From Isoetes taiwanensis (Eukaryota > Streptophyta > Lycopodiopsida > Isoetales > Isoetaceae), in NCBI GenBank assembly GCA_021234155.1, contig JAJEKV010000191.1:112842-176841 (forward strand): DNA of 64,000 nt, written 5' to 3'. Below, one piece after another: positions 1-64,000 of the stretch. The stretch's first letter is position 1; each line of letters starts with the position of its first letter. The position numbers and the translations under genes are program-made. Below the pieces are notes generated by a model that had not been told where the DNA came from, did no database searches, and was given only the letters and a program-made list of their open reading frames with translations.

Positions 1-831
1 ACATTGCTTCGTTCAGTTACGTATTGCTAGGGGAATTAAAGGGGCTGAGGAAAGAAAGGGAAGAATTAGGAAAGCGGAAGAAAAAGGCAAGTAAAAAAGG
101 TGGAAAAAAGGGGCTGGAAAAATACCGCTGGGAAAAAGGGAAAAGGAAAAATAGAAAGGGAAAGGGAAGAGAAAAGGAAGGGGGAAAGGAAGAGAGAAAA
201 GAGCCGCAGGAAAAAGGAAAGAGATTGGAAATGATGAAAAAAGAAGGAAAGGGAAAAAGAAAAAAAGAGGAAAGGGAAGGAAGGAAAAAGGCATGAGAGA
301 AAAAAGGGAAGAAGAAATGGGAAAAAAGGGGCCTTAGGATAAAGAAGAGAAGAGATTTAAGGAGAGGAAGAAAAACATTAAAAGATTAAGAGGGAAAAGC
401 AAGGAATGGAAGAAAGGGAAAAAGAGCATGAGAAAAAATGGGAAGGGTGGAGGAGAGTGCAGAAAAGTGGAAGGGAAAAGTAGTCAAAGGGGAAAGAGAG
501 GGAAAAAAAGCGAGAGGGAGAAGAAAAAGGAAGGAAAAGAGGGAGGGAGAAAGAGATTAAAAAGAAAAGAAAAAAAAAAAGAGAGGAGAAATGAAGTAAT
601 GCGAGGAAAGACCAGAAAGGAAAAAGAAAAGTGTGCTTAAAAAGGAAAATGAGGAAAAAGAGGATATGCAGGGATGTGAGACAGGGAAGGGATTGTATCA
701 AATGCAGAGCATATATAGCCCACAGATATGATGGACTTGAGTTGAAAATGAGAGTCACAGGGCTGAATAAGGTTTTCCATCCACAAAATGTTCCCAACAT
801 TTGCCCGGTAACGCTGGGCACCATTACTAGT
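1..831 (+). mobile_element. Helitron type A, 3' part (polypurine body)
   Basis: The plus strand is nearly pure A/G up to about 650. It then runs through a non-repetitive 3' section to a Helitron-like terminus: a hairpin at 803-819 (GCCCGGT-AAC-GCTGGGC type), then ACCATTA and CTAG at 827-830. The next base is T, as expected for A^T insertion, and the flank 'ttctaattatgg' is the tRNA-array unit. The 3' section is the reverse complement of the left ends at 15952 and 50537, so it is the same family (type A). The 5' end lies outside the window. No Rep/helicase coding is visible, so it is non-autonomous. Confidence 0.75.
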
Positions 832-908
832 TTCTAATTATGGTTGTCAAAAGACGTTGAGATGAACAACACTATCAAAGTATCTTTGAAGGCGAGCATT
901 ATTAAAAG

Positions 909-994
909 GTTGCTTGCTTTGGCGAGTGGTTAAAGGCGTGTGCACTGCCTAAGGTACATAGGGTTTCCCCACGAGTTCAAATCTACGGCCCGTA
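909..994 (+). tRNA. tRNA-Ser(GCU)-like, unit 1, degraded
   Basis: The A-box region (GGCGAGTGGTTAAAGG) and long variable arm (GGGTTTCCCC) are clear. The anticodon loop is altered by an extra base (tgccTAAgg), so GCU is not intact here. The 3' acceptor strand is imperfect. Confidence 0.55.
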
Positions 995-1140
995 ACCTTG
1001 TTTAGAGGAATAAATCTTTAGTTGCTGTTATTATATCTCAATGGGATGGGTGAAGTCCATTCGATTCAATTTCGCCCCACAGCCACACATTTTTGGATAC
1101 ATCCTATAAGTAATGTAGGTTTTGATGCTTAGTCATTATA

Positions 1141-1217
1141 GGGGATGTAGCTCCCACGGATGGTAGAGTGCTTTCGTTGCTTGTCGCGAGGTATTGGGAT
1201 CGATGCCCTTTACTCCA
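1141..1217 (+). tRNA. tRNA-Ala(AGC)-like, unit 1, degraded
   Basis: The 5' acceptor GGGGATG and the T-arm core GGGATCGATGCCC are present. The anticodon arm reads cgttgcttgtcgcgagg rather than cgtttagcatgcgagagg, so the AGC anticodon is lost in this copy as written. Confidence 0.5.
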
Positions 1218-1943
1218 GCTATTTTCGCCCCTCCACGAGCTTGTAGGAAATGGGGTATAAGAATTATGAATGAGCGTCATATCTATACCCATAGATGGGG
1301 TATACAAATAGTCCATAAAATGGTATATAAAAGATTTAAAATCAACCCAGTGTGGTAGAGCTTCGGTTCTGAGTAGTGCCCCAAAAATACAACATGCAAG
1401 TGCTTGCACAAAAGAAAGAGTCGTGGAGACATCTATAAATGAAATAAACTTGAGTTGGACATATCTTACATGGCGAGACTCGGGCCAGGCGATTTTTACT
1501 TCCTTAAGAATAAAGTCTACACTGATTTTGTTATTCACGAATTGGGAGTGGCATTTTTTGTGATTCATATGTATGAGGGAGCAATGTCAAAAGTATGAAA
1601 GAAGTCCACGAGGAGGCGGCTTTATCCATAACCATGAAATCTAATTCTAGAAAGTCATTATTTTTTCCAAAGCTTTTTGCTTTTAAGCTTTCCAACATTC
1701 CGTCAGCAAACTGGGCGCAACCTTGTTGCAAAACAAATTCCATCTTGTGATGGAGGCTTTGCCCTCTTAATTGGTAAAGCCTTCTTTCTTAAGCTCGTGG
1801 AGAGCCGCCGTTATGAACATGAGAGCTCGATTGAAGTGAGGTGTGCTCAGCTTGTAGTAGCTATTAATATCATAATTTGGTATATTTTGCAGGATTTTCT
1901 AGCGTGAAGGTAATGATCATTATTTTCTAGAGGTTATATAATA

Positions 1944-2707
1944 GGAAAACTACCAAAATGCCCTATATGAGTTTATGTAATTACTAAAATGCCCTTATGA
2001 GTTTCAGGTACGAAAGTACCCCACGACTCAAATAAATATACAAATAAATTACCAATTTGCTATAGACATCAAAACAGTGCAAAATACCCCTACATCAAAC
2101 TTAATTACCAAAATGGCATTACACTTAACAATTTTGATCAATCTACACCAAATTTAATTGCCAAAATGCCTACCCACTTCAAACTTAATTACAAAATACA
2201 CCCCTCTGAGGAGCCTTGTTGCGACACTTACAAAGGAGACGATGTTTCTTGTGGTTTTAGCGCCGCGATGACATTTGCTGTGGAGCGTGTTACCATGAGC
2301 CACCTGCGGATTTTTGAGCGTCCGAAACCTAAGCAGCATGTGCATAGAGGAGAAGAGATGTAAGAGAAGAGGAATAATATCATTATAGGAAGGTGTAATG
2401 GAAAAGACATACAATGCATGTTGTTGTATGGGGCTCCAGATTGGTGATGATTGTGACTTACGTAATCTCTTTGTTGAATTTAAAACTTCAATTCTTGAGG
2501 CATTTAGAGTATGGATTCGCAGTGGGAATAAATTATGTAAGGGCATTTTTAGTGAAGTCGTTAGTGTAAAGGCTAAATTAGTGAATTTAGAACATATGTT
2601 TATCTGATATATTTATTTGGAGCGGGGCATTTGATGAATTTTAAAACTCATAAGGGCATTTTGGTAATTACATAAACTCATAGGGGTATTTTGAGTAGGA
2701 TTTTTCC
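1944..2707. mobile_element. Mutator-like MITE, copy 1 (764 bp)
   Basis: Long terminal inverted repeats of roughly 70 bp begin GGAAAA and include a shared stretch ATGAGTTTATGTAATTAC in opposite orientations at the two ends. A 9-bp direct repeat, TATATAATA, flanks the element (1935-1943 and 2708-2716). This length is typical of Mutator-superfamily target-site duplications. The sequence either side is the array spacer 'gaggttatataatacttcc', so it interrupts unit 1. The interior (about 2200-2350) is more GC-rich than the ends and could be captured DNA, but I recognise no gene in it. Confidence 0.8.
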
Positions 2708-3006
2708 TATATAATACTTCCTTGCCATGGAGGCGACTAAAAATAAAAACAAAGAGAGAAAAATGTTCTTTGCCACCAGTAAGTAAGCTGAGGCCATGTC
2801 TAGGGCATAAAGCAACTAAGATGGAAAATCTTTGCAAAAAATTCTTGGATTTTCTCATTGGGCCCCATAAGAGTTTTGAGTGCCTTGAGGCTTTTGCATA
2901 CATCCCTCAAAGTTTAGAGGCAATTTCTAATTATAGTTGTGTCCAAGACATTGAGAAGATGAACAACACTATCAAAGTATCTTTGAAGGGCAGGCATTAT
3001 TAAAAG

Positions 3007-3088
3007 GTAGCTTTGGTAAAGTGGATTAAAAGGCGTGTGCTGCTAAGTACATGGGGTTTCCCCACGGAGTTCAAATCTCGAGGCGGCG
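3007..3088 (+). tRNA. tRNA-Ser(GCU), unit 2
   Basis: The anticodon loop TGCTAA (GCU) and the variable arm are intact. The D-arm is disturbed (ggtaaagtggattaaaagg) and the T-arm reads GAGTTCAAATCTC. Confidence 0.6.
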
Positions 3089-3241
3089 TAACCTTGTTCA
3101 AGAGAATCTAAATCTTTAGTTCTTTGTTATTATTATATCTCAAGCGGGATGGTAGAAATCCATTTGGTTCGAATTTCCTTACAGCCACACATTTTGGATA
3201 CATCTATAAGTAATGTAGGTTTTGATGCTTGATGCATTATA

Positions 3242-3311
3242 GGGGATGTAGCTCGGATGGTAGAGTGCTTTCGTTTAGCATCGAGGTATTGGGATCGATG
3301 CGACTTCTCCC
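3242..3311 (+). tRNA. tRNA-Ala(AGC), unit 2
   Basis: GGGGATGTAGCTC, the anticodon loop TTAGCAT and ATTGGGATCGATG are visible. The 3' side of the anticodon stem is shortened by several bases. Confidence 0.6.
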
Positions 3312-4042
3312 GACTATTTTCCTTCTCCACAGCTTAAGTAGGAAATGGGGTATAAGAATTATGAATGAGCGTCATATATCTATGCCATAGATGGGGTATA
3401 CATATAGTCCGTAAAAATGGTATATAAGATTTAAAATCAAACGATGTGAGTAAGGCTTTCGGTTACAATTAGTGCCCACGGAAAAGCCTGCGTACAGAGT
3501 GCTTGCCCCAAAAGAAGTCGTGGAGACATCTATAAATAGAAGATAAACTTCAGTTGGACATATCGCCATAAGCTGAGCCTCAATTTGCGTTTTATGCCGC
3601 TTGGGATAGATGCAGCGTTTTGTTTTGCCGAATTAGGGGTGGCATTTTTTGTGATTCATATGTATGAGGGAGCGAAGTAATCCCAAAGTATGAAAAGAGT
3701 CCACGAGGAAGGCCCGGCTTTATCCTTAACCTTCGGGAGTCAATTTGGAGAATCATTATTTTTTCCAAAGCTTTTGCTTTTAGAAGCTTTCAACTTGTCC
3801 GGAGTCGCGCCAACTGGCGCTGGCCTTGTTGCCGACAAATTCCCATCTTGTGATGGAGGCTTTGCACCTCGCGGTATTCAAGCCTTCTTTCTGTAACCTC
3901 GTGAAATACTTATTGCATAGACATGAGAGCTCGATTGGTGGTGTGCTCAGCACCCGTAGTAGCTATTAACCATATAATTTGGTATATTTACAGGATTTTC
4001 AGCGTGAAGGTAATGATCATTATTTTCTAGAGGTTATATAAT

Positions 4043-4807
4043 GGAAAACTACCAAAATGCCCCTATGAGTTTATGTAATTACTAAAAATGCCATACTTGA
4101 GTTTCAAAATTACCAAAATGCGCAGCTCAAATAAATGCTCACAAAATAAATTACCAATTTGCCCACATGAATATCAAACTTAATTGCCAGAAATACCCCT
4201 ACACATCAAACTTAATTACCAAAATGGCATTACCTGCCAATTTGATCAATCTACACCCAATTTTAATTACCAAAATGCCTATACTTCAAACAATTACAAA
4301 AATACCTACGGTGCTTGTTGTGACACTTACAAAGGAGACAATGAAACTTTCTTAGCCAGTTTTAGCGCCGCGATGACATTGCTGTGGAGGCGATGTTACC
4401 GCTGTAAGGCCACAGGATTTTTTTGAGCGATCGAAACCTAAGCGCATGTGCATAGGAGAAAAGATGTAGAGAAGAGGAATATCATTATGGAAGGTGTAAT
4501 GGAAAAGACACAATGCATGTTGTTGTATAGGCTCCAATTCGGTGATGATTGCTTGATACGTAATCTCTTTTTTGTTTGAATTTAAACTTCAATTCTTGAG
4601 GCATTTAGTATAGATGCGATGGGAATAAGTATGTAGGGCATTTTGGTAAGTGCATTGAATGATAACGAGAACAAGTAAATAATTATTAAATATGTTATTT
4701 TATCTGATATATTTATTTGAGCCGAGGGGGCATTTTACATTAATTTTAAAACTCATAAGGGCATTTACAGTAATTACATAAACTCATAAATTATTTTGAT
4801 GATTTTC
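4043..4807. mobile_element. Mutator-like MITE, copy 2
   Basis: This is the same element as at 1944-2707, in the same orientation and at the same position of the repeat unit (after 'gaggttatata', before 'tatataaatactt'). It has the same length, inverted ends and GC-richer centre. The identical insertion point implies that units 1 and 2 were duplicated after a single MITE insertion. Confidence 0.75.
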
Positions 4808-5107
4808 TATATAAATACTTCATTTGCCATGGAAGCGGAGCTAAAATAGAAAACATAAGAGAAAAATGTTGCTTTTAACACGGTAGTAAGCTAGTATGTC
4901 TGGGCATAAGCAGCTGGATGGAGAAATCTTTTGCCAAGAATTCTTGGATTTTCTCATTTGGTTTTGCCTAGAGTTTGAGAGTGCCTTGAGGCTTTGCATA
5001 CATCCCTCAAAGTTTAGAACACACCCATTTCTAATTATAGTTGTCAAAAGGAACATTGAAGATGAACAACACTATCAAAGTATCTTTGAGATGAGCATTA
5101 TTAAAAG

Positions 5108-5199
5108 GTCGCTTTGGCGGGGAATGTGGTTAAGGGCTGATATTTTGCTGAAATGCATGCGGGGTTTCCCCACGAGTTCGGAAATCTACTCAGGCGGCG
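5108..5199 (+). tRNA. tRNA-Ser(GCU)-like, unit 3, degraded
   Basis: It starts GTCGCTTTGG like the clean copy at 38213 and ends CAGGCGGCG. Insertions disrupt the D-arm and anticodon stem; a GCT triplet remains in the loop region. Confidence 0.55.
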
Positions 5200-5351
5200 T
5201 AACCTTGTTCAAGAGAATAAATCCTTTGGTTTTGGCACATTATTATATCTCCAGCAGGGATGAGTGAAGTCCGGTAGGATTCAATTCTTACAACCACACA
5301 TTTTGGACCTGCATCTATAAATACAATGTAGGTTTTGATGGCATTCATATA

Positions 5352-5430
5352 GGGGATGTAAGCTGGATAATTGGGAGTCTTTCGTTTAGCATCACGAGGA
5401 GGTATTGGGATCGATGCCCAACTTCCTCAA
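5352..5430 (+). tRNA. tRNA-Ala(AGC), unit 3
   Basis: The acceptor start GGGGATGTA, TTAGCAT anticodon loop and GGGATCGATGCCCAAC T-arm are kept. The D-arm is altered (ctggataattgggagt). Confidence 0.6.
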
Positions 5431-6464
5431 TATTTTTAACCTCCACGAGCTTAAGTAGGAAATGGGGTATAAATTATGAATGAGCGGCGTCGCCATCTCA
5501 CGCCATAGATGGAATTATACCATATAGATCCATAAAATGGTATATAAGATTTAAAATCCAGCCGATGGAGTACAGGCTTACAAGTTCTAATTGAATTGCC
5601 CCAAAGAAATACAACATTTTAGAGGTGCTTGCTAAAAGAGAGTCATTGGGGAGCATCTATAAATGAAGATAAACTTGATTGGACATATCTTACGCCAAAG
5701 CGAGGCACACTCAGGGTAAGGCGATTTTACTTCCTTGGAATAAATCTACATGATTTTGTTTCTGAATTAGGCATTTTTTTGTGATTCATATGTATGAGGA
5801 GCAATATCCAAAAGTATGAAAAGGGAGTCCTGAGGAAGGGGGCGGCTTTATCCCTTAACCATATGAAATCTAATTCTAGAGAAAGTCATTATTTTTTTTC
5901 CAGCTTTTTGCTTTTACGGCTTTCAACATTCCGTCCTTAAGCGGCCGCCAACTGCTTGTTGCCAAACAAATTCCATCTTGTGATGGAGGCTTTGCCTCTT
6001 AATTATTAAAAACCTTCTTTCTTAAGCTCGTGGAGCCATATTGCATAGACATGAGGAGCTTCGATTGAAGTAGGTATGCTCAACACAGCAGTAGCTAATT
6101 AATATGTATTTTGGTATATTTTCACGGGATTTTCTAAAGCGTGAAGGTAATGATCATTATTTTTCACAAAGAGTTTATATAATACTTCCTTGCCATGGGC
6201 TGACTAAAATAGAAAAACCAGAAAAATGTTGCTGCCGCGGTAAGTAAAAGGGTATGTCTAGGGCATAAAGCAACTAAGGTAGGAAAATCAACGAAATTTA
6301 GCACGGATTTTCTCATTGGGCCCCATAGAGTTTTGAGTGCCTTGAGGGCTTTGCATACATCCCTCAAAGTTTAGAACATTTCTAATTATGGTTGTCAAAG
6401 AGACGTTAGAGATGAACAAGCTTACTATCAAAGTAATATTTTGAAGATGAGCATTATTAAAAAG

Positions 6465-6567
6465 GTAAAACTTTGGCCAGAAAGTGTAAGTTAAAAGAGG
6501 CATTAATTGCTGCTAGAATTACATGCGGGTTTTCCCCACGGGGAGTTCAAATCTCTCGAGGCGGCGT
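6465..6567 (+). tRNA. tRNA-Ser(GCU)-like, unit 4, degraded
   Basis: The CTTTGGCC start, variable arm and T-arm (GAGTTCAAATCTCTCGAGG) are recognisable. Insertions in the D- and anticodon arms lengthen the copy to about 103 bp. Confidence 0.45.
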
Positions 6568-6717
6568 AACCTTGTTCAAAGAGGAATAATAAATCTTTAG
6601 TTTAAGCATTATTATATCTCAGCGGGATGGTGAAGTCCATTCGATTCAATTCCACCACAACCACACATTTTGGATACATCTACCATAAGTAATGTAGGTT
6701 TTGATGGCAGTCATATA

Positions 6718-6769
6718 GGGGATGTAGCTCGGATGGTAGAGTGCTTTCGTTTAGCATCACGAGGAGGTA
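6718..6769 (+). pseudogene. 5' half of tRNA-Ala(AGC), unit 4 partial duplication
   Basis: The gene runs normally through the anticodon loop (TTAGCAT) to 'gaggaggta'. It then joins directly to spacer sequence ('aatcttttagtttc') that normally lies between Ser and Ala. A complete Ala copy follows at 6907. This is a tandem duplication of about 180 bp with its breakpoint inside the tRNA. Confidence 0.7.
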
Positions 6770-6906
6770 AATCTTTTAGTTTCTTTGTTATTATATCTCC
6801 AAGCGGGATAGGGTGGAAGTCAAATTCGATTCAATTCCTTACAACCACATTTGGATACATCCTACTACCCATAAGTAATGTAGGTTTTGATGCTTGAAGT
6901 CATATA

Positions 6907-6988
6907 GGGGATGCCAAGCTCGGATAGTGCAGGAGTGCTCGTTTAGCATCGCGAGGAGAGGTGTGGGATCGATGCACTTTAGCCTCCA
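6907..6988 (+). tRNA. tRNA-Ala(AGC), unit 4, second copy
   Basis: It has a GGGGATG start, TTAGCAT loop and GGGATCGATGC T-arm. Small insertions sit in the D-arm and variable region. Confidence 0.55.
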
Positions 6989-8000
6989 ACTATTTTCCTT
7001 CTCTCCACGAGCTTAAGTAGGAAATGGGGTATAAGAATTATGAATGAGCGTCCTTATCTCGCCATAGATGGGGTATACATATAGTCCATAAAAATGGTAT
7101 ATAAGATTTAAAATCAACGATGTGATGCGAGGCTGGTTCTAATTAGTGCCCCAAAAATATAACATCTGAGAGTGCTTGCTAAAGAAATTAGGTAAGAACA
7201 TCTATAAATAGAAGATATAAACTTAGAGTTGGACATATCTTACTTAAGCCCGAATTTCAGGCCAGGCGATTTTTTACTTCCTTGGAATGCGTCACCATGA
7301 TTTTTGTTTTACGAGATTGGGGCGGCATTTTGTGATTCATATATGAGGGCAATGTCAAAAAGTATGAAGAGAAGTCCGCAGGGAAGGGAATGACTTTATC
7401 CATAACCATGAAATCTAATTCTAGAGAAAGTCATTATTTTTTAAGCTTTTTGCTTTTAAACTTTCCAACATTCCGTCATAAAGCACGGCCCGCAACCTTA
7501 TTTGCCAAACAATTACATCTTGTGATGGAAAACTTACTCTTAATGGTGTTAAAAACTATGCTTTCTTAAGCTGCATTGGAGAGCCATATTGCATAGACAT
7601 GAGAGCTGATTGGAAGCGGTCAATGCTCAACACCGTAGTAGCTAATAATATCATATTTTGGTATATTTTGCAGGATTTTCTAAGAAAGCGTGAAGGTAAT
7701 GATCATTATTTCCTAGAGGTTATATACTTCCTTGCCATGGGCTGACTAAAATAGAAAAACAAAGAAAAATGTTGCTGCCGCAGTAAATGGCCGGTATGTC
7801 TAGGGCATAAAGCAACTAAGATGGGGAATGCTGCAAAGAATTCTTGGATTTTTCTCATTGGGCCCCATAGAGTTTTGAGTGCCCTTGAGGCTTTGCATAC
7901 ATCCCTCAAAGTTTAGAACATTTCTAATTGCTAGTTTGTCCAAGACATTGAAGATGAACATTACTATCAAAGTATCTTTGAAGGCGAGCATTATTAAAAG

Positions 8001-8088
8001 GAGTGCGCTTTGGCGAGTGGTTAAAAGGCGTGTACTGCTTGCTAAGTACATGGGGTTTTACCCACCAGAGTTCATCTCTCGAGGCGGC
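8001..8088 (+). tRNA. tRNA-Ser(GCU), unit 5
   Basis: GCGCTTTGGCGAGTGGTTAAAAGGCG, then TTGCTAAGTACATGGGG with the GCU loop, and a T-arm shortened to AGAGTTCATCTCTC. Confidence 0.6.
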
Positions 8089-8234
8089 TAACCTTGTTCA
8101 GAAGGAATAAATCTTTTAGTTTAACATTATTATATCTCCAGCGGGATGGTGAAGTCCATTGATTCAATTCCTTACAACCACACATTTTGGATACATCTAT
8201 AAGTAATGTAGGTTTTTGATGCTTGGTCATATAA

Positions 8235-8308
8235 GGGGATGTAGCTGGGATGGTAGAGTGCTGGGTTTAGCATGCGAGAGGTATTGGGATCGATGCTTAG
8301 CTTCTCCA
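8235..8308 (+). tRNA. tRNA-Ala(AGC), unit 5
   Basis: Nearly complete: GGGGATGTAGCTGGGATGGTAGAGT, loop TTAGCAT, stem GCGAG, and a CTTCTCCA 3' end. The 3' T-stem is altered (gatgcttag). Confidence 0.65.
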
Positions 8309-9352
8309 GCTATTTTCCTTCTCCACGAGGCTTAAGTAGGAAATGGGGTATAAAATTATGAATGAGCGTCCTTATCTCATACATAGATGGGAGTATACAT
8401 ATAGTCCATAAAAATGGTATATAAGATTTAAAAATCAACCGATGTAAAGGTACAGGCTTTCAGTTCTAATTAGTGCCCCAAAAATATAACATGCAAGTGC
8501 TTTGCCTAAAAAGAGAGTCATTAAGAGACATCTATAAATAGAAAGATAAACTTGATTTGGACATATCTTACTTATGAGCTTCCAGGCCCAAGCGATTTTA
8601 CTTCCCTTGGAATCGTCTGCGTTTTGTTTTGAATTGGGGCGGCATTTTTGTGATTCATATGTATGAGGGGAGCAATGTAAAAGTATGAAAAGAGAGTCCA
8701 CGGAAGGCGGCTTTATCCTTAACCATGAAATCTAATTCTAGAAAGTCATTATTTTTTTCCAAAGCTTTTGCTTTTAAGCTTTCAACTTATTCCAGATCCT
8801 TAAGCACGGCGCAACCTTGTTGCCAAACAAATTCCCATCTTGCCTTGATGGAGGCTTTGCCTCTTAATTGTTAAAACCTTCTTTCTTAAAAGCTCACAAA
8901 TTGGAGAGCCATATTGCATAGACATGAGGAAGCTCACGATTGAGTGATTATTAACTCAACACAATAGCAAGTAGCTATTAATATCATATTTTGAAGTATA
9001 ATATTTTGCGGGGGATTTTCCTAAAGCGTGAAGAGTAATGATCATTATTTCCTAGAGGTTATATATCTACTTCCTTACCATGGAGGCGACTAAAATAGAA
9101 AAACAAAGAAAAATATTTAGCTGCCGCGGCCGTAAGCTGAGTATGTCTAGGAGCTAAAGCAACTAAGATGGAAAAATGCTGCAAAGAGATTCTTGGGATT
9201 TTCTCATTGGGCCCCATATAGAGTTTTTGAGTGCCTTGAGGCTTTGCATACATCCCTCAAAGTTTAGAACATTTCCTAATTATGGTTGTCGAAGACGACC
9301 GAAGATGAACAACACTATCAAGAGTATCTTTTGAAGGCGAGCATTATTAAAA

Positions 9353-9442
9353 GGTAAACTTTAGCCCGCGTGGATTTAAGGCGTGTGCACCGCGCGCTAA
9401 AGTACATGGGGTTTCCCCACGAGTTCAAATCTCTGACTGGCG
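9353..9442 (+). tRNA. tRNA-Ser(GCU)-like, unit 6
   Basis: The anticodon region GCGCTAAAGTACATGGGGTTTCCCC and GAGTTCAAATCTCT are kept. The A-box is weakened (TTAGCCCGCGTGGATTTAAGG). Confidence 0.5.
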
Positions 9443-9592
9443 TAACCTTGTTCAAAGAGAATAAATCACTTTAGTTTCTTTATTATATCTCCAGCGGGAT
9501 GGTAAGAGTCCATTGATTCAATTCCGCCCTAACCACACATTTTAGGATACATCTATAAGTAACATGTAGGTTTTGATGCTTGTCATATATAG

Positions 9593-9673
9593 AGGGGATG
9601 TAGCTCGAGATGAGTAGAGTGCTCGTTTTGCAGCATCACGAGAGGTGACCCAGGATGCGATGCCCAACCTCAA
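9593..9673 (+). tRNA. tRNA-Ala(AGC)-like, unit 6
   Basis: GGGGATGTAGCTCGAGATGAGTAGAGTGCTCG is clear. The loop has insertions (ttttgCAGCATcac) and the T-arm is scrambled. Confidence 0.5.
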
Positions 9674-10689
9674 TATTTTTCCTTCTCCCTACTGAGCTTA
9701 AGTAGGAAATGGGGTATAAGAATTATGAATGAGCACGTCCTTATCTCGCCGCCAGATGGGGTATACATATAGTCCATAAAATGGTATATAAGATTTAAAA
9801 ATCAACTTGATGTAGTGCGAGCTTTCGGTTCTAATTAGTACCCCAAAAATATAACATGCAAATTACTTGCTAAAGAAAGAGTCGATGAGACATCTATAAA
9901 TAGAAGATAAACTTGATTGGACATATGTATAGCGAGGAGCTCGGTAGGCGATTTTTACTTCCTTGGAATCGTCGCTTGATTTTGTTTGTTTACGAATTAG
10001 GGGAGCATTTTTTGTGATTTATAATAGCTATGGGGAGCAATGTCAAAAGTATGAAAGTCCTGAGGAGAGGGGGCGAAGCACATCCCATAACCATGAAATC
10101 TAATTCTAGAGAAAGTCATTATTTTTCAAAGCTTTTGCTTTTTAGCTTTCAACATTCCGTCTTAAACGACCCGCCAACCTTGTTGTTGCCAAACAAATTC
10201 CCATCTTGTAGGCTTTGCCTCTTAATTGTTAAAACCCTTTTTCTTAAGCTAGGTAAGAGCCATATTGCATGAACATAGAGGCTTCGATTGGTGGTGTGCT
10301 CAACACTTTGTAGTAGCCTAGTAATATCATATTTTAGCAGTATATTTTGCGGGATTTTTAAGCGTGAAGGTAATGATCATTATTTTTCTAGAGGAGTTAT
10401 ATACTACTTCCTTGCCATGGGCGACTAAAATAGAAAACAAAGAGAAAAAGAAATGTTAGCTGCCACGGTAGTAAAGCCGGTATGTCTAGGGCATAAAGCA
10501 ACTAAGATGGAAAAATCGCGCAAAGAGATTCTTGGATTGCATCATTGGAGCCCCATAGAGTTTTAGTACCTTGAGGCTTTGCATACATCCCTCAAAGTTT
10601 AGAACATTTCTAATTATGGTTGTCCAAAGAGACATTGAGATGAACAACACTATCAAAAGTATCTTTGAGAGAGCAGGCATTATTAAAAG

Positions 10690-10778
10690 GTGGCACTTTG
10701 GTAGAATGGTTAAAAGCATTATTGCACGCTAAGTACATGGGGTTTCCCCACGCAGTTCAAATCTCTCGAGCGGCCACG
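10690..10778 (+). tRNA. tRNA-Ser(GCU), unit 7
   Basis: The CACGCTAAGTACATGGGGTTTCCCC anticodon and variable arms and AGTTCAAATCTCTCGAG are present. The D-arm is altered. Confidence 0.55.
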
Positions 10779-10921
10779 TAACCTTGTTCAAGAGAATAAA
10801 TCTTTAGTTCTTTGTTATTATATCTCAGCGGGATGGTGAAGTCCATTCGATTCAATTCCTTACAACCACACATTTTGGATACATCTATAAGTAATGTAGA
10901 GTTTTGATGCTTAGTCATATA

Positions 10922-10997
10922 GGGGATGTAGCTCAGATGGTAGAGTGCTGCTGGATTTATATCACGAGAGTATTGGGATCGATGCCCAACACCTCCA
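10922..10997 (+). tRNA. tRNA-Ala(AGC)-like, unit 7
   Basis: GGGGATGTAGCTCAGATGGTAGAGTGCT matches the clean copy. The anticodon loop is altered (ggatttaTATCAC), so AGC is not readable. The T-arm ATTGGGATCGATGCCCAAC is good. Confidence 0.55.
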
Positions 10998-11751
10998 ACT
11001 ATTTTACACCACCTTCTCCCTACGAGCTTAAGTAGGAAATAGGGGAGTATAAAATTATGAATGAAGCGTCCTTATCTCGCCATAGATGGGAATTATACAC
11101 ATATAGTCCATAAAATGGTATAAGATTTAAAAATCGAAAAGCCGATGTAGTCTGAGCTTTCGGTTCCTGAGTAGTGCCCAAAAATATAACACATGCAAGT
11201 GCTTGCTAAAAGAAAAGTCATTAGAACATCTATAAATAGAAGATAAACTTGAGTTAGACATATCTTATAGCGAGCTGAGGCCGAAGCGATTTTTACTTCC
11301 TTTGGAATGCGTCTACATACGATTTTGTTCTGAATTAGGCATTTTTTGTGATTCATATGTATGTATGAGGGCAATGTCAAAAGTATGAAAAGTCCGCAGG
11401 AAGACGGCTTTATCCCTTAACCATGAAATCTAATTCTAAGAAAGTCATTATTTTTCCAAAAGCTTTTTGCTTGCTTTCAACATTCAGATCAGCAAACGTA
11501 GCCTTGTTGCCAAACAAATTCCCATCTTGTGATGGAGGCTTTTGCCTCTTAATTAATTAAAAAGCCCTTCTTTTTCTTTAAACAGGTGGAAGCCATATTG
11601 CATGAACATGTAAAGAGGCTTCGATTAGGCTGATTATGCTCAACTTCTGTAGTAGCTAATTAATATCATATTTTGGTATATTTTCTGCGGGGATTTTCTA
11701 AAGCTCGTGAGTAATGATCATTATTTTTCTAGAGGTTATATAATACTTCGC

Positions 11752-12932
11752 TGATATGAGTCTGTACGAGGGGAGTGGTCCGCAGCGGCGGGGGTTATGT
11801 CACGGCATGGCAAAAGGAAATATAGCCAAAGGGTATGCAAATATTTCTAGTTGTTGCCTAGTGTTATATAGGGCAAGGGGCATTATTATTAGAAAGGGGT
11901 CATGAACCATTGGTTTGAGAATAATAAAGCCCCATTGACTTTTAATGGGCTAAGGGTGCTCGAATTTATAAAGAAGGCATGGCGAATATTATGGGGAAAG
12001 AGCCAAGATTCTAAAGATGAAGTTCCTTATTATTAAAAGGTGGACGTTCAATTAAGGAGGGTCTATCTTAGGATAACTTTATAAAGAGGTGGGCCTTTAT
12101 TTGAGAAAGGAAACGTGAGCACATATAGGAAAGGGGCTATTGGCTACAAGATATTAAATCTTACCTTTATTATGCATATTTTAATGCCAGCGGCCTTTTA
12201 AGAGCTTAATTTGGATTCGGCAAAGAGGCTTGATCTGTCGAGGAAGGGAGGAAGGCCGGACCCTGTCCTGAGAACACCGCAGGATGGGCGACACAGGTCT
12301 TGAGCGGCTGATTCATGGAATGGCCCGAGGCCCGGAGGGATTACGTGGGCAGCAATCCGAGCGCCCTATTTCACCGAGATGAAGCGATAAATCATGCACA
12401 AGGCGGGACCCATAAGCTCACGGAAGCCGACCTTGGCGACCGAGTGATTATATGCAGGTCGAGTGCCTTTCCAGTTAGGTGGGAGATTCCTATATGGGAT
12501 CGATTCTACATGTTAGCGGTCTGACCAGCATTTCTTTGCATCCGGAGCACATCCGGGACTAGTGAAGGGGAGCACCGCGACCCGAGGATCGGATAAATTG
12601 GCCCGCTTCGATTATGGGAAAATCCGCCGAGTAAGTCGCGGGGCCGGTTTCTTTCTTCATGTGAAGGGAGAAGAGGAAGTATTCTCATAAAGCGGATACA
12701 CAGGATATTAGTCTTTACTCGAGGGCTACGGCGGGATGGCCTGTGGTCAGATGTTTTGTGATTGCCAATGCTTCGCGAAACCACAATGGACCCGGTTGGG
12801 TAGTTAAGCGTTGCTCATCGATGTATTTGTTTACAGCAGTATATATGATCAATTTCACAGGTCTTGTTCTTCAAGTTGGATCTTGTTCTTCATATAAAAT
12901 CTTTGTTGTTGATGTAGTTGATTCCGTAAACA
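11752..12932 (+). repeat. Left LTR
   Basis: Shares with 14173-15320 an ordered series of identical blocks, including 'ggagtggtccgc', 'gttgcctagtgttatata', 'aataaagccccattga' and 'tcttcatgtgaag'. Differences are mostly small indels, as in the neighbouring array. Confidence 0.8.
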
Positions 12933-14172
12933 ATGTGAGTTAAATTTTGCATCAAGAGTAGTATCGGGCGTGGTTGCGAATCATACGGAATCTAGGCTAT
13001 GGAACATCGAGAGTGACACCGCAGGAATCTTACAAGTTTGTCTTTTACCAAGTCTCGCGATTAAGGTTGGACCGTTAAAAGTGTGTTGGGGTCGTTAAAA
13101 GTGTGTGTTGGGGTCAAGCAGTATATGAGTGAAGCCCAGCGGAATCCGCTGGAGCGTGGAGTCAAAAACAGGGAGGATCGACAATTCTTGTTGCAAGTGA
13201 AGTTGGAGCAATAGTAAGCGAGAAAAAAAAAAGCGCGCGGTGCTCATCATGGAGAATGCTTTCGAAGGCGCTATAGGAATTTGGAATGAGTTGTCATGGA
13301 ACAAATAGCTTGTCATGGAACAAAAGAAACCAACTATTTGCAAGGCTCTTGAGCTTTGCTTTATCATAATAATAAGAGCTACCACGCCATAACCTCTTTA
13401 CCATCCTCACAAGTTCACGGTTGGTCATTTGAGCACAGTATGGGGATTCAACATCCTAAGCTGAGTATGGAGGCCCCGCAAAACATCTGCTTAAGATTGC
13501 TTGAGGGTTAGATTTGTGGTGATGCAGCGAGGAGAGTGATATTTGGCCGGGTGGGGGTCATTTAGATAAATATTGGAAGCTTGAGAGTCATCTATATTAA
13601 CGACTATTATTTGCGGATTTAGCAGTGTTAAGTGTTGGGGAAGGACTTCTGGGACAAAAATTTTATCAAGGATATTGACACAAAATGCGGATGTGGAATC
13701 TCAAAACATTTCCTATCGACGAGACTCGCTAGGTAAAGTTCATAAGTTGATTTTTCTTTATCACGGAATAAAAGAGTAAAATTTTATTTCTTGTGTATAT
13801 CCATGGTGGATTTTGAGTATGCATGGAGATATTGTATACGTGGAGATACAATTAAGTAGTCTGCATGAGGAGGTATGAAAAGATAAAAGCGTGCAGCGGA
13901 GGGTACAAAAAGGATATAATAAAATTACTATGGAAATGTAGCGGATATCCATAAATCTTTTAAAGTTTTAGGGGATTTAAAAGATAGGGATAAGTGGAGG
14001 TTCCAATGGGTATAAGATCTTGGCCAATCCTGATAACTTATATAACCATTCTTGAGTTTCGCGAGTCACGAGGAACTCTTAGGTGTCACAATCGTCTTGA
14101 GAAGGATGAAAGCCCAAATTAGGGTGTACTTTCGGACTGATCGGGGGCGATCTTTTTTAAGAAGGGATAGAT
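12933..14172 (+). other. Internal region of the LTR element, no coding recognised
   Basis: About 1.24 kb. It contains a short tandem duplication around 13072-13115 (gttaaaagtgtgttggggtc twice). No protease, integrase, RT or RNase H motif is visible in any frame. It may be a gag remnant, but I cannot support that. Confidence 0.5.
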
Positions 14173-15320
14173 TGATATAGTCACGGCCGCGGGGGAGTGG
14201 TCCGCGGCAGGGGTTATCGCGGCATGGCAAAATATAGCAAAGTTATACAAATCGTACAAGTTGTTGCCTAGTGTTATATAGGTGAGGGCATTATTATTAG
14301 AAAAGGGGTCATGTGAACCATTGGTTTTGAGAATAATAAAGCCCCATTGACTTTAATGGGCTAAAGGTGCTTTCGAATTTATAAGAAGGCATCAGATATT
14401 ACATAGGGAAAAAGAACCAAGATTCTAAAGATGAAGTTCCCTTATTAAAAGGTGGACGTTCAATTAAAGGAGGTCTATCTTAGGATAACTTTATAAAGAG
14501 GTGGGCCTTTATTTGAAAAGAGGGGAAACGGCTGAGCACATATAGAAGGGCTATTATTACAAGATATTAAATCCTTACCTTTATTATGCATGTTTATTAT
14601 GCATGGCCTTTTAGAGGCTTGGTGGTTCAGCAAAGAGGCGATCTGTCGGAAGGAGGAGGCGGACCTATTCTGAGAACACCTGGATGGGGCTGACTGGGTC
14701 TTGAGCAATGATTCATGGGCCGAAGCGAGGTTAGGTAAGGCAGCAATCCGGCGCCCTATTTCACCGAGATGAAGCGATAAATCATGCAAAGGGCAGACCC
14801 GCCAGCTCTCACGGAAGGCCCGGTATGGCCAGAGCCCGAGGTGATTATATCTGGTCGGGAAGCCACGCGCGCTTTCGAGATTGGTGATTCCTGCAGGATC
14901 GATTTCTACATGTTAGCGATGCGGACGGCCCATTTCTTTGCATCCGAGCATCGAGACTAGTGAAGAACACCGCCCGACCAGATCGGATGGAAATTGGCCC
15001 GCTTCGATTATCAGAAAATCCCTTGATAGAATCTTTGAGGCGGTTTCTTTCTTCATGTGAAGGGGAGAAGAGGAAGTATTCTCATAAGCGGATACAGGAT
15101 ATTAGTCTTTACTCCGGAGCCTCTGGCGGAGTAACCCGCAATGAGGTGAATGTTTGTGATTTGCCAATGCTTGCGAAACCATGGACCGGTTGGGTGGTTA
15201 AGCGTGCTCATCGATGTATTTGTTTGTGATATATACTGATGTTCTACGGGTCTTGTTCTTCCAAGTTGGATCTTGTTCTTCATATAAAATCTTTGTTCGT
15301 GGTTGATTTCCACGTAAACA
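14173..15320 (+). repeat. Right LTR
   Basis: The partner of the repeat at 11752-12932. It follows a purine-rich tract and ends just before the array resumes at 'ccttgccatggaggcgac'. Confidence 0.8.
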
Positions 15321-15608
15321 ATGATTAGGTATCATCCTTGCCATGGAGGCGACTAAAATAGAAAAACAAAGAAATGGCTGGCACGCCGCGGCCGTGGCAG
15401 TATGTCTAGGGCATAAAGCAACTAGGATGAAAATCTTTTAAAAGAATTATAGCGGTTTTTCTCATTTGGGCCCCATAGAGTTTGAGTGCCTTGAGACTTT
15501 TTTGCATACATCCCTCAAAGTTTAGAACATTTCTAATTATAGTTGTCCAAAGACATTCGAAGATGAACAACACTATCAAAGTATCTTTGAGAGCCGAGCA
15601 TTATTAAA

Positions 15609-15691
15609 GATTAAGCTTTGGCGAGTAGTTAAAGCGTGTACTGCTAAGTACATAGGGTTTCACGGAGTTCAAATCTCGAGGGTAGGCGCCG
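15609..15691 (+). tRNA. tRNA-Ser(GCU), unit 8
   Basis: GCTTTGGCGAGTAGTTAAAGCG and ACTGCTAAGTACATAGGG are visible. The variable arm is shortened (gggtttcacgg). Confidence 0.55.
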
Positions 15692-15842
15692 AAGCGCTTG
15701 TTCAAGAGAATAAATCTTTTAGTTTAAACATTATTCTATATAGCGGGATATGGTGAAAGTCCATTAGATTCAATTCCCTTACAACCACACATTTTGGATA
15801 CATCTATAAGTAATGTAAGGTTTTGATGCTTGAAGTCATATA

Positions 15843-15927
15843 GGGGATGCTTAAGCTCGGATGGTAGGGGAGTGCTCGTTTTAGCATGCGAGTGTGGGAT
15901 GATGCGCGGCTACTCAACTATTTTCCT
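15843..15927 (+). tRNA. tRNA-Ala(AGC)-like, unit 8
   Basis: GGGGATGC...AGCTCGGATGGTAG, loop TTAGCAT, stem GCGAG. The T-arm is degraded (tgtgggatgatgcgcgg). Confidence 0.5.
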
Positions 15928-15951
15928 TCTCAGGAAGGCTTAAGTAGGAAA

Positions 15952-17827
15952 CTAGTAATGGTGCCAGTTCTTTGGGCAAATGTTAAGGAACATTTGTGGA
16001 TGGAAACCTATTCAGCCCAGGACTCATTTTTATACACATCTAATATAATAGGGGAAACCAAGTCCATCATTGCTAGGCTATAAAGAGGTTTTGTGCATTT
16101 GATAACCTTTTAACTGCTCTATCACCTCCTTTTTTCCTCATTTTTCTTACACACGCTTTCTTTTTTTCCCTTTTCTTATTTTCCATGCATTTACTTTTTC
16201 TCCTTCTTTCTCTTTTTTTTTACCCTCTTCTCCCTCCTCTTTTTCTTCCTTTTCTCCTTCTCAATTTTTCCCTTTCCCTTTTCCCTTTTTTTTTAGCGCC
16301 ATTTTCTCATGATTTTTTTTTTTCCCTTTTCCTTTTCCCATTCCTTTTGCTTTTCTTCTCTTCCCTTTTCTCATGCCTTTTTTGCATTCCTTTTCCCCAC
16401 CTTTTTTTTTTTTTTATGTTTTCTTCCTCTCCTCCGCCCCTCTTCTTCTTTATCTCATGTCTCTTTTTCCCATTTCCTTCTTTTTTTTTTTTTTCTCATG
16501 CTTACCTTTTTTTCCTTTTCCTTCCCCTTTCAGCCTCCTTTTCCTTTCCCATTCCTTTTTCATCATTTTTCCCCACCCTTTTCCATTTTCAGGTGCCCTT
16601 TTCCTCTTTCCAGCTTTTCCCCTTTCCTTTCTCTTTCCCTTTCCCTTTCCCTTTTCCCTTTCCCTTTTCTCTTTCCTTTTTTCCTTTTCCTTTTTCCCAT
16701 GTATTTTCCACCCTTTTTCCCTTTTTTTTTACTTTTTGCTTTTCTTAGCCTTTCCTTACCCTCTTCCTTTTCCACTGTCCACTATTTCCCCTTTTTTTTT
16801 TCTTTTTCTTTTCCCTTTCCTGCATGCTCTCTTTTTCCCTTTACCCTTTTCCTCACCCTTTCCCTCTTCGGTTTTTTCATTACCCTTTTTCCTTCCTACT
16901 TTCCATTTTCCCTCCTTATTCCTAGAGTGTTCTTTTTCTTTCCTTTCCCTTTTACGCTCCCATTTTCCTTTTCCTTTCCTTCTTTTTTCATCCTTTTCTC
17001 TTTTTTTCCATGCCTTTTCCGCTTTCCTTTCCACCTTTTTTTCCTTCTCTCTTTTCCTTTCCATTTTTCCACACACAGCACACCATTCCATTTTTCCACC
17101 TTTTTCACATGCCCTTTTTTCCTCCTTTTCCCACCCTCTTCCCGCCTTCCCTTTTCCTCTTTTTCCTATTCCATGTTTTCTGATTCTCTTTTTGCTTTTA
17201 CCGGCTTTTCCTTTTCCCTTTTTCCATCTCTTTTTTTCCTTTCTTTTTTCCATTCCCTCCCGCACCTTTTCCTCTTCTCGTGCCACTTTCTCCTTCCTCT
17301 CTCATTTCCCTCTCCTTTTCCTCATGCGCCCTTTTCACGCCTTGCCTCCTTTTTCCTTTTTTTCCTTTTTTCCTTCCCTTTCTATTTTCCATTACTTTTT
17401 CCCTCCTCCACCATTCTTATCTTCCTTTTCCATGCATCACCCTTTTTAGTCTTCACATTTTCCGTTGCCCTTTTTTCTTCCTTTTCCTCCACTTCCCTTT
17501 TCTTTTCCCGCCAATGCATCCTCACCCCTTTCCCCTTTTCCTTTTCGCCAGTATCTTTTCCTTCCTTTTTCTCCCTTTCTTTTTCTTTCCCTTTTTCGTG
17601 CTCTTTTCCCGGGCTGCTTTTCCTTCTCCGTCTCTTTCCCTTTTACACGTGCCTTTTTTGCCTCCGCTTTGCCTTTTCTGCTTGCAGGGCTTTCCCTTTC
17701 CTCTTAAGAGATCAGAGCATAGCCAATCATGGTGAGGTGGGAAGTTGTCACGATAAATCTCGGCCTTCAAATGCAATCGAGCGTCTCAACTATCTAAATT
17801 AGGGTTTGATGCAAGACATCGCTAAGA
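15952..17827 (-). mobile_element. Helitron type A, complete (about 1.9 kb)
   Basis: The left edge is the Helitron 3' end: CTAGTAATGGTGCC plus a weakened hairpin, then 'gggcaaatgtt' and 'ggaacatttgtggatggaaacc', as at 50537. The core from about 16110 to 17700 is almost pure C/T. The right edge holds 'ctaaattagggtttgat', 'caagacatcgctaaga', reading TC on the minus strand. Array sequence abuts both sides (taagtaggaa / gggtataagaattatg). No Rep/helicase coding is seen. Long Phe/Ser/Pro frames here reflect the lack of stop codons in C/T sequence. Confidence 0.75.
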
Positions 17828-18831
17828 GGGTATAAGAATTATGAATGAGCGTCGCTTATCTCGCCATAGATGGGGTATACATATGTGAGATCCATAAAAA
17901 TGGTATATAAGATTTAAAAATCAACCCCGATGTGAGTACGAGCTCGGTTCTAATTAAGTACCCAAAAATATAACATGCAAAGTGCTTGCTAAAAGAAAGA
18001 GTCGTAGAACATCTATAAATAGAAGATAAACTTCCAGTTGGACATATCTTCGCCATGAGCCTGAATTTGAAGCGATTTTAACTTCAGCGGAATGAAAATG
18101 CCAGCGGTTTTGTTTACGGATTAGGGGTGGCATTTTTTTGTGATTCATATATGTATGGGGAGCAATATCCAAAAGTATGAAAAGTCCACGCAGAGCGACA
18201 TCATAACCAAGCGGGGAATCCAATTCTAGAGAAAGTCATTATTTTTTTAAAGCTTTTGCTTTAGAAAACTCAACATTAGTCCTTAAACTGACCGCCCAAC
18301 CTTGTTGCTAAGAACAAATTCCCATCTTGTGATGGAGCACCTCTTAATTATTCAGAAGCGCTTCCCCTTTTCTTAAGCTCGTGGAAGTGACCATATTGCA
18401 CTTGGGCAAAAAGCTGAGGCTGCGAATTTAGGTGATTATTGCTCAGCTTTGTAAGTAGCTATTAATATCATAAATTTTTGGTATATTTCTTGCGGGGTTT
18501 TCTACGCGAAAGTGAAGGTAATGAATCATAGAGGTTATATAATACTTCCTTGCCATGGGCGGAGCTAAGAGTAGAAAAACAAAAGAAAAATGTTTATTTT
18601 CAGCGTAAGCTTCGAAGCATATCCTAGGAGCGCCAAGCAGCTAAGATGATGGAAAATCTTTGAAATTCTTGGATTTTCTCATTGGGCCCCATAGAGTTTT
18701 GGTACGCGGGGCTTTTGCGTATCTCAGGAAGTTTAAGAACATTTCACAATTATGGTTGTCCAAGACATTGAAGAGATGGTTTCTTACTTGCTATCAAAGT
18801 ATCTTTGAAGAGGCAGAACATTGTCCAAAAT

Positions 18832-18914
18832 TCGCGGCTTTGGCAGTGGTTAAAGTGGCGCTTTCTTAAGTGCATGGGGTTTCCCACGGAGTTCAAATCT
18901 CTCACCAGGCGGCG
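18832..18914 (+). tRNA. tRNA-Ser-like, unit 9, degraded
   Basis: TTCGCGGCTTTGGCAGTGGTTAAAG and the variable and T-arms are visible. The anticodon loop reads 'tttcttaagtgcatgg', so GCU is lost. Confidence 0.45.
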
Positions 18915-19065
18915 TAACCTTGTTCAAGAGAATAAATCTTTGGATTTCTTTGACTGGTATATATCCCAGCGGGATGGTGGGGGATCATTGATTCAATTCC
19001 TTCTGACCACACATTTTGGATACATCTATAAGTAATGCCGGGTTTTGATGCTTGAGTGCATTATA

Positions 19066-19133
19066 GGGGATGTAAGCTCGGATAATTGAGTAAGTTTAGC
19101 ATCACGAGGGAGGTATTGGGGATGATGCCCAAC
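19066..19133 (+). tRNA. tRNA-Ala(AGC)-like, unit 9, degraded
   Basis: GGGGATGTAAGCTCGGATAATTGAG, then a shortened anticodon stem with TTAGCAT, then a partial T-arm. Confidence 0.45.
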
Positions 19134-20283
19134 TATTTTTCCTTCTCCACGAGCTTAAGTAGGAAATGGGGTATAAATTGAGAATGGTCTTGCACCCTGG
19201 CCGCGGAAGTGAGCCATGCGTCCGTAGAAGTTTAAAAATCAACCGATGTGAGTGCAGGCTAGAGTTCTAGTGGTACTTTAAAAGAGGACATAACGTACAG
19301 TGGCACTTCAAGAATTTCAAAGTGGTAGGGAGCTGGCATCCAAAATGAGACAAGCTTGGGTTGCTTGTCCAGGGTACAGGCTGCCGATGTGATGCAGGCT
19401 GCGGTTCCTGAGTGAATTGCCCCAAAAGGAAATATAACATACAAGTGCTAAAAGAAGGCTAAGGAAGTCGTGGAGACATCTATAAATAGAGATAAACTTG
19501 ATTGGACATATCTTGCCGAAGCGCACCAGTGAATTTTTTGCGCTTACGCCGGAATAAATCACCGAGTTTTGTTTTACGGGTGGCGGCATTTTTTTGTAGA
19601 TTTAATATGTAGCTGAGGAGCAATGTCCCGAAATATGAAAAGTCCTACACTGAAGGGGCGAGAGAGCATCATAACCAGCGAGAATCTAATTCAGAGAGTC
19701 ATACATTTTCAAAGCTTTTTTGCTTTCGCTTTTCAACTATTCCCGTCCGCCCAAACTGGCCTTAGCGCTTGTTGCGCCAAACAAATTCCCACTCTTGTGA
19801 TGGAGCGCCTCTTAGTGTGGAAGAGCCTTCTTTCTTAAGCTGCATTGAGCCATATTATGAGCAGCCCGAGGCTGATTGGTGTGCTCAGCACAATGGCCCC
19901 TACTATTAATATCCTTATTTTGGTATATTTTATATGCGGGGATTTTCACAAAAGCGTGAAGGTAAGCCTTGAAGTCATTATTTTCCACCAGGGGTTATAT
20001 AATACCTTTCACTTACCCATGGAGGCTGACCTAAAATGAAAAACAAAAGAGAGAAAAAATGTTGCTGCTAGCCAAGTAAACGGTATGTCTAGGGCATAAA
20101 GCAACTAAGATGGAAAATGCTGCAAAAGAATTCTTGGATTTTTCATTGGGCCCCATAGAGTTTTGAGTGCCTTGAGGCTTTGCACGCCGCATCCCTCAAA
20201 GTTTAGAACATTTTCTAATTATGGTTGTCAAAGACATTGAGATGAACAACACTATCAAAGTATCTTTGAAGGCATTATTAAAG

Positions 20284-20375
20284 GTCGCTTTTAGTAGGAG
20301 TGGTTAAAGGCGTGTGCACCGCTAAGTACATGGGGTTTCCCCACGAGGAGTTCAAAATCTCTCACGGCTGGCCCG
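20284..20375 (+). tRNA. tRNA-Ser(GCU), unit 10
   Basis: GTCGCTTTTAGTAGGAGTGGTTAAAGGCGTGTGC, a CGCTAAGTACA loop and an intact TGGGGTTTCCCCA arm. Its downstream Ala partner is displaced by the Helitron at 20397-22540. Confidence 0.6.
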
Positions 20376-20396
20376 TAACCTTACATTCAAGAAGAA

Positions 20397-22540
20397 TCTT
20401 ATATTATAATGTTGTGTAATGGACGCACCCTAAATCCGGTTGATGGGGATTTGATTGACCAATGGTGGAGATGATGTATGCGTGTCTTCAACAAATTTCA
20501 TCTACTTGACTATGGCTTCAGTATAAGAAAAGGAAAAGAGGAAAGGAAAAGGGAAAAGGGAAGGGGGAAAAGGGGAAGGGGAAGGGGGAAAAGAAAAGGA
20601 AAAACGATGAAAGGAAAGGGAAAGGAAAAGAGGGAAGGGGAAAGGAAAAGGAAAAGCGATGAAGGAGAAAAGGGAAAAGGGGGAAGCAAAGAGAAAAGAA
20701 AAGGGAAGGGAAAAGGAAAAAAACGATGAAAGGGAAAAGGAAAAACTATATAAGAAGGGAAAGGAAAAGGAAAAGGGGAAGGGAAAAGGAAAAAAAAGAT
20801 AAGAAAGGGAAAAGGGAAAGGGAAAAGCGAGGAAAGGGAAAAGCGGAAAAGCGGAAAGAGGAAAAGGAAAAGGGAAAAGAAAAGGGGCCGGGAAAAGGAA
20901 AAACGATAGAAGAGGGAAAAGGAAAAGCGGAAAGGGGAAGGGGGAAAAGGAAAAATGATGAAAGGGGAAAAGGGGAAAAGGAAGAAAGGAAAAGGGGAAA
21001 GGAAAAGGAAAAAAGCGATGAAAGGGAAAAGGGAAAAGGAAAAGGGAAAAGAAAGGGAAAAGGAAAAGGAAAAAGGAGAAAAGAGGAAAAAGCGATGAAA
21101 GGAAAAAGGGAAAAGGAAAAGGAAGAGGGGAAGGAAAAGGAAAAACGATGAAAGGAAAAGGAAGAGGGAAGGAAAAGAGGAAAAACGATGAAAGGGAGGA
21201 AAATGGAAAGGAAAAGGAAGAGGAGAAGGGGAGAAAAAGGAAAAAGCAGAGTAAGAAAGGAAAAGGAAAAATGAAAAGGAATAAAAGGAAAAGGTAAGAG
21301 GAAAAAAGGAAAAGAGAAGGAGAAAAAGGAAGAAAATGGAAAGATAAAAAAGAAAATAGAAAAAGGAATAGAATAGGCGAGGGGGAGAAAGGGAGCGGAA
21401 AAAAGAGCTTACATGAGAGGAGGTAAATAAATAGAAAAGAGGAGAAAAAGGTAAAGGGAAAATAGAAAAAGCTTACACCAAAGTCTATGGGAAAGAAAAG
21501 TAAAAAGGAAAGAGAAAAGGGAAAAAGAGAACTTGGAAAGGAGCAAGAAAAAGAAAAAAAATGAAAGTGAAAAAAGGGGGAAAAGAGAAAGGGTGAAGAA
21601 GAAAAAGGAAAGAAACAAAAGAGCGCTCGAGAAAAAAGGAAGAGAGGAAAGGATGGAAAATGAGGGGAAAAAGGTGGGGGAATTAGAATAGACAAAGGGT
21701 AGGGAGCAAAGGGAATAGGAAAAGAGGAAGGAGAAAAGAGCCACGAGACAAAAGGGAAGAGGGGAAAGGGTGAGGGAAATAGAAGAAAGAAAGGGAAAAA
21801 GAGAGTATGGGAAAGGGGAAAAGAAAAAGAAACAAGAGAAAGGAGAAGTGGAAAGGAAAAGGGGGAGAAGAAGATGGGGAAAAGAAGGAAAAAGGGTACA
21901 TAAAAAGGTTGAAAAGGGAATGGAAAGAGGCATATAAGCGAAGAGAGCGGAGAAAAGGAAAATGTAAAAGGAAGGGGAAAAGAGAAAGGAAAGGGAAAAA
22001 GGAACATACATAGAAAGCAAGGAGTGGGGAAAGTATGAAAGGGGAATGATGGAAAGTTGAAAGAGGGAAAGGAAAGCGAGGAAAAAGGAGAAGGAGAAAG
22101 CAAAAGAGCATGAGGAAAAGAGGAGAGTGGAAAAGAGATGGGGGAAAAGAGCCTTGATCAAAGAGGAAGAGGTGGGGAAAGGAAGAAAAGGCACATGAAA
22201 GGTAAAATGAAAGAGAGATAGAAAAAAAATGCATAGAAAGCAGGGGAAAGAGAGGAAAAGGAAGAAAAAGAATAGTGGAAAAATGGGAAAAGGCGGGGGA
22301 AAGATAAAAGGAAGGAAAAAGCTGATAAAAAGAAAAAGAAAGAAAAAAGGGAAGAAAAGGCAAAGGGGAGGGAAACGGGGTTAGAAAAAAGAAGGAGAAT
22401 AAAAAGAAAAATTAAAAGGTTCCTACAATACAAATGCGGGACACCAACATTACAGTTCAACAAACCTTCGTATTTCCTAGGTCTGCAAGCATTACCCGGT
22501 TCAACTGTGCCCGGCTGCTTGTTGGGCACCGCGCCAATAG
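20397..22540 (+). mobile_element. Helitron type B, complete (2144 bp)
   Basis: The 5' end is TCTTATATTATAATGTT, preceded by A (20396). The 3' part carries blocks reverse-complementary to 63605-63740 ('caccaacatta', 'tttcctaggtctgcaa'), a weakened hairpin and a terminal ATAG, followed by T (22541). Removing it restores the array spacer 'aagaa^taaatctttag', a perfect A^T Helitron target. The body from about 20520 to 22410 is nearly pure A/G, with GATGAAAG repeated in the 5' part (20600-21210). Length matches the type B copies on the minus strand. Confidence 0.85.
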
Positions 22541-22668
22541 TAAATCTTTAGTTTCTTTGTTATTATATCTCAGCAGGATGGGTAAAGTCCATTCGATTCA
22601 ATTCCTTACAACCACACATTTTGGATACATCTATAAGTAATGTAGGATTTTGTTGATGCTTGAATTAT

Positions 22669-22744
22669 GGGGATGTAGCTCGGATATTTGAAATTGCTGC
22701 TTTATCTGCGAGGAGATATTGGGATGCGATGCCCAACTTCTCCA
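22669..22744 (+). tRNA. tRNA-Ala-like, unit 10, degraded
   Basis: GGGGATGTAGCTCGGAT and ATTGGGATGCGATGCCCAACTTCTCCA are good. The anticodon arm is scrambled (gctgctttatctgcgagg). Confidence 0.5.
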
Positions 22745-23807
22745 GCTATTTTTCCTTCTCCACGAGCTTAAGTAAGAGGGGGGGTAAAAATTATAGGATA
22801 GGAGGCGTCCTTATCACGCCATAGATGGGGTATACATATAGTCCATAAAAATGGGTATATAAGATTTAAGAAATCAACCGATGTGGTACGGGCTTTCGGT
22901 TCTAATTGAGTGCCCCAAAAATATAATAACATGCAAGTGCTTCAAAGAAGTCATTGGAGACATCTATAAAATAGAAGATAAGAAGCTTCCAGTTGGACAT
23001 ATCTTAGCAAAGCCGAGGGCTGGGGGCCAAGGCGATTTTACTTCCTTGGGGATAAAGTCACCATGATTTTGTTGCAGATTAGGCGGCATTTTGGCGATTT
23101 CGCTATGTATGAGGGGAGCGAAAGTAATCCAAAAGTATGAAAAGAAGTCACGGGGAAGGGGCGAGCTTTACATCCGCCAGCCATGAAATCTAATGAATTC
23201 TAGAGAAAGTCCTTATTTTTTCCAAGCTTTTGCTTTTAAGCTTTCAACTTATTCGGAGTCATAGAAACTGGCCTTAACCTTGTTGCCAAACAAATTCCAT
23301 CTTGTGATGGAGGCTGCCTCTTAATTATTAAAACCGCTAACTTTCTTAAGCTCGTGGAGAGCCATATTGCATAGACGTGAGGCTGATTAGGCGATTATTA
23401 GCTCAACACAGCCAAAGTGGCTATTCAAGCTTATCGCCATTTTTGGTACCATTTTGCGAGGTTGCTACAAAAGGCGTGAAGGTAATGATCATTATTTTCT
23501 AGAGGTTATATAATACTTCCTTGCCAATGGAGGCGACTAAAATAAGAAAAACAAAGAGAGAAAAATGTTCTTTTACTTACGGCCACGTAAAACTGAAGTA
23601 TATCTAACAGGCATGAAGCAACTAAGATGGAAAAATGCTTTGCAAAATTCTTGGATTTTTCATTGGGCCCCATAGAGTTTTTTTAGGGTGCTTGTAGGGG
23701 CTTTGCATACATCCCTCAAAGTTTAGAACATTTCTAATTATGGTTGTCAAAGACGTTGAAGATGAACAACACTATCAAAGTATCTTTGAAGGCGAGCATT
23801 ATTAAAG

Positions 23808-23892
23808 GTAAACTTTGGTAAGTGGTTAAAGTGTGCTGCCTTTCAAGTACATGGGGGTTTCCCCACGGAGTTCAAATCCTCCTCCGGTGGCG
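23808..23892 (+). tRNA. tRNA-Ser-like, unit 11
   Basis: ACTTTGGTAAGTGGTTAAAG, then a disturbed loop (gtgctgcctttcaagtac), an intact variable arm and a GGAGTTCAAATCC T-arm. Confidence 0.5.
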
Positions 23893-24042
23893 TAACTTAT
23901 GATTTCCAAGGAAGGAATAAATCTTTAGTTCTTTATTATATCTCCAGCGGGATGGTGGGGGAGTCAAATTTGATTCAATTCCTTACAACCACATTTTTGG
24001 ATACATCTATAAAGTAATGTAGGTTTGATGCTTGGTCATATA

Positions 24043-24119
24043 GGGGATGTAGCTCGGATAATTGCAGAGTGCTCGTTTAGCATCGCGAAGAAGTATTGCA
24101 GGATCGATGCCCAACTATC
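24043..24119 (+). tRNA. tRNA-Ala(AGC), unit 11
   Basis: GGGGATGTAGCTCGGATAATTGCAGAGTGCTCGTTTAGCATCGCGA with a clear AGC loop. The T-arm is GGATCGATGCCCAAC. Confidence 0.6.
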
Positions 24120-25141
24120 AGCTATTTTCCTTCTCCACGAGGCTTAAGTAGGAAGCTAAGAGTGCCAGAATTATGAATGAGCGTCCTTATCACGCCATAG
24201 ATGGGGTATACATATAGATCCCGCAAAATATGGTATATAAGATTTAAAAATCAACCGATGTAGTATAAGGCTTCGGTTCCTGAGTAGTGCCCCAAAAATA
24301 CCAACATGCAAGTGCTTGCTAAAAGAAGTCGTGGAACATCTATAAATAGAAGATAAACCGGTTGGACATATCCATAGTAGAGGCTGAATTTGAAGCCGAT
24401 TTTTACTTCCTTTGGGATAGATCACCATGATTTTGTTTCTGAATTAGGGTGGCATTTTTTGTGATTCATATATGAGGGCTTAATGTCCAAAAGGTATGAA
24501 AGGGGGTCACAGAGGATGGCTTTATCCTTAATCATGGGAAATCTAATTCTAGAAAGTCATTATTTTTCCAAAGCTTTTGCTTTAAGCTTTCAACATTCCG
24601 TCCTTAAACTGACGCAACCTTGTTGCCAAACAAATTCCATCTTGTGATGAGGCTTTTGCTACCTCGCGGTATTAAAACCTTCTTTCTTAAGAGCTCGTGG
24701 AGAGCCATGTATAGACATGAGGCTTTCGATTAGTGTGCCTAGCTCCAGCTTTGTAGTAGCTATTAATATCATATTTTAGTATATTATTTTTGCGGGATTT
24801 TCTAAAGCGTGAAGGTGTGATCATTATTTTTCTAGAGGTTATATAATACTTCCTTGCCATGGAAGCGCGACTAAAATAAGAAAAAACAAAAGAGAAAAAT
24901 GTTGCTTACAGTAAGTAAGCGGGCAATATCCTAGGAGCATAAAGCAACTAAAGATAGAAAATACTGCAAAAGAATTCTTGGATTTTCTCATTGGGCCCCA
25001 TAGAGTTTTTAGGTATGGGAAGCTTTGCATACATCCCTCAAAGGGTTTGAACATTTCCTAATTATAGTTGTCCAAAGACATTTGAAGATGAACAACACTT
25101 CATATCAAAGTATCTTTTGAGAGCCGAGGCATTATTAAAAG

Positions 25142-25229
25142 GTGCGGCTTTGGCGAGGAGTGGATTTAAAGGCGTTATTGCCTGCTAAATTACATGGGGT
25201 TTCCCCACGGAGTTCAAATCTACTCGGCG
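25142..25229 (+). tRNA. tRNA-Ser(GCU), unit 12
   Basis: GCGGCTTTGGCGAGGAGTGG, a CCTGCTAAATTACATGGGG loop and variable arm, and GGAGTTCAAATCTAC. Confidence 0.55.
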
Positions 25230-25373
25230 TAACCTTGTTCCAGAGAGAATAAATCTTTGATTTCGCATTTATTATATGTAGCGGGATGGTAAGTCCATTG
25301 ATTCAATTCCTTACAGCCCGCACATTTTGGATACATCTATAAGTAATGTAGGTTTTGATGGCCCGTGCTTATA

Positions 25374-25447
25374 GGGGATGTAGCTCAGGATAGTAGAGTG
25401 CTCGTTTAGCATGCACGAGAGGTGTGGGATGCGTGCTTTAACTATCA
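25374..25447 (+). tRNA. tRNA-Ala(AGC), unit 12
   Basis: GGGGATGTAGCTCAGGATAGTAGAGTGCTCGTTTAGCATGCACGAGAGG is close to the clean copy. The T-arm is degraded (tgtgggatgcgtgc). Confidence 0.6.
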
Positions 25448-25558
25448 GCTATTTTCCTCCACAGGAAGCTAGAAATTAGGAAATGGGTATAAAAATTATG
25501 AATGAACGTCACTTATCATACCATAGATGGGAGTATACATATAGTCCATAAAAATGGT

Positions 25559-25812
25559 ATATAAGATTTAAAATCAACCGATGTAGTACGAGCTCGGTTC
25601 TAATTAGTGCCCCAAAAATATAACAATACAAGTGCTTGCTAAAAGAAAGGCTAAAATTAATTTGGGAACATCTATAATGAAGACCGAAAGCTTCCAGTTG
25701 TATAAGATTTAAAATCAACTTCGATGTAGTACGAGCTTCGGTTCTGTTAGTGCCCAAAAATATATGCAAGTGCTTGCTAAAAGAAGGCTAAGTCATTGGA
25801 GACATCATAAAT
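25559..25812 (+). repeat. Internal tandem duplication (about 140 bp), unit 12
   Basis: The segment from 'tataagatttaaaatcaac' through 'tagtgccccaaaaatata', 'gcttgctaaaag' and 'acatctata' occurs twice (25559-25700 and 25701-25812), joined at 'cttccagttg|tataagattt'. Unit 15 carries the same duplication with the same junction. Confidence 0.8.
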
Positions 25813-26618
25813 AGAAGAAGACCAGCCAGGAGTTAAGGGACTTGTATCGCCCATAGCGAGGCCTCGAGGCCCGAAGCGATTGCATTTACTTCCTTGGAAT
25901 GCGTCCTCATGATTTTGTTTCTGAATTAGGGCGGCATTTTTGTGATTCATATGTATGAGGGAGCAATGTCAAAAGTATGAAAAGAAGTCCGCAGGCGGCT
26001 TTATCCCTTAACCATGAAATCTAATTCTAGAGAAAGTCCTTATTATTTTTTTCAAAGCTTTTGCTTTTAAAACTTATTCCGTCCTTAAACCTGACCCGCG
26101 ACGCTACATTGCCAGGCAGTCCCATCTTTGATGGAGGCTTTTGCCTCTTCCCGGTATTAAACCTTCTTTCTTAAGCTCGTGGAAGCCATATTGCATGAAC
26201 ATGGGAAGCTCACGTTAAGGTGATTGATACTCAACTGTAGTAGCTATTAATATCATATTTTTTAGTATATTTTTCGCGGGATTTTCTAAAGCGTGAAGGT
26301 AATGATCATTATTTTTCTAGAGGTTATATAATACTTCCTTGCCATGGAAGGCTGACTAAAATAGAGAAAACAAAAAGAAGAGAAAAATATTCTTTACTGG
26401 CTTGGCCCGGTATATCTAGAGACATAAAGCAACTAAAAGATGGAAAATCTTTGCAAAAGAATTCTTGGATTTTCTCATTGGGCCCCATAGAGTTTTGAGT
26501 GCCTTGAGCATACATCCTCAAAGTTTAGAACATTTCCTAATTATGGTTTGCATTAAAGACATTGAGAGATGAGGAACAACACTATCAAAATTATCTTTGA
26601 AGGCAGGCATTATTAAAG

Positions 26619-26702
26619 GTAAACTTTGGCCAGTGGTTAAAGGCGTGTGCACGCTAAGTACATGGGGTTTCCCCACGAGGAGTTCAATCTCTCGGTACGG
26701 CG
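26619..26702 (+). tRNA. tRNA-Ser(GCU), unit 13
   Basis: ACTTTGGCCAGTGGTTAAAGGCGTGTGCACGCTAAGTACATGGGG. The variable arm is intact and the T-arm is slightly shortened. Confidence 0.6.
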
Positions 26703-26850
26703 TAACCTTGTTCAAGAGAATAAATCTTTGATTTTAACATTATTATATCTCCAGCGCGGGATGGTGAAGTCCATTCGATTCAGTTTCCTTACAACCACAC
26801 ATTTTGGATACATCTACCGCAAGTAATGTAGGTTTTGATGTAGTCATATA

Positions 26851-26926
26851 GGGGATGTAGCTCCCGGATGGTAGAGTGCTTTCGTTTAGCATGCGAGAGG
26901 TATTGGGATCGATGCCCAGCTACTCC
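26851..26926 (+). tRNA. tRNA-Ala(AGC), unit 13
   Basis: Near-complete: TTAGCATGCGAGAGGTATTGGGATCGATGCCC matches the clean copy. There is a two-base insertion in the D-stem (ctcccggatgg). Confidence 0.65.
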
Positions 26927-27975
26927 AACTATTTTCCTTCTCCGCGAGGCTTAAAGTAGGAAGTAAGGAATTATAACAATTATAGAATGAGGCGATCATA
27001 TCCTCGCCATAGATAGGGTATACATATAGTCCATAAAATGGTATGTAAGATTTAAAATCAACCCGATGTAGTGCGAGCTCGGTTCTAATTAGTGTGCCCC
27101 AAAAATATAACATGCAAGTGCTTGCTAAAGAAAGAGTCGTGGGGAGACATCTATAAATAGAAGATAAACTTCCAGGTTGGACATATCTTACTTAAGCGAG
27201 GAGGCCTGAGGCCGAAGGCGATTTTTACTTCCATGGAATCGTCCTGCGCTTGATTTTGTTTCCTGAATTGGGGCATTTTTGTGATTCATATGTATGAGGG
27301 AGCAATGTCAAAAGTATGAAAAGTCCGCGAGGGGAGGGGCCCGAGCTTTACATCCCGCCAACCATAGGGGAAATCTAATTCTAGAGAAGTCATTATTTTT
27401 TTCCAAAGCTTTTGCTTTTACGCTTTCCAACATTCAGGTCCTTAAACCCACAGGCCCGCCCAACCCCTTGTTGCCGACAAAATTCCATCTTGTGATGGGC
27501 TTTGCCTCTTAATTGTTAAACCTTCTTTCTTAAGCTAGAGCAGAGCCATGTGCATAGACATGAGAGCTTCGATTGGTAGAGGGGTGTGCTCAACATAGTA
27601 GCTAGTAATATCATATTTTGAGCATATTTTCTGCGGGGGATTTTTCTAAAGCGTGAAGGTAATGATCGGTATTTTTCTAGAGGTTATATAATACTTCCTT
27701 GCCATGGGCTGACTAAAATAGAAAAACAAAAGAGAAAAAATGTTGCTGCCACAGTAAGTAAGCGGTATGTCTAGGGCATAAAGCAACTAAGATGATCTTT
27801 GCCAAAGAGATTCTTTGGGATTTTCTCATTGGGCCCCATAGAGTTTTGAGTGCCTTGAGGCTTTGCATACATCCCTCAAAGTTTAGAACTTGCATTTCAA
27901 AATTATGGTTGTCAAAGAAGACATTGAGATGAACAACACTATCAAAAGTATCTTTGAAGGCGAGCATTGATAAAG

Positions 27976-28062
27976 GTAAGCTTTGGCGGAGTGGTTAAAG
28001 TGTACTGCTAGAAAGTACATGGGGTTTCCCCACGAGGAGTTCAAAACCTCTACCGGTGGCGT
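27976..28062 (+). tRNA. tRNA-Ser(GCU), unit 14
   Basis: GCTTTGGCGGAGTGGTTAAAG, ACTGCTAGAAAGTACATGGGGTTTCCCC. A GCU triplet is present but two bases are inserted in the loop. Confidence 0.55.
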
Positions 28063-28215
28063 AACCTTGTTCAAAGAGGAATAAATCTTTAGTTTTCTTT
28101 GTTATTATATCTCCAGCGGTTAAGGTAGGGGGAATCCATTGATTCAATTCCTTGCAACCACACATTTTGGATACATCTATAAGTAATGTAGGTTTTGATG
28201 CTTGGTCATGTATAG

Positions 28216-28288
28216 GGGGATGTAGCTCGGATGGTAGAGTGCTCGTTTAGCATCGCGAGAGGTATTGGGATCGATGCCCAACTCTCAA
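28216..28288 (+). tRNA. tRNA-Ala(AGC), unit 14
   Basis: GGGGATGTAGCTCGGATGGTAGAGTGCTCGTTTAGCATCGCGAGAGGTATTGGGATCGATGCCCAAC is almost identical to the clean copy. The 3' acceptor is short by about two bases. Confidence 0.7.
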
Positions 28289-29308
28289 CTATTTTCCTTC
28301 TCCGCGAGGCTTAGAAGTAGGAAATGGGAGTATAAAATTATGGTGCGTCACTTATCTCACGCCATAGATGGGGTATACATATAGTCCATAAAATGGTATA
28401 TAAGATTTAAAATCAGCCGATGTAGTGCAGGCTGGTTCTAATTAGTGCCCCAAAAATATAACATCACCTTGAAGTGCTTCTTCAAAAGTCACGTGGGAAC
28501 ACATCCTATAAATAGAAGATAAAGCTTGATTGGACATATCGCCCATGCATGAGCATCAGGGTGAAAGCGATTTTACTTCACGCCTTGGAATAGATCTCTG
28601 AGTTTTGTTTACGAATTAGGGTAGCATTTTTTGTGATTCATATGTATGGAAGAACCCAATGTCAAAAGTATGAAAAGTCCGCGAGGAGGATGGCTTTATC
28701 ATAATCATGAAATCCTAATTCTAGAGAGAAAGTCATTATTTTTCCAAAAGCATACCGGCACCAACATTCCGTCCTTTAAACTACGGCCCGCCAGCCTTGT
28801 TGCCAAACAAATTCCCATCTTGTGATGGAGGCTTTTGCCTGTAATTATTAAAACCTTCTTTCTTAAGCTCGTGGAAGCGCTATTGCATAGACATGAGGAA
28901 GCTCGATTAGGTGATTGTGCTCAACTGTAGTAGCTAGTAATATCATATTTTGGTATATTTTCTTGCGGGATTTTCACAAAGCGTGAAGGCGAGTAATTAT
29001 TTTCCTAGGGTGCATATAATACTTCCTTGCCATGGAGCTGACTAAAATAGAAAAACAAAGAGAGAAAAATGTTCTTTACAGTACGTAAGCTGAGGTATGT
29101 CCTAGGGCATAAAGCAGCTAAGATGGAAAATCTTGCAAAGAATTCTTGGATTTTCTCATTTGGGCCCCATAGAGTTTTGGAGTGCATGAGGCTTTGCGCC
29201 CATCCCTCAAAGAGTTTTGAGAACATTTCTAATTATATAGTTTGTCAAAGACGTGCGAGAGATGAACAACACTATCAAAGTATCTTTGAAGGCGAGCGGT
29301 ATTAAAAG

Positions 29309-29395
29309 ATTAAACTTTGGCGAGTGGTTAAAGGCGTGTGCACGCGCTAAGTACATGGGGTTTCCCCACGCGGGAGTTCAAATCTCTCGAAGCGT
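29309..29395 (+). tRNA. tRNA-Ser(GCU), unit 15
   Basis: ACTTTGGCGAGTGGTTAAAGGCGTGTGCACGCGCTAAGTACATGGGGTTTCCCC. The GCU loop is present with a small upstream insertion. The 3' acceptor strand is truncated (tcgaagcg). Confidence 0.55.
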
Positions 29396-29547
29396 AACCT
29401 TGTTCAAGGGGAATAAATCTTTAGTAGTTTAACATTTATTATAATACTCCAGCGGGATGAATTTGGAAGTCATTGATTCAATTCCTTCTGACCACACATT
29501 TTTGGATACATCTATAAGTAATGTAGGTTTTGATGCTTGGTCGTATA

Positions 29548-29625
29548 GGGGATGTAGCTCAGATGGTAGAGTGCTTTCGTTAGCATCACGAGGAGGTATT
29601 GGGATCGGTACCCAACTACTCAACT
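29548..29625 (+). tRNA. tRNA-Ala(AGC), unit 15
   Basis: GGGGATGTAGCTCAGATGGTAGAGTGCT, then cgTTAGCATcacgagg and GGGATCGGTACCCAAC. Confidence 0.6.
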
Positions 29626-29734
29626 ATTTTTCCTTCTCCACGAGCAAGTAGGAAATGGAATTATAAAATTATATGAATGAGCGATCCTTATCTATGCCAT
29701 AGATGGGGTATACATATAGTCCATAAAAATGGTA

Positions 29735-30017
29735 TATAAGATTTAAAAATCAACTTGATGTAATTGCAATTTCGGTTTCTAATTAGTGCCCCAAAATGTA
29801 TGCAAATTAGCACTTCTAAAAGAAAGGCTAAAAGTCGTGGAGACATCTATAAATAGAAGATAAACTTCAAGTTGTATAAGATTTAAAATCAACTTCACCG
29901 ATGTTAATGCAATTTCGGTTCTAATTAGTGCCCAAAAATGCATAACATGCAAGTGCTTGCTAAAGAAGGCTAAAGTCGTGGGGAACATCTATAAATAGAA
30001 GATAAACTTCAGTTGGA
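29735..30017 (+). repeat. Internal tandem duplication (about 140 bp), unit 15
   Basis: Two copies (29735-29874 and 29875-30017) of the spacer segment holding 'attagtgcccc' and 'acatctataaatagaag', joined at 'cttcaagttg|tataagattt'. The junction equals that in unit 12. Confidence 0.85.
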
Positions 30018-30778
30018 CATATCGCCCATAGCCAGGCCTGAGGCCCAGAAGCGATTTTACTTCCTTGGAGTAATCTCAGCAGTTTTTGTTTTCAGACTGG
30101 GTGAAGCATTTTTTGTGATTCCTTATGTATGGGGAGCAATGTCAAAAAGTATGAAAAGTCCGCAGGAGGGGCGAAGCACATCATAACCATGAAATCCTAT
30201 TAATTCAGAGAAGTCATATTTTTTCAAAGCTTTTTGCTTTTTAAACTTTCAACAATCTATGTAACCTTGTTTGCCAAAACAAATTCCCATCTTGTAGTGG
30301 AGGCTTTGCCTCTTAATTGTTAAAACCTTCTTTCTTAAGCTCGTGGAGCCATATTGCATAAGACATGAGGCTTTCGATTAGGTGATTATTAACTCAGCCT
30401 GTAGTAGCTGTAATATCATATTTTGGTATATTTTACGGGATTTTCTAAAGCGTGAAGGTAATGATCATTATTTTCCTAGGGGTTCTCATGCTTGCTTCCC
30501 TTGCCATGGGCGACTAAAATTAGAAAAACAAAAGAGAAAAATGTTCTTTGCCTAGCCGTAAGCTGGTATCAATAGGGCATAAAGCAACTAAGATGGAGAA
30601 AATTACTGCAAAAGAATTCAGGATTTTCTCATTGGGCCCCATAGGAGTTTTTAGGTACCTTGGGGCTTTGCATACACATCCCTCAAAGTTTAGAACATTT
30701 CTAATTATGGTTGTCCAAAGACGTTGAAGATGAACAACACTATCAAAGTATCTTTGAAGGCGAGGCATTATTAAAAAG

Positions 30779-30869
30779 ATTAAACTTTTGGCCAGGAGTG
30801 GTTAAAATTAGTACTTTTGCTTAAATTACATGGGGTTTTCCCACGGGAGTTCAAATCTCTGGAGCAGCG
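30779..30869 (+). tRNA. tRNA-Ser-like, unit 16, degraded
   Basis: ACTTTTGGCCAGGAGTGGTTAAAA is kept. The anticodon loop reads 'tttgcttaaattacatgg', with GCU followed by an extra T. The GAGTTCAAATCTCT T-arm is present. Confidence 0.5.
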
Positions 30870-31015
30870 TAACCTTGTTCAAAGAGAATAAATCTTTTAG
30901 TTTGCTGTTATTATATCTCAGCGGGATGGTAGAAGTCCATTGATTCAATTCCTTACAACCACACATTTTGGATACATCTATAAGTAATGTAGGTTTTGAT
31001 GCTTAGTCATATAGA

Positions 31016-31091
31016 GGGGATGTAGCTGGATGGTAGAGTGCTCTGGATTTAGCATCTTGAGAGGTATTGGGGATGATGCCCAACTTCTCCA
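31016..31091 (+). tRNA. tRNA-Ala(AGC), unit 16
   Basis: GGGGATGTAGCTGGATGGTAGAGTGCTC, loop TTAGCATc, AGGTATTGGGGATGATGCCCAACTTCTCCA. Confidence 0.6.
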
Positions 31092-32115
31092 ATAATGCCT
31101 TCTCCACGAGCTTAAAGTAGGGAAATGGGGAATTATATAACAGGTGCATAAGATAGAGCGCTGATCATATCTACGCCATAGATGGGGTATACATGCAGAT
31201 CCATAAAATGGTATATAAGATTTAAAAATCAACCGATGTAGTGCAGGCTCACCGGTTCTAATTAGTGCCCCAAAAATATAACATGCAAGTGCTTGCTAAA
31301 AGAAAAGTCGTGGGGAACATCTATAAATAGAAGATAAGCCGGTTGGACATATCTTACATAGCGAGCTGGGGCCCGAGGCGATTTTTACTTCCTTGGAATA
31401 AATCTCGCGGTTTTTGTTTTACGAGATTAGAGGCGGCATTTTTGTGATTCATATGTATGAGGCAAAGTAATCCAAAAGTAATAGAAAAGAGTCCGCAGGA
31501 AGGGGCGGCTTTATCCTTAACCATGAAATCTAATTCTAGAAAGTCATTATTTTTTTCAAAGCTTTTTGCTTTTTAAGCTTTCAACATTCAGATCATAAAC
31601 GGCCGCACCCAACCTTGTTGCCAAACAAATTCCCATCTTGTGATGGAGGCTTTGCCTCTTGAATTGTTAAAACCTTCTTTCTTAAGCTCATTGAGAGCCA
31701 TATTGCATAGACATGGGAAGCTTCGATTAGGCGGTGTGCTCAACTGTGAAGTAGCTATTAATATCATATTTTGAGTATATTTTTCTTGAGGGGATTTTCT
31801 AAAGCGTGAAATTAATGATCATTATTTTCTAGAGGTTATATAATACTTCCTTGCCATGGGCGACTAAAATAGAAGAAAAACAAAAGAGAGAAAAAAAATG
31901 TTCTTTTGCCTTACGATACGGCCTTTGGTATGTCACAGGGCATAAAGCAATAAGATGGAAAATCTTTTGCAAAAGAGATTCTTGGATTTTCTCATTGGGC
32001 CCCATAGAGTTTTTGAGTGCCTTGAGGCTTTGCATACATCCCTCAAAGTTTAGAACATTTCTAATTATGGATTTGTCAAAGACATTGAGATGAACAACAC
32101 TATCCAAAGTACTTA

Positions 32116-34682
32116 CTAGTAATAATGGTGCTTGGTACGTTGCTGAGCATATGTTAAGAACTGTAAGAAGTTTTTGGTGTTCATAAAAGCTTCTTGAGGA
32201 ATAATCCAACTATTTAATTTTTTTATTATCATGAAACTTTTCAAGGTATAACAATGTCTATAGGGCATCTAAGCTCCTTCATGTTAGATAGTGTTGCATC
32301 GGTATCTATCGGGAGCTTTAGAATTGGTGTTTATGATGATGTGCTGATTTCGCAATTGTTAAGGTCTCACATTTGCCACATGCTAAAAAGTGGCACATAT
32401 CATCACCACAATGGCTCTCTGTGTCTCACGGGTGAGTGGGATTGAGAGATGCTTTAAATCTTGGACCGCCAGGAACCTAAAAGCACTACAATACAAATTG
32501 TTAATAAATCATCTTAAAATATATATATCAACCTCATAGAACATGGCGTTTTCTTACCATTTGATGAGAGCCATTTGATACTTAAATTTGAAGGAGCAGT
32601 TCTACCTATATGTTCTTTTCAAAGAATTCGTTATAATATTTGGGTGAGGGGCATTGGATGGCAAATACAGATTTCACCCATGTCTACAGAGCGGTAATAA
32701 CCAAAAGTAATGAGTACCCGGTATGCTTTGGTATAAATTAGGAACCTTTAATTTCTTTCTTTTTTTTTATTCTCCTTTTTTTTTTTTTTTTCTAACCCCT
32801 TCTCCCTCCCTTGCCTTCCCTTCCCCTTCCCTTTTTTTTTTTCTTTTCTCTTTTTCTTATCGGCTTTTCCCTTTCAACTTTTATCTTTCAGCTCTTCCCA
32901 TTTTTTCCACTACTCTCTTTTCCCTTTCCTTTTCCCTTCCTCTTCCTTTTTCCTTACTTCCTTTTCTCTTTCCGTTTCTAAGTGCATTTTTTTGGATTTC
33001 TCTTTTGCTTACCTTTTTTCATGTGCCCTTTTCTTCCTTTCCCCACCGTCTTCCCTCTTAGATCCGCGTGCCATTTTTCCCCATCTCTTTTCCCATTTCT
33101 ACTCTCCCTCTTTTCCTCATGCTCTTTTGTTGCCCTTCTCCTTTTTTCAGCTTCCCTTTTCCTTTTCAACTTTTCCATTCCTTTTCATACATTTCCCCAC
33201 CCTTTTTGCTGCGATGTTCCTTTTTCCCTTTCCTTTCTCGCTTTCCCTACCTTTACATTTTCCTTTCAGTTCCCTTTTACGGCACTTCATATGCCTCTTT
33301 TCCGATTTCCACTTTTTCTCGATCTTTTTTATGTACCCTTTTTTCCTTCTTTTCCCCATCCTCTTCCCCTTTTTCCCTTTCCACTTTCTCCTTTCTTTGA
33401 GCTGCTGCTGCATACTCTTTTTTCCTTTCTTTTTTTCTATTTCCTCACCCTTTCCCTCTTCCCTTTTTTCTCGTGCCCTTTTCTCCTTCCTCTTTTCCTC
33501 TTTTCCTATTCCTTGCTCCTATCCTTTATGCATTCTACTTTCCCCACCTTTTTCCTCATTTTCCATTCTTTCCCTCTTCCCTTTTTTCGATGCTCTTTTT
33601 GCTTTTCCTTTTTTTCTCTTTCTTGACCCTTTCTCTCTTTTCCCTTTTTTTTTTTTTCCATACTTTCCTTTTTTTCTCTTTCTCCTGGATTTCCTTTTAC
33701 CCCAAGTTCTCTTTTTTCCTTTTCCCCCCTCTCTTTTCCTTTTTACTTTTTCTTTTCCATGCTCACCTTTTTCTCCTTTTCTCACCTTTACTCCTTACCC
33801 TTCTGCAGCGGTGCTCTTTTTCCGTTCCTTTCCCCCTCGCCTATTCTATTCCTTTTTCTATTTTTCTTTTTATCTTTCCATTTTTCCTTTTCTCCTTCCT
33901 GCTTTCCTTTTTTTCCTCTACCACCTTTCTTTTTATTCCTTTTCCTTTTCCTTTTCCTTTCCACGCTTTTCCCTTTTCCTTGCCTTTCGCCGTTGTTCCT
34001 TTTCCCTTCCCCTCTTCCTTTTCCTTTTCCCTTTCATGGTTTTCCTTTTCCTTCCCTTTTCCTTTCCTTTTCCTTTTCCCCTTTTCCCTTTCATCGTTTT
34101 CCTTTTCCCTTCCCCTTTTCCTTTCCGCTTTCCCTTTTTCCCTTTCATCATTTTTCCTTTTCCCTTCCCTTTTCCGTTTCCTTTTCAGTTTTCCACTTTC
34201 ATCGTTTTCCCTTTTTCGGAGTCCCCTTCCTTTTCCCTTTTCCCTTTTCCCTTTTCCCTTTTCCGTTTTCCTTTTCCGTTTTCCCTTTTTCCCTTTCATC
34301 TTTTTCCTTTTCCGCCCCTTTTTCTTTACTTTTTCCTTTCCTTCGTTTTCCCTTTTCCCTTTTCCTTTTCATGGTTTTTCCTTTTCCCTTCCCTTTTTCG
34401 GTTTCCCTTTTCCCTTTTTTCCCTTTCATAGTTTTCCTTTTCTCTTCCCCTTCCCTTTTCCTTTTGCCTTTCCACTTTTCCCTTTTCCCTTTCCCTTTTC
34501 CTTTTCCCTTTTCCACTTTTCCTTTTCCTTTTCCCTTTTTCTTTCCCTTTCATGTGAAGCCATAGTCAAGGATAAATTTTTAGTTGAACAACGCGCACAT
34601 CATCTCCACCATTGGTCAATCAAATCCTCGACCCGTCCAGGGTTAGGAGTGCGGTCCATTACCTAACATTTATAATATAAGA
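32116..34682 (-). mobile_element. Helitron type C (about 2.57 kb)
   Basis: Left edge (Helitron 3' end): CTAGTAATAATGGTGC with a decayed hairpin. A non-repetitive 3' module of about 620 bp follows (32116-32740), then a C/T-only body to 34552. The 5' module contains 'ccatagtcaagg', 'ccaccattggtcaatc' and 'tataatataaga', reading TCTTATATTATA on the minus strand. The 5' module and much of the body match type B; only the 3' module differs. It is directly abutted by a type B element at 34683. Minus-strand sense is purine-rich. No transposase is visible. Confidence 0.75.
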
Positions 34683-36851
34683 CTAGTTAAAAGATTACTT
34701 GACGTTCTTTGAAATACGAGGTCGAAGCCCCAGCAATGTTAGGGAACCTAGAAATAATATTAAGGTTTGTTGGAGCTGGTAATGTTGGTGTCACGGCATT
34801 TTGTAGGAACAGCTGAATTTCTTTCTTTTTATTCTCCTTTTTTTCTAACCCCTTTCTCCCTCCTTTGCCTTCCCTTTCCCTTTCCCTTTTTTCTTTCTCT
34901 TTTTTTCTTACTCCTGACTTTTTCCCTTCCTTTTTATCTTTCCCGCTCTTCCCATTTTCCACTATTCTCTTTCCCTTTCCTTTTCCCTTCAGCACTTTCC
35001 TTTTCCTTTTCTTTTCTCTTTCCGTTTCCATAATGCATTTTTTTTAGTTTCTCTTTTTGCTTACTACCTTTTTCATGTGCCTTTTCTTCCTTTTCCCCAC
35101 CCTCTCTTCCTGCACCTCTTGATCGCGTGCCCTTTTCTATCTCTTCCAATTTTCTCTCTCCTCTTTTCCTCATGCTCTTTTTTGCTTTTCCCTTCCTCCT
35201 TTTCCGCTTTCCTTTTCCTTTCAACTTTCCATTTCCCTTTTCATACTTTTCCCCACCCTTTTGGCACTGCGATGTTCCCTTTTTCCACTTCCTTTCTCTT
35301 TCCCCTTCAGCCTACATTTTCCCTTCGGATTTCGCTTTCGCTTTTCATATGCCTCTTTCCATTCCCTTTTCTCAGCCTTTTTTATGTACCCTTTTCCTTC
35401 TTTCATCTTCTTCCCCTTTTCCCTTCCACTTTCTCCTTTCTTGTTTTCTTTTTTTCTTTTCCCTTTCCATACTCTTTTTTCCTTTCTTTCTTCTATTTCC
35501 TCACCCTTTTCCCTCTTCCCTTTTTTGTCTCGTGCCCTTTTTTCTCCTTCCTCTTTTTCCTATTCCTTGCTCCCTACCCTTTGTCTATTCTAGATTCCCC
35601 CACCTTTTTTCCTCATTTTTCCATCCTTTCCCTCTTCCTTTTCGATGCTCTTTTTGCTTTCCTTTTTCTCTTTCTTCACCCTTTCTCTTTTCCCTTTTTT
35701 TCCACGCGCCCTTTCATTTTTTCTCTCTTTTTTCTCGTTCCTTTTCCCAAGTTCTCTTTTCACTTTTCCCCCTCTCTTTTCCTTTTTTACTTTTTCTTTT
35801 TCCCATAGACTTTGCAACCTTTTCTTATTTTCACCTTACCTTTTTTCCTCCTTTTTCTCACCTTTACTTCTTACCCTTCTCCTTGATTGCTCTTTTCGTT
35901 CCTTTCCCTAAGCCTATTCTATTCCTTTTTTCTATTTTTTCTTTTATCTTTTCCATTTTTCCTTTTCTCCTTCTCTTTCCCTTTTCCTCTTACCTTTCCT
36001 TTATTCCTTTTCATTTTTTTCCCTTTTTTCCTTTCGCCGTTTTCCTTTTTCCCTTCTCCTCTTCCTTTTTCCTTTTCATTTTCCCTTTCATCGTTTTCCT
36101 TTTCCCTTCCCCTCTGCTTTTCCGCTTTCATGCGTTTTTCCTTTTTCCCTTCCCCTCTTCCTTTTTCCCTTTTTTCCTTTTCCCTTTTCCCTTTCATGGA
36201 CACTCCTTTTTCCTTTTCCCTTTTTCCACTTTTTCCCTTTTCCCTTTTCCCTTTTTCCTTTCATCGTTTTCCTTTTCCTTTTCCCTTTTTCCTTTTCCCT
36301 TTTCCCTTTTCCCGCTTTCATCATTTTTTCCTTTCCCTTCCCCTTTTCCGTTTCCCTTTTCCCTTTTTTTCCTTTCATCGTTTTTCCTTTTCCGGAGTCC
36401 TTTTCCTTTTCCTTTTTTCCCTTTTTCCAGCACCACGTTTCGGGTTTTTCCCTTCGGTTTTCCCTTTTCCCTTTTCCTTTCATCTTTTCCTTTTCCTTCC
36501 TTTTCCTTTTCCTTTTCCCTTATATAGTTTCCTTTTCCTTTCATCGTTTTCCTTTTCCTTCCTTTTTACGTTTCCTTTTCCTTTTCCCTTTCATCGTTTT
36601 CCTTTTCCCTTCCCTTCCCTTTTCCTTTTCCCTTTTCACTTTCGCCGTTTTCCTTTTCCTTCCTTCCTTTTTCCTTTTCCTTTTCCCTTTTCCTTTTCCT
36701 TTTCCTTTTTTTCCTTTTTTCCCTTTCCATGTGAGCCATAATTCAGAGATGAAATTTTTAGTTGAAGACAGCGTATCTCCACCATTGGTCAATCCGTCCT
36801 CGGCCCGTCCAGGTTAGAGTTAGGTCCATTACATAACATTATAATATAAGA
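34683..36851 (-). mobile_element. Helitron type B (2.17 kb), head-to-tail with C
   Basis: It begins CTAGTTAAAAG at the last base of element C. It has the B-type 3' module ('acctagaaataat', 'ggtaatgttggtgtc', 'gaatttctttc'), the C/T body, and the 5' module ending 'cattataatataaga'. The next base is T (36852), then array sequence 'atctttgaaggcgagcatt'. The marker 'cttatatagtttcc' near 36519 is shared with the B copies at 48428 and 52378. Together C and B sit as one insertion in the tRNA array. Confidence 0.8.
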
Positions 36852-36879
36852 TATCTTTGAAGGCGAGCATTATTAAAAG

Positions 36880-36963
36880 GTGCAGCGGCGAGTGGTTAAG
36901 GCGTGTGCTGCTAGAAGATACATGGGGTTTTCCCCACCAGGTTAATCTCTCGAGGGCGGCCAC
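36880..36963 (+). tRNA. tRNA-Ser(GCU)-like, unit 17
   Basis: GGCGAGTGGTTAAGGCGTGTGC is good. The loop TGCTAGAAG has two extra bases, and the T-arm is damaged (caggttaatctctc). Confidence 0.5.
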
Positions 36964-37126
36964 GTGAAAACGATTTCAAAGAGAATAAATCTTTGGATTT
37001 CTTTGTTAGTATATCCTCCAGCCAAGGATAGAGGTGAAGTCCATTCCCGATTCAATTCACTTACAGCCACACATTTTGGATAAATCCTATAAGTAATGTA
37101 GAGTTTTACTGATGCTTAGTCGTATA

Positions 37127-37201
37127 GGGGGATGTGTTACGGGATTGCCGGAACATGGCATATGCGAGAGGTATTATTAGGATCGATGCCCAACTACTCC
37201 A
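37127..37201 (+). tRNA. tRNA-Ala-like, unit 17, degraded
   Basis: The D-arm and anticodon arm are scrambled (gatgtgttacgggattgccggaac), with no readable anticodon. The GGATCGATGCCCAACTACTCCA 3' part is intact. Confidence 0.45.
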
Positions 37202-38212
37202 ACTATTTTTCCTTCTCCACGGAAGCTTAAGTAGGAAATGGGGTATAAAATTATGGGGCCAGAGCGTCATATCTATGCCATAGATGGGGGTATACATATA
37301 GTCCATAAAATGAGTATATAAAGATTTAAAATCCAACCGATGTAAAGTACGAGGCTCGGTTCTAATTAGTGCCCCAAAATATAACATGCAAGTGCTTGCT
37401 AAAAGAAAGAGTCGTGGAGACATCTATAAATAGAAGATAAACCAGTTGGACATATCTTACGCCTTGAGCTCAGGACTGGCGATTTTTACTTCCTTGGAAT
37501 GCGCCTACGCCCGAGTTTTGTTTTGCAAGATTAGGGGGTGGCATTTTTTTTTGTGATTCATATGTATGAGGGAGCAATGTCCAAAAGTATGAAAGAGTCC
37601 CACCAGAGAGGCCAGCTTTATCCCTTAACCATGAAATCTAATTCTAGAAAGTCATTATTTTTTCCAAAACTTTTTTGCTTTTCGCTTTCAACATTCCGTC
37701 CTTAAACCTGACCGCAACCTTGTTGCCAAACAAATTCCCATCTTGTGATGGAGGCTTTGCCTCTTAATTGTTAAAGCCTTCTTTCTTAAGCTCGTGGAGA
37801 GCCATATTGCATAGACATGAGAGCTCGATTGGGCGGTGTGCTCAACCTGTAGTAGCTATTAATATCATATTTTGGTATATTTTGCAGGATTTTCTAAGCG
37901 TGAAGGTAATGATCATTATTTTCTAGAGGTTATATAATACTTCCTTGCCATGGAGCGACTAAAATAGAAAAACAAAAGAGAAAAAATGTTGCTGCACAGC
38001 CGTAACTGGTATGTCTAGGGCATAAAGCAACTAAGATGGAAAATGCTGCAAAGAATTCTTGGATTTTCTCATTGGGCCCCATAGAGTTTTGAGTGCCTTG
38101 AGGCTTTGCATACATCCCTCAAAGTTTAGAACATTTCTAATTATGGTTGTCCAAAGACATTCGAAGATGAACAACACTATCAAAGTATCTTTGAAGACGA
38201 GCATTATTAAAG

Positions 38213-38294
38213 GTCGCTTTGGCCGAGTGGTTAAGGCGTGTGCCTGCTAAGTACATGGGGTTTCCCCACCAGAGTTCAAATCTCTCAGGCGACG
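38213..38294 (+). tRNA. tRNA-Ser(GCU), unit 18, structurally near-complete
   Basis: The 82-bp gene folds as a class II tRNA. The acceptor is GTCGCTT paired with AGGCGAC, followed by discriminator G. The D-arm/A-box is TGGCCGAGTGGTTAAGG. The anticodon stem is TGTGC/GTACA with loop CTGCTAA (GCU), and the long variable arm is TGGGGTTTCCCCA. The T-arm is CAGAG-TTCAAAT-CTCTC, with one C-C mismatch. The B-box GTTCAAATC fits the Pol III consensus. No T4 run follows until 38390-38393, which is unusual for an isolated Pol III gene. Confidence 0.88.
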
Positions 38295-38437
38295 TAACCT
38301 TGTTCAAGAGAATAAATCTTTAGTTTGCTGTTATTATATCTCCAACGGGATGGTGAAGTCCATTCGATTCAATTCCTTACAACCACACATTTTGGATACA
38401 TCTATAAGTAATGTAGGTTTTGATGCTTGGTCGTATA

Positions 38438-38510
38438 GGGGATGTAGCTCAGATGGTAGAGTGCTCGTTTAGCATGCGAGAGGTATTGGGATCGATGCCC
38501 AACTTCTCCA
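38438..38510 (+). tRNA. tRNA-Ala(AGC), unit 18, structurally near-complete
   Basis: The 73-bp gene has acceptor GGGGATG/CTTCTCC (one T-T mismatch, one G-T), D-arm GCTC-AGATGGTA-GAGT, and anticodon stem CTCGT/GCGAG with loop TTAGCAT (AGC). The T-arm TTGGG-ATCGATG-CCCAA is fully paired, and the discriminator is A. It lies 143 bp downstream of the Ser gene on the same strand, as in the other units. A short T-run follows the 3' end. Confidence 0.88.
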
Positions 38511-38514
38511 ACTA

Positions 38515-38518
38515 TTTT
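38515..38518 (+). terminator. Candidate Pol III terminator after tRNA-Ala
   Basis: A run of four T residues (actaTTTTcc) starts 5 bp after the Ala 3' end. The same 'actattttcc' follows the Ala copy in most units. Confidence 0.5.
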
Positions 38519-38727
38519 CCTTCTCCACGAGCTTAAGTAGGAAATGGGGTATAAGAATTATGAATGAACGTCCTTATCTACGCCATAGATGGGGTATACA
38601 TATAGTCCATAAAAATGGTATATAAGATTTAAAAATCAACTTCGATGTGGTACGAGCTCGGTTCTAATTAGTGCCCCAAAAATATAACATGCAAGTGCTT
38701 GCTAAAAGAAAGAGTCGTGGAGACATC

Positions 38728-38736
38728 TATAAATAG
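38728..38736 (+). promoter_or_regulatory. Conserved TATAAATAG motif in the array spacer
   Basis: The TATA-box-like TATAAATAG within 'acatctataaatagaagataaac' recurs in nearly every unit at the same place, about 220 bp after tRNA-Ala and roughly 1 kb before the next tRNA-Ser. It could be a Pol II start for a spacer transcript, but nothing in the sequence proves use. Confidence 0.3.
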
Positions 38737-38770
38737 AAGATAAACTTCAGTTGGACATATCTTCGCCAAG

Positions 38771-40303
38771 TTTCCTAAAACTTCCTTCGAACTAAAAACC
38801 TAGCTCAAAAAATTGGGGATCAATTTTTGTGAAGAGCATAGAGATGGGGACATTGTCATCTCAACTGAAAATGAGTTCAAATTCAGCCCAAACCCTTAAC
38901 ACAGCCGAGTAATTTTATTCACCTTCAAGCCCGCGGTGATGGCTATATGACATTCCGCAAACCCAGGGACCCGGAAAAGAACTTCGTAGTTTCTTGCTGC
39001 AATTCCGGCTCTTAACCAAAACTTATAAGCTTAAATTGTAAATCCATAAACAAAAAAAGACCGATTGGGAAAAGGTTGAATACGCATACTATTAAGACCA
39101 AGTAAAATTTTTTGCGAGATCTAAAACATCAATGTCTAGCCCGGATATCGATCACCACGCTTCCTCCGCCATAAACTATGAGTTGGTTACCCACAATCAA
39201 AAAATGTTCTTTGATATGGCTATCTCTACGTCTAGGCAAATCCCCTCACAATTGGGCTTGTCCAACGATTGAATCAAGCTCTAGAACATGAATATCGTTT
39301 AAATAGTTGCAATCTCCTTCATACATCCTCCAAATTCGAACATTTTGTTTTTGTCCAAAGACATTGAAAGATGGCTCTCTAGGACACGGTGGATCCCCTT
39401 CTACCGAGCATTAATCCAAATTAGAGTCTCAGATCCAAAATATGCACATCATTGTTAGGGTTTCCCAACCATTTGTGCCAAGAATATCACCATTTTAGAG
39501 CCATAGAGAATGGCGGTATGGCTATCCCTAGGACCAGGCGCCGGCCCAGGGATGCTAAAGAGCTCCATGCCATAGTTCGAGGTCTAGAGTTAGCACATCG
39601 CTAAAATGAAGTCCCCGCTTTTGATCCCTGCAAAAACATTTGTGGATTCATGAGCTCATTGTGATTGGCTATGGTTAGGAGAAAGGGTAATGTGGGTTTT
39701 GGGTTTTAATTGTTCTTACCCCAAACACATAAAGCTTGCCTTAGAACATGCACGCCCAGTGACCCCATCTCTCTATGGATTTGTTTTAAGGGTACATCCA
39801 CCAGGCCTGGTATATAAGCCATGGCTACCGGAGCTGGATTTGGATCTTTGTTGCCATGAAAATTAGCTCTTCCAAAGCATCTAAAGAAAAAATCATCTGC
39901 ATTTTCCCAAAAAATAAACTTGGCTCTTCCAGATAATAAAAATAACCAGCCTGCAATCTTCTCAAAATTCCACGTCTAGAACGCAGAAAAAGATGTTACA
40001 TTGCATTTCTCACAAAAATGCATAGAGATGAGTTTTGTGTCATCTCAAAGATACTAAGCTTCTTCACCTTCAACTATGTCCAAATGCTTCTACCAAGAAG
40101 AACGGCATTGAAAGGCGACCCAACGATTTATAGTATCCTCTCTGCAACAACAAAAGGCCGGTGGGAAAAGGTTGAAGGAGGCGAGACCAAAAAAATATTC
40201 TCGGTCATCATTGCTGCCTTTGGGTTCACCACATCCACTATGCCGAGGAGCAAACCTCTCAACTCCCAACGCCTATCATAAAAATCTAAAAAAAAAAAAG
40301 AAA
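38771..40303. other. Stretch with no recognised gene; weak internal duplication
   Basis: AT-rich and non-coding in appearance. Two diverged similar stretches are visible at about 38850-39110 and 40015-40200. They share 'catagagatg', 'catctcaa', 'ttcaccttcaa', 'gggaaaaggttgaa' and 'gaccaa' in the same order. The open frames here have no recognisable domain. Confidence 0.4.
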
Positions 40304-40536
40304 GAAACAATCGGTTTGAAAAAATTAATTTTTTGAAGACTTCCCTTTTTTTTCTACATTTTTTTTAAAGGCCCTAAGGTCATGTCATTAGAGAGTCATA
40401 AATACTGTTGCCACCTCATGACGTTGCATTAAATGCAAAAGAAACAATCAGTTCGAAAAAAATCAATTTTTTGCAGACTTCCTTTTTTCTACATTTTTTT
40501 TTTCAAAGGTCCTAATGTCACGTCATTAGAGAGTCA
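40304..40536 (+). repeat. 137-bp tandem repeat, two copies, second one interrupted
   Basis: Copy 1 is 40304-40440; copy 2 starts at 40441 and runs to 'gagagtca' at 40536, where a Helitron 3' end begins. Copy 2 resumes at 52338 ('taaatactgctgccacc', matching 40398 onward at 37 of 40 positions). Confidence 0.8.
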
Positions 40537-41283
40537 CTAGAAAAAGTGCCCAGCGTTGCTGGGCTTTTCGTCGGGCATAATCGCAAAAGATAATATAGAT
40601 GTAAAGTTGTGGTGAGTACTTATTTCTATAACTGCACGTGCTTGATGAATTGAAGATCTCTTGAGAACTTGGCTTTTGGATTGAAGGCTACTTGATAAAG
40701 ACCCTATGATACTTGGCTACTATTTTAAAGTTGTAGAATCACACCGTTCATTATTACTGTCAGTGTGAAAACATATTGTAAATTTGTCGCTCCATAACCT
40801 TCAAGGTCCAAAGTGGAGGTGATATTAATACATTACATTACATATTGTCTGGGGGTTTAGAACTTTAGTCTTTCAATAATTTGTTTCCTACAGTCAGCAT
40901 TCTAAATGAATGTAAAATAGATGAAAGCAGTTTGACGAAAATTTATTGACGTTCTCAGGCTTCAGGAAGAGTGTTTCTATATGAATCGTTGGGCATATAG
41001 AGTGTGTACGTTTACATGAGTTTTTTATGTACAACTAATAACTTCCAATGTGCATATGGGTTTTGGGTATGCTCTTTGTAGATTAAGTGCGACATTAATT
41101 GTACATTAAAAAATGGAAGTTTATTATGAAATTAGTGGCCGTAGCATAAATGTTGACATGACCCATTACATTTTTGTATTCTTATATTCCTCACATGAAG
41201 AATAGTATCACCTTGTTTCTAATTGAGCCATAGCATAAATGTTTGACATGAGGACATATGCAGCCGCAAGATGTGAATTTAAA

Positions 41284-41743
41284 CTAACAATTGCATTGAA
41301 ACATCTCCTCCCCAGTTCCAGATTGCGATGCAACAAACAAAAGCAGTGACATCCATAAGCTGATATTGATATCAATTATATGTTGAAGTAGATCTTCTGC
41401 ATCTCTGAAGTATCCTACACAGCCAAGAAGATCTATCATGCAAGCAATGTGAAGGGCACAAGTCTCTATGCAATGGCCATCTTTTATAAATCGAAAATAC
41501 CAAATGCTTTCTTCTAACAAACTTGCATGAGTAAGTGATATAAGAACACCAACAAATGTAATAATCGTGCCCATATATTAAATTGCATATTATCAAAATA
41601 GTCAAATATGCTTGCATAAGAACATTCCAAAGCTTTGATAGAATGAGACCTGCGGTCATGTTTACCGAAGCAAGGTTGCTGCCACCAACTTTGAGACATG
41701 TCTCAGCTAATGCAACCACACATTCCTTACCAGTTACCACCAA
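41284..41743 (-). pseudogene. PPR-protein fragment carried in a Helitron
   Basis: On the minus strand the frame at 41284-41574 reads in the style of a plant PLS-class PPR protein. Recognisable pieces are FVGVLISLTHASLLEESIWY, HIACMIDLLGCVGYFRDAED and ISLWMSLL. In the family these correspond to 'TFVGVLSACSHAGLVEEG', 'HYACMVDLLGRAGxLxEAED' and 'xxWGALL'. An overlapping frame to 41743 continues upstream with a frameshift. There is no start, no organelle-targeting sequence and only about one to two repeats, so it is a dead fragment, plausibly captured by the host Helitron H1. Confidence 0.7.
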
Positions 41744-44700
41744 AGTTTCCTGAGCTCAAAATGTTCTATTGCCCCTCGATAAGAAAGCCAACATCCGCCA
41801 TAGTTCAATTTCCGTGGTCCAAATGTGTGCATTGCTTTTCGCGTTATTGAGCACTCTCCTCTATGCAAAGATTGCAGAGAAGTGATGGTGGACTACCTAT
41901 GCTTTATCACATTAAGGAGGGACTACTAATGGTGCCCGTTTAATGGGCATATGTTGGGAGCCTCGTAAGTTTTGGTCTAAAAGAAAAACTGCGGGAATAA
42001 TCCAACTATTTAATTTTTTATTATAACGGAATGTTTTCAAAGGTATAACAATGTCTATAAGACATCTAGCTCCTTCATGTTAGATAGTGTTGCATCGGTA
42101 TCTATCGAGGAGCTTTGAGTAGAACATGATGATGCTTGTTCATAGCAATTGTTAGGTCTCCACATTGCCACATGCTAAAAGTGGCACATATCATTCCACA
42201 ATGGCTCGTGTCTCACCTGTAGTGGGATTGAGAGATGCTTCAAATCTTGGACCCAATGGAATCCCTAAAAGCACTACAATACAAATTGTTAATAAATCAT
42301 CTTAAAATATCAACCTCATAACACGTTGTACTTGGTTTTCTTACTATTTTCGATGAAGGCCATTTGATAGCAAATTTGAAAATAGCAATTCTACCTATGT
42401 CTTCTTTTCAAAGGAATTCGTTATAATATTTGGGTGAGGGGCATTGGATGGCAAATACCGAGTTTCACCCATGTCTACAAACATTAATAACCAAAAGTAA
42501 TGGTACCCGCTATGAGTGGTATAAATGTCACCAACCTTTAATTTCTTTCTTTTTTATTCTCCTTTTTTTTTTTTAACCCCTTCTCCCTCCCTTTGCCTTC
42601 CCTTCCCCTTCCCTTTTTTTTCTTTCTCTTTTTTTCTTATCCGAGCTTTTTCCCTTTCTTTTTATCTTTCCCCGCTCTTCCCATTTTCCACTACTCTCTT
42701 TCCCTTTCCTTTTCCCCTTCCTCTTCCTTTTCCTTTTCCTTTTCTCTTTCCGTTTCTGCATTGCATTTTTTTAGTTCTCTTTTGCTTACCTTTTCATGTG
42801 CCCTTTTCTTCCTTTCCCCATAGTCTTCCTCTTGATCACGTGCCATTTCCCCATCTCTTTTCCCATTTCTCTCTCCTCTTTTCCTCATGCTCTTTTTTGT
42901 TTTCCCTTCTCCTTTTTAAAGCTTCCCTTTCCTTTCAACTTTCCATTCCCTTTTCATACATTCCCCACCCTTTTTTGCTTTCGCGATGTTCCCTTTTTTC
43001 CCTTTCCTTTCTCTTTTCCCCTACCTTTACATTTTTCCTTTTCCGTTCCCTTTAAACTTTTCATATGCCTCTTTCCATTCCTTTTTCTCAATCTTTTTTA
43101 TGTACCCTTTTCCTTCTTTTCCCATCCTCTTCCCCTTTTTCCCCTTTCCACTTTCTCCTTTCTTGTTTCTTTTTTTTTTTTCCCCTTTCCCATACTCTTT
43201 TTTTCCCTTTCTTTTTTTTCTATTTCCTCACCCTTTCCCTCTTCCCTTTTTTCTTTTTTTCCTAAAAGCCCTTTTCTCCTTCCTCTTTTCCTCTTTTCCT
43301 ATTCCTTGCTCCCTATCCTTTGTCTATTCTACTTTCCCCCACCTTTTTTTCTCATTTTTCCATCCTTTCCCTCTTCCTTTTTCTCGATGCTCTTTTTTGC
43401 TTTCCTTTTTCTCTTTCTTGACCCTTTCTCTTTTCCTTTTTTTCCGCCCTTTCCTTTTTTCTCTTTCTCTCGTTCCCTTTTCCCAAGTTCTCTTTTTCCC
43501 TTTTCCCCCTCTCTTTTCCTTGTTACTTTTCTTTTTCCCTTATACCTTTTTCTCCTTTTCTCACCTTTACTCCTTACCCTTCTCGCGGTGCTCTTTTTCC
43601 GTTCCCTTTCCCCCTCGCGTATTCTATTCCTTTTTCTATTTTCTTTTATCTTTCCATTTTCCTTTTCTCCTTCTCTTTCCTTTTTCCTCTTACCTTTCTT
43701 TTTTTCCTTTCCTTTTCCCTTTTCCCTTTCCCTTTTCCCTTTTCCCTTTTCCCTTTCATCGTTGTTCCTTTTCCCTTCCCCTCTTCCTTTTCCCTTTTCC
43801 CTTTCATCGTTTTCCTTTTTCCTTCCCTTTTCCTTTTCCTTTTTCCCTTTTCCTTTTTCCCTTTCATCGTTTTCCCTTTTCCCTTCCCCTTTTCCTTTTC
43901 CCTTTTTCCTTTTCCCTTTCATCATTTTTCCTTTTCCCTTCCCCTTTTCCGTTTCCCTTTTCCGTTTTCCCTTTCATCGTTTTCCCTTTTCCCGTCCCCT
44001 TTTCCTTTTCCTTTTCCCTTTTCCCTTTTCCAGTTTTCCCTTTCCGTTTTCCCTTTTCCCTTTCATCTTTTTCCTTTTCCCTTCCCCTTTTCCTTTTACT
44101 TTTTTTTCTTTCATCGTTTTCCTTTTCCCTTTTCCTTTCATCGTTTTTCCTTTTCCCTTCCCCTTTCCGTTTCCCTTTTCCTTTTCCCTTTCATCGTTTT
44201 CCTTTTCCCTTCCCTTCCCCTTTTCCCTTTTCCCCTTTTGCCCTTTCCCTTTCCCTTTCCCTTTCCTTTCCCTTTCCCTTTCCCTTTCCTTTCCCTTTCC
44301 TTTTCCTTTTCCTTTTCCTTTTTCCTTTTCCCTTTCATATTGAAATACCATAGTCAAGATGAAATTTTAGTTGAAGACAACGCACATCATCTCCACCATT
44401 GGTCAATCAAATCCTCGGCCAAATCCGATTTAGGGTGCGGTCCATTACCTAACATTATAATACTAGTAACGGGTGCCGGCGTTGCCGGTATAAAATCTGA
44501 TTTTAAGTAAAATATTACCCTATTATTTCCCCTATTATATATTGCACAATATACCCGGCTATGATGTTAAAGAGAAAAATAAATTGCAAAAGATTTTAAG
44601 AGAAGCTTGAAGAATGGTTTATGTCAATTTGATCTTCTTGCTTATACTTGAACTTATTCTGATAGTGGTTTGTGATGGCTTTTGCAACCTAATGACGATG

Positions 44701-45144
44701 ATGTAAACCTATATCAAATATCACCGGGTGTGGGTGGATGGCTGTCCTTTTGCTCTTTGTGGACGTGTCTGTCATACATAAACATAGAAATCTTGTATTC
44801 TCTTTGTCCAATACACTCTAAGCAATGGAGAACATGTGGCATGCATGAATGCAATCATGCAAATCAAATCTAAAGGCTTGACCTTTGTAAGGTCAATTGC
44901 AACAAACAAAAATTGCAATATTGAAAAGTAAAACCATAAATTCGGGATCACGCCCATAATATACTTGCATTGTACATTCAAGTTCATAAAAAACGTCAGC
45001 AAAGAAAAAGTAAAACCATATAATTCAAGTTCATGCCCAAACAACAGTTCGCAATATACTTGCATTGTACATTCAAGTTCACAAAAACAAAAGTCACAGT
45101 GATTCCCTATTGCTTGTCTCATGGCAAGGCCTTTAATATTATCA

Positions 45145-45200
45145 CTAGTAATGGTGCCCAGCGTTCTTTGGCCTTAAGTTCGACTTTGTAAATGTTTTGG
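45145..45200 (-). mobile_element. Helitron 3' end (element D) nested in E
   Basis: CTAGTAATGGTGCCCAGCGTT follows A, with a damaged hairpin (GCCCAGC/tttGGCC). The following sequence ('aagaagggcttcttgataataagcc') resembles the subterminal part of type C. Its right edge cannot be placed; it lies somewhere before 48422. Confidence 0.55.
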
Positions 45201-45487
45201 CGCAATAAGAAGGGCTTCTTGATAATAAGCCAACTTTTGTAACTTCTTATTATAATAATTTTTTTTTTTTCAAAGCTTTAACAACGTTTTCCATGGACTA
45301 TGTAAACAATATCAAAACAATAGGGAAGTGGCGTTCTTTGGGCCTAATTTGGAGTACATATTAATCCGGGATAGTGTAAGTTGAGAACTTGAAAATGTTA
45401 ATTTGTTTTATAGCCTAGCATCTTCAATTATAGCGGCTCCTCATAATCTTAAAATTATCTTGCGCCTTGCAGCATTTCTTCTTAAAA

Positions 45488-45583
45488 AAGCTTTGTAATA
45501 CTTTTACATTGATCCTGTAAAGAATAGGAATGTAGAAGCTTTGTAATACTTTTACATTGATCCTGTAAAGAATAGGAATGTAG
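45488..45583. repeat. 48-bp perfect tandem duplication
   Basis: Two adjacent identical 48-bp copies (45488-45535 and 45536-45583), each beginning 'aagctttgtaatac' and ending 'gaataggaatgtag'. Confidence 0.9.
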
Positions 45584-48019
45584 ACAACGTTTATGTCCAT
45601 GCTCAACATCGTTCTTATATGGCTAAGGACCTAGATTATCATTGGTACCCATGTGGGACCAAAAGGAACTTCTACTCATGCAAAGAAAGAAAAGAGGAAA
45701 AGATGTGAAACGATCTAGCAAACATGCGTTTAGGTGTTAAGATGTGTGCCTAGGTATAACATAAATTGGGTACCCAATCGAGTGCATGATGTCCATCATA
45801 CATGTGAAACATGAAACATAATATTATTATTGGAACCACGAGTTCGGGCTTAAATCGCCTTACATTCTCCTCGACAAAGCATTAAAAATACTTTGTTTAT
45901 GCGTGTTCATGTTTTCCTTTCTTTTTCATGAGGCTTAATAATAGCATACCTTGTGCCTATATAAACGTTTTTACCTTACGGGATATCACAAAATGACATC
46001 CTACATCTAGAATAATAGGAAGAATCTTTTGCAAATACATCATTGCACATGTACATGATGTTTCTCAATCTGCCGGATATGTTAAAAGTTCAATAAAAAC
46101 TAAAGAGAAGAATTTTATAGCTATACGTGGAGCTTGGCTCTTTTCCATAGAAACAAAGCATGGGTTTTAGTCACATGAACTTGTTGGAAGTAGACAACTA
46201 AGTGGGATTCACCTCTAACATGTATTTCATAGCAGTCTTGTGTCTCCCAATAATTGCTCCAACCAAAGCGTGTACAATCAATATTTGCATGCAACGCGAG
46301 TTTAAATTTGAAACACGGTAGCACTTAATGCCATGAGATGTCGAATCGACATACCCGGTTTGTTGATGGCGGATATGCAGCTGACCAAGCGAGGGAAGCA
46401 AAGGAGGTCTTGTAGGTTTAACCTTAGGCTTCTGTCTGCCGTCGACAATCAGTGCACCCCAATGAAGCACCCAAATGAAGCGATCCTGTAACCTTACGCC
46501 TAAAACCGTTAATGATCAAAACCCATGCAATTCTGAGAAAAAATGAAACAACAAAATGCAATAAGCAATCAAGCATTTTTTGAAGGTAGAAGCCAATTAT
46601 TGAATGAAATTTCTCAAGTGGTGTATCCCTTTGCGGCAAGCTCCGGTTATAATCCTGAAAGCTACATAATAACTCTTTCAAATGAGAAGTCTAAATAGAT
46701 AGGATACATCTAGAGTCGGATGTTTTTGGAGAATTTAAATAGATCACCTAGTAATGCATTTGATAAATGCCACTTATGGTGACAATGCATATTCTACAAT
46801 AAGCAAGAGAAGAAAAGCGGTTTGCAATATGAGGAAAAGCGAGAGAAATCTTATTCTTTCACTAATACTCTATTATTAGGTGGCGATTCCCATATAATAA
46901 GTTCGATATTGATGTCCTAATAGATCACAACTTAAAAGTGGGAGCTACCATTTTTGTAATCCTTTTTACGCATTTCTCATTCAGCTTTGGGTGGAGTATA
47001 GATGCTGAATATAGAGTTGAGAATAAAGGATCTCTGCAAGATCATTTGAACTATGGAAGCGGAATTAAGTTGTGTAAATTTATAAATCCATGAGAAGGCG
47101 TACACTGTATGTATAGGATCAGTGGAACATCATAGTACGTACACAAATTGCTCCTTTGGAGTGAATGAAGATGCAATAAATGGAGCACGAGGTAATTTAC
47201 ATAAGGAAAATGAAATGGGGACCATGAAAGGACCATTCAAATCTTGGGCGAGAAGATCCCTTACACCATCTACATCTCCGAACCTAAAGTTTTGTAGAAA
47301 TTTAGCACCATAATGCTTTGCTCATTATCGGTACGCAATGGCATTGCCCAAGCTATGCTTAGCTTATCTTTTATCCATGATAAAAATGGTATACGTAAGA
47401 AAAATCCGGCTGACATTTTGGGCCAAAACAACGGCGATCCTCCGTGCATCTAGCAAAATCATCACGCACCATAGTAAGCGGCTTCAATAAGCGAAAAAGT
47501 TCCGCCCGGTTTGCTCGGCTATGGGTGCATAATAGCGAGGATTGTGATCTGCTCCAATTCCAAAAGTGTGCATAGGGTGTTTGTCTCTTCTTTGTCCCAT
47601 AAATCCGGCAAAACCATCTTTGGAAAGAATTTGCGAGAATGTTTAGAATCGGTTCCATTTTACCCGACCATGGGTGTCACCCCATCGATACTGACATAAT
47701 ACTTGCCCGCGAATTTACAACAATTGTCACGACTAGCATAAAGGCGAACTTTTAAGCAATTTTGCATGATAGCCCTACAAAGGTTCTGACCTCCACGATC
47801 CTGAAGCTTTATCGCATATTGTATAATTATTTACGCAAAAGATTACTTGAGCAGACCATTGATTCATTTACAAAACACCCAATTTAGCATGCCCATGCTC
47901 TATGCATCTGCTATCCCAGTTGCACATTCATCAACAAATTCAAAGGAAGGTCCCATACCCAAAACTCACCGGCATTGCCACATCCCACCATCAAAACCTT
48001 GGAAGTCTTGGGAATATAC

Positions 48020-48396
48020 TTAGCCATATCTTGGCGGATGAAGATTGAATAGTAGAATCGGCCCAGCCACAACAACGGCGAGGAGCCCTAACATGGATCT
48101 GTGGCTCACGAGCGGCTTCATCTCCATTAGTTGTCGAAGCTCGATCATGGCGGGGAAAGCGGCAATTAGAAGAAGGCTCTTTTGCGGCAGCGTCTTGCTT
48201 CTTCTATAGCGAGGAAGCTTCTTCCTTCTTCTAAATACCCACATAGCGGAATCGGCTTCTTGTTTCTTCTAAATGCGGAACTCATGAACCCTAGCAAAAA
48301 AAAAAAAAAAAAAAACCTAGAATCTTCACATGGCATCATCTCTTCCATTGATTTCATCAAATCTGGGCCGCCAAATTTAAATTTTGGGTCCAACAC
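48020..48396 (-). pseudogene. Unrecognised ORF remnant inside element E
   Basis: On the minus strand, overlapping frames include a short protein-like stretch with a hydrophobic segment (SMLGLLAVVVAGPILLF) after basic and acidic residues. The upstream frame is interrupted by a homopolymer (T on this strand, 48296-48315). It looks like an N-terminal exon with a membrane anchor, but I cannot name a family. A captured gene 5' end is possible. Confidence 0.25.
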
Positions 48397-48427
48397 TTAC
48401 CTAATAACATTATAATATAAGATAAGA

Positions 48428-50536
48428 CTAGTTAAGGTGCCCAATTCTTTTACTACACCATTTAAACCGGCAATGTTGGAACCTAGAAATAATAAGGTTT
48501 ATTGGAGGCCAGTAATGTTGGTGTCACGGCATTTGTATTTGTAGGAACCTTTAATTTCTTTCTTTTTTTATTCTCCTTTTTTTTTTTTTTAACCCGTTCT
48601 CCCTCCCTTTGCCTTCCCTTTCCCCTTTCCCTTTTTTCTTTCTCTTTTCTTATCATGCTTTTCCCTTCCTTTTTTTTCTTTCCCGCTCTTCCCATTTTTC
48701 CACTATTCTCTTTCCCTTTCCTTTTCCCCTTCCTTTTCCTTTTCCTTTTCCTTTTCTCTTTCCGTTTCTCATGCATTTTTTTCGTTCTCTTTTTACCTTT
48801 TCATGTGCCCTTTTCTTCCTTTTTCCACCCTCTTCCTCTTGATCTACAAACGTGCCCTTTTTCCCCATCTCTTTTCCAATTTCTCTCTCCTCTTTTCCTC
48901 ATGCTCTTTTGCTTTCCTTCTCCTTTTTCCTTTCCTTTTCCTTTCAACTTTCCATTCCCTTTTCATACTTTCCCCCACCCTTTTGCTTTGCGATGTTCCC
49001 TTTTCCCTTTTCCTTTCTCTTTCCCTTCCTTTACATTTTCCTTTTCCGTTCCTTTAAAGCTTTTCATATGCCTCTTTCCATTCCCTTTTCTCAACCTTTT
49101 TTATGTACCCTTTTTCCTTCTTTCCCCATCTTCTTCCCCCTTTTCCCCTTTCCACTTTCTCCTTTCTTGTTTCTTTTTTCTTTTCCCTTTCCCATACTCT
49201 TTTTCCCTTTCTTTCTTCTATTTCCTCACCCTTTCCCTCTTCCCTTTTTTCTCGTGCCCTTTTCTCCTTCCTCTTTTCCTATTCCTTGCTCCCTACCCTT
49301 TGTCTATTCTAATTCCCCCCCACCTTTTTCCTCATTTTTCCATCCTTTCCCTCTTCCTTTTTCTCGATGCTCTTTTTGCTTTCCTTTTTCTCTTTCTTCA
49401 CCCTTTCTCTTTTCCCCTTTTTTCACGCCCTTTCATTTTTTCTCTTTTTCTCGTTCCCTTTTCCCAAGTTCTCTTTTTCCCTTTTCCCCCTCTCTTTTCC
49501 TTTTTACTTTTCTTTTTTCCCATAGACTTTGCAACCTTTTCTTATTTTCCCTACCTTTTTCTCCTTTTCTCACCTTTACTTCTTACCCTTCTTCGCGGTG
49601 CTCTTTTTCCGTTCCCTTTCCCCTCAAACCTATTCTATTCCTTTTCTATTTTTCTTTTATCTTTCCATTTTCCTTTTCTCCTTCTCTTTTCCTTTTCCTC
49701 TTACCTTTCCTTTATTCCTTTTCATTTTTCCCTTTTTCCCTTTCAAGCGTTTTTCCTTTTCCCTTCTCCTCTTCCTTTTCCAGAACCCATTTTCCCTTTC
49801 ATGAAGTTTTTCCTTTTCCCTTCCCTCTTCCTTTTCCCTTTCATCGTTTTCCTTTTCCCTTCCCTCTTCCTTTTCCCTTTTCCTTTTCCCTTTTCCCTTT
49901 CATCGTTTTTTCCTTTTCCTTTTTCCTTTTCCCTTTTCCCTTTTCCTTTCATCGTTTTTTCCTTTTCCTTTTTCCCCTTTTCCTTTTCCTTTTTCCTTTT
50001 CCCTTTCATCATTTTTCCTTTTCCCTTCCCAAATCCGTTTCCCTTTTCCCTTTTCCTTTCATAAACCTTCCTTTTCCCGTCCCTTTTCCTTTTCCTTTTC
50101 CTTTTCCCTTTTCCGTTTTATAAATTTTCCCTTTTCCGTTTTCCCTTTTCCTTTTCCCTTTCATCTTTTTCCCATTTCCTTCCCCTTTTCCTTTTCCCTT
50201 TTCCCTTATATAGTTTTCCCTTTTCCCTTTCATCGTTTTCCCTTTTCCCTTCCCATTTACATTTCCCTTTTCCCTTTTCCCTTTCATCGTTTTTCCTTTT
50301 CCCTTCCCCTTTTCCGTTTCCCTTTTCCCTTTTCCCTTTCATCGTTTTCCTTTTCCCTTCCTTCCCCTTTCCCAAAAATTTTTAACTTTCCCTTTTCCTT
50401 TTTTCCTTTTCCCTTTCCTTTCCATAGTCAAGATGATTTTGTTGAACAAAGCACACATCATCTCCACCATTGGTCAATCAAATCCTCGACCGTCCGATTT
50501 AGGGTGCGGTCCATTACACAACATTATAATATAAGA
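48428..50536 (-). mobile_element. Helitron type B (2.1 kb), head-to-tail with C
   Basis: It starts CTAGTTAAGGTGCCC directly at the last A of element C (48427). It has the B-type 3' module, a C/T body 48550-50425 with the 'catcgttttt' motif and the 'cttatatagttttcc' marker near 50205, and a 5' module ending 'cattataatataaga'. T follows at 50537. The C-to-B junction equals that at 34682/34683. Confidence 0.82.
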
Positions 50537-52320
50537 TGGTGCCCAGCGTTGCTGGGCAAATGTTGGGAACATTTGTGGATGGAAACCTATTCAGCTCAGA
50601 CTCATTAACCAAGTTCATCATATCTAGGCTATAAGAGGTTTTTGTGCATTTGATAACCTTCCCTATCCTTTTTTCCTCATTTTCTTACACACTTTATTTT
50701 TTCCCTTTTCTTATTTTTCCTGCACATTTACTTTTCTCCTTCTCTCTCTCTTTTTTTCTTTTCTTTTTTACCCTCTTCTCCCTCCTCTTTTCCTTCCTTT
50801 TCTCCTTCTCATTTTTCCCTTTCCCTTTCCCTTTTTTGACGGCTTTTTTCCTTCCCTTTTCACCTTTCTCCACCCTTCCCATTTTCTCATGCTCTTTTTT
50901 TCCCTTTCCTTTTCCCATTCCTTTTTGCTTTTCTCTTTTCCCTTCCCTTTTCTTATGCCCTTTTTGCATTCCCTTTTCCCCACCTTTTTTTATGTTTTCT
51001 TCCTCTCCTCACCCTCTTCTTCTTTATCTCATGTCTCTTTTTCCCATTTTCTTCTTCCTTTTTTTTTTCTCATGCCTTTTTTTTCCTTTTCCCCCTTTCC
51101 GCCTCCCTTTTCTTTTTTTCCCTTTCCTTCTTTTTCATCATTTCCCCACCCTTTCCCTTTTTTCGTGCCCTTTTCCTCTTTCCTTCCCCCCTTCCTTTTC
51201 TCTTTCCCCCTTTCCTTTTTTCCTTTTTTTTTCTTTTTCCCATGTATTTTTCCATTCCTTTTTCCACTTCTTTTTACTTGCCTTTTCTTCAATGCCTTTC
51301 CCTACCCTCTTCCCCTTTTTTCCCATTTTCTTTTCCCTTTCCCTATGCTCTTTTTTGCCTTTATTTTTTACCCTTTGCTCACCCTTTCCCTCTTCCGATT
51401 TTTTCATGCCCTTTTCCCTTCCTCTTTTCCATTTTCCCTCCTTATTCCTCGTGTTCTTTTTCTTTCCCCTTTCGCCTCCCATTTCCTTTTTCCTTTCCTT
51501 CTTTTTTTTCATCCTTTTCTCTTTTCCATGCCCTTTTCCTCTTTCCTTTCCCCTTTTTTTTTCCTTCTCTCTTTTCCTTTTCCATTTTCCCACCCTTTTT
51601 CCATTCCATTTTTCCACCTTTTCACATGCCCTTTTCCTCCTTTTCCCACCCTCTTCCCCTTTTCCCTTTTCCTCTTTTCCTATTCCATGTTTTACATTCT
51701 CTTTTTGCTTTTCAGCTTTTCCCTTTTCTCTTTTTCCATCTCTTTTTCCCTTTCTTTTTTTCCTTTCCTCACCCTTTTCCTCTTCTCGTGCCACTTTCTC
51801 CTTCCTCTCTCATTTCCCTCTCCCTTTTCCTCATGCCCTTTTCCCTTTTTGCCTCCTTTTCCTTCCCTTTCTATTTTTTCCATGCCCTTTTTTCCTTCTC
51901 TTCATCATTCTTATCTTCCCCTTTTTTTCCCTTCACCCCCTTCCGTCTTCACCTTTTTCCGTTGCCCTATTTTTCTTCCTTTTCCTCCCTTCCCTTTTCT
52001 TTTCCCTTATTCTGTCCTTACCCTTTCCCCCTTTTCCTTTTCATAGTGTCCTTTTTTTTTCCTTCCTTTTTCTCCCTTTCTTTTTCTTTCCCTTTTTAAA
52101 AGCTCTTTTCCCTTTCCTTTTCCCTTCTCTAGTCTTTCCCTTTTACCCTTTTTTGCCTCTCACTTTTGCCCTTTTCTCTGCCATTTTCCCTTTCCTCTTA
52201 AGAGATCGGAGCATGGCCAATCCGGGTGGTGAGGATTGTGCGATAAATCTCGGCCTTCCGAATGCTATCGGGACGATCTCAACTATCTAAATTAGGGTTT
52301 GATTGAAGACATCACGCTAA
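50537..52320 (-). mobile_element. Helitron type A, second minus-strand copy, 3' tip missing
   Basis: It begins TGGTGCCCAGC with a perfect hairpin (50541-50557) but lacks the usual leading CTAGTAA. It continues 'aaatgttgggaacatttgtgg' as at 15970, and is C/T-only from about 50660 to 52190. It ends with 'cttaagagatcggagcatgg', 'ctaaattagggtttgat' and 'gaagacatcacgctaa', the same 5' module as at 17700-17827. The remaining bases to 52337 are assigned to the host Helitron H1. Confidence 0.72.
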
Positions 52321-52337
52321 AACTTTATAATATAAGA

Positions 52338-52377
52338 TAAATACTGCTGCCACCTGATGACATTGCATTAAATGCAA
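52338..52377 (+). repeat. Remainder of the 137-bp repeat copy 2
   Basis: Matches 40398-40437 at 37 of 40 positions and supplies the right flank of the Helitron nest. It is cut at 'aaatgcaa' by the next Helitron. Confidence 0.8.
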
Positions 52378-54522
52378 CTAGTTAAGGTGCCGGCGTTCTT
52401 GAGCCTGTTGGAAGCGGCAATGTTGGAGACCTAGAAATAATAAGGTTTGTTGGAACTGGTAATGTTGGTGTCCTGGCATTTGTATTGTAGGAACCTTTAA
52501 TTTCTTTCTTTTTTTATTCTCCCTTTTTTTTTTCTAACCCCGTTCTCCCTCCCTTTGCCTTCCCTTTCCCCTTTCCCTTTTTTTCTTTCTCTTTTCTTAT
52601 CGACTTTTTCCCTTCCTTTTTATCTTTCCCGCTCTCTCCCATTTTCCACTATTCTCTTTCCTTTTTCCCCCTTCCTTTTCCTTTTTCCTTTTCCTTTTCT
52701 CTTTCCGTTTCTCATGCATTTTTTAGTTCTCTTTTGCTTACCTTTTTCATGTGCCCTTTTCTTCCTTTCCCCACCCTCTTCCTCTTGATCGCGTGCCCTT
52801 TTCCCCATCTCTTTTCAATTTCTCTCCTCTTTTCCTCATGCTCTTTTTTGCTTTCCCTTCTCCTTTTTTCGCTTTCCTTTTCCTTTCAACTTTCCATTCC
52901 CTTTTCATACTTTCCCCACCCTTTTGCTTTTTTGATGTTCCCTTTTTTCCCTTTCCTTTCTCTTTCCCCTTCCTTTACATTTTCCCTTTTCCGTTCCTTT
53001 AAACTTTCATATGCCTCTTTCCATTCCCTTTTCTCAACCTTTTTTTTTGTACCCTTTTTTCCTTCTTTCCCCATCTTCTTCCCCTTTTCCCCCTTTCCAC
53101 TTTCTCCTTTCTTGTTTCTTTTTCTTTTCCCTTTCCCATACTCTTTTCCCTTTCTTTCTTCTATTTCCTCACCCTTTCCCTCTTCCCTTTTGTCTCGTGC
53201 CCTTTTCTCCTTCCTCTTTTCCTATTCCTTGCTCCCTACCCTTTGTCTATTCTAATTCCCCCACCTTTTTTCCCTCATTTTCCATCCTTTCCCTCTTCCT
53301 TTTTTTTTTCTCGATGCTCTTTTTTGCTTTCCTTTTTCTCTTTCTTCACCCTTTCTCTTTTCCCCTTTTTCCATCCCTTTCATTTTTTTCTTTTTTTTTC
53401 GTTCCCTTTTCCCAAGTTCTCTTTTCCCTTTTCCCCCCTCTCTTTTCCTTTTTTACTTTTCTTTTCCCATAGACTTTGCAACCTTTTCTTATTTTCCCTT
53501 ACCTTTTTCTCCTTTTCTCACCTTTACTTCTTACCCTTCTCGCGGTGCTCTTTTTCCGTTCCCTTTCCCCCTCGCCTATTCTATTCCTTTTTCTATTTTC
53601 TTTTATCTTTCCATTTTCCTTTTCTCCTTCTCTTTCCTTTTTCCTCTTACCTTTCCTTTATTCCTTTTCATTTTTCCCTTTTCCCTTTCATCGTTTTTCC
53701 TTTTCCCTTCTCCTCTTCCTTTTCCCTTTTCCATTTTCCCTTTCATCGTTTTTCCTTTTCCCTTCCCCTCTTCCTTTTCCCTTTCATCGTTTTTCCTTTT
53801 CCCTTCCCCTCTTCCTTTTCCCTTTTCCCTTTTCCCTTTTCCCTTTCATCGTTTTTCCTTTTCCTTTTTCCTTTTTCCTTTTCCCTTTTCCTTTTCCCTT
53901 TTCCCTTTTCCCTTTTCCCTTTCATCGTTTTTCCTTTTCCTTTCCCCTTTTCCTTTTCCCTTTTCCCTTTTCCCTTTCATCTTTTTTCCTTTTCCCTTCC
54001 CTTTTCCTTTTCCCTTTTCCCTTTTCCCTTTCATCGTTTTTCCTTTTCCCGTCCCCTTTTCCTTTTCCCTTTTCCCTTTTCCTTTTCCGTTTCCGTTTTC
54101 CCTTTTCCGTTTTCCCTTTTCCCTTTTCCCTTTCATCTTTTTCCTTTTCCTTCCCTTTTCCTTTTCCCTTTTCCTTATATAGTTTTCCCTTTTCCCTTTC
54201 ATCGTTTTTCCTTTTCCCTTCCCCTTTTTCTTTCCCTTTTCCCTTTTCCCTTTCATCGTTTTCCTTTTCCTTCCCCTTCCCCTTTTCCCTTTTCCCTTTT
54301 CCCTTTCATCGTTTTTCCTTTTCCCTTCCCCTTCCCCTTTTCCTTTTTCCATTTTCCCTTTTCCTTTTCCTTTTCCTTTTTCCTTTTCCCTTTCATATTG
54401 AAGCCATAGTCAAGATGAAATTTTAGTTGAAGACACGCACACATCATCTCCACCATTGGTCAATCAAATCCTCGACCGTCCGATTTAGGGTGCGGTCCAT
54501 TACACAACATTATAATATAAGA
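52378..54522 (-). mobile_element. Helitron type B, cleanest complete copy (2145 bp)
   Basis: Left edge: A then CTAGTTAAGGTGCCGGC (hairpin decayed). The 3' module 'gttggagacctagaaataat', 'ggtaatgttggtgtcctggc' and 'taggaacctttaatttc' is followed by a C/T-only body (52498-54390). The right third of the body holds about eleven repeats of TTTCATC(G)TTTTTCC at 40-100 bp spacing (53689, 53744, 53785, 53848, 53923 and on to about 54310). The 5' module 'gaagccatagtcaagatg', 'ccaccattggtcaatc', 'gatttagggtgcggtccatt', 'cattataatataaga' ends at 54522, then T. No coding capacity beyond stop-free C/T frames. Confidence 0.88.
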
Positions 54523-54960
54523 TCAATATAAGTGGCTAAATCTGATGCCCTAATTTGAAGGGCATAGATCAAATGCCCCAAAAATTACACCTTCCTTGAA
54601 GTTTCCCAAAACAAATGGATGGCTAGGATTTCTCCTTCCGCCCTTGATCCAACGGTTTAGGGATGGGGTGCATGCCCCATGCATGCCCCCCATCATATTT
54701 CTATGCCCATGCATGACCTCTCCCATGAGGTGGCGACATCGTGGCCTTCCATTTCCAATCGGACGGCTGGCATTAATCTCTATATAGCATGGGTACATCC
54801 TTTCCTGGGACACATAGAATAGTTTTATATATATAATGATATTTCATCAACATGAATATAAACACACCATAAAAGTTGCAGCACAACTTTTTCCTTATTT
54901 ACTTACTACCAAGCCTCAGCTTATATGGGTCATGAGACTGCAACTTTTGAAACTTTGATC
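54523..54960. other. Intergenic stretch, no gene recognised
   Basis: About 440 bp of unique-looking sequence with a palindromic 'catgccccatgcatgcc' area (54669-54700). No coding or repeat feature I can name. Confidence 0.4.
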
Positions 54961-54963
54961 ACT

Positions 54964-55418
54964 CTAAGAAAAGAGTGAATCTGCTTCTTTAATAGCCTGC
55001 TTGCGACTTTCTTCCTTCATTCCAGAAATGACAGTGTCACGAGGCTTGTAACGACGAACATTGAACTCTGTTGCATTGCCAAAGCATCAGTAGCAATACG
55101 ATTCTAGAAGAAGCATCAAAACAATAATTCACCTCCGGTTATGCCATTACGATCATCTTGAACAAACAAGGCCAGGCTGCATCTGACCAAAACATCCGTT
55201 TAATGCGATAAACCTGGTCGATGATAAACCTATATTAGATTTGATCGCCCTTCAATGATGACTCTTCAATGAACAAAGATAACTTACCTTGAAGTATGGG
55301 TGATCGATGTCTGGATAACGCAATATGCCAATATCAAGCATGGTCTTCTCATGGCGCTCATGCTTGGTGAAAAAGGTTTTAAAGCTATTGATTGTTGCAC
55401 CAGTCTGAGCAAAGTCGA
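54964..55418 (-). pseudogene. Three-exon 3' end of an unrecognised plant gene
   Basis: Three minus-strand exons join through canonical splice sites. Exon 1 is 55288-55418 (DFAQTGATINSFKTFF..., ending HPYFK, then GTAAGT). Exon 2 is 55133-55213 (VYRIKRMFWSD..., FVQDDRNGITG, then GTGAAT). Exon 3 is 54964-55067 (EFNVRRYKPRD...EADSLFS, then TAG). Exons 1 and 3 are fully open and in phase. Exon 2 needs a 1-nt frame change between WSDAAW and FVQDD, so it is a pseudogene or has a sequence error. Introns are 74 and 65 bp. The protein style is conserved-looking, but I cannot name the family. No upstream exons are seen. Confidence 0.6.
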
Positions 55419-57172
55419 CTGAAAGCTACAGCTAAGAACTTGAAGTCAAAGTCCAAGTCAAAGTTGTAGATGTAAAAGATTCCTCTAGATGTAAAAGATT
55501 ATCCCAAGATTGCCCGAGATTCTCAAGGATTTTAAGAAGATTCTCTTAGATTCCTCTAGGCTCTCAAAGATTCTCCAAAGATTCTGCCGCGAGTCACCGC
55601 CGAGGCTGGCGACGCCGCCTCGAAGCCCTACCAGGCGTAATAGATGCATATGTAAAGGAAACGAAGGCATAGATACAGAGACAATGACTCTGCTCCCGTG
55701 AATTACGTAGTCCTTGATTCATACACCACTTTCTGTTATCCATGTGGTTCTTCAAGTATAACTGCTTATTTTAGTTGCATTTGTGCCTATTTCTAATGGT
55801 CATGTCATACACACTTTTTTGGTATGCATGTCCTCCCAGTATAACTGCTTTCTTTGATTTATATAATCTGCATCTATATCTAATGGTTTTGTCATACCCC
55901 ACAAATGTTCATTATCTTGTCATGTTTTAATCTATAAGATTTGGAAAAACAACCATTGAATTAGCTATAACACTTGTACATGCTCCTCCAAACGTATTAT
56001 AACAACAAAGCAAACATTGGCATTAGAGATCCTATGCCAACTCATGTAAGCAACCAATGCTCATGTAGAAATTTATAAACAAAAAGCTATTACCACTACA
56101 CAAGCTGGTTGGGTCTTATGGCTTGCGTTCCCAACACCATTAAAATAGAATTTAACAGTCTTTGTAACATAGTTTGTGTTGATCTCTTCATATAAAATGC
56201 AAAATTTGTGTTGATCTCTTCATATAAAATGCAAAATATTATCTGGGATATAAAGAACAAATTGACTATTTAAACAATCAAAATGAAAAGACCTGCATTT
56301 GTTGCTCAAATTTTGTTGCAGAGAAACCACAAAACTCGTTTGCAGGAAATCTTGTTATTGAGATATAGACTACATTACGAGCTATGCATATGTTTGCATG
56401 TGCAAATGCCATTCCTAACCGTGTGCTAACCATGTGTTTTATGCGGAGAGTTTTGTGCTCTTTGCTGCATTAGGCATTTGTTCATGCAACACTCAAGGAT
56501 GTCTCTGCAAGGTTCCAGATTGAAAAAATGTTAAAAGCCATGTTATCAACATCTTATAGCCATTGCAACCTGAAAAAGGCCAACAACACAGTAAATGCAT
56601 AAGCATGGCACTAGAGTTGAAAACAAAATCCAAGTTATAGTAGAAAACCATGAACGAGACTCAAATAATTCTATTATAAGTTACAGCAAATAATGCTAAG
56701 AGAAAGAGCATGGCAACAAAAGAGCATGGTTCTTAGCAAATGACAAATCTGATAACAAAATCTCGTCGGGGCGAGAAAGGCGCACATTAGAGAAAAGACG
56801 GCACCAATAGAGAAAGCAAAGAATAAAATTAGGAAAGCCCATAAATGGGCTAGAAATAAGCCCAGAATTATGTCGAGACCATTGGGTTAGACCCATTTAA
56901 TTCAGTTACAGACTATGACCAGAAAACGGGCTTCTAATTGAACCCATCTCTTTTGTGAAGAGGTGCTTTAGGGGCAACAGATCAGACACCAGCTTCTCCA
57001 ACAAACACTGCTAAACTTACAGCCCCATTTATACTGATGCAAGTAGCAGGGATTTTTACACTCCAGTTAAGCTCACCTCTAATAGCTGCAAACTATAACC
57101 GTTCCCGATCCAAAGGTTAGAAGCAACTTGACGCATATATCAAAAGATATTCCTGAAGTCGATATGTACCTG
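55419..57172. other. 1.75-kb stretch without a recognised gene
   Basis: AT-rich. It has imperfect 'agattct' repetition (55510-55590) and a repeated phrase 'agtataactgctt' (about 55756 and 55839). No open frame shows a known domain. A 32-bp tandem duplication at 56173 is listed separately. Confidence 0.4.
56173..56236. repeat. 32-bp perfect tandem duplication
   Basis: Two adjacent identical 32-bp copies (56173-56204 and 56205-56236) beginning 'tttgtgttgatctc' and ending 'tataaaatgcaaaa'. Confidence 0.9.
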
Positions 57173-57961
57173 ATGGACATTAAAGCCATGCCAACGAAGA
57201 CAGCAGCCACAGACTCTTTGATGACCAGCATACTGAAATGCCAAATGGACATTAAAGCCATGCCAACCATAGTTGTTTGTTAGCATTTATCGTTAGCTAA
57301 TGGCTAACGCCAAAATAACGTGTAACTAGTTGATAACGTGTTATTTTTTGGCCCAAAAAAAAATAAAAAAGGATCAAATTTTAATAATTTAAAATATGAT
57401 CTTGACTAATTTGATCATGTTGAATCCAAACATGCAATCAGAAATTTGAAAATACTTTACCTAATCTCTTGAAAAATCATATTGTCACTTAAACCTTTGA
57501 AGCGCAATGAGAGAATTGCAACGAGAGAAATCGTGCACTCTGAAATTAGATGAATGAGTTTTGAAAATGCAAAAGACATACTGTCGGATCGAGGCGGGCA
57601 TATGGCGAAACCGGCGGACCAAAATCGGCCGGGCTACTCCGAAATTGCCACTTTTGTTCTCCTTTTGTCTCGGATCACAAAGCGAGAGCGGCATGCTTTC
57701 GGATGCCAATAACAACAACAAAGGGTTTTCTAAATTAGATTTTCACATATTTAGATTCATCTTGAAATTCTGAACAAAATGGTATAATTTTTTTTTTTGA
57801 TGGCTGTAATTTTTGGCAAAAATAATATAAGTTATTATTAGTTATTTTTAAATAACGCCCTAACGCCGTTATTTTTTGGGGCTAACGCGTTATCTAACAA
57901 CTATGATGCCAAGCGAAGGCGGCAACCACGCGGCTCTTTGATGACCAAGATCTTGAAATGC
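57173..57961. repeat. 72-bp tandem repeat, second copy split by a MITE
   Basis: Copy 1 is 57173-57244. Copy 2 starts at 57245 ('atggacattaaagccatgcc'), is interrupted at 57267, and resumes at 57914 with 'cgaaggcggcaaccacg...ctttgatgaccaagat', matching 57196-57244. The period is a multiple of three, but no confident coding frame is evident. Confidence 0.75.
57268..57905. mobile_element. hAT-like MITE (638 bp)
   Basis: The ends are inverted: CATAGTTGTT at the left and AACAACTATG at the right. Similarity continues inward (cgttagc...caaaataacg versus gctaacgcg...ttattttttgg). It is flanked by an 8-bp near-perfect direct repeat, ATGCCAAC (57260-57267) and ATGCCAAG (57906-57913). An 8-bp duplication is the hAT signature. 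The interior has no transposase. A GC-richer core around 57560-57710 contrasts with AT-rich ends. Confidence 0.8.
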
Positions 57962-58150
57962 CAATGGCAACATCTCGTGGAGAGTAAAAATACCATCACT
58001 CCACCAACCGAGATGTATTCAATTAGGGCATCAAAATTCGAATTCAATACTTGCCGGGACAATCTTTTGCCTTCGGAAACCACGCCATTTCTTGTTTATC
58101 GAACACCTCCGATTATGTTGCTAGATGGACATATTATGCATGAATATTTA

Positions 58151-58603
58151 GTGGGTGGCATATTGCATTGACAAAAGGCAACTGCTATTCCCTGTATAAG
58201 ACAGATCTTCATGAAGTACATGTGATGAGTTGATCTTTGCAGGTGATAGATAGCTGTCACTGGCTAAGTCTTGTGTGTTGTTTGGACCTTCATGAACTCC
58301 AAGCGATGTAGGCACATTCCAGTTTCTCTTAGCTGGTGATGTTATGGCACCTGGATCCCACAATTCAAGATCTGCAACAGACATCTATCAGGCTTCTACT
58401 TGTTTCTCTTTTTGTCACCTACAAATTGATAATTAAAGATAAATAATAAGAGGCTAGAAATCAAATAAAGAGGGGCACATCCCTCTGCATAAATAAACTG
58501 CAGATGGCTCACCTGCGTTGGCTGATAATCTTATGATACTAAAACCCTGCTCATGCAGAAGAATACATCCACCAAATCGTCTACATGGAGTATTTCCAGG
58601 GGC
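58151..58603 (-). pseudogene. Two-exon fragment of an unrecognised gene
   Basis: Minus strand. Exon 58513-58603 reads APGNTPCRRFGGCILLHEQG and on to LSANA, then GTGAGC. Exon 58151-58371 after TTGCAG reads (A)DLELWDPGAITSPAKRNW and continues about 50 more residues to a stop at 58148-58150. The phases agree (1 + 2 nt) and the intron is 141 bp. The acceptor of the first exon is weak (ATGAG). I do not recognise the protein. It is preceded on the same strand by the SF3B2-like exons. Confidence 0.45.
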
Positions 58604-58747
58604 CTCATATTACATAAAATGAAATGTCTTAAGCATAAAACCAGGGAGGCCCTCCTGACGCCACCCAACATACCAGTCACTCCTTGCGAGTCAAAACTCT
58701 TGTTGAGCCACATCCTGCAACCACCACATATAGCAAATAAGATGCAT

Positions 58748-58801
58748 GATATATCCATTGTGACAAACCTGCAAGATATGTCCATTGTGACAAACCTGCA
58801 A
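58748..58801. repeat. 27-bp tandem duplication
   Basis: Two adjacent copies of 'gatat(a/g)tccattgtgacaaac...' (58748-58774 and 58775-58801), one mismatch. On the minus strand each supplies a TTGCAG|GTTTGTC acceptor-like motif. Confidence 0.85.
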
Positions 58802-58816
58802 GAATTTACATTTTAC

Positions 58817-59040
58817 GACAATAAGCGCCTTGGCCTTTGGAGCGATTTTCGATATCCCTTGGAAAAACCAACAACCGTGGATCTGCAACCGTTGCATCCC
58901 AAACCTGCAAAAAGAATCGGATAAGTAATTAATGTTTGAAAAAATACTAAGAACTAGAGGAAGAAGATCAAAAGTACCTTTACAACATCTGGTCTTACAC
59001 ATTGTTGTTTCAGTTCTGCAATTTTCATGCGTCGTTGAAG
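58817..59040 (-). pseudogene. SF3B2/SAP145-like fragment (two exons)
   Basis: Exon 58978-59040 reads LQRRMKIAELKQQCVRPDVV + K, then GTACTT. Exon 58817-58904 reads VWDATVADPRLLVF and continues to GAYC. Splicing factor 3b subunit 2 proteins have the same run (AELKQ-x-x-x-RPDVVE-x-x-D-T-A-x-DP-x-LLV-x-LK-x-x-R-N) at the start of the DUF382 region. After LLVF the frame drifts: the family's 'VPVPRHWCQKRKFLQ' appears only as a frame-disrupted YCRK...KFLQ. The intron is 73 bp. The rest of the gene (about 500 residues in the family) is absent, so it is a captured or decayed fragment. Confidence 0.7.
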
Positions 59041-60099
59041 CTGCAAAATTGGAACGATTGGGACACGAATCATGTAGCGCCCAGCAACCGCACACAGAGC
59101 CTGGGAGAAGAAAGAAACCGTCCAAAAGCTTATGGCTTCAAGAACATCTGCTGAAAATATGGTCCCAAAATGCCTACGCTAATCAAAGCCGAAATTTTTG
59201 CTCTAAGATTTCCGGCATAAAACTCCTACGATATCACGCAAAAAGAAACGAGCCACTTTAGATCCATAAAAAATGAGACACAAACCAAAAAAAATTGCAT
59301 CAGATTAAAAAAATGGGTTATGGCAAAAGAAAGATTGAAGAACAAAGTCAAGAATAAGCAAAGGAAAATATCAAAGAATAAGCAAAAGCAGGGCATCTCC
59401 TTAAACATCTAGAAACAGCTAAAGAATTAAACTTGAAGAGAAATTGCCAAGATAGCCGCTCCTGGATCTGAAAGGACAATGGGATGGGGCTTTTCATGCT
59501 CCCTCGATTTACTCCTGGCACAGAAGATTGCTTCGAAGCTTAAACTGGTATTCCAGAGCAGAATTAACATGGGATTATTACCACCCGGCTCATGCATTCA
59601 GAAAGTGCCTGACGGGGCTAGAAACGCAGCAAACTGTACAAAATCTGTATAACACATTTTCAGCAAGAAAAACATAAGAGAAAAGTCGGCCATGCTCTGC
59701 ACTGAGTTCTAGAGGCCGATCAACAGCCGGACATGGCAGGCCACTGAATATTAGAGCAATATCGATTCTCTGAGCAACTGTGGCGGCACTTACCACTGCA
59801 AATCGGCCAGCAAAAAGATGCACTGGAGAACTCCATTTCTTGTAGTCGATTTTGTTAGTATCTTCACTATTTCCTATGGATTATCAGCAGTAGCTCAAAT
59901 GCTAGCCAAATCCGGCTGCATTGCCCACGTAAAATCATCAACCTTCAGATTAAAAGAACCCGATACTTCTTCTGAGAACAAAAACCGGATCCCCGAAACA
60001 ACCCAAAGCTTTTCCTTCTCGATTGAATCTTCTCGATCGATTCACATCAAAGGGATTTCTGCAATAGCCGCCTTACGTTAACCGTCGATTACTCTTTCT
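59041..60099. other. About 1 kb without a recognised gene; part is copia LTR
   Basis: I see no further exon I can support upstream of the SF3B2-like piece. The right part (probably from about 59.8 kb) should be the R-U5 side of the copia LTR, but its outer edge could not be located. Confidence 0.35.
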
Positions 60100-60206
60100 T
60101 CTCGGGATCCTTCCCTATATTTATACATGCGGGCCACCGCTTTTCCAGGCGTCTACACATGGCCCATAGACTCCATGACAGTGTCTGCAAGGGATTTTAT
60201 CTAACA
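60100..60206 (-). repeat. 3' LTR of the copia element (U3 part)
   Basis: On the minus strand the LTR starts TGTTAGATAAAATCCC at 60206, directly after the polypurine tract. A TATA box (TATAAATA) is at 60118-60125. The other end of the LTR lies to the left and is not resolved. Confidence 0.6.
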
Positions 60207-60222
60207 TTCTCCCCCTCGGCTG
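60207..60222 (-). other. Polypurine tract of the copia element
   Basis: On the minus strand CCGAGGGGGAGAA sits immediately before the LTR start TGTTAG. This is the usual Ty1/copia arrangement and fixes the 3' LTR boundary. Confidence 0.7.
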
Positions 60223-60269
60223 TACAACTCATGATTCCCATTTGCCTCTTAGGTTCGATAGAACCTTAG

Positions 60270-60524
60270 TTAAAACATCGCCTCCTGCAATTTAGTGGGT
60301 ATATATTTCACATCTATTTCTCCCTTCTCTACCTCATCTCGAATAAAATGGTGATGGACTTCTATATGCTTAGTTCGTGAATGGCAAACTAGATTTTTGC
60401 TCATTGCTATCCCACTTTTGTTGTCACAATAAATTGTAGTAGCATCCGCACATGACTTCCCTAACTCTCTGAGCATTCTTCGCAACCAAATGATCTCTCG
60501 ATCTTTTGCCGGAGAGCGCCACAT
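60270..60524 (-). pseudogene. Copia RNase H, C-terminal part
   Basis: The segment WLRRMLRELG...TIYCDNKSGIAMSKN...HSRTKHIEVHHHFIRDEV...YIPTKLQ is the standard copia RNase H end. It contains the CDN catalytic aspartate and the R-T-K-H-I-E-V-H motif. It is separated from the preceding segment by a frameshift near 60525. Confidence 0.85.
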
Positions 60525-60525
60525 A

Positions 60526-61326
60526 TTACGCCTTGCCTTTGGACTTTGCTACACATTCTTGTTTTTTACTGGCCCATGATATTGCCGTGTCTCCAAGTTT
60601 GCAAAGATATCCAGATGTTGACTTTCTATCATCAATGTCTCCTCCCCAATCTGCATCTGCATATCCAACTAAATTATTCTCCACACTCTTTGAAAAACGC
60701 AATCCATGGGTTAAGGTACCCTTTAAATACCTAAGAATTCTTTTTGCGGCTATCCAGTGCTCCCTTCCTCTACTGAGTAGATTAACAGCATAAGCAATAT
60801 CTGGCCTTGTGCTATTCGCTGCATACAACAAACTCCCAACCAATGACCTATAAGGTCTGCTTTTCATTTCCTTTTCCTCTTCAGGTGTTTTCGGACACAT
60901 CTTTCCTGATATTTTTATTCCTGCGACCAATGGTGTTTTTGCTACATTACAGTCAAGCATCCTGAATTTGACTAGCATTTTCTTGATATATTGCTCCTGG
61001 GTAAGATATAACACACCCTGAGCTCTATCCCTTCTTACTTCCATTCCAAGCAGTTTCTGAAGATCTCCAAGGTCAGTCATTTGGAAACGGCTTCTCAACA
61101 ACAATTTATACTTATCCAGCAAGGCTTTGTCATTACTAGCAATGACGCAATCATCAACATATAATGCCATTATTAGGCGCTTATCTCCTTCCTTTTTCAT
61201 GTAAAGGTTTCCTTCTGTTTTCAATTTGATGAATCCATTGGTAACCAAAAACCTGTTCATGCATAAGTACCATTGCCTAGACGCCTGCCTAAGTCCATAA
61301 ATGGCCTTTCTTAACCTGCACACCAT
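60526..61326 (-). pseudogene. Copia reverse transcriptase C-terminal half and RNase H start
   Basis: The 266-aa open segment starts CRLRKAIYGLRQASRQW and contains the RT active-site box ALYVDDCVIAS. It then has the connection LLGMEV...YIKKMLVKF, PYRSLVGSLLYAANSTRPDI and the RNase H start GYADADWGGDIDDRKSTSGY. It is the best-preserved part of the element. Confidence 0.9.
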
Positions 61327-61341
61327 ATCATTACCTTGTTC

Positions 61342-61641
61342 TTACCCATGAGGCTGCTCCATATAAATTTCTTCTTCCAAGTCTCCATTCAAGAAAGCGG
61401 TCTTGGCGTCCATATGACTTAGTTCCATGTCATTACGCCTTTGCCCAATCGCTATAAGGGCCCTCAAACTAGTCATCTTAACGATAGGCGAAAAAGTGTC
61501 TTTATAGTCTATCCCTTCCAACTGCGTATATCCCTTAGCAACTAAACGAGCCTTGTACCTTTCTACTGATCCATCTGCTTTTCTTTTAATTTTAAAAACC
61601 CATTTACTACCGACCACGTTCTTATCATTTGGTCTCGGCAC
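61342..61641 (-). pseudogene. Copia reverse transcriptase N-terminal part
   Basis: Reads KNVVGSKWVFKIKRKADGSV...YKARLVAKGYTQ...GIDYKDTFSPIVKMTSLRAL...QMDAKTAFLNGDLEEEIYM-type motifs, the classic first half of copia RT (here HMDAKTAFLNGDLEEEIYME). A frameshift separates it from the downstream half. Confidence 0.9.
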
Positions 61642-62056
61642 TAAGTCATATGTCGGTCTGTTTGAATGAATCTAATTCATTCTTCATTTTGCTTCCTTCC
61701 ACAAGTTTGCATCCGGCCTGCTCTCTTTTCCCTCTCATTTTACGGTTCTAAAATACAAGACAAGACTTTAGGTTTTCTAGGTCTTGTTGTCTTGCCACTT
61801 TCCTTTACGCCATAGGTATCAGGTATCAAGCGGGGGTTGAGACTTTAGGCGTTCAACCTCACTGCGTCGAGCTCTACTTTCGTACTCCTTTGGGTTTCTT
61901 CGATGACAACTTCCTTTGCTCTCCTCCCCTGCACAGCCAAACTTCCGGTTACCTTTGTCGGTCTCTAAGACCTCATGCACCTCCTGCGGCTCGATATCTT
62001 GCCCATGAAATGCACTATCGATCTCTATGACTTCATGCACCACATCGGCTCTATGC

Positions 62057-62584
62057 CTACCTGCTCCTCACAACTTGGTCCTCGTCACCTTCAAGCTCAA
62101 ATTCATCTTCCAGCGGCAAGCCATTTGTTTCCTTTGAATCGTCGATTGCTTCCTGCTTTGCTTTTGAATTATCTTCCAAATACTCAACTGGTATCCATTC
62201 CATTGTCTCCTGCTTGCTAAGCAATTTCCTGTCTTTGTACAAAATGTTTTCATTAAATATCACATCTCTACTAACATGTATTTTACGAGTATTGGGACCG
62301 TATAACCTGTAACCATTTGTTTCTTCATCATAACCCACAAGAAAGGTGAATACGCTTCTATCGTCCAACTTCTTCCTTAGCTCCTCGGGTATCAACATAT
62401 AAGCCAGACATCCATAAACTCTGAAACGCCTCAGCATTTGCTTTTGTCGGTCGAATTGTTGCAGTACACCTCCCTTTACTGCTGCACTAGGCAATCTATT
62501 TTGGATGTGACAAGCTGCCGCCACTGCTTCTCCCCACAAGCTATTAGGTAGGCCTGGCATGTTTAAGCATAGATCTCGCCGCAT
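62057..62584 (-). pseudogene. Copia integrase C-terminal domain and linker
   Basis: LPNSLWGEAVAAACHIQNRL, FRVYGCLAYMLIPEE, RSVFTFLVGYDEETNGYRLY and VSRDVIFNEN match the end of the copia integrase core and its C-terminal region. An acidic linker (EFELEGDEDQ) follows, then the frame breaks before RT. Confidence 0.88.
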
Positions 62585-62714
62585 TCATGATGGTGCGATT
62601 CTTTCGTTCCGCCACGCCATTTTGCTGTGGCGTATATCGACATGTGTATTGTCTTCTTATCCCATGTATCTGACAAAACCTGCAAAATTCACTTGACCTA
62701 TATTCCCCTCAAGG

Positions 62715-62981
62715 TCAGGATCTTAAACATTTAACCTTAAATGATGTTTCTCTTTCAACTTCCAACATAGAGTCTAAAGGCATCAAATACTTGGTCTTTG
62801 GACCGCAAAAGTAACACTTAGTCCTTCTACTATAATCATCAATAAATGTCGCGAAATAAGACTTTGATCCAAGGCTTTGAACTTGCATTGGCCCACAGAC
62901 ATCCGAATGCACTAATTCAAGCAGTTTATGTGCCCTCTTACCTTTATTTCTGAAAGGTATTCTACCCTGTTTGCCTAACAT
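62715..62981 (-). pseudogene. Copia integrase core, N-terminal part
   Basis: KLLELVHSDVCGPMQVQSLG, SKSYFATFIDDYSRR and TKCYF give the first two catalytic-core landmarks (HSD and FIDD). The region 62585-62714 contains the end of the core in other frames. Confidence 0.88.
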
Positions 62982-63045
62982 GCATGACTCACAAACATCA
63001 TCATGACTTTCGTCTTCACACCAAAGTCATCAAAAGATTATGTTG

Positions 63046-63498
63046 TTACGCAATTTTAATACTATTGTGATTTGCATGCGCCAATCTCAAATGCCAAGTA
63101 TGCAACTTATCTATGGGAGATATCTTATTAATTGACTTAATATCAAATTCAAATAGATTTCCCCTTCTTTCAGCATCAAATAGTTTCACACCATCCTTAA
63201 TAAACTTGCAACCATGTTTATGAAAAAACAAATCATAACCATTATCAACAAGATTGGCAACTGAGACCAAGTTAAATAACATTTCGGGTGCAAACAAAGT
63301 ATCTGGCAAATTTAAAACTTCCTTGCCTTCTCTTGATACCTGCAACTTCCCCTTTCCATACACCTTTTGTGTTGCGCCATTTCCCATTTGCATCTTTAAA
63401 CCACCTCGACTTGGTTCAACATTTCTCAACAAGTCAGATGAATTGACTATGGAGACTTCAGCTCCCGAATCTACAGTCAAAGTGTTAGTTTTATCCAA
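63046..63498 (-). pseudogene. Copia protease and GAG-pre-integrase
   Basis: The aspartic protease motif VDSGAEVSIVNS is followed by the protease body, NLVSVANLVDNGYDLFF and the GAG-pre-integrase LHTWHLRLAHANHNSI. Upstream gag is not present. Confidence 0.88.
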
Positions 63499-63604
63499 TT
63501 CCCCTTTTAAATCAACATTAGATACTACATCTCATAGATTTTATATTGGAGTTCATTACCTTATCCTCAGCAAGCATTCCTACCGCTGCTAAATCTTCTT
63601 TACC

Positions 63605-64000
63605 ATAGTTAAGGTGCCCAGCGTTGCTGGGCACAGGTTGGAACTGGCAATGTTGGAGACCTAGAAATAATAAGGTTTGTTGGAACTGGTAATGTTGGTG
63701 TCCTGGCATTTGTATTGTAGGAACCTTTAATTTCTTTCTTTTTTTATTCTCCCTTTTTTTTTTTCTAACCCCGTTCTCCCTCCCTTTGCCTTCCCTTTCC
63801 CCTTTCCCTTTTTTTCTTTCTCTTTTTCTTATCAGCTTTTTCCCTTCCTTTTTATCTTTCCCCGCTCTTCCCATTTTTCCACTATTCTCTTTCCCTTTCC
63901 TTTTCCCCTTCCTTTTCCTTTTCCTTTTCCTTTTCCTTTTCCTTTTCTCTTTCCCGTTTCTCATGCATTTTTTTCGTTCTCTTTTGCTTACCTTTTCATG
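63605..64000 (-). mobile_element. Helitron type B, 3' end (runs off the window)
   Basis: TAGTTAAGGTGCCCAGCG with a perfect hairpin GCCCAGC-GTT-GCTGGGC (63616-63632). It then has the B-type 3' module ('gttggagacctagaaataat', 'tgttggtgtcctggcattt') and C/T-only sequence from about 63730. The very tip reads CATAG rather than CTAG. It interrupts the copia element and is almost identical to the copy at 52378. Confidence 0.82.

Follow-up and report, generated by a model that had tools for sequence, protein, structure and literature searches.

Isoetes taiwanensis Helitrons with kilobase purine-rich interiors on the sense strand

Helitron cargo is usually regarded as captured sequence that is irrelevant to mobility. 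Among the described elements, wheat Xuan1, whose autonomous partner is Feng8, resembles those analysed here in its 5′ TC, its CTRR end with a nearby hairpin, its AT insertion without duplication and its lack of a transposase of its own (PMC13286980). The bat Helraiser and HelibatN elements likewise have TC/CTAG ends, a 3′ hairpin terminator and A^T sites; read-through makes new 3′ ends, and their non-autonomous subfamilies are high-copy (PMC4778049). Two further likenesses concern repeats: DINE-1 and Helentron-like elements are rolling-circle elements with or beside microsatellites or tandem repeats, and lepidopteran Helitron-like elements have been linked to purine-rich (GAAA)n microsatellites (Coates et al. 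2010, via PMC4067079). A Helitron of Drosophila miranda has spread a purine-rich motif, the GA-rich MSL recognition element (PMC6417741). PMC full-text searches brought up no kilobase polypurine Helitron in the titles and abstract openings listed, nor is one described in the sections available of PMC6417741, PMC9369095, PMC9964779, PMC13286980, PMC4778049 and PMC4067079.

Here, we analysed a window of 64,000 nucleotides (the whole stretch of DNA presented above) and matching copies elsewhere in the genome. A tract scan of the whole window returned 10 purine/pyrimidine-biased tracts: 8 long ones of 1.5-1.9 kb, with 89.4-92.1% purine on one strand, and 2 cut by the window edges, with 89.6% (47-664) and 92.5% (63731-63997) purine (Table 1). 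The Helitron sense strand is the purine strand in all 10. An earlier sequence-only reading had described 1.3-2 kb of almost pure A/G on this strand; it was right about the strand, and the purity comes down to about 90%. Complete tract-bearing elements span 1.7-2.6 kb, and 7 of the 8 elements with long tracts have their own 5′ terminus. Allowing up to 3 mismatches, the window has 8 occurrences of the 5′-end 17-mer where 0.55 would be expected, and none of 100 shuffles reached 8. Of the seven 5′ ends listed for the window, the one at 48422 opens into a non-purine element. Type C elements consist of the 5′ part and tract of type A joined to a different 3′ part, and at 34682/34683 a type C and a type A element meet head to tail, with CTAG directly followed by TC.

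Table 1. Helitron elements and the satellite-like array in the window
Positions	Strand	Feature
1..830	+	Type B Helitron, 5′ part beyond window; tract 47-664; 3′ hairpin, CTAG ends at 830
831..38763	+	Satellite-like tandem array; monomer ~1.34 kb, mostly 70-85% identity
15952..17827	-	Type B Helitron in satellite monomer; tract 16125-17644; 5′ terminus decayed
20397..22540	+	Type A Helitron, A^T insertion in satellite monomer; tract 20525-22411; 3′ ATAG for CTAG
32116..34682	-	Type C Helitron; type A 5′ part and tract 32752-34551; other 3′ part ~0.6 kb
34683..36851	-	Type A Helitron; tract 34818-36728; diverged 3′ hairpin region
41923..44462	-	Type C Helitron; tract 42542-44336; 5′ TCTTA lost, fused to 3′ end of preceding Helitron; 3′ GTAG
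45145..48422	-	Helitron with same ends, ordinary non-purine interior (~49% purine)
48428..50536	-	Type A Helitron; tract 48555-50423
50537..52337	-	Type B Helitron; tract 50657-52199; 3′ stops past hairpin at start of next element
52378..54522	-	Type A Helitron; tract 52501-54394, 92% purine
63605..64000	-	Type A Helitron 3′ end, hairpin, CTAT; tract start 63731-63997, window-cut

By the cis criteria tested, the polypurine-tract elements are genuine non-autonomous Helitrons: they have a 5′ TC after A, a 3′ CTRR before T, a hairpin and A/T insertion without target duplication. Specifically, A precedes 27 of 29 distinct 5′ ends, and CTAG is followed by T at 21 of 24 3′ ends, the other 3 having CTAT followed by G; some window copies have decayed ends. 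Three of four folded 3′ ends form a 7-9 bp stem with a 3-nt loop (z -3.6 to -4.7), and the fourth is weaker (7-bp stem, 5-nt loop, z -1.6). Hairpins of 17-21 nt lie 9-11 nt before the CTAG end in three of the four folds, and in canonical Helitrons a hairpin of 16-20 bp lies 10-15 bp before the 3′ end (PMC13286980). These observations confirm the termini that had been claimed for types A, B and C. Helentrons prefer TT or T-rich insertion sites (PMC4067079); the sites here are A^T, which does not fit this preference of the Helentron/Helitron2 type.

The empty A^T targets on which the sequence-only reading had staked its Helitron claim are present, as unoccupied monomers of the surrounding satellite array. 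Occupied and unoccupied monomers were compared at three sites. The 20397-22540 element is a clean insertion, its joined flanks aligning to at least 10 monomers with a gap-free junction, although one among the monomers listed shows a 2-bp gap there. The 15952-17827 site is consistent, though its 5′ end is decayed, and the 32116-36851 site has a few extra bases. It is highly improbable that the local copies multiplied with the array or by segmental duplication instead of transposition: several elements do lie within a single array, and type A is rare, its 3′ boundary having 23 exact copies of which 7 are on the window contig (C1009) and 4 on C66, but the copies differ in flanks, monomer position and orientation (both occur), are bounded by Helitron ends, and have matching ends that number thousands genome-wide.

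Across the genome, we found 7,530 matching 3′ ends, against 0 for the control, and 8,526 matches to the 5′ end, against 1,805. A tract follows 8 of 20 sampled 5′ ends, and there is none after the other 12. Comparison by blastn (matches of at least 80 bp) of the 8 no-tract copies delimited by both ends and the window element 45145-48422 showed only terminal stretches in common, except for one pair (L023/L024). The proposal of a Helitron family built around polypurine was not upheld, since the same ends bear ordinary cargo in 12 of the 20 sampled copies. A marker directly beside the tract matches the genome 1,647 times, whereas the three ordinary cargoes counted at the identical threshold (up to 3 mismatches) give 62, 24 and 1 matches; this suggests that the tract lineage is the most amplified among the lineages counted.

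A Helitron_like_N profile search for Rep genes gave 150 scored matches (1,813 candidates). In the sequence upstream of 8 Rep genes (4 kb; 10 kb for 5), the two strands together yielded a single 5′ end at up to 3 substitutions. It has one mismatch, lies 4.3 kb upstream of the Rep on contig C1036 (8553129-8553677, minus strand) and shares that gene's strand; no family 3′ end was found between the two. This Rep is a suggestive candidate for the RepHel partner, although it could instead be an independent, truncated insertion.

To relate the tracts to one another, we scored their similarity against 60 block shuffles. High scores were obtained for L019 with wA52 (z 18.7), wB50 (14.8), L030 (31.8) and L016 (25.9), and for L014-L028 (17.5). 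Direct similarity was not significant for wA52-L014 (1.5), wB50-L014 (0.8), L014-L016 (1.8) and wB50-L016 (2.8), which leaves common ancestry dependent on a chain via L019, L028 and L030. Collinear similarity spans 1.3-1.6 kb and joins the tract groups through intermediates. A 6-bp G phase is present in all 16 tracts tested (z 4.7-9.4 against run shuffles), and each tract contains 1-15 GCAYG where letter shuffles give 0.26-0.69, with unconvincing enrichment in wA20 (1 against 0.26). Sequence comparison places types A, B and C in one predicted tract lineage, linked to tracts elsewhere, rather than in independent ones. Given the collinear similarity and common phase, the constant purine strand probably reflects one event. 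It therefore gives no independent support to the role in strand peeling that had been proposed for it. Several independent gains, with RepHel or rolling-circle replication tending to extend purine repeats on a single strand, would fit the pairs without direct similarity and the 50-57 bp minisatellite that type A has in its 5′ third; such a history is nevertheless improbable, as the groups are linked collinearly, the GCAYG phrases recur across tracts, and a related 5′ flank adjoins the tract in the non-A groups.

The tracts had also been described as other than simple microsatellites, with block order and phrases shared between copies. The collinear similarity bears out the sharing; the underlying phase of 6-7 bp makes the tracts degenerate microsatellite- or minisatellite-like DNA. 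The telomere unit is TTTAGGG, unlike the A3-4G2-3 phase of the tracts, and a telomere-like repeat was rejected. Coding sequence was rejected as well: in 16 tracts, sense frames stay open for at most 87-223 aa, and they are unconserved between copies, with 0.13-0.33 gap columns per site inside groups. Antisense frames reach 261-559 aa, a length explained by C/T-rich DNA lacking stop codons.

We consider it likely that this is a highly amplified Helitron lineage in which a purine insert, acquired once, is a passenger moved in trans by RepHel. The non-autonomous elements would be mobilised by the rolling-circle route, as in Helraiser and wheat Xuan/Feng. One family member may have gained a purine-rich, minisatellite-like (A3-4 G2-3)n insert with GCAYG phrases, or grown it by slippage; that member would then have founded the most amplified of the counted lineages, which presumably split into about five tract groups. 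At least 4 different 3′ parts accompany the tract, a pattern that read-through of the 3′ terminator would produce. Its purity was most likely inherited from the ancestor and is slowly decaying: the type A consensus has 7.6% pyrimidine, and private pyrimidines make up 0.7-3.5% per copy, which is what decay predicts. Selection for purity is not demonstrated, as between-group flank transversions suffice to produce ~10% pyrimidine from a purer ancestor. Transition/transversion ratios are 2.0-3.1 in the tracts and 0.75-2.7 in the short 5′ flanks (plus one of 6.0 from 14 differences), in alignments that are unreliable for such tract sequence. Several points count against this explanation: besides the tract pairs without direct similarity, the low GCAYG count of wA20 and a RepHel partner that is only a candidate, a neutral passenger does not predict the large copy excess over the three ordinary cargoes, and in most pairs compared the tract turns over faster than the 5′ flank while its composition stays near 90%.

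Alternatively, the tract could be a functional cis element, in which a kilobase of sense-strand purine aids transposition by way of R-loops formed during sense transcription, G-rich single-stranded structures that engage the Pif1-like RepHel helicase, or an open-chromatin GA platform, and to which the lineage would owe its success. Besides the copy excess and the share of tract carriers among sampled copies, this is favoured by a purine fraction held at 0.885-0.921 in 17 tracts of diverged groups and by G2-type quadruplex motifs, which cover 26-58% of the sense strand and ~0% of the opposite strand. Moreover, Pif1 is described as more active on DNA quadruplexes, and Helitron helicase domains as Pif1-related (PMC9964779). 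However, G3 motifs clearly exceed dinucleotide shuffles in only one of 17 tracts (L019) and are absent from 3, and among the 6 tracts examined for mirror repeats of the H-DNA kind, only two, of type A, clearly exceed shuffles. The triplex potential claimed earlier is borne out for these two, with no clear excess in the other four; a design for H-DNA or G-quadruplexes has no support beyond composition outside these two tracts and L019. In addition, with only one ancestral gain the strand bias counts as a single observation, element size or chance may account for the amplification, and tract-bearing type A is rare. We therefore regard a cis element as unlikely. Quite unlikely, too, is the specific form in which purine on the mobilised strand enhances mobility because the sense strand peels easily, aided by R-loops or by G-rich structures that a Pif1-family helicase encounters, and so raises the lineage tens to more than 1,000 times above its sampled same-end siblings.

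Among siblings that share matching ends, cargo varies, and copy number in a small sample spans differences of one to three orders of magnitude, which makes the effect of the interior on rolling-circle transposition testable. The elements also represent a Helitron route for spreading long polypurine DNA, of the kind prone to R-loops and non-B structures, through a plant genome. Compared with wheat Xuan1, they are set apart by an interior of 1.5-1.9 kb at ~90% purine, and their partner is only a candidate (PMC13286980). For Helraiser and HelibatN the RepHel is known, and the available sections of their description mention no polypurine interior (PMC4778049). The Drosophila miranda motif is 21 bp long, is read by a known protein and plays a part in the host, whereas the Isoetes tracts run to kilobases and have no known reader (PMC6417741). 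Finally, DINE-1, the Helentron-like elements and the lepidopteran elements have other ends and other hosts, and in DINE-1 the microsatellite is short, whereas the purine tract fills almost all of an Isoetes element (PMC4067079).

Eight polypurine tracts of 1.5-1.9 kb lie whole in the window, with purines making up 89-92% of one strand, and the window ends truncate two more. In 10/10 tracts the purines are on the element's sense strand, so the strand-biased polypurine interiors described in the sequence-only reading are borne out. Tract elements begin with a 5' part that starts TCTTATATTATAATGTT or a near variant and spans 113-138 bp ahead of the tract (copies with a clear start), and their intact 3' parts finish in a hairpin plus CTAG. 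Differences between window copies, for example 48428-50536 versus 52378-54522, are patchy multi-base replacements, often at CG, and not evenly spread; they may be mutation or assembly noise.

To characterize element ends, we drew statistics from the window and 20 fetched 10-kb loci. An A precedes 27 of 29 distinct 5' ends (the exceptions are locus L028 and window position 34682), while 3' ends read CTAG then T in 21/24 cases and CTAT then G in the remaining three. Three of four folded 3' ends have a hairpin with a 7-9 bp stem and a 3-nt loop, 9-11 nt from the end, and 0, 0 and 1 of 200 shuffles folded as well; the fourth is weaker, with 15 of 200 shuffles equaling it. The strongest proof of Helitron identity comes from the satellite-like array into which several Helitrons are inserted, since its similar monomers display the site before insertion. 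The gapless junction formed by the joined flanks of one such element indicates insertion between A and T without duplication. Together, A^T flanks, CTAG ends, 3' hairpins and these empty sites support the proposed Helitron identity.

Further features of the window, and sites of insertion
Feature	Position	Strand	Basis or observation
Largely satellite-like tandem array	831-38763		monomers of ~1.34 kb, mostly 70-85% identical
Helitron in array	15952-17827		site consistent with A^T insertion; 5' end decayed
Helitron in array	20397-22540		joined flanks ungapped at junction against at least 10 of the monomers listed; one other listed monomer, at 3042, has a 2-bp gap there
Tandem Helitron pair in array	32116-36851		a few extra bases remain at site versus unoccupied monomers
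Helitron with same ends, ordinary interior	45145-48422		end matches
Copia-type polyprotein (presumed)	60529-63531	minus	long open frames

At three head-to-tail junctions, CTAG is followed directly by the next 5' part (window 34682/34683 and 44462/44463, and near position 84 of fetched locus L046); such junctions resemble rolling-circle concatemers. Separately, a type A element begins directly after a type B hairpin (CACCA/TC; window 50536/50537, 48421-48428), and the expected TTACTAG remainder was not found past the other end of this type A element.

The Helitron family defined by these ends is much wider than its polypurine members. Its 3' end has 7,530 genome matches (≤1 mismatch; reversed control 0) and its 5' end 8,526 (≤2 mismatches; control 1,805). 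In a non-random sample, the first 20 of 100 exact 5' ends listed (contigs C2-C17), 8 loci carried a polypurine tract (L011, L012, L013, L014, L016, L019, L028 and L030) and 12 had none. The 3' end could be located by pattern in 8 of these 12; the elements so delimited are 1.9-5.5 kb long and 47-51% purine, and we take their interiors for putative ordinary captured sequence. Blastn matches of 80 bp or more related only one pair of interiors, L023/L024; the remaining matches lay at the ends. The suggestion of a Helitron family built on polypurine cargo thus gives way to one highly amplified tract lineage inside a large family. No description of such a lineage was found in the portions of the literature consulted through full-text searches for Helitrons.

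We estimated the abundance of this lineage with a 22-mer of the 5' flank, which adjoins the tract in non-A groups and is not itself tract. This marker had 1,647 genome matches (≤3 mismatches; control 15), and the next 300 bp were at least 85% purine after 12/12 occurrences in the sequence examined. Three loci fetched through it comprised one full tract and two remnants of about 0.7 kb; one tract-bearing element, L013, lacks a match to it. Cargo markers of three ordinary siblings, L023, L018 and L017, gave 62 (control 1), 24 (control 15) and 1 (control 0) matches at ≤3 mismatches, and 10, 10 and 1 at ≤2. At the same threshold, the polypurine lineage therefore outnumbers these siblings by ~27-fold to >1,000-fold, a range resting on a small sample and a flank marker. 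Type A is rare: its 3' boundary has 23 exact copies (of which the window's contig holds 7 and contig C66 holds 4), 3 more with 1-2 mismatches and 41 in total at ≤3. Several type B markers cluster within a few kb on one strand at C908:6853494-6861442 and C934:2188015-2188539, which suggests tandem arrays of the polypurine Helitron.

Type A and B window tracts are joined to tracts elsewhere by collinear local alignments of 1.3-1.6 kb. Against 60 block shuffles, z reached 18.7 for L019 with the type A tract at 52501-54394, 14.8 for L019 with the type B tract at 50657-52199, 31.8 for L019-L030 and 17.5 for L014-L028; the two window tracts are modestly similar (z 4.8). Four of 15 tested pairs were non-significant alone (type A-L014, 1.5; type B-L014, 0.8; L014-L016, 1.8; type B-L016, 2.8). 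A 6-bp G periodicity exceeded run shuffles in 16/16 tested tracts (z 4.7 to 9.4), GCAYG occurs 9-15 times per non-A tract and 1-5 times per type A or C tract (expected 0.26-0.69), and the 5' third of the type A tract is a 50-57 bp minisatellite. On this evidence, the tract appears to be (A3-4G2-3)n minisatellite-like DNA, old and degenerate, from a single acquisition, which leaves the shared purine strand with little weight as statistical evidence. The tract is joined to four or more distinct 3' parts, a variety expected from read-through and 3'-end exchange (PMC4778049).

For an autonomous partner, PF14214 (the Helitron_like_N profile of the Rep domain) gave 150 scored matches (1,813 candidates). 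We checked 4 kb upstream of eight matches, and 10 kb for five of them, for the family 5' end; one was present within 3 substitutions, with one mismatch and an A before it. This 5' end lies on contig C1036, 4.3 kb upstream of Rep (8553129-8553677) on the same strand (loci L043 and L037), making this element a candidate autonomous partner. No family 3' end was found between the two, and this 5' end may instead be a separate truncated insertion. Two related Helitron Rep genes (L032 and L033) have dense tandem repeats in the upstream 4 kb.

The sense strand is the strand peeled in Helitron transposition. G3 quadruplex motifs clearly exceeded dinucleotide shuffles in 1/17 tracts and mirror repeats clearly exceeded shuffles in 2/6, both type A; within those tests, no specific non-B structure seems selected. 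Composition alone gives a G-rich sense strand and would favor R-loops on sense transcription. Rep/helicase (RepHel) would be supplied in trans to the polypurine Helitrons, with the tract probably a passenger; on a bolder reading, supported mainly by the copy-number contrast, the tract may play a role in mobility. In Helraiser and a wheat family, RepHel works at the 5' TC end and the hairpin is the terminator (PMC4778049, PMC13286980).
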